Below, piece after piece: positions 1-64,000 of a stretch of DNA of 64,000 nucleotides; the first letter of the stretch is position 1, and every line of letters starts with the position of its first letter. This DNA is from Haliclona indistincta (lineage: Eukaryota > Porifera > Demospongiae > Haplosclerida > Chalinidae): positions 3,491,142-3,555,141 of the forward strand of contig OZ024785.1 of NCBI GenBank assembly GCA_964017065.1. Direction: 5' to 3'. The notes beneath the pieces were generated by a model. It worked only from the letters and a program-made list of their open reading frames with translations. It searched no databases and was not told where the DNA came from. The translations under genes and the position numbers were made by a program.

Positions 1-367
1 CTGTGCTGCTTTGTGGATCATTGTTTATTGTTAGCGCTGCTTGTGATACTGATTGTGGTCTTCACTACTATAGTGTGTGCTGCACGTGCTGTTACTATTA
101 GAAGAAATCAACACATTATAGGTATCTAATGAATAAGTATTTAATTATCGCATTAAATAATTTCTAGCTGCAGGTGTTAGTGATCATGTTCCAGTTGATG
201 ATAATCCTGCTTACATCACAATGAAGAGGATCACCTTGAACAAGAACACTGCTTATGAGACTGTTAATATGAAAGACTGTCATTATGAGACTGTCACTGT
301 AGCTACCGGTGACTATGAGACTATCAACACTAGTGCTTACGAGAATGTTAACATTACTATTATATAG
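1..367 (+). CDS. Receptor R1, 3' end only (transmembrane exon and type A tail)
   Basis: The window opens inside this gene. The exon to 121 is open from base 1 and encodes the helix LLALLVILIVVFTTIVCAA followed by the basic stop-transfer RRNQ. A phase-1 intron (122-173) leads to the tail exon 174-367, ending in TAG. The tail carries NPAY/YITM, TAYETV, HYETV, DYETI and AYENV. The downstream flank (about 400-520) resembles those of R7, R8 and R10. Oddity: bases 1-30 match what is intron in R7 and R8 (about 47160-47190 and 51280-51300) and run straight into the middle of the helix exon. The usual acceptor and the first codons (DISISVIIVG in R8) are therefore missing, which suggests a deletion between two similar TGGA(C/T)CATTGTT stretches. 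Whether a functional transcript remains is unknown. Confidence 0.7.
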
Positions 368-919
368 TTGAGAGTTCTGGCTTATTAATTTTTATATAAA
401 GATTTTGGATCATTCACTGAATTTCGTCTCCAAAAATTAAGTAACTCAACACTGATATACTAGCATTATGATTTGGTTGTTGTTTCATGATAACAGGGAG
501 CTGTTATACTGAACAACAGAAGTGACTCAATAATGGTTACACCTAATTCAGATGACACTGCTACACGATTATTCACTCCACTTCCTGTTATTAACAGATC
601 AATACCTAGTCAACCTTCTATAACAGGCATGTCTATGTGCATGCAATCATTCATGCTTGCTCGTGAGTGGGCGTGGTATCTTAATTATGTTTTAATTGTG
701 CGCTCACGTGAATTACTATCGTTCCATATCCATATATGGCACTCTAACCTCGCCCTCCTAGCCCTGTAGCCCACCCACCTGCAAGTCACCTGCCTGCCAA
801 GTAGCCGCGCCGCCTTTCGCTATCTGTTGTTGAAGTTGCGCAACGTTCCATCCACGCGTATATATGAGTCTGTTTTGGATATGATATAGCTATAAATGCT
901 GATGTGATTATTGAAGATT
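368..919. other. Intergenic spacer between R1 and R2
   Basis: The first 150 bases are the conserved 3' flank shared with the other type A genes. The short open frame around 533-769 has no recognisable domain and no signal sequence, and I do not regard it as a gene. No promoter motif could be assigned. Confidence 0.5.
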
Positions 920-3900
920 ATGGAAGTGAACATCTTAGCCGTGACCATCATTTTGTTCACCGCCAGTGCTGCTGCCTGTACGTATATTTACAGTGATGGA
1001 CTGAAGTGTCTCTTTTTTACTCATTGTTTTATTCTATAGCACTCACAGAGGGTCCAGTGTCAGTGAGTGTACTGGTTGGAGAGAATGCTCTGTTCCACTG
1101 TAATGGTAGTGGTAACGTTTTAGCATGGATTGTAGATGGACTGTATTTAACTGAAGCACCTATCAAACAACGAGGAATCTCTACTGTTTCATCATCATCA
1201 TCAGGCACTCTACAGTCCACTCTCACTGTACCAGCAACACTAGTGAACAATGGCACTACTGTACAGTGCGTGATCTATCCTGGTGAGGTGACCAGCAACA
1301 ATGCTACACTGACTGTTCTCCCTATACCTGGTGAGCTGTACAGGACTAATTTACTGATAACATAATTGCAAGAGTATATAATATAGAGAGAGTATCGAAC
1401 GCCGTATTGCTCCATACAAACACTGTCTGTAAAGTAACGTGACACGCACGTGAGAATGTGACGAAGACTGATATCGGCCCACCTAGTCGTGACGCATTTC
1501 TCGCTCGCGCGACAACTCGAGTGAACAACAAACAGTGCTTACAGCTAACTACGAGAAATGGACCCTATCTGTATGTGGAAGGCGCTGTTAAAATGTTAGT
1601 TTGATGTGTTTTCTATTCATCCTGACGGTCCTGGTCCGGCAAACTCGTCTGATAGTATACTCTTCGATGATTGGCGCAAGCCATCGCTTTTACTAGCTGG
1701 AATGTTGGCAATAACCGTTCGTCGCTTACAATCAGCTACTGTTCCTCGATAAGAGCAGCTGCAGTCGCCAGTAAAAGTGCTGTTTACTCGATCACATAGT
1801 CCTAGGAGGCGTGACCGCAATCGCGCGAATATAAACGCTGCGTCACAACACGTAAAATGTCTCACGTGCGTGTCACGTTACTTTACAGACAGTGTTTGTA
1901 TGGACCCATACGGCGTTCGATACTCTCTCTATATTATATACTCTTGATAATTGTTATCATATATTGTACAGGTATTGGACAGGTTCGTAATGTCAGGTTC
2001 ACTTCATCACTCAGTGACGTACAGTGGGATCCTCCATTGACTGCTCTGAGTGGTCTCATGTATGAAGTTACAACTATGAACACTAACACTGGTCAAATTG
2101 TTGTCAATGAAACTACTAACAACACCTTCTGTCCTCTACCTGAACTAGAGAATTGTCAGCACTATATTGTTAATGTGACAGCATTCTCATCTCAGCAACA
2201 AGGTGATAGTGTGGTTGCTGGATTGAGTCTACCAGGAAGTGAGTGTGTTGATTGAACAGTGCGAGTTGATACTGATTTTCATTTTATAGATAACTATCGA
2301 TTTAAAACTATATTGTCACAAGAACTTGTCTTCAGAGATCCTTCAATTATAGAATTCCATGTGACACTACGCGTAATAGTATGTTAGATCCAGAAATTGT
2401 AACTATTAAATTAATATTATTCTTTTTCCAGGTATCAGGTGTGCCATGTCCTGATCAGAGACTAACAGCTCAGTCGTACCCTCAATCCAACACATCTGAT
2501 ATCACTAACCATCCTGAGCTAGTGATAATGAGCAGTGGAGATATTGTATACTCCATCACTACTGGTATTGAGAGGAAGCAACACTACACAGCTACTATTA
2601 GCCTCATTGGTAATGAAACGATTGTACAGGAGTTGCCTTTAACATTCAGTGAGTTAGTCATATGTTACGATACTATTAATATTTTTGACGGTGATAATCA
2701 CAACACACAGGTACATTTGATGTTCAAGACTGTGATGTATCCAGTGACCAGCACACTAGCTCCATACTAGTGGAGTGTACATTTGCCATCAATTCAACAG
2801 CACCAGGGATTGTAGTGATACAAGATGACCAGAGCCAATATACCACCAACAAGACACTGCAGAGACTGCTGCAGGATAGTGATAAAGGATCTGTCAACAT
2901 TACTGGTCTACCAGCAGGAGAGTATAGTGTGAGAGTGTATGACAACAGTCCAGCTACTGACAGCACTAGTGCTGCATATCAGCATTCTCAGTTAATACAC
3001 ATTATGGAACTACCTAGTCCTTATTCTTCAAGCATCATTTCATCTATCATACTTCCATCAGGTATGTACAGCTACTTAACTAATGAGTTTAATCATTGTT
3101 GTTATTTCAGTAACTTCTGTAACCTATTTGACGCCTTCGAGTTCCTTATTGCTTAGCCACACTAGTGTCACTCCTAGTGTGTTGCTTGAATCTACAACAG
3201 GTAGCTTTTGTTATAGCAAGATTATACATAATTCATTTATTGTGTGTTTGTTTATTCTCAGCCCCCATTGCTGCTTTTGTTGGAGTTGCCGTGGGTGTTG
3301 CAATAGTTACTTTCATCATTGTCCTTGTGGTGGTGATGGCGGCTGTTTTCTTTATTATGATGCGTGCACACAAGAAGACAAGACTAAGTAATTTAGAAAA
3401 TTATTTTGCGACACTGCTCATTTTTGTTGTTACAGTTTCGGTTCAGACTATAAACTGGACTAAGGAAGAAGAAAATAGGTTTGTCATGTGTTCAGTTATA
3501 GTGAGCTAGCTGTCATTGTGTGTGCCTCTTTCTTTGTAGATACCAAGAACTCAACTTTAATCATAATGTAAGAGAATAATTTTTTATAAGTAATAATAGT
3601 TGAATGTGTTCTAAATAAAAGCTGGAGTGTCCATTTCCTAAGCAAATTTTTTAGGAGGGCGTCCATTCTCAAATCTAAATGGGCATTTATTATTTTACTC
3701 ATGTGATTTAAGGGAGGTGTCTATTTAAGGAGGGTTTTTATTTGAGGATTTACTGGAAAGCAACCTGGTTGCCATTATAGTTAGGCAGTAATTACTAGAG
3801 AATTTGGAGTTGTAGAATTCATGGTATTGCATCATGAATATTATTTTGTGAGGTCATGTGTACACAATTGCAACTAACAGTCAATGAATAGTCCCTACTG

Positions 3901-5096
3901 GGAATTATGATCATTGTAGGGTATAATTTTGGTTATTACTTTTTTATCAACTTTTACTGTTATGTTCAAGGGCAGGGTGGCATTTGCCCCTTTTTGTCAA
4001 CCATAGATGAACCTTAGATTAATTTTTGTCATTCATGCAATGTGTGACCACGTGGTTGATCTAGTACAAACCACATGTAAATTGTAAACACAAAAATCCT
4101 GCCAAGTCACTGCGTGATATAGGTTCCTGTCACAAGGGATGCTACTCCATATGATATTTCTGCCTCACTGACTGTAAGTCAATGTGACACTGCTGCATTA
4201 GTGAGCATACCATTCTCTGTATGGCTAGGTACAGGATGACAAATCAACCAAGCAAGGACCAGTCTATGCTGATCTCCATCACTCTACTAATCCACCAGCT
4301 CCTCCTCTACCTGTTGAACCAGTACAATATGCTACTGTCAAGAAACAAACTGACAACACTGAGACTACACAGTTTGAGGGCAAGGTCAGTATGTTGTCAT
4401 TTTGTGTCTTTATAGTGTGTTTACAATCTTATGTGCAGGGGTTGCACTATGCTCAAGTACAGCACTCTACTACTGGTCGACCAGCTGCTCCTATATCAGT
4501 CAAACCAGTACAATATGCTACTGTCAAGAACGACAAGAAGCCTGAACCAGTTCAAACACCATCTGGAGATGTGAGTTTAACTGATAAATTCAGTTTGCCT
4601 ATGTTGAAGATTTTGTTGCTATAGCGCCATCTGACTCATCACAACATGTTTATTCTCGTATGTTTGTCATTTCGTACATGGTCTATTAAGAGTATGCACA
4701 CTCTAGCATAATGTTTTGGTAATGTTGCTTTAAGTTATGGTCATCCCCTACTCATGTGTACTCATGTGTGCTACTGCTAGACATGCCCGCAGCTCTTGTG
4801 TGCAATCATGAATACCCCTAGTGAGAATAACTTTTCTATAGTGTGATCCAGACTACAAAGACGCATTGTCTCCTACGTCAGAGTCATCTGGTTTCTTCTC
4901 AAGAAGTTCTACTGACAATTCAGAAATTGCCGAAAAATCAGGTTCTCTTCCATCACTATCTGACCAGACCCATACAGATGGTGAATACACAATACTGTAC
5001 AGGGTTTTACACAGGACTTTTTGCCAGGGGGAACACAATAGCAGAGGGTCTGTGGGGTGCAGTCCCCCAGACGCTGACGGGTATATACACTATTAA
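920..5096 (+). CDS. Receptor R2: intact Ig/FN3-like type-I receptor with multi-ITIM tail (type B)
   Basis: I predict 13 exons: 920-977, 1040-1330, 1972-2238, 2290-2372, 2432-2648, 2711-3061, 3111-3200, 3262-3387, 3436-3478, 3540-3567, 4235-4384, 4439-4570 and 4842-5096. All junctions are GT-AG and in phase, giving about 696 residues with no stop. Order: signal peptide (1-19), V-set-like Ig (about 20-116; FHC, core Trp in AWIVDG, VQC), FN3-like 1 (117-205), FN3-like 2 (206-305), glycosylated beta module (306-422), Ser/Thr stalk (423-452), and a helix in 453-494 followed by HKKTR. The tail has YQEL, VYADL, VQYATV, LHYAQV, VQYATV and EYTIL plus a Pro-rich stretch. VxYxxV and LxYxxV match the ITIM consensus that recruits SH2-domain phosphatases in vertebrates, so an inhibitory role is plausible but inferred. 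A 578-bp MITE sits in intron 2. Exon boundaries come from paralogue comparison. Confidence 0.75.
1369..1946. mobile_element. MITE in R2 intron 2, long TIRs, 7-bp TSD
   Basis: Inverted arms of about 95 bp start CAAGAGTATATAATATAGAG and end with the reverse complement. The element is flanked by the direct repeat ATAATTG at 1362-1368 and 1947-1953. The same intron is only about 57 bp in R3 and R8, which marks the insertion cleanly. No transposase is present. Confidence 0.85.
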
Positions 5097-6088
5097 ACAA
5101 CTTTCATTGCCATTTTATTGATAGTTAGATACACAATTTATGAATGAGTTATAGCCACAATAATTAGGGTGTAATCCAGCCGGTGTAATCATTATAATTT
5201 TGGTAAACTTCCAAGGGGAAATTGGTTCCAGGGGGAATCCCAGGGCACCCCTATGTATGAAACCCTTATATCATCGAATAGTACCTGCACTAAAATTTCA
5301 TGTTAAAATAGTACCACCATAGACTCCATATAGTACCAGTGGTGTATTTGGTTGAGTAGTGAAGTTTTTGAGATAAAAAACCAGTTATAGCCTTTTTACT
5401 CTTTTTCCCATCAGTACCACACCTGTGAATTATTTGAGGATATACAGTAGTTTGTTCAATTCATTTGTAACAGATGGAATCATTGTGTAGTGCATTCATA
5501 AAGGATTTTTCTAAACATAATTACAACATAGTTACTAATGGTATTCCCCTGATTAACTGCTTTGTCATGATGTTCAGAGCTTGTTGTAACAATTGCTTCA
5601 TCACATCTTTAGATTGCAGTGGTCTACAGTCAGTGGAGAGTGTCCCTTCTAATCATGGTGAGCTATGATGCTGCACTGATATTATCATAGTTATCATGTT
5701 ATCTCTCATGTACAGTAAACCAGTCCGATTGTTTCGTGTCTTCCAATGGTCTCGTATCATGTAATGTACCTGATCATGAAAACAGTGACAAATTCAAACT
5801 GCAACACTTTCATTATCATTCAGAAAACCTTTAATTACTTGAGATACTATCGACATAATAATTATATCTGTGTTAAATTGATTGCTTGGTATGATATTCT
5901 TACATAGCTGTACATCATTATTTTTATAATCTGTAAGTCATTTAGTACATGTACCACTGTGCTTCAATTTATTAGAAATGCTAACTGATTTATCATAATA
6001 GTCTAGTAACCTAATGCATGTGGGATTATGTACATAAGTATAGTGAGCTGATAGTGCTTTGAATTCTAGAAAGACCTGCTATGGCTTA

Positions 6089-6243
6089 CAGTGGAACCTC
6101 TCAAAGGCGGACACCCAACAAATTTGTCCACAGAGGGTGTCCTCTGGTCAGGGGGTTATTATACATTATGTGGGTTATATTTGGGATTCAGTAAGTGTCC
6201 ATTATAGAGGGATGAGGGGTCTCCTCTAAGAGGGGTTCCACTG
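6089..6243. mobile_element. Small TA-flanked MITE (Tc1/mariner-like)
   Basis: It begins CAGTGGAACCTCT and ends GGGGTTCCACTG, with TA on both sides (6087-6088, 6244-6245). The 155-bp length, CAGT terminus and TA duplication fit a non-autonomous Tc1/mariner derivative. Confidence 0.7.
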
Positions 6244-6292
6244 TATGTCTTTGTAACAGTGTGTACATATGAGTCGGCAGCCATTGTCGTAC

Positions 6293-6660
6293 CCCCCAGG
6301 TACAAAAGATATATATGTTACATACGTATATAACATATATTTACTCACAGAAATTGCATATATGTGATATATGTTTTATATATATGTAATTTGTTGGTAT
6401 TTGGCCCAACACAAACCTATGTATACATATATGTACATGTATGTGCATATATTCCGCACATATGCTGCATATGTTGTACACATACTACTGGTTCTAGATT
6501 ACACATGTGTTCCATATATGTACATTTATGTGATACATATTCTTACATATTCTACAACATAGGTATTACACTGTTCCGAAATTGCTTTTGCATATATGTA
6601 ACAGCTATGATAATTATATGTAATTTGTGGTCTTTGAAAAAAAAGATAAATGTGGTACAA
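6293..6660. repeat. TATATG/ACATAT low-complexity tract
   Basis: Imperfect alternation of TATATG, ACATAT and TACATG words. Open frames across it are Tyr/Cys/Ile-rich by composition only and are not treated as genes. Confidence 0.5.
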
Positions 6661-7381
6661 TTATGAGTCTGTCATGAAAAATTATGCTAAATTGTGAATA
6701 GTACAAAATAAATGTCACGAGCTGTATAGAATGTTCATCAAGTCTTTACCAGAGTATATAGCTGCATGTATAGAAGATGGACAAAATAATGTGTAAGCAG
6801 TGTCATGCAGGGTCACTGTACCTCAGTCATCTTCTTCTCCAAAAGTCCACAGATTTGTATTTCAGTTCTCTCTCTCTCCACTTCAGTAACTATAATGTTC
6901 CTGTACGTTGACAGAGTGTTGAATATCATAGTTACATAGTAAATAGTCAATATACCTTCAGAACAGACATCCATCAGCAGCTAGATTACTTCTATTATAC
7001 TGACAATATTTTCACAAAAATAGCTACAGAAGGTAAACACAATGATCATATCACAAGCTAACTCACAAAGCAACACGTGCCTTACTCTAGCTGTCATTCT
7101 GCCTGTTACTTCAGTTTTGTGTGGGCACACAGAAAGGTGAGCTATAAACTAGCAATGCATCTCGCTATTGAACATGTGAAAGTTAATAGCACTTGACATA
7201 TGGAGTAATTTGTTCACCTTAATGACGATCCGGATCTATAGACTTCTTAAAAGACAAAAAAAAAACATTTGTTTTTTTCGAGCTTGCCTATAATAATGTC
7301 ATTAATTTTACAAGTAAAGTAAATAAGTTTTAATGAAAAACTGAAAAGTGTAGGGATGACGCATGTAAAAGTAAAAGTCTC

Positions 7382-8190
7382 AAGTAGTGCCTCATGCCCA
7401 GTAACTGATACAGGAAATCAACCCACACCAGCTATGAACAATTCTATTCAGACAGCTTCCTCAAATGTAGCTCCTTAATAGACAGTAACCACAGAGGACA
7501 CAAGTATGCTCATACTGTCACCTTTAGCTGAATCATTAACAATCTATAGCAAATGTTGTCACGGATAGTGTTCCTAGTGCAGTGCCTCCTCCAGTAACCA
7601 CTAAATAGGAACAACCTACTCCAGTAGTAGATTAACCAATTCACAAACTACACTAGATAAATCTACAGTTCACAATCAAAATCACCATTGCCATCACCAT
7701 CACCATCACAATCACCTCCAACATCTGAGCTATCCTACACAAAAAACCACTTACACTACTTGACTAGCTGACATAAATTATTCTATGTGCCTTCTCCTCA
7801 ACTGTCCTCTCCATCTTGTCCCAAGCCAGTACATCCTGTTCCAGAATCATCAACTACAGCTAACTCATTGGATCAACTAATAGTAAGCAGTGTGTGTGCA
7901 CTGTTTGTGAGTATGTTTTTGTGCGTGAGTGCATGGGTGTGTCACTGTGTGAGTGTAGAAATGATTAATTTTATCTTTTTAACACCATCATCTGATGCAG
8001 CTGAAAAGGTAAGGCTTTGCATCAATAACAACACTACTTTGTACATGTGATGTTACAGTCTTGATTTATTGTGCTGCTGTATAATAGTAGTATTTCTCTT
8101 CTACACGTTCAGGATGAAGAGTCTTATCTTACTACTATGGGAAAGGAAGTGTCTAAGAAATCCAAGTCTCAACCATACTTTGTCAAATAG
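7382..8190 (+). pseudogene. Decayed type C cytoplasmic-tail exons
   Basis: Remnants of a Pro/Ser-rich tail cassette, best seen intact at 48.1-48.8 kb. A PSPQLSSP exon lies at about 7787-7890, where the paralogue's acceptor AG reads TG. A short SSDAAEK exon lies near 7985-8008. The terminal exon 8113-8190 encodes DEESYLTTMGKEVSKK and ends PYFVK-stop. The upstream exons (about 7400-7700) carry several stops. There is no ectodomain or membrane helix, so these are orphaned exons either of R2 or of a lost receptor. The next signal peptide begins only 220 bases downstream. Confidence 0.6.
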
Positions 8191-8409
8191 AATGTTTCAA
8201 AATAGAATTCACCATAATACATGTACAGGATTTATTTATTGTTATCAACCAGATATTAACATAGCTCATGATCTATGGTTCATGTAATCTACAGTTAGGA
8301 AAACAGTTATGTTTACTTAGCTCAATACGTAGGAGGATAAGGGACAAGCCCCTCCTCCTCTGTGTTTGTACATGTGTGAATTTTTCTTGAACTCAAGGTG
8401 GCAGCAGCC

Positions 8410-11400
8410 ATGTATACGATGTTTCTCCGCTTCTTGTTCATGAGTATAACTACTAGCCATAGTTCAGCTGCTGCTGGTAATTATTATTATAGTCATGGAG
8501 CAAGACAAGGTCTGTAATTTCATTCTCTAGCACTCACAGATGGTCCAGTGTCAGTGAGTGCACTGGTTGGAGAGAATGCTCTGTTCCACTGTAATGGTAG
8601 TGGAGTGGTCATGCAGTGGATTGCAGATGGATTGTATGTAACAGGAGCAGATCCTGTCATTGTGGATCGAAGAATCGTTGCTGTTTCATTAATATCATTA
8701 GGCACTGTACAGTCCACTCTCACTGTACCAGCAACACTAGTGAACAATGGCACTACTGTACAGTGTGTGCTCTATCCTGATGAGGTGACCAGCAACACTG
8801 CTACCCTGACTGTTCTCCCTATACCTGGTGAGCTGTACAGGACTAATGTACTGATAACATATCATACTATCCTATATTGTACAGGTATTGGACAGGTTCG
8901 TAATGTCAGGTTCACTTCATCACTCAGTGACGTACAATGGGATCCTCCATTGACTGCACCGAATGGTCTCATGTATAAGGTCACTACGATGAACATGAAC
9001 ACTGGTCAAATTGTTGTCAATGAAACAACTAACAACACTTTCTGTCCTCTACTAGTGAGGCAGCAGAGCAGAACAATCGTGCATTTTGTGATAAAAGCAT
9101 CAAATTTGGTACAGTGGTAGATAATAGCACTATAATGAAATACAGATATTGAGCCACTGCAGAATTTTCGGTTTAAGTATAAAATTCACTAAATAATATC
9201 TGCAATAATAATTATGCGCATAATCAAATAAAAACATTTTACTACATTGGATAATATAAAAAGTTGATTCGAATGATAAAAATAAATACAAAAAATGATA
9301 TACTAGCTAATCATGAGACTTAATAATAGCAGTACAAGCCCCAAAACAAAATATTCTATAATGAGATTCATAGATTTTTAATTTTGAAAGCATGTTACCT
9401 TTACATGCAAGCAATGTGTGCTTGCAAGTTGATTAACTTTGTTGCAATTACATCACTTTACACTGCTTTGTGTATGATAGAAGCAGCTTGAAGCTTTTGG
9501 TTCATGTTTGCATTCTGTTTTTATCACTGAGAAACATGTTCAAGAAAGTAAATAATTTTTTTAGTCTACCCATTTTTTTCCTATAACCTGTTGATAATGC
9601 ATTTGATGATGTGCTTGACTACCTCTTTGCACATTAATTTTATTTTAATGACCAAGAAGGGAGTTGTCAAAATCTCTTGCAACAACTTTAAATCTACCAA
9701 TACGTTAGCACAAATTGCAGTCGCAGTTCATTGCAGTTGCAATTGTGGCCACAATTCATTTCACAATTCATAGCCTTGGTGTGTTATGGAGGGTTAACAT
9801 ACAATCAATGCTTCTAAAAAGCAAATTAATTTGATAATGAAACTTGAGTTCAGTTTAGATGGTAGCTCATCTGGTCACCCTTGGGCCAGTAAAGTTGGAT
9901 GGTTTGATTTAGGCAAACTTAAGCAGGTGGCTGTATTACAAGATGTGAAACTCATTGCAGTTGAGACTATAGCATGTGGCCGTCTTAGAGAGGTGACCAT
10001 TGACAGTTGCAAGTAGCTCAGCCAGGTTTCAAGGTTCTGTCAAATTGTCAATTTTGTACTGAACATTAATACCTGCTTTAAAATCAAGCTACACTCCATG
10101 CACTGCATCTGCTAGTATAATAATACAGTTAAAATTATTAGAGCTACATTGATATTTTGCATGTCATTGAGCTAAGTGACATAAAACTTTGATTTGAATA
10201 TGTAATATTAAGGACTGCTAGTACTGCTAAATGTAACTGAAGGCGGTATTGTCAGAGAGGGATTTGACAATTGTATTACACAAAGTGCTTGATGTATGAT
10301 GCCACTATCTGTATCTTGCCATGGCTTCCAATTAAAATGACTATATCTGTTGTTGGCTCTTACTTTAGCTGTATGCTAACACGTTCAAATTGTCATGTAA
10401 AAAAACTTACTCAAAATTGTCCATTTATTATAAAATTCAGACTGTCTCTACTGCAGAATAATTCTAAACTCTTTGAGTATCAAGGGTAAGAAGATCACTG
10501 CTTTATATAAGCGAATTAGCTATACCAGAATTAATGATAACCAAATGAAATGAATTATTCATGAGACATTAAGTAATTAACTTTTCTTTTCTTATTTCTG
10601 TTGAGGTAGTAGTGCACAATTACAAACATCATCAATGCATTTAGTGATTCCAATTCTTCCATAAATGTGAAGTTTTGCATTTTGGATTGTGGAAAATTTT
10701 TAAAAATTATGACGGACATAATTAACAATTAATTAACATTTAAAAGACCAAGGGTTAAAATTATGATGTGGCTCAATATCCAAATCTTTTTGTAACACCT
10801 TTAGTAACATGTATAGCAAGTTTGGTGCTTTTATCACAAAATGCATAATACTTGTGGAATTTTAAACTGTGCTGCCTCACTATACCTCCTCTTCAGTTGT
10901 GTCAGAATTATATTGTTAATGTGACAGCATTCTCATCTCAGCAACAAGGTGATAGTGTGGTTACTGATCTGAGACTACCAGGAAGTGAGTGTGTTGGTGG
11001 TTGGTTGAACAGTGTGAATTGATACTGATTTTTATAGATAACTATCGATTCAAAACTATATTGTCACAAGAGCTTGTCTTCAGAGAACCTTCTATTGTAG
11101 AATTCCTTGTCACACTATGTGTAATAGTATGTTAGATCCAGCATTTGTAACTTAATATTATTCTTTTCCAGGTATCAGGTGTGCCATGTCCTGATCAGAG
11201 ACTAACAGCTCAGACGTACCCTCAATCCAACACATCTGACATCACTAACCATCCTGAGCTAGTGATAATGAGCAGTGGAGATATTGTATACTCCATCACT
11301 ACTGGTATTGAGAGGAAGCAACACTACACAGCTACTATCAGCCTCGTTAGTACTGAAGGGACTGTACAAGAGTTGAATATAACATTTAGTGAGTTTTACA

Positions 11401-12328
11401 CGCGTTGCTATTTTGGTGTGGCGAACACTACACAGGTACGTTTGCTGTTCAATACTGTGATGTATCCAGTGACCAGCACACTAGCTCCATACTAGTGGAG
11501 TGCACATTTGCCATCAATTCAACAGCACCAGGGATTGTAGTGATACAAGATGACCAGAGTCAATATACCATCAACAAGACACTGCAGAGACTGCTGCAGG
11601 ATAGTGATAAAGGATCTGTCAACATTACTGGTCTACCAGCAGGAGAGTATAGTGTGAGAGTGTATGACAACAGTCCAGCTACTGACAGCACTAGTGCTGC
11701 ATATCAGCATTCTCAGTTAATACACATTATGGAACTACATCAGCCTTCACCTACTCTATCAATTTCTGTTATTGTTTCAGGTACAATGTATTGTAGTATT
11801 TGTACTGCATTGTTTATACTTTTTTCTAGAAACATTCATTGCTGAGAGCTTCCTTGTGCATACCACAGTGCACAACAGTGCAACTCCTCTCCCAATGCCT
11901 GCTCCATCATGTATGTATAACATTAGCTAGGTCACATGTGATTTATTATTGCACCTATGTACAGATAGTTTCTCTATCATTGCTGCTGTAACTACTACTG
12001 GACTACTGTTGCTACTAGTGATACCGATTGTGGTCACTACTAGTATAGTGTGTGCAGCACGAGTTGCAATGAGACGAAAACAACACAACAGAGGTCTGGT
12101 AATGATGATTGTTATTGTATCATACATAAAATTATTTCTGGTGTTATTGATCATGTACCAGTTGATGATAATCTTGCTTACATCACAATGAAGAGGATCA
12201 CCTTGAACAAGAACACTGCTTATGAGACTGTTAATATGAGAGACTGTCATTATGAGAGTGTTAATACAAGTCATTATGAAAATGTCAAGCAAGCAGGGTC
12301 CAGCTACTGTAAACAGACCAAAATATAA
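8410..12328 (+). pseudogene. Receptor R3: Ig/FN3-like receptor interrupted by a transposon
   Basis: Exons match R2 and R7: signal 8410-8476, Ig 8531-8827 (FHC, MQWIADG, VQC), FN3-1 from 8885 to about 10984 with the element 9053-10882 inside it, FN3-2 11038-11120 and 11172-11388, beta module 11436-11780, stalk about 11831-11911, helix about 11967-12095 (GLLLLLVIPIVVTTSIVCAA) and tail to 12328. The tail has YITM, TAYETV, HYESV and HYENV, but NPAY has become NLAY. Two lesions are visible. The 1.83 kb insertion adds stops to the FN3-1 exon. In addition, the tail-exon acceptor reads TTTCTG|GTGTT where the paralogues have AG|GTGTT. It is probably non-functional, or yields only a truncated secreted Ig protein. 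Confidence 0.72.
9053..10882. mobile_element. 1.83-kb non-autonomous DNA transposon inside an R3 exon
   Basis: It starts TAGTGAGGCAGCA and ends TGCTGCCTCACTA. A second matching stretch, GCATTTTGTGATAAAAGCA, lies just inside both ends. It is flanked by the 3-bp repeat TAC (9050-9052, 10883-10885), and removing it reconnects the FN3 exon exactly as in R8. Inside it is AT-rich, with no open frame longer than 72 codons and no recognisable transposase. Superfamily not assigned. Confidence 0.82.
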
Positions 12329-12568
12329 AGATTTGATCTATAATATCATTTGTTGTGCTTGATATGCACAAAATTGTCATAGAATTATATGTCAATTGTG
12401 ATATTCACAATGCGTGGGCGAATAGCTCATGAGTAAAAGTAATTATGGTCACAGTTAGGAAAACAGTTATGCTTACTTAGCTCAATACCAGCCCCACCTC
12501 CATACATGCGTGTATGCTAACACCAGCACAAGCTCGACGTGTTAGAGTTTAGATTGTTGGCAGCAGCC

Positions 12569-15150
12569 ATGTACATGAGCACGGCGTTCCTCTGCTTTTT
12601 GATCGTGAGTACAATTACTAGTTCATCAGCTGCAGGTAATAATTACCAGTTTTGGAGTGTGATAGTAAAGACTTAGTGTATTCTCTATCACTCACAGAGG
12701 GTCCAGTGTCAGTGAGTGCACTGGTTGGAGAGAATGCTCTGTTCCACTGTAATGGTAGTGGTATCGCTATAGCTTGGATAGTGGATGGATCTTTAGCAAC
12801 TGACTCTATCGTTGTGGATCGAGGAATCACTCCTGATTCTCCAACGACATCATCAGGCACAGTACAGTCCACTCTCACTGTACCAGCAACACTAGTGAAC
12901 AATGGCACTACTGTACAGTGTGTGATCTATCCTGGTGAGGTGACCAGCAACAATGCTACACTGACTGTTCTTCCTGGTGAGCTGTGCTGGATACCATGAT
13001 AGTATGACACTTTGATTTGACTTTGATACACTTTGATACCATGATAGTCTACTTTGATTTGACTCATACTGCACGTTGTTGTACAGGTATTGGTCCAGTT
13101 GTCAATGTGAGGTTCACTGATTCATTCAGTGCTGTACTGTGGGATCCTCCAGCAACTGCTGGTGTACTCAGTGGTCTCTCCTATATAGTGATTGTGATGA
13201 ACAACAACACTGGTCAAGTGATTGTCAGTGACACTACCACCAACACCAACTATCTATTGCCACAACTCCCGTCATGTCAGTACTACACAGCTAATGTGAC
13301 AGCATTCTCATCTCAGCATCGCAGTGAGAGTGTAGTTATCGGACAAAGCCAAGGAGGTAAGTTGATTCAGGAGTACTTAATTCGGTTGATACTAGCGTTC
13401 TCTAGAAATCTTTATTTTAACATCAAGTCAAGATATTGATGTTACTCGTAAAGACAATACTTCCATCAAGTTGTCACTTCATCTTAACTTGGAGGTAACG
13501 GCTACGGTAGTGTGTGTAGTTCATTATAATGTTAAAACAGATTTTGGATGGTTTACCTTGTCTTGGTCAGATGCTAAAATTTCAAACGTATCCACGAGAT
13601 GATGTATCTAATATCGCTGACCATTCTGAGGTGTTGATTTCTGGGAGAGGAGATCATGTATATCCTATCATTGTTACTGAGAGTAAACAGCTATGCACTG
13701 CTGCCATCAGTCTTATTGCAAATGAGGCTGTGATCAAGGTGTTGAATCTAAATTTCAGTGAGTCTCTTCAGTGTGATACTAATAGAACTATTGATATTCA
13801 TGCAGGTACATTTGATGTTCAAAGCTGCAACATAACCACACGATCTGCTGATCAAAGCTCTATAATGGTGGAGTGTAGATTTGCTGTTAATGCAACTGCA
13901 CTTTCAGGAATTGTTGTGATAAAGGATGAACACGATCAATCAATTAAAGAAAAGTAATTGAACATTAAGCATGGAAACAATATGAAATCAGTGAATATTA
14001 CAGATCTACCAACAGGAAACTACAGTGTGTCTGTGTATGACAATATTGAGGATAATCAACCTGCATATCAACATCCTGAGTTTTTGAATATTGTTGCACA
14101 TAGTCCAACACCTACTCCATCAACTACTGTTGTTACCCGTGCGCAGTATGCGCCAGGGTTATGTGTTTGTGTCCGTCTATATGTGTGGAAAAAACACGCT
14201 TGTTTACGTCTCACCGCTCGAAATTCGCCACAAAAGTGCACTTTGCAACTTCCTCACTGAATTTATAGTCCTATGAAGACGTTTTCTGTGCTGGCAAGCC
14301 TTGCTCGAGCGGCTAATCCATGGCTTTCTAAAGCTACGTGTGCTTGTAAGAGCACTTTACGGTATTGTGGGTGTGTCACCCTACCTCCTATCCAGATCGA
14401 TGTCCTCACTCAGTCTCACGTGTACCATACGCAGAGTCCAGCCCAGTATCTGTCTTTCTTGAGATAGGCCAAGCACCTGTTAGTGCATATAGGCGGTAGC
14501 TCTGGAGCTGTCTACGGACTAGCTGTAACGTGAGTGTTCACTGTTGCAGTAAATTAATGCTGTAGTCGTGTTATTTAGCTCAGCGCACGGGTATGTGTTC
14601 ATTGGAACTCTAGTTCATACAGGTGCAACTGATGTTGCATTGTGTAATGCTGTTTATATTACTATGATCTCTCTTTTAGAAACAGCTATTGCTGAAAGTT
14701 CACTTGTGCATGGTACAGTACACAATAGTTCTTCTCCTGGTCCTACCATGACTATGACCATAACACGGAGTATGTTTATAAGTAAAGCATATGATTATAA
14801 CTTTCTTTCATGTTATTGCTGTTTTTGTTTATAGATGAAAGTTTTCCTTCTATCGCCATAGCTGCTATTGCTACTGTGCTTAGTCTAATACTGCTACTAA
14901 TTGGGATCATTACTATAGTGTGTGCAGCAGTTATTATGAATAAAAATAAAAACAGAGGTATTAGAATATTTTGTTTCAAATTTAGACTCATTGTTTTCCA
15001 CTAGGTGTTATTGATCATGTTCCTGTTGATGATAATCCTGCTTACGTCACAATGAAGAGGATCACCTTGAACAAGAACACTGCTTATGAGACTGTTAATA
15101 TAAATGAGACTCTCAATACGAGTTCAGTTTATGAGATAAGAGACTGTTAA
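12569..15150 (+). pseudogene. Receptor R4: Ig/FN3-like receptor with nonsense codon and insertion
   Basis: Exons: signal 12569-12635, Ig 12698-12976, FN3-1 13087-13356, FN3-2 13406-13494 and 13541-13757, beta module from 13806, stalk about 14682-14769, helix about 14835-14956 (LSLILLLIGIITIVCAAVIM) and tail about 15005-15150. The Ig acceptor used by the paralogues (CTAG|CACTCACAG) reads CTATCACTCACAG here, so the only usable AG is 9 nt downstream; the frame is kept with three residues lost. An in-frame TAA (13955-13957) interrupts the beta module, whose frame then continues. A 458-bp insertion removes the end of that exon. The tail keeps NPAYVTM and TAYETV. Judged a pseudogene; a secreted Ig-FN3 product is still conceivable. 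Confidence 0.72.
14135..14592. mobile_element. 458-bp insertion with short inverted ends in R4
   Basis: It starts ACCCGTGCGCAG and ends CAGCGCACGGGT. It lies where the paralogues have the end of the beta-module exon and its donor. I found no clear target duplication, so the exact limits are tentative. Confidence 0.5.
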
Positions 15151-16843
15151 CATGAACCATAAGAAAAACTAATTTCATTCTGGGTTCTTATGAAAGGGGC
15201 ATGTTAAGTTATAGTTCCGTGGAATAATCACATCATCACAATTATCAAAGCTTGATTGAAGATCTATTTCTCCATGAATCAGCACCTACTTGCACAATAA
15301 TAAGGAGCCACTCGTCTCCTATTAATAGCTTAATCACAGCAGCTAATCACTCCTTGATACAGTAAAATTACAGTAAACATGTAACTACATCTCAACCATG
15401 CCCAGTAATTTGAAATCAACCTGCACCAGCTGTGAAAATTTTTATTCAGATAGCTTCATCAAATCAGAGATAATATATACTACGTAACCGGGATAAGAAA
15501 CTCTATTTAAGCGAATGAAACAACCCGCGTTATAAACGTGATACGTCACTTGACGTCTCAAAATGTCTACTTCATGTAAGCAGAGTTAGCAGACTTACAT
15601 CATCAGCTATTGCTGGACCTAGACGAGCTGGAAAGTGACACTGCCTGTACGTGGAAGCCATTCGACAACTTCTTTGTCTGGACAAAGAAGTTGTCGAATG
15701 GCTAATACGTTCGACGGCAGAAGCTAGTCGAACGTATGAGGCGACCCGGTATGAGCAGATGCTAGACTCCGTCAAGCGACTTAGGCGATCTGTAACTTCC
15801 AAGCTGGATAAGCCTTACCACGAGTTCTCTGTTGGCAAAGGCTTTGAAACATGCATGTGCTAGCTTGACTTTAAAATTGCTACATTATTATAATTAATTA
15901 TTGTAAATATATTATATATTATTATTGCTGTGAAATTGCTATACTACTGAGTCACTGGGAGGGATAGACTGTGATGGAGCTGGCTTCTGCTGAACATGTG
16001 ACTTCCTTTTGAGCCCAAGTTTGCCTTTACTTCTTCCTTCCAAGACTTGCCACGCCTACAAAATGGGAGAACAATACAAATTACATGATACTTTCAGTGG
16101 GTATAGCTCTTTTAGATACTATTGCAGTTCAAATTTTACGAAGTATAACAACATTCCAACATACACTCTACTTACCTACAGCCATATGCATACTCATACT
16201 GTAAGCTTGTAAGAGAAAACGTGTCAAAACTATATGCACCATATGACACGAGAGACAGAAACAATTTGCTTTTTGCTCGCCGTAAACGGCGAATAGGAAC
16301 ATAAAACCTTAACTAAACAACACACCGACACATTCACATTGAATAAGTACTGGCGCTAGCCAAGCAAACCCAAACACTTCGAAGTAAACGTGTCTAAAAG
16401 TGTACAGGCAATACAAACAGGCTTACCTCTGTTGAAGATCCGTTTCACAATCGGGTATTTCCATTGCTACTGCCAGTAAACACCGACATCGTGAAAGAAT
16501 AACCCTTGAGAAGTAGGAAGGAAGTCGGTTTACAGAAAAGACGAGACGCGGAAAGTTGCTACAGAGCGAGTTTCTCTGTCAAGTGTGAGTCGCCGAGCTG
16601 TTAATGAGCATAACGCGGGCTGTTTCAGACTGATGACGTCACGTAATACATTTTGATATGGTACCGTAAATGAGTTGCACAAACTTGTGTCATTTGTCTG
16701 ATTAGACAGTTTCACAAACAACACCGAAGATAAATCTACATCTGTGTAAGCAACTACATCAATAGGCAACGATCAATACCTAGAGTGTGTGCGTGTGTCA
16801 CTGTGTGGGTGAGTGGAAATGATAAATTTTATCTTTCTAACAG
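15151..16843. other. Spacer after R4 with a hairpin-containing open frame
   Basis: About 15400-15470 is a decayed copy of type C tail sequence (compare 7400-7470). At 15651-15863 there is a 70-codon open frame (MEAIRQLLCLDKEVVEWL...) with no family I recognise. It contains a 22-bp perfect inverted repeat (15657-15678 with 15681-15702) and a second 10-bp one just after it. The rest shows nothing coding. Confidence 0.4.
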
Positions 16844-17058
16844 AAGGATATACCACCATCTGATCCAGCTGAAGAGGTGAGGCTTTGCATCAATAACAAC
16901 ACTACTTTGTACATGTGATGTTACAGTCTTGATTTATTGTGCTGCTGTATAATAGTAATATTCCTCTTCTACATGTTCAGGATGAAGAGTCTTATCTTAC
17001 TATTATGGGAAAGGAAGTGTCTAAGAAATCCAAGACTCAACCATATTTTGTCAAATAG
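16844..17058 (+). pseudogene. Orphan type C tail exons
   Basis: A 33-nt exon (KDIPPSDPAEE, 16844-16876) with a good acceptor and donor is followed by the terminal exon 16981-17058 (DEESYLTIMGKEVSKK...PYFVK-stop). Both are intact and near-identical to 48562-48594 and 48699-48776, but no upstream tail exons or helix accompany them. Confidence 0.6.
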
Positions 17059-17247
17059 AATTTTTCAAAATAGAATTTACCATAATACATGTACAGGATT
17101 TATATATTGTTATCAACCAGATATTAACATAGCTCATGATCTATGGTTCATGCATGACATCTACAGTTAGCTCAATATGTAGGAGGATAAGGGACAAGCT
17201 CCTCCTCTGTGTTTGTACATGTATGCATTTTTCTTGAATTTGCGACA

Positions 17248-17375
17248 ATGTACACAGTGTTTCTCTGCTTCTTGTTGGTGAGTACAACTACTAGCCATAG
17301 TTCAGCTGCTGGTAATTATTATAGTAATGGAGCGAGATAAGGTCTTGTACTGAATTTCTTTCTCTAGCACTCACA
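17248..17375 (+). pseudogene. Orphan signal-peptide exon and stump of an Ig exon
   Basis: 17248-17311 encodes MYTVFLCFLLVS... ending in a phase-1 donor, as in R8. The next exon begins at 17368 with CACTCACA and then leaves homology after 8 bases. It is a receptor start truncated by inserted sequence. The block from the type C terminal exon to this point is a duplicate of 8041-8480 and 48600-49060. Confidence 0.65.
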
Positions 17376-17515
17376 CTTGATGACTCGACGTACTATGCAC
17401 AGTTGATTTTAACACACCCATTGAAATGTAGTCTTGTACTCATGAAGATATTGATATGAGCTAATTTTTTGAGAAAGACGAGTTCATTGTGAACGCAACG
17501 AGACATTTCCCATAT

Positions 17516-17700
17516 AGGGAGGCACGGTAGTGCCTCCCTATGTAGGGTTGAACGAGAAAACAAGATGGCGGCTACATACAATGTATTAGCGTTCAAACGC
17601 TGATATTTTGCCTGGTCATGAATTGTATACGTCAAAAGACACTTAAATCTGCTCTAGGCGTGGTTACCTTACTTTTACAAACGGCGCGCCATATTCTCAC
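17516..17700. mobile_element. Hairpin-ended repeat family, copy 1
   Basis: It begins with the perfect hairpin AGGGAGGCAC-GGTA-GTGCCTCCCT, followed by AACAAGATGGCGGCTAC and TTAGCGTTCAAACGC. The same head recurs at 21074, and its continuation at 24142. The right end is not resolved. Confidence 0.5.
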
Positions 17701-17992
17701 GGCAGGTTTGCTAATCTCATGGTTTCAGCATGCACAATGGCGAACGTGCCTGACAGCTCGTGTGGTCTGGGATCAAATATTTATTGGGAAATAATGAGAT
17801 TCACAATCTTTAATGATCGTGAATGCAATTAATATTAATTAACTCCAGGTGCCCATTGACGACGAGCTACTGACAGGACTGATTTTGTTGAGGAAGGTGC
17901 CGTTCGTTTGAAAAGGCAGACGAAACTGAAAAAATCTCAAGAAGCACTAATACATGTAGTTATATTCTGGAGTCCCTACATAACATGCAGGC

Positions 17993-20781
17993 ATGAAATC
18001 GGCAATCGTGATTCTTTTTATATGGATGACATGTATAAATGCTGGTAAGCGTTAGTACTAGCTGTCAATAATAAGATTATAACACATCAAACACGTATCA
18101 GAAGGTCCGGTGTCATTGACTACCCTGGGAGGAACGAATGCTCAGTTTCATTGTAATGGAAGTGGTACTGTTCTAGCATGGGAAGTAGATGGATTAGCAG
18201 TGAATCGCCCAAACATTGTGGATCGAGGAATAACTGATTATACAGTATCATCATCAGGCACAGTACAGTCCACTCTCACTGTACCAGCAACACTAGTGAA
18301 CAATGGCTCTACTGTACGATGCTTTATTGGTTCATCATTGTTCAATTTGACATTAATCGGCACCTCCTCTACTCTCACTGTATTACCAGGTTTAGTATAA
18401 TTATGTTACTAAAATGCACATTAAAGGTTACTATGAGTCTACAGGTATTGGTCCGGTCGTCAATGTGAGGTTCAGCGTGTCATTCAACAGTCTATTGTGG
18501 GATCCTCCAGCAACTGCTGGTGTACTCAGTGGTCTCTCCTATATAGTGATTGTGATGAACAACAACACTGGTCAAGTGATTGTCAATGTCACTACCACCA
18601 ACACCAACTATGCACTACCTGCTGGTCTCAATGTGCCGTGTCAGTACTACACAGCTAATGTGACAGCATTCTCATCTCAACATCTTAGCGAGAGTGTGGT
18701 TACTGGACAGAGAGTACCAGGAGGTGAGTGAAAAAGGTTTGCTCAAATTCATGACATCATCTTAAATAATTATATAGAGTACTATGATTTGGCAAGGGTT
18801 TCAAAAATTGGGGTAGCCAGCCTTGGCACTACTCTAACTGCTATTACTTTTACTATCAATGTGGAACAGGTAACTACTCAATAATAGTGTTATTAGCAGT
18901 TTTAATAAGATTTAGTTATTACACTCTCATGAGGACAATAACCAACATTATTGACAGCAGGAAAGTCGAATTGCCGAGTAAGAGTAATGGTCGAGGCTGC
19001 AGCACAAGACTGTTCGAGGGTAACTCGACTTTCCCAATGTCAATAATGTCGGTTATGCCTGAGCAGTGTAGTGTAAATGAACTGGTTATAGTCCATCGTA
19101 CAAGGCGCAACTGGGATCCAGGACACTCTTCACCACGGCCCAACGTATAGTGGCTGCTGTGTGTATGAAACAGCCACTGTTGATTCCTGTGTTGAGTTCA
19201 CATTCAGTGACGTTCATGCCTCAACTGGAATGAAATGAACACTGATTCCAGTAAACCAACCTAAAGAAGGACATTAATAGCCCTCTTCGTCATCATTGTT
19301 AACAATAATTATTGTTATTCCGTAGGGGACTGCTCAAGTTTGTCCTGATCAAGATCTGTTGTCTGTTACATATCCAATATTAAACACTGACAATAGATCT
19401 AGAGTCGCTCATGATGAAATGCCTCTAGCAACTGCTGGTGAAGTGAACTACACATTCATTGTTGAAAGTGGATATCACTTAGCATGTGATATTAAGATCA
19501 TGGCTGATTATATGTCTGTAGTTGACATCATGACTGTGTTTTTCAGTAAGTCATGACTAGTTGATGTTGTGTAGTGTTTAATCTGCTCATACTGTGACAG
19601 GTTCCTATAATGTTCAAGACTGTGATGTATCCAGTGACCAGCACACTAGCTCCATACTAGTGGAGTGTACATTTGCCATCAATTCAGCAGCACCAGGGAT
19701 TGTAGTGATACAAGATGACCAGAGTCAATATACCATCAACAAGACACTGCAGAGACTGCTGCAGGATAGTGATAAAAGATCTGTCAACATTACTGGTCTA
19801 CCAGCAGGAGAGTATAGTGTGAGAGTATACGACAACAGTCCAGCTACTGACAACACTAGTGCTGCGTATCAGCATTCACAGTTAGTACACATTATGGAAC
19901 TACCTTCATCTAGTCTATCATCATCTGCAGTTAATATTGCAGGTACATTCAGGGTTTGGGTTAGTATCCCTTGGGACTTTCCCTCCTAGCTTAATAACTT
20001 GTCTGTGTGCAGCTGAGTGTATGGTTATTTTAGTGTTTATACTATCTCCTCTAGAAACATCCATTGCTGTGAGCATGTCAGAGCATGCATACCACTGTAT
20101 ACAACAGTGTCTCTCCTACTACAACGGCTGTTGTAACTATAGTTTCAGGTATGTATGGTACTGTCAGATTGTATGATGAGTAATTCCTTACAGCTATGTC
20201 TACCACTGCCACCATCATTGGTACCATTGTTCCTGCTTTCATCATTGTGATTATTACTACTTTATCAATTATACTTGTCATCATTTCTTTCATGCTACAT
20301 AAACACAAGAGGATTAAGCTAGGTAATGATTGATCTGTTAGATTCATCATACTTTAGGGCTTTATTTATAAAACTCTTAGTTCCTATTGATACAGTGTAT
20401 CAGCAAAAGAGTGAGAACAAGTTAGTTAATATCATAATGATAAGTATGTGATGTGTTAATTGTCTCTATCTGTAGTTATATTGACAGATATGAGTTCACA
20501 GTAAGTGTTGTATCATTATTCAATTCACCTTTATGCCATATCAAATGCCTGACCTTGGGTGTTTATTATGAATGTATTTGTTAAATCCATGGTATTGATA
20601 ACAGTTCATGATTATTATTATATTTATGCTTATCACTACATGTTGTGTATATTCACTATTTTCTCAGCCTGATGAACCAGTAGTGTTTACCACACCCTCT
20701 ACTATTGCATCAGACAGTACTGCAGTAGATAATCATGATATGGAAGCAAGGAGTGAATACCTACCTACTCAGAAACCAACT
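17993..20781 (+). pseudogene. Receptor R5: Ig/FN3-like receptor, frameshifted stalk, 3' end lost
   Basis: Exons: signal 17993-18044, Ig 18102-18389 (FHC, AWEVDG, VRC), FN3-1 18445-18723, FN3-2 18778-18869 and 19326-19545, beta module 19601-19942, stalk 20055-20148, helix 20194-20322, short tail exons near 20395 and 20477, and a Pro/Ser tail exon 20668-20781 (SEYLPT). The stalk exon is 94 nt; a multiple of three is needed, as in R2 and R7, so the helix falls out of frame. The last exon has a good donor, but what follows is transposon sequence and no terminal exon is found before 41 kb. The Ig and FN3 sequences group with R7 and R4 (IGPVVNVRF) rather than with R2 and R8 (IGQVRNVRF). Probably inactive; a secreted form is possible. 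Confidence 0.65.
18936..19052. repeat. Fold-back repeat in R5 intron
   Basis: Arms ATAACCAACATTATTGACA... and ...TGTCAATAATGTCGGTTAT enclose about 45 bases. It lies in the enlarged FN3-2 intron of R5 and gives overlapping open frames on both strands that are artefacts of symmetry. Confidence 0.6.
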
Positions 20782-21449
20782 GTGAGTAGTGCTAACAACA
20801 ATACCGTATAGCGGGAAATTTTTGCGGGAGAATTTTTTTGCAAATAGAGCATTTCGCGAATAATATTTTCACGAATCAGCGCTATTGGGCCTATCTTTGT
20901 CAACTAAAACAAGACATTCACGGATAAAATGTTTGTGAATAGCCTTTTTTCGCAAAAGTTTGGTGTCGCTTACTAAACAAATGCTTTTTAATAAGGCCAT
21001 AATTTGCATGGTAATGGTAGTTATAGTTATGATAGTTGATCTTTTACATACACCATTACAAAATAATTGTATTAGGGAGGCACGGTAGTGCCTCCCTATG
21101 TAGGGATGGACAAGAAAACAAAATGGCGGCTACGTACATGTATAGAGGGTTTTCACGGCGTTTCGTAATTGTAAATTAGCTTGGTTTTGTCGTGGTTACG
21201 TAGGACAGCGGCCATTTTGGTGACCTGAGCGCGTGTTGTCAGAGGAGGTTGGCCACGCGTCATCGATCATCATTTCTACGTATGCAATGCGTAGGCCGAG
21301 TTCATGTGACCGCACAGGCCGGACGTAATTCCAACATGAATAACTTAAATTAATAGACTTTTTCGAACCTTTTCCAACCTCATGAATTTATTCATATTAT
21401 ATGAATTTGCTGATTTGCAACTGTTTGCAAGCGTTCAAGAAGTTGTTAA

Positions 21450-22048
21450 CCCTTTAGGGCCTATAGCGGATTTAGCCGTCATAATTGACTCCACCTACTG
21501 TAGACGTCATAAATAGTGTGAAAAGTGCTCTAGAAAGGTCAAATAAAGTTTAATTGCAAAAGCTAACTTTACCTGAAAAAACCCACTGTTTTTCGCCGCG
21601 CCCTACCCACTAAAATATATAGAACGGGGGGGATTTTTAAAGGGGGGTGTCCCCCCTTTAACCCGGGGTTCGAAGGGGCGGAGCCCCTCGCCGCTTTCGG
21701 CATTTTTGGGGCTTCAGGATGCCTGGAAATGCATACTTGGGCATAGAATATGGTCTAAACTATGCTGTTTGCTCACCTGGACACCACCAGGTTTTTGTAT
21801 CAGTCACCAGGGCTAAACGAAGACCAAAATTGGCTGAAAAATGACGAGGTCGCAGCACTTAAGCGGCTTCAGTTCCGAATTGGGAGTGGCCAACTCAGAG
21901 TTTAGTACATGGTCGTAAACTTTGACATGCCAGGAAAAACAGTGCTAGTTTGGAACAGCTAGCGTACTGCATGTTGTAGAAATCGCAAGACAAACTGTCA
22001 GTTTAGAACAAGCCGAATTTTCGTCAAAATAATTCAGTCACTAAAGAG
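21450..22048. mobile_element. TTAA-flanked MITE (piggyBac-like), copy 1
   Basis: It is flanked by TTAA (21446-21449, 22049-22052). The ends are CCCTTTAGGGC and GTCACTAAAGAG, inverted with mismatches. TTAA duplication and a CCCTTT-type terminus are characteristic of piggyBac. A near-identical copy lies at 28729-29317, directly against the reverse-transcriptase frame. Confidence 0.65.
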
Positions 22049-22496
22049 TTAACCGACCAAAAGAAGGTCGTATTTCAGGAGGCTTGGCTCGGCTTGGCCG
22101 TTTTGGTTGCCACACTGTGAAACATTGGGAAGAAGCAGAAGATGGTCTACGGTGACCATGAGCGCCGAAGGAACGCTGTGAGCATTTGAAACAGCATTGG
22201 AGCTTGCCAAAATTATTGTAGGACCGCTTATAACAGTCGTACAGCATATTGAGCACAGCCTACCGCCAGTCAAGGCTACAGCATTCAATCACTGCTAGCA
22301 GCAGTTCTACATCACCCGTGGACAGCCTCGTGTACATTTGGTCTCCATTCGCACAGCACTGACTGTAGCTGGACTGCCAGCAGCGATGCTGCAGCATCGG
22401 TGGGCGGGGCTCTTTGCTATTTCAATGTCATGTGATCGTGCGTGTAAGTATGACGCGTGGCCAACCTCCTCTGGCGTGTTGTGATTGGTCAGTTGT

Positions 22497-24061
22497 TAGC
22501 CTCGTCCCCAGGCTCTCTGTTCCGTCAGAGAGCCTGGTCTCTAATCTCACGTGAGCGCACCCAAAAAAGTGCAAATATTAATGAGCGTGGGTGTAATAAA
22601 CCGCACGCCCACGATGCTTGATGTCGGTCTTACTAGTACTACAGTAGATTCAATGCCTAAAACGTGCGTGTGGCGTAGCTTTCCAAGTCTCTTTGTGCTG
22701 GACATCGGAAAAGCTTCCTTGATGAAGACTAGGTCATTGTACGTACGGTGAGGAAAGTGTAGCTCGATATCGTCCTTCAGCGTCTGGTACTTTACCCGTT
22801 TCGACGGAGTAGGAACATCCCCAGTAGCTGCTTCCTCATAGTGGCTCTTTAGCCATTTAGATTCATCTGACGGCTCCGCGGCCATCCCGAAAGTGATGCT
22901 ACAGTCCTTGATCGCCTCTGACAGCAAGACTGTGACCATAGATAATACAGTACAAGTGGATATGCAACGAGCGCGTATACGGGAAAATACACGGAGGCTG
23001 CTGAAGCAGTCACTGCAGCGGTACTCCCACGCCTCAGAGATTCACCTGTGAGATCTCGCGGGACTATTAGCGCCTTCACACTTGCGCCAGCCTAAGGGTC
23101 AACTTCAGTTTTATAGAGAAATCAAGTTCTTGGTGGAATTGTAGGACCCCAGGTGTCTTGTATACCGACTCCAGACACTCAGTACTGTCAAGCGCAGCAA
23201 ACTAGCGACAATTCGTTGCTCGAGTACAGTGCAACGGCTTGCTACAGTGGTTTTAATCCAAGGACAAACTGTTCTTGCTTCTTTTTAGACTATACTAGTC
23301 GTACTGAACATGTCTGGAGCGTTCTTGTTGGATATTTGAAACTGGAGTTAGTTGTTGTAACTAACTGGCTGCATTTTAAGACTTCCTGTGTTGTATTTTT
23401 GCAGCTAGAGCCAGAATGCTGGTATGCAGCTCTGGTTTACTTTTTAGACAGAAACTTGGCTATATTTTCTTCTAGGTGAAGACTGATGATATTATCCAGG
23501 AATTCAGCTCTTTGTACAACTAACTGGGGTGTTTAAAAACACACTGAGCTTCTGAGCAAGCCACAACACACAGTAAAGCACAGCAACAATTCCATCCTTT
23601 ATACCAAAGTTATTCACAATACTAAGGATTCACTGTGCATAAACAATATGGTGCATCTATAGAATAGATTTGCTGGAATATCAAAGCATTCTCTTCCTTA
23701 ATAGTAGTAAAAACGCTGCGAGAAGCACTACTACTGTCTTGCACGGCTAGCTAGCTGAGTACACGCGCGCTCGCGCGCGTATTCATTTACGGAATTCAGT
23801 AGTTTAGATCCGTGTCATCCGCTGCAGTGATGTCTTCAGGCAATGTAGCGGTATGCGGACACGTTGCATATCCACTTGTACTGTATTATCTATGCTGTGA
23901 CGAACGCTACGCATGTGCGTGGGCAGGTTGGGTCGAGAGCGTTGATCGTGCCCACGCACACTAATCACCTGTCTACCACCTGTCTACCCCACGTGAGATT
24001 AGAGACCAGGCTCCCTGACGAAACAAAATTCCGAGAGGGGTGGAGCCTGGGGACGAGGCTA
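22497..24061. mobile_element. Element B, 9-bp TSD (Mutator-like by TSD length)
   Basis: The ends TAGCCTCGTCCCCAGGCT and their inverse, with further matches (CCTGGTCTCTAATCTCACGTG) inside, are flanked by the perfect 9-bp repeat GTCAGTTGT (22488-22496, 24062-24070). A second internal inverted match, TCCACTTGTACTGTATTATC, pairs about 22950 with 23880. It holds one minus-strand open frame described separately. Confidence 0.72.
22547..22939 (-). CDS. Hypothetical ORF in element B
   Basis: A 130-codon minus-strand frame. A more natural start is the internal Met beginning MAAEPSDESKWLKSHYEEA, after which the sequence is mildly charged (DDIELHFPHRTYND). I recognise no domain and no DDE triad. It may be the first exon of an element-encoded protein, or chance. 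Low confidence. Confidence 0.25.
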   Translation of the reverse strand: MVTVLLSEAIKDCSITFGMAAEPSDESKWLKSHYEEAATGDVPTPSKRVKYQTLKDDIELHFPHRTYNDLVFIKEAFPMSSTKRLGKLRHTHVLGIESTVVLVRPTSSIVGVRFITPTLINICTFLGALT

Positions 24062-24588
24062 GTCAGTTGTCACTCTAGGACACCAAAATGGCCGCCACTA
24101 GCGTCAAAACGTAAATTACGAAACGCCGTGAAAACCCTCTATTAGCGTTCAAACGCCGATATTTCACCTGGTGGTAAATTTTGTACCTCTAAAGACACTT
24201 AGATCTGCTCTCTGGCGTTGCCCCATCCTCACATAGTCATAACATTGCTCAAAATTGTCACCAAAGGGACGAACCTGGAAACGGTGAAAATCGAGTTTCG
24301 TCATCTTCGTTTTCTTCTTATTCTGATTCTTCTTTCTTTCTTCAGCGCGCCTAGCGCCTTTATGCGAGCAGTGCCGAGACCAAAACACCTACGAACAGTC
24401 GTGAAATTCTCCTGGCAGGTGCCTTTTGAACTTTGTTTTTAGCGAAACGGCGATATAAATTTCGCAATCTCTCGATCGTGACCCATTGTCAGCTAAGTGT
24501 TAGACGCCATTATAGTGATTGCGCGATACGCACGTGACCAAGCTGTGGCTAACGCACGTGACCAAGTACAGTAAAAGTAGTTATGGTG

Positions 24589-25465
24589 GTTTAGGCACGC
24601 GAGGTCAACTTTCGCTAGTTCAACTGTCACGAGATCGACTCTTACGAGATCAACTCTCTCCAGATCAACTCTTCACCAGATCAACTCGTACGGAATCAAC
24701 TCTCACTGAATCAATGATCACAGGATCAACTGTCGCGAATTCAACTGCTCGAAATCAACTATCACGAAAACCAACTGTCACAGAGTCAACTTTCACAGAG
24801 ATCAACCGCACGAAATCAACTACATGATCGCATGTGGGATGGACTAAGTTCACCCAATCTGAAGTGCGGATGTGTTACGTCACGCTCGTTGCTATGGTAT
24901 TCACGTGCTAAACAAAACTAAATCCTAAACCCAAGACCTTAAAACACTTCACCTAACTGCGAAAAGCCAGGAGGGTCTTCCTAACTAACTAAGGATCGTC
25001 GGGAGGGTCTTCCTAACTAAATAAGGACCGTCGGGAGGGTCTTCCTAACTAAGGATCGTCGGGAGGGTCTTCCTAACTAAGGATCGTCGGGAGGTTCTTC
25101 CTAACTGATCGTCGGGAGGGTCTTCCTAACTAACTAACTAACTAAAAAATTTATTACGTTAATAAAAATTAGTAATAATTATGATAAACTAAGTGCCACA
25201 CCTACGAATAATAAACTAAGTGCCAGGTTGATTTCGCAAAAGCAAAGTTGATCCCGTAAGAGTTGACTGTTGCCAAAGTTAATTCTGTGATAGTAGTCTT
25301 CGCGAGAGTTGATTCTGTACTAGTAGACCTCGTTAGAGTTGACTTTGTATAGAGTTGATCTCGTAAAGTTGATGTGGTGAATAATTGACCTCTTGGGAGT
25401 TGAACCAGTAAGAGTTGAATTCGCGAAGTTGACCTCACGACAAGTTGACCTCGCGTGCTACCCCC
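24589..25465. mobile_element. Element S: DNA transposon with arrayed subterminal repeats, 9-bp TSD
   Basis: Flanked by perfect GTTATGGTG at 24580-24588 and 25466-25474. The left 230 bp are a degenerate array of about 17-bp units with core (A/G)TCAACT. The right 250 bp are the same array inverted (AGTTGA core). The shared outer sequence is GCACGCGAGGTCAAC. The centre holds a 28-bp minisatellite. No protein-coding frame is supported; frames through the arrays are repeat artefacts. Confidence 0.75.
24969..25145. repeat. Minisatellite GGGAGGGTCTTCCTAACTAA/GGATCGTC
   Basis: About six units of roughly 28 bp with small length changes (CTAA duplicated or dropped). The same unit, in inverse orientation, forms the array at 38748-38905 inside a different transposon. 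Confidence 0.8.
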
Positions 25466-25502
25466 GTTATGGTGACCTATCAGTCATGCCGACCTATCAG
25501 TC

Positions 25503-28500
25503 ATGCCGACCTGTTGCCGCTGTAACGGCAAGGGGCGCTGTAAAGCCTGTATCTGCAAGAAAAATGGTTCTTGCTGTACCAATTGTCTTCCTGGTCGAAA
25601 TGGAAGATGTGAGAACACCTCCCTCTCCATTCAAACAAGTCAAGATCCAACAGAGCCACCGGACGCCATTCTCTCTGCTAACGTGTACACTCCACCGAGC
25701 CTAGAGAATTTATCAGCGACAACGGAGGCTGGAGTGGACAATGTTACCCTTGTGGAAACACAAGTCGAAAGAAACGACAGCTTCAGCAATTTCTTGACGT
25801 TGTTAGACGAAGCTGTCCCAGATGACATGCCTCCACAACAGTGCTCACCTTTGTTGCCTGGTTTGGAATACCAACAATTGCTGCTGACCCTGGGGAAGTG
25901 TCGGATGGACTTAATGCTACAACCTCTTATGAGCTCCCTCCTTTCTCTGAGATGTCAGCCTCTCATTTTATGTGGGGCAACCGTGATGGTGTCTCCTTCA
26001 CAGATGCTGTTGATAAGGCTTACAATGAGGCAGTTCATTGGAAACGAAACCTTTTTATGGTCCCCTCAGGTAAAGCTGGCAAACAGTTCGTAAAAGAACT
26101 AGCAAGACTATTCCAGGCTTTTACTGATCAAACTCCCCTTGAAAGAATTGCTTTAAAGGCCGCCATGTTGATGCCAATGCTTCTGCTCCAGAAACCACAT
26201 GCCACCTCCAAGGCTAAAGAACACCTTCAATGCCTCGATAGACGTCTTAACCACTGGTTTGCAGGTGAAATTGAAATTCTCCTAAAGGAAGCCAAGGTCA
26301 TCCAACGCCATATCCCCAGAGATCAGTCATCTTCTAAACCACCCAGACAGGCAGAAGACTTTGCTGATCTCATGCAGAGGGGTAAGACTCGTGCAGCTCT
26401 TCGCCTCTTTTCGGATAAGAACTCCACAGGTGTCTTGAGCCTAGATGATATGATAAATGGCCAAACCGTCCGAGAGGTTCTCAAAGATAAACGTCCACCT
26501 CCTCATCCTCTGTGCTCCAACACATTACAATCTCCTTTGGATCCCACAATAGAAACTCACCCTGTGCTTTTTGGGGAAATTGATGGCGAGCTTATCCGCT
26601 CAACAGCATTAAAGACACAAGGAGCTGCTGGCCCATCTGGAGTGGATGCTTATAGGGATGGAGACGACTTTGCACCTCTTTCCAGGGAAGCTCCAGAGAC
26701 TTATGCAATGCAATAGCCTCAGCAACACGACGGATTTGTACATCTTATGTAGACCCTTCCGGATTAGAGGCCATTACTGCCTGCCGCTTGATTCCATTGA
26801 CCAAGAATCCTGGAGTCCGACCTATAGGAATCTGTGAGACCATCCGTCGTATTATGAGCAAAGCTGCTCTCCTCGTCACCAAGCCTGATATTCAGATTGC
26901 CGTTGGCCCCTTGCAGACCTGTGCTGGCTACGAGGCAGGTTGTGAAGCTGCTATTCATTTTGCTCAAGAGTTTTTCTCAGAAGACTCTGTGGAAGGTTTG
27001 CTCTTGGTGGATGCAAGTAATGCCTTTAATAACTTGAACAGAAGAGCCACACTCCTTAACTGTCAAACCCTGTGTCCAAGCCTTGCTCCTATTCTAACCA
27101 ATATGTACCGGTCAAATGCAAACCTGTTTGTTGGAGGGGAAACCATCCTCTCTCAAGAAGGCACTACCCAAGGTGACCCTCTAGCTATGTCTATGTTTGC
27201 CCTTGGAATAAAACCCCTCATCAATGAAATTGCCACTGAAGATACCAAACAAGTTTGGTATGCGGATGACGCTTCTGCTGGAGGAGACCTAAATTCACTT
27301 CGCAATTGGTGGGACAAACTTTCTCTCATTGGACCAGGATATGGATACTTTGCGAACAGCAACAAAACTTGGTTGGTTGTCAAAGAAGACCATTTCGAAT
27401 CTGCCTCCAAGATTTTTGAGGGTACAAACATCAAGATCACCTTTGAGGGCCGGCGCTACCTTGGTTCTGCCATCGGGACCTCTGGATTTGTAACAAGCTA
27501 CGTTCAATCACTGGTTGACAAATGGATTGATGAGATCAAAACTCTTTCTGATATAGCTGTTTCAGAACCCCAATCGGCTTATGCTGCTCTTACACACGGA
27601 CTTCAAAACCATTGGGGCTTCATCCAACATTGTCATAAGGACATACATCACCTTTTGCAACCATTAGAAGATGTCATCAGCACCCGTCTACTTCCTTCCT
27701 GGACCGGAAGATATACACCAAAATTGAGCTGGAGAGACAGCTAATAGCTTTACCAGCTCGTTTGGGTGGTCTTGGCATAACTAATCCAGCTGCCCCCTCT
27801 GACCTCTTTGATCAATCACAACGACTGACAGCACCTATCACAGATCTGATAGTACAACAGGATGAAGAGCTTGGAGATGCCCTGGAGATTCAACAACATA
27901 CTAAATCTTTGATTCGTTCTGATCGAAAAAAACAGCAAAAGATCACAGCAACCAACTTGAAGTCCCTTCTTCCTACTAATCTCAAACGAGTTTCTGAGCT
28001 TGCAAGTGAGAGGGGAGCTTCGAACTGGTTAACAGTTTTACCTCTAAAAGATCATGGTTTTAATTTACACAAGGGAGCCTTTTGCGATGCACTTTGTCTG
28101 AGATATGGATGGTCTTTATCTAACCTCCCAACCAAATGTCCCTGTGGTGCCAACTTCTCTGTCGAACATGCACTGACCTGCGCAACTGGAGGCTTCACTA
28201 TTATCAGGCACAATGAGATACGTGATGTTCTTGGAAGCCTCCTAACTGAAACGTGTCATGATGTAGCTATAGAACCAACCCTACAACCATTGACTGGGGA
28301 GACTCTCTCTCTGTTGAGTGCCAACCGAGACGAGTATGCTAGACTTGATGTTGCCGCCAGTGGTATCTGGGGGGGCAGATTTGAGCGAACATTTTTTGAT
28401 GTGCGGGTGTTCAACCCCTACGCTCCCTCGAATCAAACCCCCTGCATCCAATCAAGCTACCAAAGACATGAGAATGAGAAGAGAAGGAAATATGAACAAC

Positions 28501-28736
28501 GAGTTGTTGAGATTGAGCAATCTACTTTTGTCCCATTTGTACTCGCATGTACTGGAGGAATAGGCCCCGCCGCTACTTTGACTCTGAAAAGAATTGGAAA
28601 CCTTCTCGCTGAAAAACATGATTCTTCCTATGGTCAGATAATGGGTTTTCTGAGGAGTCGACTGAGTTTCGCTCTACTGCACTCCACACTCATGTGCTTG
28701 CGAGGAACCAGATCCACAAAATCTAAGGCCCTTTAA
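25503..28736 (+). pseudogene. Degenerate retroelement: CXC Cys-rich head, reverse transcriptase, restriction-like endonuclease
   Basis: The start ATG at 25503 opens a Cys-rich region (CCRCNGKGRCKACICKKNG, then CCTNC) resembling CXC/TSO1-type zinc modules. The body follows in three further frames: 25841-26716, 26660-27744 and 27720-28736. There are thus at least three frameshifts, near 25850, 26660 and 27725. RT motifs are LLVDASNAFNNLN (A), TQGDPLAMSMFAL (B) and VWYADDASAGG (C). The C-terminus has CPCGANFSVEHALTC, a CCHC-like knuckle, and ARLDVAASGIWGG...FFDVRVFNP, which fits the restriction-like endonuclease of R2/CRE-type non-LTR elements. It resembles an abundant RT gene family in cnidarian and sponge genomes. 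The exact clade is unassigned. The stop codon lies inside the repeat at 28729. Confidence 0.75.
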
Positions 28737-29317
28737 GGCCTATAGCGGCTTTAGCCGCCATAATTGACTCCACCTACTCTAGACGTCATAAAAAGTGCCA
28801 AAAGTGCTCTAGAAAGGTCAAATCAAGTTCATTTGCAAAGATGACTTTACCTAAAAAAACCACCTGTTTTTCGGCGCGCCCTCCCACTAAAACGTACAGC
28901 ACGGGGGGAATTTTAAAGGGGGGTGTTAACCTGGGGCTCGAAGGGGCAGAGCCCCTCGCCACTTTTGGCATTTTTAAGGCTTCAGGATGCCCGGAAATGC
29001 ATACTTGGGCATGGAATATAGTCTAAACTATGCTGTTTGCTCACCTGGAAACCACCAGGTTTTTGTATCAGTCACAAGGGCTAAACGAAGACCAAAATTG
29101 GCTGGAAAATGACGAGGTCGCAGCACTTAAGCGGCTTCAGTTCCGAAGTGGGAGTGGCCAACTCGGAGTTTAGTACATGGTCGTAAACTTTGACATACCT
29201 GGAAACAACAGTGCTAGTTTGGAACAGCTAACATACTGCATGTTGTAGAAAATGCAAGACAAACTGTCAGTTTAGAGCAAGTCGAATTTTAGTCAAAATA
29301 ATTCAGTCACTAAAGAG
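28729..29317. mobile_element. TTAA-ended repeat, copy 2, abutting the RT element
   Basis: Near-identical to 21450-22048 in the same orientation, including CTATAGCGG near the left end and CACTAAAGAG before TTAA (29318-29321). The left TTAA is absent; the repeat starts within the last codons of the RT frame. It is either an independent MITE with an eroded left end or the 3' UTR of the RT element. Confidence 0.65.
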
Positions 29318-29572
29318 TTAACCTAGAGACAGATACCCTAACTTTAGCCATTGCAGAGGGCAATGGATCCGGTTAAACTGCTTTAATAGTTTTCTCTACA
29401 AAATCTGAATTGGTCCTACTTAAATTTTATTTTTATTTTTACCTACTCGTTACATCATGTACCTGTCTTAATAACATTTTGTTTGGTTACCAAGTACAGT
29501 AAATTGCAGGTCCGTTGAAAATGCGTGATCCCGGAGTGCGTATTCCGTCCAAGGATTCCTTCGTTCGCTGTC

Positions 29573-30566
29573 ATGTCTGCTGAGCCTAACAGAAGAAAGC
29601 CGTATGGTACTGACCTCAGATGGCGTGTTGTATACCAGAGAATCGGAATGAACTTGCCACTTAAGGAAATCGCCGCCAACTTGATGATTTCAATCAGCAC
29701 AGTTTGCCGCGTCTGTGCCCATTTTGAGCGAACTGGAAGTGTTCAGGTTGGTAGTAACCGTCAGAAACGGAGGTATGACATCAGGCGTCTTGATGAGCAG
29801 AGTGAACTATTTGTTGTGGGCTTAGTTATTGACAGTCCAACTTTGTATTTGGCAGAGATGTGTAAGAAGGTGTATGAGGTCTACAATGTTCGTGTGTCGG
29901 CGGCTACTATCTGTCGTTTGCTAAGGTCATATGGGTTTACTCGTAAGAGGACTAGAAATGTCGCTCTTCAAAGAAGCTATTCACTTAGAGGAGCTTTCAT
30001 GTCACAGTGCTTAATGTTTAATGTCAATCAGTTTGTATGGATAGATGAAACTGGTTCAGATGCTCACGATCAATCCAGGAAGTATGGTTATTCCCTAAGA
30101 GGGCAAGCACCAGTTGTACATCGATTTCTTTCTAGAGGGAAAGGAGTAAATGCAATAGCTGCCATTAGTACATCAGGGCTTGTGAGTTTAGATCTTTTTA
30201 CTAGAACAGTTAATGGAGAAGTATTCATTGATTATGTTCGCAGTTGCCTCATACCTAATATGGTGCCATTTAATGGTGTTAATCATAAGTCTATTGCCAT
30301 ACTGGACAATTGCTCTGTACACCATGTCAATGAGGTTTTGGATCTATTTCATCAAGCTGGAATACTTGTACTGTTTCTACCACCTTACAGCCCAGATTTA
30401 AACCCGTGTGAGGAGGCATTCAGTTTTATCAAGTCATATTTAAGGAGACATGACGAACTATTACAAGTACTTCCCAGCCCCTTAGATGTCATCAATTAAG
30501 TCAGCTTTCAATAATATTACTGAAGATTTGTGCAGATCTTGGATTAACCATAGTGGATACAATTGA
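29573..30566 (+). pseudogene. DDE transposase, IS630/Tc1 family, C-terminal frameshift
   Basis: An N-terminal helix-turn-helix (residues about 15-60, PLKEIAANLMISISTVCRV) and a second HTH-like region (VSAATICRLLRSYGFTRKR) precede the catalytic core. The core has WIDETGSD (first Asp), AILDNCSVHH (second Asp) and PPYSPDLNPCEEAF (Glu), with 34 residues between Asp-2 and Glu, hence DD34E. The upstream Met at 29525 lies inside the TIR, so MSAEPNRR at 29573 is the likelier start. The frame stops at 30499, but typical C-terminal sequence (ITEDLCRSWINHSGY) continues in another frame to 30566. This points to a single-base shift or a minor splice. The catalytic triad is intact. Confidence 0.8.
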
Positions 30567-30682
30567 TTGTACTATAATAATTCATGATTATGATAATTGA
30601 GTCAAAGAATAATAGTGTCCGAGCTAATAACCTAAAAGTTGCCCTTAATGTCATCTAAAATTGTACACTTGAGATTTTCGTA

Positions 30683-32728
30683 CTAGTCTTTGGTGATTCC
30701 ACCATTCTCTAACAAAGATTGCCATAATTCTAACTGCTTAATACATTCTGTTCGCAGTGATACACGTTTTGATGGAGATATACATGTGGTACTGGAACTA
30801 GAAGGTAGACTGGCAGAAGAGACATGTGCAGATTGCTTAGCTTTTGTAGCTTTAAAATACGGTAGATGTGGTGGGTTTTCAATTGAGCCATGTTTATTTG
30901 TTTGATACATATGGGCCCAGCAATTCATCTGCTCGACAGTGTACAAACTACCATGTATCTTCTTTAATTGGTCAATAGTTTCTTCAACCTCAGAGATGCT
31001 TGCTTTATAGTGAAGTGAGTCCTTAGCTTTCTTGTCTCTTGGCCTTTGTTCCTTAGGATCTGCGGTAGCAGCACGTTTCTTTCCGGGTTGGTCGTCGTCC
31101 TTCAGACACCATAGAAGAATATCACGACTACGTTTCCCTGTGTGCATAGCATACATTGATGACAAATCATCGTCGTCTCGCAGCCACTGTGTCTTTCCTT
31201 TCAAGCCATGACCTGGCTCTATGAAACCCAGCTGTGTACCATGTATAGCTGCAAGGTAGAACCCGAGTCAATTCAGTTCTCATACCATCGACACTTGAGA
31301 ATGTATTAGCCTTTAACTTGTGCATTGTGTATTCGCTCTTACGCCCTGGGTTCATAAGTTTAATAGAGTAGGTTCGCTGTCGCAGAGTAGATTGCTGATG
31401 GTGCTGCTTAGTAGGTGATATTACTATTGTCACGGCACTTTCAAGGTCACACTAAATGGAAAGGGCCGGTTTGTTATTGGAAGTCAGTTTTATACGCAGT
31501 ACAGTGCAACAAGGCATAAACTGCCAAAAATTATATTTAAAATAACTTTTTTTCAGTAATAATATTCACATAGCAACCATAGCAAATCTAATTCGCTCAT
31601 GTATTGCCTTTCATTTGATGTAACTCTCGACACTATCTGTTGTAGTTTGTTCGTTGCTATGGACTGACCAATCAGATTAAGGTATTGCCTACGCAATTTT
31701 TCTAAATAACGCCTACCTACGTGGAAATTGATGCTTACAATTATTGTAACAGTAGCGAGGCCAATACAAACACAATGCCTAAGAAGTCTAAGTGAAACAT
31801 CTAGCTGGACAATACAAGGGAATCAAAGGTATATAAGCCTAGCTCTTCTACTGGTTCTTCTCTGATTGAAATTTCTGTTGGTGGGCCTGCTACAACTCCT
31901 ACCAGTCATGCTCCACTGACAGCTGCACCATCTCAAACTAGGCAAGGCAGTATATGTTTGCATACTTAGAGGGCCATAAGCCAGGCAAAGAACTAGAAAA
32001 CCAGGTGAATAAGTATAAACAAGTCTTTAAGTCACATAGGAGGGTTGGTGTAAACGATTAGAATTTTATTTTGTGCATAAATTTGTTTATTTTTGTTTAT
32101 TTTGAAAAGCTTCTGTAATTCTATTAAGCAATGAGTAAACTAGTAGTTTGAGTAATTTGAATTTGTTACCTTTGAATTTATGAAAGTTGATTCGAAAATA
32201 GAGAAATGACCAAAATATTTAATTTTTGTTGTCTATAAGCTACAATTAAAAAAACCCTCTGTAAATATTATGTGCATATGGTGTAGAATTAGCTAATAAA
32301 AATTGTAAAGACTTAAGAAAAAAGATAGAAGACTTGATACAATTTTTGACCGTTTTGGATATTGGAATAATCAGTGTGCCCATTCTGTACCAGCATTGTT
32401 AATGGTCTTTCTTAAAACTTTAACATGATGGCCATACCCTATACTCTCTCTACTGTAAGTAAAAATAAAATATCATCATTAGAAGCTGAGAAATGTATGT
32501 TTATACAAAAACGAGCAATTTGGCAGTTAATGCCTTGTTGCACTGTAGTAATAATACCTGAAGTTTCTCTGGCGAGCTCTCTACATGCTGTGGACTATCT
32601 GAATAGTCTATATCCACAGCGGTAGCACTGACTAGTTCCGTCTCATCATCTTCGTCATCATAATCATCTGGAAATCGGCCGAGTTGCAAGTTTAACCAAT
32701 TCTCGATAGCATCCATGGCAAATGGCAA
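30683..32728 (-). pseudogene. Second gene of the IS630-type element (unknown family), frameshifted
   Basis: Exon 1 (32728-32558) encodes MPFAMDAIENWLNLQLGRF followed by an acidic stretch. Its donor CAG|gtatt is good. Exon 2 starts at 31451 after TTTAG, in phase 0, and continues through SIKLMNPGRKSEYTMHKLKA. Near 31245 the frame shifts by one base, after which LGFIEPGHGLKGKTQWL and SSMYAMHTGKRSRDILLWC are followed by a basic, Ser-rich C-terminus ending at 30683. I do not recognise the family. Its position inside the TIRs argues for an accessory transposition protein. Such a partner is unusual for Tc1/IS630-type elements. Confidence 0.6.
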
Positions 32729-33313
32729 GGATGCACGTGGCTCTGTTGTGATTCTCGAACTTTAGAAATGTCTAGACGAGTTAACTACTCCACGTGCGCA
32801 AGTTATGCGCATGCGCTACCACAAAATTCTTGGACGGAATACGCACTCCGGGATCACGCATTTTCAACGGACCTGCAATTTACTGTACTAGTACTAGCTT
32901 GAGTATCTCCGCGCCGTATGGAACACATGTTTGTCTGGAGTCTTCGAAGAACGGTAAGCTAGTGTAGGATCACCATTGTGCGCTTGCTAGATATAGCCAA
33001 GGGCGTATAGAGAAAGAGGGCATGCAACCGTCAATCACTGCCGTAGGATAGCGAAATATTAAATTAGAAGTTACGCCCATCAATTACTGACGTAGCAAAA
33101 AGTAGGCGGTAACAAATGACGCATATATATGTTTCAGATCAGCCTACCTGTACCTGTAACTAATACGCCGCGCCTAGGGGACGTGTCCCACGATCTCGAG
33201 CACAGCGACGCATACCAGTCCTACGCCGGTGTTCTCCTGGCGCTTTTGTCGTCTACGTGTTTGAATAGTGCAATAGCCTCCAGCTTGAAGAATGCGTGAC
33301 TAGTGTGCCTTCC

Positions 33314-33506
33314 TGTGATATCTGGACATACCTAGACAGACTATCGTCTTCTAATCTCTACATGATCATATTGTTCTCAATCGACATGACTTGTATCATA
33401 TTGTAGTCATTGTCCATTTAAGTTGGATGTCATTCTCAGTCTGTAGTTCATTGCTCTGCTCAATAATAATTTTGGTAGCCACTAGCTTGGGTCTAAAGAT
33501 ATTACA
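33314..33506 (+). repeat. 5' LTR of the gypsy element
   Basis: Begins TGTGATATCTGG and ends GATATTACA, with direct repeat CTTCC immediately upstream. I see no difference from the 3' LTR. Confidence 0.93.
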
Positions 33507-33521
33507 TTTTTGGCGACGAGG

Positions 33522-36500
33522 ATGGCTCTTCACGGAAGTATTGGAGAGTTCGACCCCAGTAAAGAAGACTGGAAGACTTATGTTTCTCGACTGAAGTTCT
33601 ACTTCATAGCGAATGATGTCGAAGACCCTAGGAAGCAGAAGGCGATACTATTGAGCGTGGCTGGACCGGAGCTGTACAAACTCGCCAGCAGTCTCGTCTC
33701 ACCTCTACAACCGCACCAAGTGGATCTTGACGAGCTTGTTCAACAACTGAATAAGCACTACGACCCAAAGAAGTCCATTTCAGTACACAGATTTAAATTC
33801 AACAGCCGAGTCCGTAAGCCAGGAGAGAGTGTCTCTACCTACATAGCCGAGCTCAAGAAGCTAGCATCACTTTGTGACTTTGACGGTGAAGTCTGGCTTC
33901 CACAGATGTTACGAGATAGACTCGTCTGTGGAATAGGTGACTCAAGAATGCAGCGACGCTTGTTGGCGGAGGAAGACTTGACGTTCGACAAAGCTCTTCA
34001 GCTAGTTCAAGCCATGGAATCAGCTGACCAAAGTGCGAGCGCACTAACTCCAGACTCTGGAAAGGCCGACGTCAACCAAGTTACCTACCGGAAGTACCGC
34101 GGCGGCAAGCCCAAGCAAGTTGATACGCCGACTCGAAGCAAACCTCCAGATGGTCAGTGCTACCGTTGTGCGGGTGAACACAGTGCCGACAATTGCCGTT
34201 TCAAGAACGTCGACTGCAGATACTGTGGAAAACGTGGACATATAGCTCGTGCCTGCAGAATGAGACTACAGAGGAAGCAGCAACCACGCAAGTCTCAACC
34301 GGAGCCTACTCATCATCTTTCAAATCCTGCTCCTGAAGAATCCAATGAACTACCTCCTGACTATGCTATGTTTCAGCTATCAGTGGGGAGAAGCGACCCT
34401 ATTCGAGTGACTGTCACAGCTAACGACAGGAGCCTACCTATGGAACTGGATACTGGTGCAGCCTTGTCAGTCATCAGCCATTCGACTTATCTGTCTACCT
34501 GGTCAGAGGAGGAGCGACCTGTATTGGAACCCTCACATGTTCAGCTCAGCACATATTCTGGTGAGGTACTCACTATTCGTGGTGCAATTGACGTACAAGT
34601 AAAATATCAAAGTCAGCAGTGTCAGTTGTCCTTGCAGGTTGTTGATACAAGTGGACCTACTCTCCTTGGGCGAGATTGGTTAAAGCATCTAGTCCTGGAC
34701 TGGCACCAGATTTCGACTCTGGAGGATTTTGCCACCAAGAAGTTGTCTAAGATACTAGAGGGCTATGCTGATGTCTTCAAAAATGAGTTAGGGTCCATTC
34801 GTGATGTTAAGGTTCACATCCACGTCAAGAAGGATGCTCAACCTCACTATGTTCGTCCCAGACCAGTGCCGTATGCTTTCCGAGAGAAGGTGGATACTGA
34901 ACTCAAATGACTTCAAGATGCTGGTGTCATCGAACCAGTTCCATTTGCTGATTGGGCAGCCCCTGTGGTCCCTGTGTTGAAGCGTGATAACTCGATCAGA
35001 CTCTGTGGAGACTACAAACTTACCGTTAACCAAGAAGCAACCCCAGATATCTACCCCTTACCAGGTGTGGAGGGCATCCTAGCCACAATGGCAGAAGGAG
35101 AATGGTATTCGAAGCTCGACTTAGCTCATGCTTATAATCAACTTCACCTCGACGATGAGTCAAAGAAGTACACCACCATCAATACCACTCAAGGGTTATT
35201 TCAATATAATCGTTTACCATTTGGTATTTCTTGTGCACCTGCAGTTTTCCAGAGAACCATGGAGAACTTGCTGAAGGGTATTCCAGGAGTCTGTGTCTAC
35301 CTTGATGACATTCTCATCACAGGAAAATCAGCATCCGAGCACTTAGAGAATCTGGAAACCGTATTGAACAGACTACAATCGTCTGGAATGCGACTCAAGA
35401 AGGAGAAGTGTCAGTTTATGCTTCAAGAAGTCGACTATCTTGGTCACAAGTTGTCAAGAGAAGGGCTGAAGCCATCTTCTGAGAAGATCAAGGCTCTCAA
35501 AGAAGCACCTACTCCAAAAGATGTGACACAGCTCAAGTCGTTCTTGGGGCTGGTAAACTATTATAGCAGATTTCTGCCAAATCTCTCGACCATACTAGCA
35601 CCCTTGTATGCATTGTTGCATAAAGTAACAGCTTGGCATTGGGGCCCTGAGCAGCAAAAAGCCTTTGAATTTGTCAAAAATGCTCTTACTTCTGATTCAG
35701 TTCTCTCTCACTACAGTATTCACAAAGAGCTACTGCTGAGCTGTGATGCATCGCCGTATGGCCTTGGTGCCGTCTTGTCTCACAAGATGGACGATGGAAC
35801 AGAGAAACCCATTGCATTCGCATCAAGATCGCTGTCTACAGCAGAGAGAAAGTATGCCCAGTTGGACAAAGAAGCTCTGGCGATCATATTCGGTGTTACC
35901 AAATTCCGACAATACCTGTTAGGAAGACGGTTTGTGATTCACTCTGACCACAAGCCATTGATGTACATTTTTGGGGAAAACCGAGGAGTTCCGAGCATGG
36001 CCTCCTCTCGCATTCAGCGTTGGGCTCTCACACTTGGTGCCTATTCTTTCTCTGTTACCCACAGGCCTGGGAAAGAAAACAGTAATGCTGATGGACTAAG
36101 TCGTCTACCACTTCCAGACCTACCTACCAACGTACCACCACCGCAAGACACCGTTCTTCTACTGGAGAGTATCCAAACATCTCTAGTCACTGCAGCCCAG
36201 ATCAAGAAGTGGACTGCCCGAGACCCGATCCTATCGAAGGTTCTCAACTACGTCTTGCAGGGTTGGCCGTCAAAACCTGACAGTGATGAGTTGCGACCAT
36301 TCTTTCACAGAAAAGAAGAATTGAGCATTGAAGATGGTTGCATTTTGTGGGGTCACAGAGTAGTGATACCACCGCCTGGCAGAGAGAAGATAGTTGAACT
36401 TCTTCATGAATCACACCCTGGAATGACAAGAATCAAGGGAATCGCCAGAAGTTACGTCTGGTGGCCAGGAATCGATGATGTACTAGAAAAGAAAGTCCGT

Positions 36501-37526
36501 CATTGTCAGAGCTGTCAAGAGCATCAAAGACTACCATCTAAAGCCCCTCTCCATCCATGGGAATTTCCTGAACGTCCTTGGTCAAGACTCCACATTGACT
36601 TCGCCGGACCGTTCCTTAACAAGCAGTTCCTGTTGGTAGTTGACGCCCATTCTAAGTGGATAGAAGTGTTTATTGTGCCTACTACCAGTTCTCAAGCAGC
36701 TATCAACAAACTGCGTCCACTGTTTGCTACCCATGGGTTACCTGAATTATTAGTCTCAGATAATGGAGCAGCTTTCACCAGTGACGAGTTCAGCGTGTTC
36801 ACAAAAAAAAATGGAATTCGTCACACCACATCAGCACCATACCATCCTTCTACTAATGGTCTCGTCGAACGAGCTGTTCAGACTTTTAAACAAGCGATGA
36901 GGAAGTCCAATGAGCCACTGGATATCAGAATGGCCAAGTTTCTATTCACCTATCGCCTCACTCCTCATCCTGCGACTGGTGTTGCTCCCTCTGAACTTCT
37001 ACTGTCACGCCGACCTCGCTCTCTTCTTGACCTGGTGAAACCAGATGTGTCATCAAAAGTGCGCCTCCATCAGGAAAGACAGAAACTCTCTCATGATCAG
37101 AAAGTCAGATCTCGTCGTTTTGACAAGGGTGACGAAGTACTTGCTAAGAACTTTGGTCGTGGTGAGAAGTGGTTAAAAGGTCGTGTTGTCCAGTGCAGAG
37201 GCCCACTATCTTACAGAGTGTTTCTGGAGGATGGTCGTTCTGTTCGCAGACACCAAGATCACTTGCAGCCTTTCCATACTCCAATTGTTGATGATCTGGT
37301 TGTACCCTCTGTCAAAGCTGAAGCTGATTCACCTGCAATATCTCCTACTCCAGTTTCTCCAGCTCCAGCGTCACCACCTCCAGTTTCCCCATCACCTCCT
37401 GCACCTGCAGCCCTTGATTCTAATCCTGCAGTCCCTGACGAGAGACAGTCACCAATTATTCCTCGCCGTTCAAATCGTTCTCGTCGACCACCAGATTGGT
37501 TTTGTCTAGAAGGGAGAAATATGTGA
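33522..37526 (+). pseudogene. Gag-pol polyprotein of the gypsy element with one in-frame stop
   Basis: The frame starts at MALHGSIGEF (33522). Order: gag with two zinc knuckles (CYRCAGEHSADNC and CRYCGKRGHIARAC), aspartic protease (ELDTGAALS, LLGRDWL), RT (VCVYLDDILIT), RNase H (SCDASPYGLGAVLSH), integrase zinc-binding region (HESHPG...HCQSCQ), integrase core (LHIDFAGPF, SDNGAAFTS, NGLVERAVQ) and a Pro/Ser-rich tail ending at 37526, four bases into the LTR. A single in-frame TGA (34908-34910) between protease and RT divides it; the same frame resumes at once, with no frameshift. It is either an inactivating mutation or a readthrough site. Identical LTRs show the copy is young. Confidence 0.88.
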
Positions 37527-37714
37527 TATCTGGACATACCTAGACAGACTATCGTCTTCTAATCTCTACATGATCATATTGTTCTCAATCGACATGACTT
37601 GTATCATATTGTAGTCATTGTCCATTTAAGTTGGATGTCATTCTCAGTCTGTAGTTCATTGCTCTGCTCAATAATAATTTTGGTAGCCACTAGCTTGGGT
37701 CTAAAGATATTACA
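37522..37714 (+). repeat. 3' LTR of the gypsy element
   Basis: Same 193 bp as the 5' LTR, preceded by the purine tract and followed by the target repeat CTTCC (37715-37719). Confidence 0.93.
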
Positions 37715-38095
37715 CTTCCCTCGCGCATTTAGCAACAAGCAATCGTCTAGCGGTTACAGATAAGGGCGAGCAGCTACTACTGTCACTACGTCGCCGTTTA
37801 GATACAGGTGTACCAGGCTACCTGCACTAGCCATTTCTGCACTCTCCGCATACGCTCTGACGTATGCACTGTATACTAAAAGATTGTGTCTATTGACACC
37901 AATTCGTTGGTGTCAATAACGGCCACCGAAATGCTATTGACACCAACCTAAACCACTATAAAGGCATGTTTGTAGCGTTGATCGGTCAGCAGGTTCTGAT
38001 GGCTCAGCGGTTTAGCACGGTGGCTAGTAATGCGATTGTTCAGGATCGATTCTCGCTCCAAGCGTTTTTTTTTTGTTTTTTTTTTTCCAGAAAAC

Positions 38096-38716
38096 GGGCG
38101 TATAGAGAGAAGAGGGCATGCAACGCAATACTATCCGTGAAAACATCGAAATCTTTATTGTTACTAAGAATAGCACTTTCCGTTATCAATTATTGTTATG
38201 GTATACTGAGGGTAAACGGAAACTGACGTCACTACACAAAGTAATGGCAGACCAAGCTGAAGAACACTGCACAATACCATGCTGCGTGCGCCGATCACAG
38301 CCACGCCAGTCAAAGCGGAGAAAGACCGTGACTTCACCTCAGTCCGATACTGCTCGTCGCCTGTTGCTGGTAAAATACCGTGCAGCCGATCAGCAGGAAG
38401 CATGAGGAAGCGACAGCACCAACGATAGACAACAGTTTCGTTTTACCTGCGTCTCAGCCAATGCCATCAGTGAGTGATACGCGACATGGTTGGCAACCAC
38501 CAGTAGCCACAGCTTCATGTCGATTGTAGATTTGTCAGCTAGTTTTCCATGGAGCATGCCTCGACAGACACGCCTAGTCAAGTACGCTGTATGACTCGTC
38601 CACGTTTAATGAACCTTGCGTGATGTCACATCCGTGTGGGCGTAAAGTCTAATGTTAGTAACAATAAAGATTTCGATGTTTGTATGCGTTGCATGCCCTC
38701 TTCTCTCTATACGCCC
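38096..38716. mobile_element. MITE nested in the Mutator-like element
   Basis: Inverted arms of about 69 bp start GGGCGTATAGAGAGAAGAGG and reach AATCTTTATTGTTACT. The ends are close relatives of those at 32998 and 39120, so a family member has landed inside a descendant of its own host element. Confidence 0.72.
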
Positions 38717-38747
38717 TTGGTTTTAGCTACAATGTTTTTAGCTCGAC

Positions 38748-38905
38748 GATCCTTAGTTAGGAAGACCCTCGCGACGATCCTTAGTTAGTTAGGAAGACCC
38801 TCCCGACGATCCTTAGTTAGGAAGACCCTCGCGACGATCCTTAGTTAGTTAGGAAGACCCTCCAGACGATCCTTAGTTAGTTAGGACGACCCTCCCAACT
38901 TTGCG
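38748..38905. repeat. Minisatellite, inverse of the 24969-25145 unit
   Basis: About five units of GACGATCCTTAGTTAGGAAG/ACCCTCGC with TTAG length variants. It lies just inside the right end of the 37883-39009 element. Confidence 0.8.
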
Positions 38906-39213
38906 CAGTTAGGAGAAGGTTTTTTTTAGGGTTTAGGATTTAGGTTGGTGTCAATAGCGTTTCGGTGGCCATTATTGACACCAACGAATTGGTGTCAATA
39001 GACACAGCCATACTAAAAGTATACGGAGTTTAATTGATGTTTATTTTTAGTAACAATAAGTATTTCGCTATCCTACGGGAGTAATTGACAGTTGCATGCC
39101 CTCTTTCTCTATACGCCCTTGATATAGCTCACTCGCCACGGCGGTAGGCTGGCTGGAGAAGAAGTCTCACATGTACCGTTATTCGAGTCTCACATGTACC
39201 GTTATAAAGCAGC

Positions 39214-40283
39214 ATGGCGCGGACGCGTGGGCCTGGTGGAAGGAGCCGTGGCGGTCGTGGCGGGGGGACTGCTGCCTCGGTGGCTGTGCCTCGGAGGAGT
39301 GCTCGCCTAGCTGGTGGTAACCAGGATGTCCATGGACGTGTGTCTACTCTAGTCTGGCAGCCCCGCCCCTTCGCATTATTGGGGAAAGGTCTGGCGTCAG
39401 CAGTATCAATCAGTTGTACCAGTCACAGGGATTTCTGCGATCCAATCAGATTGCAGAAACGCACGGCAGAATCAATTAATTATGAATATTCATAAGCTAC
39501 GAAAGTTCGCCTAGAAATCACGCAGTATTGGCTGCAGTAAACGCGCTGTACACCTGTTGTGACCATGCAAATGTCATGAACGAGCTACTGAACGTAATGG
39601 TTGTAAGTAAGAATGCTAGAGTTGGCTTGTACGCTCGACTTTGTAACTTAGGTTGTAAACACGGTACAGAAAGTGTCTATACTTTGCCTGCTCTCCATTG
39701 GCGCTTGAATAAGATGTCATAGTTTAATTTTTAAGCTGACCGAAGGTTGCTTCTTCCGCCGATTTGTGAGCTAGATCGATAAAGCAAACAGTACACTGAC
39801 TGCCGCCATTTTGTTACTAAATTATTAACACGTGAAAATGTGACGTAATTTAAACGTAGTTGTGACGTAGTTGTACCACTGGTACAACTGATTGCTACTG
39901 CTGACGCCAGACCCTTCCACAATAATGCGAAGGGGTGGGGCTGCCAGACTATGTCTACTCGTGAAGACAGAGCCTCCTCCAGGTCACCCGTGCCCAGTTT
40001 TGCTCACAGTCAGTCTCCTAGCTGTCAGGGCTCGCCTCAAAGCCACCACTCTACTCCCCCTTTCTCTTGTCCTTCTAAGTCACCGCATCATGTATCACCT
40101 TGTCAATCTGAGTCTAATTCGTTGCCTCGGAAGCCACACATGAGACGCCCTCCTTTTCTTCTTCCTACTCCTCCTGCTCCTCTATCCAACCCTCTCACTT
40201 CTAATCCTAATCGAGCATTCTCTCACGCCTCTCTAATTTTTTCTCTACTTCTATCTTTTATTCTAATTCTTTCTCTTCATTGA
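39214..40283 (+). pseudogene. Unknown RGG-rich/Pro-Ser-rich ORF split by a transposon
   Basis: The first part (39214-39349) begins MARTRGPGGRSRGGRGGG, basic and RGG-rich. The second part (39961-40283) is Ser/Pro-rich (SPVPSFAHSQSPSCQGSPQ) and ends in a hydrophobic stretch (SLIFSLLLSFILILSLH). The 602-bp element between them plus one target copy accounts exactly for the gap, and the two parts are in one frame without it. RGG tracts often bind nucleic acid, and this may be a retroelement gag-like or nuclear protein. I recognise no family. Confidence 0.4.
39350..39951. mobile_element. 602-bp MITE with 9-bp TSD
   Basis: Ends TAGTCTGGCAGCCCC and inverse, arms matching about 70 bp to CAATCAGTTGTACCA, flanked by TGTCTACTC (39341-39349, 39952-39960). 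The TSD length suggests Mutator-like. Confidence 0.83.
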
Positions 40284-40864
40284 AAGTTCCTGCCCTCATC
40301 GCTTTCTAAACTCTACTAAGCCTGTACTTGTTGACCTCTTGCTCAATCTACTGTTTTCTTGTTTACTGACCTGTTCACCTAACTTTGTTTGATTCTACCT
40401 CTCTACTATTATTATTATAATAATTCGTGGCTGACCTCTTCTAACCATTCACCTATACTTGTGGCTACTGATCGGTGACTTCTTTCTTTCACGTATCTGG
40501 ACTCATGCGGTATTCTACAATATTTTATCATCTCTGTATACTTAATTACTTTGTTTATTCAGTTGGGTACACACCTTGTATTAGCATGCATTGCTATTGT
40601 GTATTTCCATGCAATTTGCTAAACTATTATAAAAATTAAAAAAAAGATGTCGCTAAAAATAATTGTGGGTGGGGTTGCATGAATGCGTAGGCGAGCTGAT
40701 ATGCACAGCAGAACAATTTTTAGCTAAGAGTTTAAAATTATTAGTAATAAAGAAAAGCCATCGACAACAGGAAAACTAAACTAATGGTGGAAACAAAGAC
40801 GGCTCAGTGCATGCATGATATTGAACTGCACTTCACTGAAAAAGAAAAAAGGACATGCACAAAC
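40284..40864. other. AT-rich non-coding stretch
   Basis: Pyrimidine-rich, then A-rich sequence without exons, repeats or RNA genes that I can support. Confidence 0.4.
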
Positions 40865-41267
40865 AAGAAAATTAAAAAGATTTCTATCGAAATCAAAAGG
40901 ATGTAGGGATAAAGAAATCTACCACTGGTTCACAATGTAAACCAACAAGAAACAAGCATGGAATGGTAACACGATTGACTTGCTAACAGACCATAGATCC
41001 TACATCAGTGGCTGTACTGACATAAGATCAATATTATGTCACAAGCTGAATTCAATTCAATGCACGTCAGGTGTCAGTCAACGGCAACTAGCTGAACTAG
41101 CTATAGTCTGCCACAGCAGCCACTGATGTAGGGATCTATGGTCTGTTAGCAAGTCAATCGTGTTACCATTCCATGCTTGTTCCTTGTTGGTTTACATTGT
41201 GAACCAGTGGTAGATTTCTTTATCCCTACATCCTTTTGATTTCGATAGAAATCTTTTTAATTTTCTT
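40865..41267. repeat. Long fold-back repeat upstream of the Death-domain gene
   Basis: Arms 40865-41014 and 41117-41267 are near-perfect inverse copies of about 150 bp (for example AAATCTACCACTGGTTCACA on the left, inverse on the right) around a 102-bp loop. It ends 31 bases before the likely start codon. Transcription through it would give a long hairpin RNA. Confidence 0.85.
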
Positions 41268-41298
41268 ATTTTTTAAGTGTGGTGCAGTAGTAGAAGTT

Positions 41299-42717
41299 AT
41301 GAACAATTCATTTTCTCATCAGGTTGCCATAAACACTTCTGCAATTGTCATTCCTAAAGAAATAACAGCTTTGCAATCAGTATCAGGCCACACTGACGGT
41401 ATGTTGAAAGTAAGGCTTCCTCATGCAGTATTGTTGACAGTGTAAAGAAAATTTTTAGCCTGAAAATAGGAACTTGATGAAGTAATAGTAGCTTGTTTGA
41501 ATTGCAGGAGGTAGTAGTGTAATTGCTGTAGCTAGCCTTAATCGGTAGTGACAGGATATTACACCATAATAATAATTATAGTTATAAATTGTTATGATGA
41601 TTATTATAGTACACTGCATCTGATTTTTTCTTGTATACAGTTCCAACGCTTCAGACACTTTTTATTGAATTAAAGGAAGTGTCTGAGTGGTTCCAACTCG
41701 GAGTATTAATGGGCGTAAAAACTTTTGTGTTAAAAAGTATTCAACAATCAAGTGGAGAAGTGGACGATTATAAAATTAAGCTATTTGATTTTTGGTTGAA
41801 AAATGCGGAATCACCAACCTGGGAACTCATTGTCTGTGCTGTTAGAGAGCTCAATCCAAATTTGGCTAAGAAACTAGAAAAGGATCATTTACTAAAGCCT
41901 CAAGAAGAAGGTACATTACTTTTTGCATTTGGTATAATTATGAATAATAGTATAATGTTATGTATGGTCAATTTTTCATAGAAATGAGTATAATTATCCA
42001 TGCACTGTATAATACAATAGATTCATGTGCTCAATAATTATGTGTTGTACAGGAGAGAAAGTTAATACTAAGGATTCTCTCATAGAACGGCTACAAGCTC
42101 TTGAGCGTTCATTCTCACATATGATTGCTGATGTTAAGAAACTTCTTGTTGACTGTGATCCTACTAATGCACGGTGCTTTCTTAGCGTATTTCTAGTGAC
42201 TGATGAATTCAGAGATTGTGACACTATGGAAAAAATTTTGGTTCAGTTGTGCCGGGAATATGTCGATAGATTCAATGTTGAGCATCTTAAGGAATCTTTG
42301 AGCCGGTTTAAGAGAGAGGATGTCAATAGCCTTATTGAAGCTTACGAACAGGAAAGTGATCAATTCATGGAAACCACAACTGTGCTTGAGTTCCTACGGG
42401 AAGTTTCAGATACTGCAGAGCTTGCTGTTCGTCAAGGAAAAGCATCTATTGATATTACTGTCTCTAAGAAGCTTGCAAGAGATATGACGTTAAAAGATGT
42501 CAAAACTCTGGCTAAAAACGGTTTTGATGATAACCACACATCTTTCATCAACTTCAATGTGGTTCCAAGATCGATCGTAATCACCTGGTTCTTTCCTAAG
42601 AGACTTACAGCTAAGCTGCAGCAACTGGCTATTACTAACTCAGCTGTGTTCTGTCAACAAGGTGTGTATGAAGTGACTGTTGCTGGCAAGATTTGTATAC
42701 AAGCTACACAACAGTGA
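41299..42717 (+). CDS. Death-domain protein, three exons, intact
   Basis: Exons 41299-41398, 41641-41910 and 42053-42717 join in phase for 344 residues, ending in TGA. Residues about 34-125 (LFIELKEVSEWFQLGVLMGV ... WELIVCAVRELNPNLAKKLE) have the Leu/Trp pattern of a Death domain, an adaptor fold for receptor and NF-kB or apoptosis signalling. The remainder is a helical region (SLIERLQALERSFSHMIADV; KESLSRFKREDVNSLIEAYE) followed by a C-terminal module (VPRSIVITWFFPKRLTAKL ... GVYEVTVAGK). That module resembles a domain repeated in many sponge predicted proteins. No transmembrane segment, so cytosolic. The start Met is the first in an exon preceded by TTTTTTAAG, so an upstream exon is possible. 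AATAAA at 42835-42840 fits its polyadenylation signal. Confidence 0.75.
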
Positions 42718-42834
42718 GTTTGTAACTATTTTTAGCCAAGTGTAATGATTGTTGGACCTCATGAACTCATTATTATATAGTTATATTATTATTTAAATTT
42801 CCCTCTTCTCTTTGTATTATTGAACCAATGATCG

Positions 42835-42840
42835 AATAAA
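42835..42840 (+). promoter_or_regulatory. Polyadenylation signal AATAAA of the Death-domain gene
   Basis: 118 bases after the stop codon, in a T-rich 3' flank. Confidence 0.5.
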
Positions 42841-43479
42841 ATATGTCTTGTTCCATCGCATGTTGTGTGCATGATTATCACGACTCGAACCAGCCTGCTG
42901 CGCGAGAATACGATCCCTTTCAATGATTTTATTCTAGCTGTCAGCGTCACTGATTCAAGAGTGGAGATTGTACACTAATAGCGGAAGAACCTACTTCATC
43001 AAGTCAACAATCAAATAGTGATCTCCCACTGACACAACAGATCCACTATGGTATCATAGATTGTATACTACTTCATGTACTATTACAATTTTATTGCAAT
43101 TCATATGCATAGTGATTATAAATGCTAGTGCTTTATCAGGTAAAAGGAAGCATGTCAGTCTTGCATCGCAAGATCAACTATGATCTGTAGTTTTACACAG
43201 GAACAAGCATTTCATCTCCAGTATCCCCTCTAATCCATGCACCTAAACACGACGAAATACCCAGCATTGTGAGTTTTTACCAAGAGTAATAGAAAAACAA
43301 ATGACTATTTCTCCAGGAACCAAAATAAAGGGTAAGGTTCAGTAGATGATGGCATCATGATTCACACTCATCTATGGTAGACAACTCACTAGTTTATATT
43401 TACGGGATAAAGCTGCACGACCTGATGTACCAGTAGTACAAGAGACTTTAGTCAGCTAGATCAGATACTTCATCACATG

Positions 43480-45058
43480 TTGCTACAGATGATGTGCCTG
43501 CACCTAGCTCAACAACCACTCAAGGAAACCAACCAGTGCAGACAGCTACAGATAAAGCTTCTTTGCCCACATTGACTTCTGTTGAAGTAGCCACTCCTAT
43601 ATCCAAGGACACTAGTATGCCTGTTCTCCTACCACCTCCTCCTGCCTTCAACAGACAACAATCAGTGCCTAGTCAACGTGTCATACCCGATCTCCCTCGT
43701 CGACCTAGCCAACCCATTGTACAGCAATCAGTGTCTTCTGATCCAAGCCAACAAGCCTTGGTATGGACAAATTTTTGATGACTTGTATCATTATCTTCTT
43801 AATTTTCCAGACAATGGTTGCTTCTCGACCATCATTGACCACAGATGATGAGCAATCACTGAATCTATCAGCTACCAGTATACAAGATGCATCTTCTGCT
43901 GATCAACCAGTAACAGTAAGCTATTAGTGTTGGTATCTTGACAGCTACTGACACTTCCTCCTCAGTTCAAGATATCACCATCACCACCACCATCACCATC
44001 ACCAGTACTACTACCATCAGTCACTGCACAAGAGCCTCACTATCCTACACAAGAGACCACACGTACTACTGATACTACTGCTGCTGACGATTATACACCT
44101 CTTATCAAGGTATGCTGTTGGTCATCCATACTTGCCTTATTCGACTGTCTCCTGTAGTCTTCAAGATCTTCACCGCCACCACCATCATCCACTACTTCAT
44201 GACCTCAAACTGTACATTATCCAGTTCCTGAAACAACGACCACAGATAACTCCAGAGAGCAGCTACTGGTGAGCATGAGTGTGTGTTGCATACTATACAT
44301 AATAATTGGAGTGAGCCTGAGCGAGCTCCACATTGATGGTGATCACGTTGCACGGAAACTTTGTATCTATCTATCTGTCTCGGGTTGCATTTGTCGCCCC
44401 AATGTTTCCGAGAATTAGAACACGTCAATTCAATCAATAACATGAGGTGCATGTGCTCAGCTCAACAGGTAACACCATTACTTCAGTCATGCACACGGCC
44501 GAAGCATGAACAAGCGTGCATCGTGTGATATCTCTGATCCTCTGGAGCTTGATCGGTAGCTTAGGAGCTTGAGTGACTCTTGATACATGAGTTAGAGCTG
44601 GTTTCTTGAATTGTGTGACAGTCTTGGGCAGAAACGTTTCAGCTGCTTGGCTACTAGCAGCTACAGTACTCATTCGCACGAGAAGATGTCTGTGTGTTGT
44701 AAAACTAGAGGGTTCTCGGAAATAAGAAGCTTGCTGTTGCGTATGTATGTTGTCAGTGTGCATTGCAAGTTGCTTGCTGCTGGCACTGGTGTTCATAAAT
44801 CAGCTCAGTCTCGCACCTACATTCATTGAATGTACTAGTTACTGTTTGTATTGTCCTCATTGCAGAACACAGGACCATCATCTGATCTCACTGAAGAGGT
44901 AAGACTCTACTTCTCTGTAGTTAGATAGTCAATGCTTTGAATTGTAATGTATAATAATGATAATTCTTCTCGTACATGTGCAGGATCTTCAACAGCCATA
45001 TCTTACTTCTACTGGAAAGGAAGTGTCTAAGAAAAAGACTCGGCAATCTTTTGTCTAA
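43480..45058 (+). pseudogene. Type C cytoplasmic-tail exons without receptor
   Basis: Exons: about 43491-43759 (Pro/Ser-rich, VLLPPPPAFN and PDLPRRPSQP, potential SH3 ligands), 43811-43915 (TMVASRPSLTTDDEQ), about 43964-44109 (ISPSPPPSPSPVLLPS; DDYTPLIK), 44158-44270, 44867-44899 and terminal 44984-45058 (YLTSTGKEVSKKKTRQSFV-stop). Splice sites look usable, but the fourth exon has an in-frame TGA (44200-44202). No ectodomain or helix lies upstream back to the Death-domain gene. They may be the displaced 3' end of R5, 23 kb away. R7 starts 320 bases downstream. Confidence 0.5.
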
Positions 45059-45376
45059 TAGAATTTTTAAAATTATTGACTAGAATTCACCATAATACAT
45101 GTACAGGATTTATTTATTGTTTTTAAATTAACATAGCTCATGATTTATGATTCAGGGATGGAATCCGAAAAACAGAAATCGTAAGGGACCAGCCCCTCCC
45201 ATACGCGGTTAAAAACGTTTCATGCAGTCGACCAGGACACTACACAAAAAGCGAGCGCAAGGATTTCTTTCACACAGCTGAAAGTTTTCAGCTACCAGGG
45301 CCTTCAGGGTGACTGTCGATCCGTTGTCGTTGCCTTCATTATCAAGTTATCAGTCGAATCGAACGCTTTATCAATC

Positions 45377-47696
45377 ATGCCCCAGTCAAAACTGTCACTA
45401 GCAATAACTCTCGGGCTTTCTCTCCTTCAGCTAGGATTAATCGCCAATGCTTCAGGTAGCTGCAGTATTTGTTACACCATCAACTCTGTAATCGTCTACT
45501 TGCAGATGTGATTACAGAGAGCCCAGTATCAGTGACTACCCTGGGAGGGACCAATGCTCTGTTCCACTGTGCTGGTAATGGTGTCGGTATAGTATGGATA
45601 GTGGATGGACTACCACTGACATATCAAAGCATTGTGGAACGAGGAATAAGTTATTTTACAATAACATCATCAGGCACAGTACAGTCCACTCTCACTGTAC
45701 CAGCAACACTAGTGAACAATGGCACTACTGTACAGTGTGTCATCAATACAGCATTCATTGGTGGTGTACAAGTAGTCAGTAACTCCTCTACTCTAACGAT
45801 ACTACCAGGTATAGCACTGTAGTACACTGTGTGATGATTATGATTCTGATTCAGGTATTGGTCCAGTTGTCAACGTAAGATTCATTTCATCATTCAGCAT
45901 TGTCGCATGGGATCCTCCAGCAACTGCTGGTGTACTCAGTGGTCTCTCCTATATAGTGATTGTGATGAACAACAATACTAGTGAAGTGATTGTTAGTGAC
46001 ACTACCATGGACACCAACTATCCACTACCTGCTGGTCTCAATATACCGTGTCAGTACTACACAGCTAATGTGACAGCATTCTCATCTCAGCATCATAGTA
46101 AGAGTGTGGTTACTGGACAGAGGACACCAGGAGGTATGATTCATGCTACACGCATGTATACATGTAGCACAGTTATAATAACATTCTCTAGATTATTATG
46201 ACCTGGCAAGTGTGCCAAGGATTGTAGTAGCCAGCTATAGCACCACTCAATCTGCTGTTACCTTCACTGTTAATATTGAAGAGGTATATGTTATAATTAT
46301 GTAGCAGAAGTATTTTAATATACCTAAAATAAGTATTGTTCTATTATAGCAAAGTGCTCAAGTTTGTCCTGGGCAAGACTTGATGTCTGTTACGTATCCA
46401 ACATCAAACACTGATGACAGAGTCACTCATGATGAACTGCCTCTAGCATATGCTGGTGAAGTGAATTACACAGCCATTGTAGAAAGTGGATTTCTCTGTG
46501 CAGCTGACATTAAGATCATTTTCGATAGCAGAGAAGAAATTGATATCATGACTGTGTTCTTCAGTAAGTCATGACTAGTTGATGTTGTGTAGTGTTCAAT
46601 CTGCTCATACTGTGACAGGTTCCTATAATGTTCAAGACTGTGATGTATCCAGTGACCAGCACACTAGCTCCATACTAGTGGAGTGTACATTTGCCATCAA
46701 TTCAACAGCACCAGGGATTGTAGTGATACAAGATGACCAGAGCCAATATTCCATTAACAAGACACTGCAGAGACTGCTGCAGGATAGTGATAAAGGATCT
46801 GTCAACATTACTGGTCTACCAGCAGGAGAGTATAGTGTGAGAGTGTATGACAACAGTCCAGCTACTGACAGCACTAGTGCTGCATATCAGCATTCTCAGT
46901 TAATACACATTATGGAACTACCTAGTCCTTATCCTTCAAGTATTATGTCATCTATCATACTCCCATCAGGTATGTCATGTATAGTGCTGTACACCTACAA
47001 ATACAATCAAGACATTAATGGTTTTTCTTTTAGAATCTTCAAAAAGTTTTTTGATGCATTCAAGTTCCTTCTTGTTTAGCAACAGTGTCACTCCTAGTGT
47101 GGTGCTTGAGTCAACAACAGGTTATTCAGCAAATAATAGTCCATGTCACTACTTCAGTATACTGTGCTGCTTTGTGGATCATTGTGTATGCAATTCTAGT
47201 CCAACTGAGAGTTTGTTTGTGCTTATCATGATACAGTACACACAATTGTCTCTCTCTATTACATATTGCATACTTTAGCATCAGAATATATAATGTTGAT
47301 GACTGATTGAGTGCTGTATACATGCAGATATTTTCATCTCTGTCATCATTGTTGGACCATTGTTAGCTCTGCTTGTGATACTGATTGTGGTCTTCACTTC
47401 TATAGTGTGTGCTGCATGTGCTGTTACTATTAGAAGAAATCAACGCATTATAGGTATCTAATGAATGAGTATTTAATTGTAGCATTAAATAATTTCTAGC
47501 TGCAGGTGTTATTGATCATGTTCCAGTTGATGATAATCCTGCTTACATCACAATGAAGAGGATCACCTTGAACAAGAACACTGCTTATGAGACTGTTAAT
47601 ATGAAAGACTGTCATTATGAGACTGTTACTGTAGCTACTGGTGACTATGAGACTATCAACACTACTGCTTACGAGAATGTTAACATTGCTAGTTGA
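45377..47696 (+). CDS. Receptor R7: intact Ig/FN3-like receptor with type A ITSM/ITAM-like tail
   Basis: Nine exons: 45377-45455, 45506-45808, 45855-46133, 46192-46283, 46350-46563, 46619-46969, 47034-47120, 47328-47453 and 47506-47696, all GT-AG and in phase, give 573 residues. Order: signal peptide (LSLAITLGLSLLQLGLIANA), Ig (27-127; FHC, VWIVDG, VQC), FN3-1 (128-220), FN3-2 (221-322), beta module (323-439), stalk (440-468), helix in 469-510 (VIIVGPLLALLVILIVVFTS) with RRNQ after it, and a 63-residue tail. Tail tyrosines: NPAYITM (tail residue 14), TAYETV (28), HYETV (38), DYETI (48), TAYENV (56). TxYxxV fits ITSM, YETV-x6-YETV has ITAM spacing, NPxY fits PTB domains and YxxM fits PI3K SH2 domains. 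The best reference copy in the window. Ligand unknown. Confidence 0.82.
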
Positions 47697-48049
47697 GAGT
47701 TCTGGCTTTTTATGCATGCATTTTATACAAAGAATTTTGGACCATTCACCAAATTTTGTCCCTGCAAAATTAAGTAACTCAACACTGATATACTAGTACA
47801 GTGATTTGGTTGTTATCTCATAATAGCCGGATAACATGGAGCTGTTATACTGAACAACAGAGCAAGAAGTGACTCAATATAGTTATCATGGCAACAAAGC
47901 AATAATACAATGCATAGAGTTTGGCTGTTATGTATTTTCTTACTAGCAACTAATATGCACACAATCCACATTCTGAGCCTGCAATCCACATTCTGAGCAC
48001 AAACCACATTCTGAGCATTATAATAAACTACACACACTATCATAGCCGC

Positions 48050-48110
48050 TACCTCCAAGTTAAGATATACTGACAACATGATGGAAGTATTGTCTTTACG
48101 AGTCTTGAAT
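48050..48110 (-). pseudogene. Antisense fragment of a receptor FN3-2 exon
   Basis: About 58 bases here match, in reverse complement, the end of the FN3-2 exon of R4 and its donor (13441-13500). Shared words include CTCCAAGTTAAGAT and GATGGAAGTATTGTCTTTAC. The orientation is opposite to every other receptor exon in the window. Confidence 0.6.
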
Positions 48111-48119
48111 ATACAAGAC

Positions 48120-48776
48120 TCTGCAGCAAATTCTCCAGTAAAAGTAAGCTATTACTATGGATGCTTTAACTGCTACTGACTACTTGATCTTCATATAGTT
48201 CACAATATCAGACTCACCATCACCACCTCGATCACCACCAGCACCATCACAATATGCACAAGATCTGAGCTACCCTACACAAGAGACCACCTACACTACT
48301 GATGACTCACTGAGACCTTTTATTAAGGTTTGCTAATCGCCTCTTGACTATGACATAATATTTACTATTTTTATCAGCCTTCTCCTCAACTGTCCTCTCC
48401 TTCTCAACCCAAACCAGTACATCCTGTTCCGGAATCATCGACTACAGCTGACTCATTGGATCAACTAATAGTAAGCAGTGTGTGAGTGCACTGTTTGTGC
48501 GTGCATGCATGAGTATGTGCTTGTGTGGGTGTGTGGAAAGACTAATTTATCTTTCTAACAGAAGGACGTACCACCATCTGATCCAGCTGAAGAGGTGAGG
48601 CTTTGCATCAATAACAACACTACTTTGTACATGTGATGTTACAGTCTTGATTTATTGTGCTGCTGTATAATAGTAGTATTCCTCTTCTACATGTTCAGGA
48701 TGAAGAGTCTTATCTTACTACTATGGGAAAGGAAGTGTCTAAGAAATCCAAGACTCGACCATACTTTGTCAAATAG
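48120..48776 (+). CDS. Open type C cytoplasmic-tail cassette (possible alternative tail of R7)
   Basis: Exons to 48146 (SAANSPVK), 48199-48327 (FTISDSPSPPRSPPAPSQYA ... DDSLRPFIK), 48378-48470 (PSPQLSSPSQPKPVHPVPES), 48562-48594 (KDVPPSDPAEE) and 48699-48776 (DEESYLTTMGKEVSKK ... RPYFVK-stop) are all open, in phase 0, with good splice sites. There is no signal peptide or helix. The nearest upstream helix is that of R7, whose own tail exon ends at 47696. The cassette is either an alternative 3' end for R7 or a relic of an unequal exchange. Tyrosines: QYAQDL, SYPT, TYTT, SYLTTM. The first exon of the cassette is not certain. Confidence 0.5.
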
Positions 48777-48995
48777 GATGTTTCAAAATAGAACACACCA
48801 TAATACATGTACAGGATTTATTTATTGTTATCAACCAGATATTAACATAGCTCATGATCTATGGTTCATGTAATCTACAGTTAGGAAAACAGTTATGTTT
48901 ACTTAGCTCAATACGTAGGAGGATAAGGGACCAGCCCCTCCTCCTCTGTGTTTGTACATGTATGCATTTTTCTTGAACTAGAGTTGACAGCAGCC

Positions 48996-51819
48996 ATGTA
49001 CATGTATACGGTGTTTCTCTGCTTCTTGATCATGAGTACAACTACTAGCCATAGTTCAGCTGCTGGTAAATACTTAATGGAGTGAGACAAGGTCTTGTAA
49101 TTTCTATCTCTATAGCACTCACAGAGGGTCCAGTGTCAGTGAGTGCACTGGTTGGAGAGAATGCTCTGTTCCACTGTAATGGTAGTGGTATCTTTGTAAT
49201 ATGGAAAGTGGATGGATTATCACATCAAAATCCAAGCATCATTAATCGAGGAATCACTCAACACACAGTATTATCATCAGGCACAGTACAGTCCACTCTC
49301 ACTGTACCAGCAACACTAGTGAACAATGGCACTACTGTACAGTGTGTGATCTATCCTGGTGAGGTGACCAGCAACAATGCTACACTGACTGTTCTCCCTA
49401 TACCTGGTGAGCTGTACAGGACTAATGTACTGATAACATATCATACTATCCTATATTGTACAGGTATTGGACAGGTTCGTAATGTCAGGTTCACTTCATC
49501 ACTCAGTGACGTACAATGGGATCGTCCATTGACTGCTCTGAGTGGTCTCATGTATAAGGTCACTACGATGGACATGAACACTGGTCAAATTGTTGTCAAT
49601 GAAACTACCAATAATACCTTTTGTCCTCTACCTCCTCTCAAGCTGTGTCAGAACTATATTGTTAATGTGACAGCATTCTCATCTCAGCAACAAGGTGATA
49701 GTGTGGTTACTGATCTGAGACCACCAGGAAGTGAGTGTGTTGGTTATTGGTTGAACAGTGCGAGTTGATACTGATTTTCATTTTATAGATAACTATCGAT
49801 TCAAAGCTATATTGTCACAAGACCTTGTCTTCAGAGAACCTTCAATTGTAGAATTCCTTTTCACGCTACGTGTAGTAGTATGTTAGATCTAGCAGTTGTA
49901 ACTATTAGAAATTAATATTATTCTTTTTCCAGGTATCAGGTGTGCCATGCCCTGATCAGAGACTAACATTTCAGTCGTACCCTCAATCCAACACATCTGA
50001 TATCACTAACCATCCTGAGCTAGTGATAATGAGCAGTGGAGATATCGTATACTCCATCACTACTGGTATTGAGAGGAAGCAACACTACACAGCTACTATC
50101 AGCCTTGTTAGTAATGAAGGAATTATACAAGAATTGAATATAACATTCAGTGAGTTAGTCCTGACTCTTTGATAGTATTATTTTGATGATCATGATAAAG
50201 GTACATTTGATGTTCAAGACTGTGATGTATCCAGTGACCAGCACACTAGCTCCTAGCCTAGTACTGCAGTTTTAATGAATCTTGCAAAATGTATTGTGCA
50301 CGAAACGCCCTTTGCACATGCGCAATAGCTAGAAATAATACTAAGAAGTTACTAAACTAGCTATTGCGCATGTGCAAGGACGTTGACATGCTTGGCAAAT
50401 TTTGCAAGATTCACTAAAATTGCAGTACCTAGTCGTTAAATTAACGCCTAGTATCAAATGCACACGCATGCGCGAATAAAATGGGCGGGGACAGATGTAG
50501 CATGCTTTCACATTGTGCCAGTACGGACATCTAACCAACCGTGGATACTCGTAGCTACAGGATTGTTTGTCCAAGTTTGCTGCCAACTACGTCTTGTCGT
50601 TCGTTAGTATTCGAATTTCTTAGTCAGCAAAACTGAAGCACGAGGTCAGTAAACATGTCACAAACGTGAACGGAAAATATCCGGTATTACTGGAATGTCG
50701 GGGAAAATTCGCGCATGCGTATACATTTGAAACTAGGCGCTCTATTTGGCGCCGAGGTACTAGGCTAACTAGCTCCATACTAGTGGAGTGTACATTTGCC
50801 ATCAATTCAACAGCACCAGGGATTGTAGTGATACAAGATGACCAGAGTCAATATACCATCAACAAGACACTGCAGAGACTGCTGCAGGATAGTGATAAAG
50901 GATCTGTCAACATTACTGGTCTACCAGCAGGAGAGTATAGTGTGAGAGTGTATGACAACAGTCCAGCTACTGACAGCACTAGTGCTGCATATCAGCATTC
51001 TCAGTTAATACACATTGTAGAACTAACTAGTCCTTATCCTTCAAGTATTATTTCATCTATCATACTCCCATCAGGTATGTCATGTATAGTGCTGTACACC
51101 TACAAATACAATCATGATGGATTAATGGTTTTTCTTTTAGAATCTTCAACAAGTATTTTGATGCATTCAAGTTCCTTCTTGTTTAGCAACAGTGTCACTC
51201 CTAGTGTGGTGCTCAGTTGAGTCAACAACAGGTTATTCAGCAAATAATAGTCCATGTCACTACTTCAGTATACTGTGCTGCTTTGTGGATCATTGTTTAT
51301 GCAATTCTAGTCCAACAGAGAGTTTGTTTGTGTATATCATGATACAGTACACACAATTGTCTCTCTCTCTAATACATATTGCATTATACTTTAACATCAG
51401 AATAATATTTTTATAATGTTGATGATTGATTGAGTACTGTATTCATGCAGATATTTCCATCTCTGTCATCATTGTTGGACCATTGTTAGCTCTGCTTGTG
51501 ATACTGATTGTGGTCTTCACTACTATAGTGTGTGCTGCACGTGCTGTTACTATTAGAAGAAATCAACACATTATAGGTATCTAATGAATAAGTATTTAAT
51601 TGTAGCATTAAATAATTTCTAGCTGCAGGTGTTATTGATCATGTTCCAGTTGATGATAATCTTGCTTACATCACAATGAAGAGGATCACCTTGAACAAGA
51701 ACACTGCTTATGAGACTGTTAATATGAAAGACTGTCATTACGAGACTGTTACTATAGCTACTGGTGACTATGAGACTATCAACACTAGTGCTTATGAGAA
51801 TGTTAACATTACTAGTTGA
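48996..51819 (+). pseudogene. Receptor R8: Ig/FN3-like receptor broken by an exonic MITE
   Basis: Exons: signal 48996-49065, Ig 49116-49406 (FHC, IWKVDG, VQC), FN3-1 49464-49730, FN3-2 49789-49871 and 49933-50149, beta module 50201-51074 interrupted by 50253-50767, stalk 51141-51231, helix 51451-51576, tail 51629-51819. The insertion plus its duplication adds 523 bases to the exon, shifting the frame and adding stops. Independently, the stalk exon is 91 nt against 87 in R7 because of an extra CAGT, which shifts the frame again. The five-tyrosine type A tail is intact except NPAY, which is NLAY. The N-terminal half is fully open, so a secreted Ig-FN3-FN3 product is possible. Closest to R2 and R3 (IGQVRNVRF). 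Confidence 0.75.
50253..50767. mobile_element. 515-bp MITE in the R8 beta-module exon, 8-bp TSD
   Basis: Flanked by ACTAGCTC (50245-50252, 50768-50775). Ends CTAGCCTAGTAC and GTACTAGGCTA are inverted. Its left third is itself a fold-back (50264-50430; GCACATGCGCAATAGCTA against TAGCTATTGCGCATGTGC), probably a second nested unit. An 8-bp duplication suggests hAT. Confidence 0.82.
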
Positions 51820-52184
51820 GAGTTTTGGCTTCATACTTGCATTTCAATTTTGAATCGTTCACCAAATTTCGTCACCGCAAATTAAGTAACTCAACACTGA
51901 TACACTAGCATTGTGATTTGCTGGTTGTCTCATAATAGCCGGATAACACGGAGCTGTCATTTTGAACAACAGACCAAGAAGAGACTCAATAGGCAACCAA
52001 TGATATAAATGCACAGATTTTGGCTGTTATTTATTATCTTAGGGACTTAAGCGCACAACCACATTCTGTAAACAATTCTCTTCTATACATATACTATACT
52101 GACTTATGTAACCGCAATGCTCCATCACTTAGTTATTTCTGTGCCTAAACTGCACGAACGTTCTGGTCGATAAGGAGTCTGATC

Positions 52185-52689
52185 ATGAAATCAACAGTGA
52201 TGATTCTCTATGTATGGATGATGTGTACAAATACTTATGGTAGTTATGACAAGAGCTAGGCATGTATCTCTGATTGTACACAACTATGGCTGACTATGAC
52301 CATAACACAGAGTATGCTTATAATTATAGCATGTGCCAATATAACTATCTTCAATGTTATTGTTGTTTCTGTGTACAGATAGTTTTCCTTCTATCACCAT
52401 ATCTGCTATTGATACTGGGCTTAGTCTAATACTGCTACTTTTGATACTAACTGCGATGATTGCTATAGTGTGTGTAGCAATGAACAAAAACAAGAACAGA
52501 GGTATTAGAATGATTCGTATCCAAAGTCAGACATTTTTTCCACTAGGTGTTATTGATCATGTTCCAGTTGATGATAATCCTGCTTACATCACAATGAAGA
52601 GGATCACCTTGAACAAGAACACTGCTTATGAGACTGTTAATATAAATGAGGCTATCAATACAGGTGCAGTTTATGAGACTGTATTATAA
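52185..52689 (+). CDS. R9: 106-aa mini-receptor (signal peptide, helix, type A tail, no ectodomain)
   Basis: Three exons, 52185-52239, 52379-52501 and 52547-52689, join in phase 1 to 107 codons including the stop. The signal peptide MKSTVMILYVWMMCTNT resembles that of R5. It is followed by only about ten outside residues (DSFPSITISA), then the helix TGLSLILLLLILTAMIAIVC preceded by an Asp (SAID), then NKNKNRG and a tail with NPAYITM, TAYETV and VYETVL. A relic of an R4-like stalk exon (GACTATGACCATAACACAG at about 52293) lies unspliced in intron 1. The gene therefore arose by deletion of all ectodomain exons while keeping compatible phases. In outline it resembles DAP12/CD3zeta-type adaptors, which is only an analogy. 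It could also be an unexpressed relic. Confidence 0.6.
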
Positions 52690-52982
52690 GTGACTGTTAG
52701 CATGAACCATTAGAAAACCAATCATGCATGCATTCATTGTTCTTCATAAGGCACACTATTATTTAACAGTCATTGTGCCGCCGAATAATCACACTCATCA
52801 ACACAGTTTTCAGAAGATTTTTCCTCTAGTAATCAGCACCTACCGTGAAAGAACCAGTTGTTGATACACACTCATCTCCTATTAATAGCTCATTTACCAG
52901 AACCAGCTATTGATACATGGACACCAGTATGCATGTAGAGTTGCCTGCTTTAGCATAATCATCAACACAACAACTACAGCAA

Positions 52983-53213
52983 ATGTTTTTACTGATGATG
53001 TGCCTAGCTAGCAGTGCAGTACCTCCAGTAACTGAACAACTTATTCCAGCAGCAAGCATGATCAAACAGCTTCACAGACACAAACTGCACGTTACACTTG
53101 ATCAATCTACATCTGTGCACTCTGATTGCTTTCTACACACGTTCAAGATGAAGAGTGTTATTGTCACTACTATGAGAAGGGAAGTGCAGTCTAAGAAATC
53201 CAAGACTCAATGA
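52983..53213 (+). pseudogene. Strongly decayed type C tail relic
   Basis: The region from 52983 resembles 43490 and 7560, and the end (SVIVTTMRREVQSKKSKTQ-stop) is a mutated terminal exon. The key Tyr of SYLTTM is lost and the acceptor CAG reads AAG. It lies 180 bases before the next signal peptide, as with the other cassettes. Confidence 0.5.
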
Positions 53214-53388
53214 TCTTTTGTAAAAATAGAATAATCATTGACCAGAATGTACCATAATAAATGCACAGAATTCATTAGCTCGTGATTATGGAAATGCACG
53301 AAAAATAACCTGGAAAACAGGGGCTCAATACGCCTTCAAGTTTGCGTGGCATACGTGTACGCTCGTCGTGTTGGAGTTGACGGCAGCC

Positions 53389-55478
53389 ATGTACACGTTC
53401 ACGGTGGTTCTCAGCTTCTTGATCGCGAGTACAGCTACTAGTTCAGCTGCCAGTAATAGAACAAGTTATGAGTGAGATAAGGTTCTGTGATTTCTATTCT
53501 CTAGCACTCACAGAGGGTCCAGTGTCAGTGAGTGCACTGGTTGGAGAGAATGCTCTGTTCCACTGTAATGGTAGTGGTATCACTATAATATGGCGAGTGG
53601 ATAAATCATTAGCAACTGACTCTATCATTGTGGAGCGAGGAATCACTCAACACACAGTAACATCATCAGGCACAATACAGTCCACTCTCACTGTACCAGC
53701 AACACTAGTGAACAATGGCACTACTGTAGAATGTGGAGTAGTATCACTCAATGGGTTTGCTATCAGCAACAATGCTACACTGACTGTTCTCCCTATACCT
53801 GGTGAGCTTAGCAGGACAGTTCGACTAACTTGTTATCAAACTGTTTCTACAGGTATTGGACAGGTTCGTAATGTCAGGTTCACTTCATCACTCAGTGACG
53901 TACTGTGGGATCCTCCATTAGCTGCACCCAGTGGTCTCATGTATGAGGTCACTACGATGAACATGAACACTGGTCAAATTATTGTCAATAAAACTACCAA
54001 TAACACCTTCTGTCCACTACCTCCTCTCCAGTTTTGTCAGAACTATATTGTTAATGTGACAGCATTCTCATCTCAGCAACAAGGTGATAGTGTGGTTACT
54101 GACCTGAGACCAGAAGGAAGTGAGTGTGTTGGTTGAACAGTGCGAGTTGACACTTATTTTCAGATAACTATCGATTCGGAACTATATTGTCACAAGAGCT
54201 TGTCTTCAGCGAAACTTCAATAATTGTAGAATTCCTTGTCACACTACGTCTAATAGTATGTTAGATCCAGCAGTTGTAACTATAAAATTAATACTATACT
54301 TTTCAGATATCAGGTGTGCCATGTCCTGATCAGAGACTAACAGCTCAGACGTACCCTCAATCTAACACATCTGATATCACTAACCATCCTGAGCTAGTGA
54401 TAATGAGCAGTGGAGATATTGTATACTCTATCACTACTGGTATTGAGAGGAAGCAACACTACACAGCTACTATCAGCCTCGTTGGTAATGAAGGGATTGT
54501 GCAAGAGTTGTCTTTAACATTCAGTGAGTTAGTCTTGCATTACGATACTATTATTAATTCTTGATGATGATATTCATGACAAGGTACGTTTGATGTTCAA
54601 GACTGTAATGTATCCAGTGACCAGCACACTAGGTCCATGACCAGAGTCAATATACCATCAACAAGACACTACAGAGACTGCTGCAGGATAGTGATAAAGG
54701 ATCTGTCAACATTACTTGTCTACCAGCAGGAGAGTATGGTGTGAGAGTGTATGACAACAGTCCAGCTACTGACAGTCTGACAGCACTAGTGCTGCATATC
54801 AGCATTCTCAGTTAATACCCATTATGGGACTACCTAGTCCTTGTCCTTCAAGCATTATGTCATCTATCATACTCCCATCAGGTAAGTCATGTATAGTGCT
54901 GTACACCTACAAATACAATCAACTTTTTTAGCACATGCAAGTTCCTTCTTGTTTAGCAACAGTGTCACTCCTAATGTGGTGCTTGAGTCAGCAACAGGTA
55001 AATGATCAACAGAGAGTTTGCTCATGCATACTACACACCATTGTCTCTCTCTCTATATCACATACTGGTGTCACATACATTAATTTTGTACTTTAGCATC
55101 AAGATGATTGATAGTGCTGTATACATGCAGATATTTCCATCTCTGTCATCATTGTTGGACCATTGTTAGCGCTGCTTGTGATACTGATTGTGGTCTTCAC
55201 TACTATAGTGTGTGTTGCATGTGCTGTTACTATTAGAAGAAATCAACGGATTATAGGTATCTAATGAATATTTTGTAACTATTAATTTATTCTTTTATCA
55301 AAAATATTTAGCTACAGGTGTTATTGATCATGTTCCAGTTGATGATAATCCTGCTTACATCACAATGAAGAGGATCACCTTGAACAAGAACACTGCTTAT
55401 GAGACTGTTACTGTAGCTACTGGTGATTATGAGACTGTCAACACTAGTGATTATGAGAATGTTAACATTACTAGTTGA
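53389..55478 (+). pseudogene. Receptor R10: degenerate Ig/FN3-like receptor
   Basis: Exons: signal 53389-53452, Ig 53505-53801 (FHC, IWRVDK, VEC), FN3-1 53853-54119, FN3-2 54164-54250 and 54307-54523, beta module 54584-54881, stalk about 54928-54998, helix 55131-55256, tail 55318-55478. Lesions: the donor after the first FN3-2 exon reads CGTCTAATAG where the paralogues have CG(T/C)GTAATAG, and the beta module has lost about 90 bases and gained a duplicated GTCTGACAGC. The tail is open and has NPAYITM, TAYETV, DYETV and DYENV, with YETV-x6-YETV spacing. Signal, Ig and FN3-1 are intact, so a short secreted form cannot be excluded. Confidence 0.7.
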
Positions 55479-56614
55479 GTATCAGTTAGTAAAGTTGAGT
55501 TTTTTTTAAATGAAGCCATTCACTAAACTAAATTTTCCCTGCAAAATTCCTTATCTGATAAAGTACCATTGTGAATTGGTTGTTGTCTCATAATAGCTGG
55601 ATGACATGGAGCTGTTATACTGAACAACAGAGCAAGAAGATACTCGATATGACAACCAAAATTATACACAGATTTTAGCTCTTATTTATTTCTTATGCAC
55701 AAAATCCACATTCTATAAATAATTCACTTCAATAATGTACTGTACTGTTATATGTCAGTATCAGTAATTTTCTTCTTGATCTTGCTTGCTCGTTCCATTC
55801 TAGTTCCCGCCTATTCTAATCAACGCTCACTATCCAGCCTTATAATAAATATTTTAAAAGGCGTGGTTATGCGCTTGTTGCGCATTGCGCGGGAAAATTT
55901 TAGAACCCTAAAGCTGATGCAAGATCTAGAATCATGGGAGTCCTAGCTATAAAATTCAAGTGGCATAAGCCCAGGAACCACAGGTTCATACTGAATCGTC
56001 GTTTTTGGACTGGTCTGATGATAGACAATGTTTGGCAGTGCCAGCAGTTTCCGCTGTCGTCTCCCGATCTCTCTAGGACTGGCTGTTCTAATGGCGGTGT
56101 TTGCTACAGACGACCTAGTAGACGCCGAACAGCCAGGACCATGCAGTGAGTTGGCAGCACCTTGTACACACATCATGTGTGCCTTCAGGCGCTAACTGAA
56201 CCTCTGATCTGTGATTTGCTGTTTTATACACAAACACTACCATTGTCTAGAGCCGTGTCGTGTGTTGTTCCATCATGTCACTCGATCATGTCAGATCATC
56301 AGATATGCTTGCTCTACCCTAGCTGACTGGCTTATACTGGGCAAACCCAAGTTACAAAAACTGACTATTGTTCGGCTGTGAGGTCTGTAGTGTGTAGGTT
56401 AGTATTGTTAGATGAGCAGAGAGTTAGCATGTGTTGAAACAAAGGGAACATAATTAAATAATTAGATCATCTAACATGTGATGTCTGTATTTACTAACTA
56501 TATAATGAGTTCATCTTTGTACTTTGCTCATCTCAGCAATTACTGTCTGTACTTCAACCTGCATGATGACCTAGACACTGAGTAACTGATGTATCTTTAT
56601 CACTTCATTTGCAG

Positions 56615-59600
56615 TTCTTGGGCATGTACCTGATCAGACAGTGTGGCTGAATGGTACTCTCACCATAATGGTCAACGCCACCAAGGCCTGCCATACCATT
56701 GTTCCGTTCCGTGACGGTGATTGGGTGAATTATGTTCCAAGACCATCCAATATTACTGACCTGCACATAATTGATGTTTTATTAATTGATGAGCGGTTCA
56801 ACAACGCTACTATGACACTGAGAGCAACAAACTCTTCAGGAACTGTACTTAACTCAACAGAGTTCAAAGTATACACACTAGGTTAGTGATAAGTGCTACT
56901 TCAGCATGCTATACATGTACACTAACTCCTTCCTAACTTATCCATGTGGTCAGCATGTGGTGGTACATATACACTGACCTCTCTTGTGTCAAGTGGTGGT
57001 GGAGGCTAAGGGCTACAGTGTATTCATAACGAGTGTGGTAATGTCAAGTGCCTCTTAGATTACATCATTGTGCTTATTCTGACATTCCAAGAGCATATTC
57101 TGACCTCAATACTTGTCTGTGTGAGTGTGTGTATGACACAATTCTGTGTCTGGACAGTCTATCAGTTGATGTTCATCAACTACTCTACTATTGTTAAGTA
57201 TGTTTAGATGATAGGAATGGTTTTAAATGGTAGTACAAGTTCAATATTATGCCACGCGGTAGACGTGGCATATTTAGGGTTGGGCGGAAACAAGATGGCT
57301 GCTACACGTAGGCTAAACGCAATAATTCACGTATATCTTGGCTGTTGACGACATCAGGGGTATTTTAACTACCTAGGGGCTATCCTAAGAGGTAAGCGCT
57401 TACAATGAGTCCACTAATAAAGACTATAAGGCCAGTTGCTATGGGTATGAAGATGGCGTCTCGCCTGGAGGCACTATTACGGCACTGCCATATCTTCGCC
57501 GTACGGGCGTTTCAAGCTAATCTAACGTTCTAAAGCTCTTTGCACGATTTGTGTGATTATAAAGAGACCTTCAGAAGCAAAAGAAACCAGGTCTAAGGTG
57601 GTAAACCAGAGTTCACGTGGTCACCCGTTTGTTCATCTTCTTTCTTCTTCTTCTTCTTATTCTTCTTCTTCTTCTTCAGAGAGCCTAGCGCCGTGGCTAG
57701 TGAGCTATTCAAGACAAAAACTACACAGAAACTACACTAGTCGTTGTGAGCAGTGCACCTGATATCTATTTAAGCCTAAAACACTAGCAGAAGCGAGTAT
57801 TTTCAGGAAAATAGCGAATTTTGGTCCATAATCAGACTCCATTCCATCATTCTGTTTGAACTCCGTTACTAGGTTACGCCTACTCGCGCACGCTCGTGTA
57901 TGAAATTATTCTAATACAAGCGCACCTTAGTACAAATTGCTTGGAACGCGAGTGCTGCTGCCACTAGCAGTGTTCACAGCAGACAACGAGCAAATCTTCA
58001 CTGTTACACTGGATTTGTCTGTTCAGGCTTGTAAGAATGTTAGCTTAAGCTTAGCTAATGTTGCATGGTACGTGTTGCATGCAGTGCAGAGTCGATCCAG
58101 TGCAGTCAGTGGAATAGTTCTCTTTACACTATATTAGCATAAGTAGCAACTAAGTCATTAATAAAAAAAGAAAAGAAACAAGTAATAAAAACATTTTAAC
58201 CAAAATGCAAGAGATTTAGGGTTGGTACATTTATCGAAAAAGTATGGAAACAAGATTTTGAAATGAAAAGCGGTATTGTAACAATAGCAGTGTAATGCTA
58301 CCTCCCTAAATTAACTGCTTTCGATAGTTGTGGTTAATTTAATAGGGAGGTAGCATTACACTGCTATTGTTACAATACCGCTTTTCATTTCAAAATCTTG
58401 TTTCCATACTTTTTCGATAAATGTACCAACCCTAAATCTCTTGCATTTTGGTTAAAATGTTTTTATTACTTTACTATTGAGTATTACATGTTTCCATCTT
58501 CTTAGTTCCTTGTTATTAGTGAAGTAGCTGTTGTTGTTGTATAAGTGTTTTATGGTCATGTGACCAGGAATGGTATAACTGTCTGGGAATGACTTTGATA
58601 TTAAACTGGTGTCCCTGGTATTAGATTCCAGATGATAAATTCTAGTACCTTACAAGTTGCATGGATTAGTGGTTTGTGTGTTCCCTGTTTTAAAGGTCAC
58701 TTATATGCAATTATGGATTCTATTGATCCAATGATCAGTAGGCTAACAAATCATGTGACAGTCACATGATGGTAAGCTTGTGTGGTAACCAGAGGAAACC
58801 ATTAAAATGACATGTTTTTTTTCCTAAACTATAATTATCCTGGATTGTATGATAATATACTACATGCAGCCTAGCCTAGCCGCTAACCCTCTATACCACT
58901 ACACACACTCAGTCTCTATAGTCCGCCATTTCATACGAGCTCTCGTGGGTATCGTATGTGCATTAGAGCATACCTGAATGGAGACGGCTCAGGCAAAACT
59001 ACGCATGTGTCCATCTTCTTTGTTCTGATGAGATCAGTACATGATAATCTTCTTCCATGGCCTTTCCAACAAGCTGTAACCTTTCAGCTTATCAGCCAGC
59101 GGGATCATTTGAAGAGTGTCAGTGAAACCATTCTTCCTGGACCTACAAAGCCCATCATTACAGCAACCACAGTCTGAGATGAACATAGCTAGTGGTTTCC
59201 AAAGATTTGTTCCCCTATCATAAATTATTTGAAAAATGAAGACTTTATTGATGTAAATGCGATCTACATAAAGTGCAAGGTAGATCTCAAAGGTTTAACT
59301 ACTGAGTAAAGGAAAATAGTAATGTACTTTCCATAGAAGTTGTACAATTAGTTGTGTGTAAAATCAACTCTAAGGCTGTTCCTTTTTGTGTGGTAACCAG
59401 AGGAAACCATTAAAATGACATGTTGTCTTTCCTAAACTATAACTATCCTAGATTGTACTGCATGTGACCTAGCCTGTTCTCTTGTGTTTTGTACATTATT
59501 AACCCTCGGCGCATGCGCGAGGGTTACGGTACTTGCTCTGTCATTCGTTCGATCATTCGTTCATTCTGTCTGTCCAATGAGCTGCAGAGACCATCGCTCA

Positions 59601-60866
59601 CTTCTGAAACTCGTTAAACGTATGAACAGGCTTAGTATGACAATGGCTTGCAATCTGACTCGTGGATTTTGCTAAAGTGCTTTCGTTCTCGAGTTATGTA
59701 TGGCTGGCTCACCTTGACGGCCGTCTTTCACCTCTCTGACGACAAAAGCGCCCATAGTTGACTACCTAGGTACTTGTAGATTCCATCTAAACTGTAGGAC
59801 AGCTCTGGGGGTGAGTAGACATCTTAAGAAAAAGCCTATCAAAGCGAAGAGCAATGGCTACCTACTCAGTGTTCACGGTCACGCCCACTTGACACACCTT
59901 GTCTCGGTTGTGGTCAGCACTTTGCTGTCTTCTGGTTAGCAGTGCAGTTTCAATAGCAAACAGGTTAGCTTTAGCTGCAAAGCTCTTTCTGCAAACCATA
60001 ACTAAGGAGCTAACTCTACAATGTTTGCAACGGTGCTCAAACGCCGAGGGTTCGTGAAATCCGTTCATTATCTTGTTGTCTACTGAGTGTTTCCTTAATC
60101 ATGTGACCATGAATATCATTGATGAATACCATTGTGTTGATTCTTTATTGTAACACAAACTTTCACATAGTCTCTCCTGTGAGGATTACTATAGATCAAA
60201 GCATCCTACTCCATTAGGGTCTGTGATATTAACCACCCCACATAGACTAACATAGCGCTGACTAGGTGCATTCCAGTGCCATGATAAGGATTTGACCTAC
60301 ATGTTGATGATCAATACATTAGTTATTCATAACACCTAGGCTAGCTGCTGTACTGGGGTAATTTTACTGTGGTAAGGTCATCATCTGCTCACTCATTGAC
60401 TGCTTGCTGCATATAGTGAGAGGGTTCCCTACATAGCTCATGTGACCAGTGAAGAATCACTAGCACTATGTGACTACAACGATATCACAACGATATCGTG
60501 TAAGTAGTACATTGGGTCATGTTAGTGTCTGTAGCTTGTAGAGGTAGTCACTGCTCTTGAGATTATGTTTCTCTATCATCACGATTATCATACCGAATAT
60601 TCCATTGGACTACTCATATCATGTCATTATTTCAGTGATCCACAGGATATGCTGATGCTTGGGTTAATTTTAGATGTCCACTATTTTTATGTTTATCTCA
60701 AATAGTTCAATGTGTACTATTTTTAGCATTATTTTTATAATGTAACAAAGCTACAATGTAGATGCTAAGTGCCTTACCATTAGTGTGTGTACATGGACAT
60801 CTCCCATTGTTGCTCTGTCTGTAACAACTCAAACATACTTGCACAGATGAAGTGTTGACTAAATTT

Positions 60867-60916
<50 letters not shown>

Positions 60917-63178
60917 ATAATGTCAGTGCTGTCACTAACTTGAGCTACTCTAGTAACTGTACCTACACCATTGTGTGGTGGCTCCCTCCCTACTCACAAG
61001 GACTGAAGGTCACAGACTACTACTGTGAGCTCAGACTGAATGGCACGATAGTTGAGAGCGGTGTGACTGTCAATTCCTATGTGGTGTTCAACCTCACTAC
61101 TGTACCAGCTAATGAACGCAGATACAGTGTGTCGGTATGGGCACGTGCCCCTCCTGGGAATGGGACTGTGACCAATGCTTCAGTAGTAGCTGCTTTAGGT
61201 AAGCCCTAGCGCTAGCTACAGTAGACCCTCACTGATCTGAACCAGTAGCTACAGTAGACTCTCACTAATCTGAACAGCCTTGTACCAGTAGCTACAGTAG
61301 ACCCTCACTAATCTGAACAGCCTTGTACCAGTAACTACAGTAGACCCTCACTAATCTGAACAGCCTTGTACCAGTAACTACAGTAGACCCTCACTAATCT
61401 GAACAGCCTTGTAGTACCAGTAGCTACAGTAGACCCTCACAGCCTAGCTTGTACCAGTAGCTACAGTAGACCCTCACAGCCTAGCTTGTACTAATAGCTT
61501 GAGTAGCTCTTCCCTAGTTCTTAGGTTTAGCTACAAGCTTGTGTTTTGTTTCATGTCATCATTGTCGTTCTCTCTAGCTCCTAATGTTAGCTATGACAGC
61601 GTTGAAGTCATTATTGCATCTCAGAAACAGAAAGCCATCCTTGTCTTTGTTGGAGTGGTGAGCTAGCTACACACACTTCACTATTCTATAATCTAAGCTC
61701 AATCTGTCTTCAGGTCGATCAGTCTTGTCCTGCCTCACACCCAACTGGTGCCAATATCAGTTTTTCATGTCTGCTAGATAAACACTCTGTACGACCAGTT
61801 GTCAATGGGACTACATTAGAGATCTACAGTGATGCTATTGATACTGGTTATACTAACTGCAGTGTGACTGTGACCAGTGACAATCTCTCTGGCGAGAACA
61901 CCAGTCAATCATTCATGTTCAGTAAGCAGTGTGTGTGTGTGTGCGTGTGCGTGTGTGTGTGTACGTGTGTGTCACCGACGGTGTCTCATTGTACCACTAA
62001 TGGTACAGGTGGGACTACAGGGTGCCCACACCGGCAGTGGGAGGCATGGTTGGTACCTCCTGCGAGTTCCTTGCCCGGGCTCCAGGAGTGCTCATAGCAC
62101 CGGCACATCGTACCTGCTTAGTGCACAGGTGCCCTGGCTTGTCCAGGAACGCGTGACCTGTAATAGGCAGTGAGAGGCTTTTACGTGTGTGTGTGCATGC
62201 GTGCGTGTACAAAAATTGATCACTACAAATCTACATGCAGGTTCCACTGACGTGCAACAATTAGTTGCCAGACCTTCAAACATCACAGGTGCGATAGACC
62301 TATGGATTGTGCTAGCCAGGAACTCCAGCCAACAACCAAAAGAGATCGTCGTGAACATATTTGACTCTCATGGGATGCTAGTGAATAGCACAACACCAGA
62401 CAGATCACTTCAGGAGAGGGTATTTACAGCAACAACAAAAATTCTTCCGATAGGCTGGTACACCGTCAGTGTACTATCCTGTTACAACAAGTCACTTACT
62501 ATAAATGAAACCGTCAATATCACTCGCTCGAATTATTCTACTCCTTCTCTCACTCCCTTTCCGTCACCATCACCGTCACCATCCTCCAGTCCTGCTCCTT
62601 CAACCACACCTGTCCCATCTTCCACAGGTGTACCCACCCCAACTAACAGTGAGTGAAAATAACTGATATGCTACTGATTTTTTTATGTAATAATTTTTTT
62701 TTCTCTTTTAGGTAATCTTGGAATAATTATTTGTGTTTCTGTTGGTTGTAAGTTAGATGTTATATTTTTACAACCTTTGATCTTCTGTTTCTGTTAGTTT
62801 TAGTTGTGATACTACTAGTGCTCATGGTAATCATCATAATTGTGATTGTGAGAATTCGTGTTTATTTGAAAAATCGTCGAAAAGGATCCTATGATGTTTC
62901 GTCTCATAGCAGATCAACAGGACAAAGATCTAGTCATGTGAGCCCTAATTTTGTCAGACACCAGTCAGTTACTGCAGCTGTATTTTGCCTCCCTCCATTA
63001 GAAGAGCTCTAGTATACCAGTTCAAGCTGAGGCTGGTAATGATAATGAGAATAGCGCGATGGTGTCACCAGGAGCAAGTTTGAACAACTCACACTATGCA
63101 TCCTACGGAGGATTCACGTCTTCATCGCCAGCTGAGCAATATGAAGCATCAACTCCTGACATGCAGCAACAGCTTTTG
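56615..63178 (+). CDS. R11: divergent FN3-like transmembrane receptor, ends not resolved
   Basis: Phase-compatible exons: 56615-56881 (VWLNGTLTIMVNATKACHTI), 60917-61198 (FN3-like, VSAVTNLSYSSNCTYTIVWW), 61578-61657, 61714-61921 (VDQSCPASHPTGANISFSCL), 62241-62648 (glycosylated module ending in a Ser/Pro/Thr stalk), 62712-62747, 62798-62937 (helix LVVILLVLMVIIIIVIV then RIRVYLKNRRK) and 63002-63178 (SHYASYGG, EQYEAS). All are open. The architecture parallels the R2-R10 family but the sequence is only distantly related. The first coding exon is unclear; MSVSVIFFLILLARSILVP at 55752 looks like a signal peptide but has no convincing donor. The 3' end is not found before transposon sequence begins at 63.2 kb. 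The 4-kb intron 56882-60916 contains repeats and a TRAF-like fragment. Confidence 0.6.
57248..57760. mobile_element. Hairpin-ended repeat family, copy 3
   Basis: Starts with hairpin TATGCCACG-CGGTAGA-CGTGGCATA, then TTAGGGTTGGGCGG and AACAAGATGGCTGCTAC, and ends after a CTT-rich tract and GAGAGCCTAGCGCC. This is the same order of modules as 21074-21142 plus 24142-24370. The right end is approximate. Confidence 0.5.
58180..58471. repeat. Near-perfect long palindrome in R11 intron
   Basis: Arms 58180-58314 and 58333-58471 (about 135 bp each) are inverse copies with only a 3-base length difference near the centre, around an 18-base loop. The outer word is AAGTAATAAAAACATTTTAA. Confidence 0.88.
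58781..58877. repeat. Direct repeat left of the TRAF-like fragment
   Basis: TGTGGTAACCAGAGGAAACC through GTTT-CCTAAACTATAA to CCTAGCC. It recurs at about 59390-59475, enclosing the TRAF-like fragment. Confidence 0.75.
58920..59309 (+). pseudogene. TRAF-type MATH domain fragment (intronless)
   Basis: The open part reads GYRMCIRAYLNGDGSGKTTH, FFVLMRSVHDNLLPWPFQQ and VTFQLISQ, diagnostic of the C-terminal TRAF/MATH domain of TRAF adaptors. It stops at 59176. The expected continuation (EMNIASGFQRFVPLS ... AIYIKCKVDLKGL) follows in another frame to about 59309 with further breaks. RING, zinc-finger and coiled-coil parts are absent. The uninterrupted copy and missing introns suggest a processed or transposon-carried fragment. 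No function expected. Confidence 0.78.
59390..59475. repeat. Direct repeat right of the TRAF-like fragment
   Basis: Second copy of the 58781-58877 repeat, same orientation. Confidence 0.75.
59490..60060. mobile_element. Putative element with a terminal hairpin
   Basis: Left edge TTAACCCTCG-GCGCATGCG-CGAGGGTT forms a short perfect hairpin. CGCCGAGGGTT recurs near 60045. It resembles the hairpin-ended family in plan but not in sequence. No protein is supported. Limits tentative. Confidence 0.35.
60869..60914. repeat. (CT)n microsatellite at an R11 splice acceptor
   Basis: About 46 bases of CT repeat form the polypyrimidine tract directly before the acceptor of the FN3-like exon at 60917. Confidence 0.9.
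61216..61490. repeat. Tandem repeat, about 42-bp unit
   Basis: Six to seven imperfect units of GCTACAGTAGACCCTCACTA plus ATCTGAACAGCCTTGTACCA within an R11 intron; later units are shortened. Confidence 0.85.
61928..61972. repeat. (GT)n microsatellite
   Basis: GTGTGTGTGTGCGTGTGC-type run in an R11 intron. Confidence 0.85.
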
Positions 63179-64000
63179 GTATGATTACACACTTCCGGTC
63201 TATAATGACGCAACCAAGGGCATATCGAGCCGTGAAGCGGCGAGAGGGCTAGCCTCGTGACCAGGCTCTAATACGAGCCTGGTCACGAGGCTAGCGCTAC
63301 GAGAGGGCATGCAACTAATGTAGACGGCATAGTGCTGAGTGTTACTATAAATAGAATTTATAACTATTAATACGTTAATGTTTCCGGTTAGTCACGTGTA
63401 CTAGCATGATCTGCTGAGAGCGCGCGAATACACACTGTACTGTCGATGTCGCCATCGATACTGCATAGCGCGCATGAAGCAAAGGCGAAGATGGACCTAG
63501 AGAGCGGTTCTGGAGAATGGCTCTGCTGTCTCAGGCGTCTGTACTTCTTGCGCAAAGCTGTGGCAGCCACCGTTGTACTCATAGGTGCTTTAGATACAAT
63601 AGATCCCGGTAAAATGCTAGTATGCTTATCCATCGGCACTGAGTCACTAGCTGCCGCTCTTGATACGCGCTGCCGGCCTGTGGTAACCGGAAGTAAGTCA
63701 GGACACGCCTGCACACTTTTGCAAACGGCCGTTTATGTTATGCGCGTATCAATGAAATGCCCCACTCCCCCCCACCCGGGGTAGGGTGGGGATTTGTCAA
63801 AATTCGTGTGTCAAAAGCCCCACCCCTGGGGCAGTGTAACTACGAAGCCGGTTCACAGTTTGCCTAAACGATGACACACTACGCAAGTTTGTTGCTGGCA
63901 ACAGTTGCGCAAAACAAATTTGCCTAGTGAATCATCATTTAAGGCAAACTGTAGACCGGCTTCGAATTTACTCTGCCCCAGGGGTGGGGCTTTTGACACA
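63179..64000. other. Repeat-rich end of the window
   Basis: Contains a 21-bp-stem palindrome (63248-63268 with 63275-63295), which shares TAGCCTCGT with the ends of element B and sits inside a sequence with AGAGGGCATGCAAC. It also holds an open frame at 63446-63784 of unknown nature (natural start perhaps MDLESGSGEWLCCLRRLYF) and a MITE reaching the last base. No R11 terminal exon was identified. Confidence 0.45.
63807..64000. mobile_element. MITE at window edge
   Basis: TGTGTCAAAAGCCCCACCCC at the left and its inverse ending exactly at base 64000; arms of about 55 bp (also GGCAAACTG against CAGTTTGCC). The target duplication cannot be seen because the window ends. Confidence 0.75.

Follow-up and report, generated by a model that had tools for sequence, protein, structure and literature searches.

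The molecular basis on which sponges recognize self, foreign tissue, and symbionts is, to our knowledge, unsettled, and a tandem array of immunoreceptor-like genes in a demosponge genome raises the question of whether such genes might take part in that recognition. The window analyzed here is the whole 64,000-nucleotide stretch at positions 3,491,142 to 3,555,141 of contig C3, in a genome of 144 Mb and 46 contigs. The initial annotation had placed an array of at least nine paralogues and one distant relative at its positions 1..63178 and had proposed a recognition locus.

Extent and gene content of the receptor cluster

Self-comparison of the window identified seven genes with an Ig exon, at positions 1048, 8539, 12697, 18101, 45517, 49124, and 53513, and each of these exons precedes members of one common exon series, with the order signal peptide, Ig, F1 (FN3), F2 module, beta module (B), stalk, transmembrane segment (TM), and tyrosine tail, joined by phase-1 introns. 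The family content of the window amounts to seven ectodomain genes, a pair of tail fragments, and a single distant relative; every one of these parts is on the forward strand. The tandem arrangement of paralogues on one strand, their common exon order and intron phase, the Cys-Trp-Cys pattern of the Ig exon, the TM helices, and the YxxPhi tails were all confirmed. The array is real and far larger than had been claimed; the nine paralogues resolve into the seven Ig-bearing genes, the tail end of R0, and an orphan TM-plus-tail unit.

Nor is the array confined to the window. The Ig exon of R8 had 150 scored matches in the genome among 267 candidates, so that at least 150 copies is a lower bound, and by hand count 113 of the 150 fall in about 1.13 Mb of contig C3 (2.85 to 3.98 Mb), the remaining 37 lying mainly in smaller clusters on C6, C5, C7, and C4. 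A short-tail query found 121 matches among 131 scored, and a long-tail exon query found 62 among 80 scored, of which, by hand count, 59 fall inside the C3 cluster and 3 belong to C7. The window is a slice of one very large, tandemly duplicated type I receptor family, with a cluster of about 1.13 Mb. Within it, three mobile elements, recognized by eye and not receptors, lie in about 25 to 38 kb of the span. A death-domain reading of the ORFs at 41610 to 42717 is not supported: Pfam gave no match or weak ones, and the best PDB match had an E value of 0.23.

The window opens on the short tyrosine tail of R0 (173..367), intact by mechanical splicing; the remaining exons of this gene are upstream, its signal peptide about 2.36 kb before the window begins. 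R1 follows with a signal-peptide exon (920..977), read by eye as MEVNILAVTIILFTASAAA with a phase-1 donor, an Ig exon (1040..1330) and an F1 exon (1972..2238) found by self-comparison and mechanical splicing, and F2, B, and stalk exons (2439 to 2648, 2711 to 3061, and 3111 to 3200) found by mechanical splicing, the five exons from Ig to stalk being clean. Its TM exon (3262..3387) is of a distinct type and leads into long ITIM-like cytoplasmic tail exons (3523..8187), with YQEL at about 3540, YADL and YATV at 4235 to 4384, and YAQV and YATV at 4439 to 4570; further exons to about 8187 are probable, and the joins beyond 4570 are provisional.

Four of the seven ectodomain genes are damaged: R2 (8410..12328), whose FN3 exon is split by about 1.8 kb between 9051 and 10882; R3 (12569..15150), with an in-frame stop near 13957 in its B exon; R7 (48996..51819), whose B exon carries an insertion of about 510 bp (about 50254 to 50767) containing a stop; and R8 (53389..55478), with a broken reading frame in the B exon. 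R4 (17248..20322) has a TM candidate at 20194 to 20322 and no recognizable tail. R6 (45377..47696), with eight exons, all of phase 1, is the only fully intact gene, and its spliced product is a 541-amino-acid type I membrane protein with a signal peptide (assigned by hand), ectodomain, TM helix, and tail. Between R7 and R8 stand orphan TM and tail exons with no ectodomain (52379..52689). The distant relative R9 (56590..63000) has Ig-like, FN3-like, and beta-like ORFs by eye, a Pro/Ser stalk, and a TM at 62794; two of its ORFs scanned against Pfam gave no match beyond chance level, and its tail showed no ITIM-like motif on reading.

When the window was extended by 40 kb upstream to 104 kb with 18 Ig-bearing positions, mechanical splicing yielded, in addition to R6, four complete genes and a fifth that has the core exons, so that six genes splice intact, a count obtained with a single F2 model, under which a divergent F2 exon may cause a gene to be scored as broken in error. 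All five mechanically intact genes start upstream of the window, and one, R0, ends inside it.

Ectodomain folds and variability

Within the ectodomain, C20, W29, and C76 were invariant in all 32 Ig exons compared. In the predicted structure, the Ig part has an Ig-like strand order, with residues 21 to 60 at a pLDDT of 79 to 82, and profile matches were to antibody chains and DSCAM, weak by sequence and drawn from a PDB rich in antibodies; in the best PDB match, no single stretch was significant alone (stretch E value, 3.7). The Pfam models ig and Ig_3 each matched 18 of the 32 Ig exons at an E value of ≤0.05 and 2 of 10 joined-exon members at ≤0.1, and the one member with listed scores, at 16.7 bits, fell below the curated cut-off of 21.8, as did the matches in a separate Pfam scan. 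The Ig identity of the first module is thereby supported, weakly by sequence. An FN3 fold for F1 is likewise supported by the model, which in fold comparison matched domains of LepR, CD45, titin, and fibronectin as well as cytokine receptors, a set so varied that the F1 fold points to no one function. These matches are dominated by model residues 115 to 205, with the Ig half hardly covered. Whole-model Foldseek TM-scores were approximately 0.3, which we attribute to an in-frame intron stretch between Ig and F1 that leaves the domain arrangement undefined. Structure prediction, which had been suggested as a check, thus returned the Ig-like strand order and the FN3 fold of F1; of the annotated plan of a V-like Ig, two FN3 domains, and a beta module, predicted structure supports the Ig and the first FN3, the Ig also having its profile matches. 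The F2/B model had a mean pLDDT of 34 and was built on P0001, which includes intron-derived residues.

The receptor family has relatives solely among unnamed proteins, in one search 3 from ENA and in another at least 82 (80 from ENA and 2 the window's own), each among 7994 candidates scored; one of them, P0001, matches a C3 locus at 100% identity. No homologue was found in named sponge proteomes or in any other named protein when the 7994 most word-sharing candidates from 5.8 billion proteins were scored, a search that distant homologues could escape. The titles and abstract starts among the literature matches listed described no sponge family of this architecture, with subscription papers mostly outside reach.

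Diversity was mapped in 35 C3 copies free of stops and frame problems, from 44 Ig exons. It peaks in the Ig exon just before the core Trp, from this Trp to RGI, in the D/E stretch that comes next, and past the second Cys, and other stretches are almost invariant. With Cys and Trp as anchors for the CDR1- and CDR3-equivalent columns, and the CDR2-equivalent columns set by hand from an HMMER alignment to an antibody light chain that is itself weak, mean entropy in 32 Ig exons was 1.35 bits in the 25 CDR-equivalent columns versus 0.48 in the other 71, a value reached by none of the 95 circular shifts of the CDR mask. The mask takes in 17 of the 26 high-entropy columns; of the rest, four lie between CDR1 and CDR2 and five belong to the D/E region. 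To judge from these alignments, Ig variation is concentrated at places like antibody CDR1 to CDR3 on a near-invariant framework, which is a new finding for this family.

Synonymous diversity is also low in the Ig framework, so an excess of replacement change does not by itself account for the pattern. Pooled pN/pS was below 1 in all seven exon classes (Ig, 0.76; F1, 0.54; F2, 0.60; B, 0.67; tail, 0.36; TM, 0.90; signal peptide, 0.37). Sliding windows that covered Ig, F1, F2, and B whole, and the tail as far as columns 26 to 45, gave pN>pS by bootstrap at Ig columns 51 to 65 and tail columns 26 to 45 only, and pN<pS in 14 of 18 F1 windows and 13 of 14 F2 windows. Since Ig columns 51 to 65 are the sole place in the Ig exon with pN>pS, positive selection on the loops is not established.

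Pairwise distances were correlated between Ig and F1 (r, 0.52), Ig and F2 (0.49), and most closely F1 and F2 (0.94), weakly between F2 and B (0.47; 63 of 2000 permutations), and not between Ig and B (−0.02); between Ig and tail, at 0.20, a correlation was not detectable (239 of 2000 permutations). By this pattern, the histories of the N- and C-terminal parts are partly separate, as exon exchange or homogenization could bring about. Linkage within the Ig exon showed no decay with distance, which leaves fine-scale, cassette-like gene conversion inside it unsupported. When 83 family proteins (81 from ENA and 2 the window's own) were compared with stretches that make up the smaller part of the genome, 15 could be judged, of which 5 were identical and 10 matched at 97 to 99.9%. 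P0150 (best, 84%, among 150 scored of 402 candidates) and P0124 (best, 78%, among 150 scored of 466 candidates), both of uncertain species or haplotype origin, had no close genome match among those scored.

Cytoplasmic tails and SH2 partners

In 26 short tail exons, all 106 tyrosines stand in YxxPhi motifs, three to seven per tail, and the tails carry a ten-residue repeat, of the type YETVTVATGD, whose copy number varies. The YxxPhi count was reached by composition shuffles in 39 of 100,000 trials for R6 and in 19 of 100,000 for the two R1 exons. The ITIM consensus is (S/I/V/L)xYxx(I/V/L); the pattern counted here, [ILVST]xYxx[ILV], also allows T at position −2 and was reached in 4335 of 100,000 shuffles for R6 and 23 of 100,000 for R1. 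The YxxPhi motifs of the tails are beyond chance, as are the ITIM-type sites of the long tails, and, because shuffles reach the stricter pattern so often for R6, the ITIM character of the family rests on the long tails. The R1 long tail reads YADL, VQYATV, LHYAQV, and VQYATV, and three of the four tyrosines in the two exons counted are in ITIM sites (VQYATV twice and LHYAQV).

The first long-tail exons of R1 are conserved in two other loci of the cluster, L056 and L057, and in L056 a family B exon stands before the TM and long tail. Related ectodomains thus bear two tail types, as in paired-receptor families. The two types, short YxxPhi tails versus long ITIM-consensus tails, are a new finding here. 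No charged residue was seen at the center of any TM segment inspected, these being the segments of the window and nearby; the orphan TM has an Asp near its outer edge.

A search of the genome for SH2 domains gave 90 matches among the 150 scored. Paired SH2 domains occur in each of two neighboring single ORFs, which are 577 and 564 amino acids long; over residues 1 to 516, the first matches PTPN11 (SHP-2) at an E value of 1.2e-191, and the second (P0010) is 75% identical to it. A third, multi-exon SHP-type locus on C2 has two SH2 exons and, by eye, a piece of a PTP domain, and a locus on C8, recognized from its SH2 exons alone, has two whose best PDB matches are ZAP-70 and Syk. By homology, the genome encodes two phosphatases of SHP-1/2 type, portions of another, and an SH2 pair of Syk/ZAP-70 type, which is a further new observation. 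Among the best 120 of 2584, the closest named relative of the SHP protein was that of the demosponge Amphimedon queenslandica (66% identity), followed by Dysidea, Ephydatia, and Oscarella at 60% and arthropods and others at 48 to 60%; unnamed ENA proteins matched at 100% and at 82 to 85%. A demosponge other than A. queenslandica is the most likely host. The description of the locus as immunoreceptor-like genes in a sponge-like genome holds well on this evidence. A silicatein-type motif had no match in the genome, a result that is uninformative.

Possible function and known receptor systems

We consider it probable that the locus encodes a germline-diversified family of phosphotyrosine recognition receptors for nonself cells, microbial, allogeneic, or both. 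The V-like Ig domain at the tip would bind the ligand, and the variable CDR1-, CDR2-, and CDR3-equivalent segments would likely give each copy a different target, with the FN3 and beta modules as a more conserved spacer. Binding would lead to phosphorylation of the YxxPhi or ITIM-like tyrosines of the tail, presumably by Src-type kinases; the long ITIM-like tails could then dock SHP-type phosphatases via SH2 domains, and the short YITM/YETV/YENV tails could dock Syk-, PI3K-, or Grb2-type SH2 proteins, an assignment that follows SH2 motif preferences. Expression, ligand binding, phosphorylation, and the biological role of the receptors are what we infer here, and the recognition locus of the initial annotation is a proposal that the variability map strengthens. 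A bolder version is an antibody-like germline repertoire in which well over 100 V-like Ig receptors, varying in the framework/CDR manner, would exchange ITIM-like and YITM/YETV tails and signal through SHP and Syk; it is tentative, and we lean against it. If it held, V-type recognition and tyrosine-motif signaling would exist together in sponges, either from the base of the animals or invented independently. If the recognition-receptor reading is right, sponges have hypervariable Ig tips joined to ITIM/SHP-type signaling, and this bears on whether the combination is ancestral or convergent. The locus is a concrete candidate for sponge recognition in which the likely ligand-binding, diversity, and signaling parts have been identified, and the family also amounts to a naturally occurring library of V-like binders that share one framework.

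An allorecognition locus proper, in which the receptors would bind allelic forms of themselves or each other and decide fusion or rejection, is an unlikely alternative. It shares its general plan with Hydractinia Alr (PMC11999971), sponge graft responses are replicable and have been attributed to a polymorphic genetic system (PMC5450542), and the absence of any match above 84% for P0150 among those scored is as expected if individuals differ, a related species being another possible source. The variation seen here, however, is that between more than 100 paralogues, and the words "immunoglobulin" and "fibronectin" are both absent from the main text of the paper on the A. queenslandica graft transcriptome (PMC5450542). 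That the genes encode cell-adhesion or tissue-organizing molecules, expanded for cell-type identity instead of immunity, seems improbable: sponge IgSF proteins have so far been discussed as adhesion molecules (PMC11999971), and the varied matches of the F1 model indicate no one function, but loop-focused variability on a fixed framework and ITIM-consensus long tails are unexpected in plain adhesion proteins.

We regard as very improbable a recombination-prone array, grown by tandem duplication under relaxed constraint, in which pseudogenes predominate and the variability reflects decay. Such a history would suit the damage to R2, R3, R7, and R8, the tailless R4, the invading mobile elements, and the Ig pN/pS of 0.76, but frameworks, cysteines, and tail motifs are kept while the loops vary, most F1 and F2 windows have pN<pS, and six genes are intact among the 18 Ig-bearing positions.

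The novel immune-type receptors (NITRs) of teleosts are type I receptors encoded in multigene clusters; they have one or two Ig domains, including an N-terminal V domain, and most have cytoplasmic ITIMs; their expansions are species specific, with 44 genes in three clusters in medaka, activating forms have a charged TM residue, and as of 2008 that account records none identified outside bony fish (PMC2442602). The sponge family resembles NITRs in its clustered type I receptors, V-like N-terminal Ig, and cytoplasmic ITIM-type sites, and it differs in adding FN3 as well as F2, B, and stalk exons, in being much larger, and in having two types of tyrosine tail. Hydractinia Alr comprises 41 IgSF genes of an allorecognition complex, and V-set and I-set domains occur in the family (PMC11999971). 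It too is an IgSF receptor cluster in a nonbilaterian, whereas the sponge receptors have one Ig, one FN3, and two other modules (F2 and B). The tails of Alr proteins carry ITAM and ITIM motifs. In mammalian paired receptors (KIR, LILR, and SIRP), related ectodomains stand on alternative tails, in tandem clusters and with SHP-type partners. The sponge locus shares the alternative tails and tandem cluster, and the genome the SHP-type genes; unlike in KIR, LILR, and SIRP, both tail types are tyrosine rich, the domain plan is different, and no activating form with a charged TM was seen among the TMs read. Sponge SRCR and NLR genes are large, lineage-specific immune-type expansions (PMC10855680, PMC12909245), from which the present family differs in being IgSF with phosphotyrosine tails. 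The closest analogues are the fish NITRs and Hydractinia Alr, to which we liken the family in its way of working.

Tail repeats and the duplication unit of the array

The cytoplasmic-tail exons of the receptors (for example, that at C3:3451964) contain a 30-bp coding repeat whose copy number differs from gene to gene, and because of this variation the number of tyrosine sites per tail ranges from 3 to 7. Exons from the 3' end of long-tailed receptors, the type with ITIM-consensus sites, recur in fragmentary form at window positions 7796 to 8187, 16981 to 17055, 44990 to 45055, and 48384 to 48773, and are also present in the 40 kb upstream of the window (L049 to L052). Several of these fragments are located ~190 to 300 bp upstream of the signal-peptide exon of the next receptor, and the recurring fragments may mark the duplication unit of the array.

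Mobile elements and other open reading frames

A Ty3/gypsy-like LTR retrotransposon was recognized by eye at window positions 33314 to 37717. Judging from its sequence, this element is a recent insertion, since its terminal repeats are ~99% identical to each other; it contains two long open reading frames (ORFs) in one frame, with a stop codon between them. Also identified by eye inside the array were a non-LTR element bearing reverse transcriptase and a Tc1/mariner-like transposase ORF (25826 to 28736 and 29519 to 30499). A long insertion with an imperfect inverted repeat (1375 to 1935), MITE-like when judged by eye, is present in the intron separating the Ig and FN3 exons of the long-tailed receptor gene R1. 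For the ORFs at 41610 to 42717, also located within the array, no family was recognized in Pfam or PDB searches.

FN3 exons, Ig exons, and SHP-type phosphatases outside the window

Dense clusters of strong FN3 exons (150 scored of 2225 candidates) were found at C1:5.94-6.34 Mb, C10:6.10-6.49 Mb, and C5:0.92-1.03 and 5.1-5.2 Mb, all far from the receptor array, and are apparently expansions separate from it. The Ig-exon places C1:16376386 and C3:2872255, on different contigs, have equal scores, and this pair is either a recent interchromosomal duplication or an assembly artefact. Two neighboring, apparently intronless genes for SHP-type tandem-SH2 phosphatases are located at L058 (C9:7649000-7655000), and parts of a third, multi-exon copy were seen on C2; SHP itself therefore looks expanded in Haliclona indistincta.
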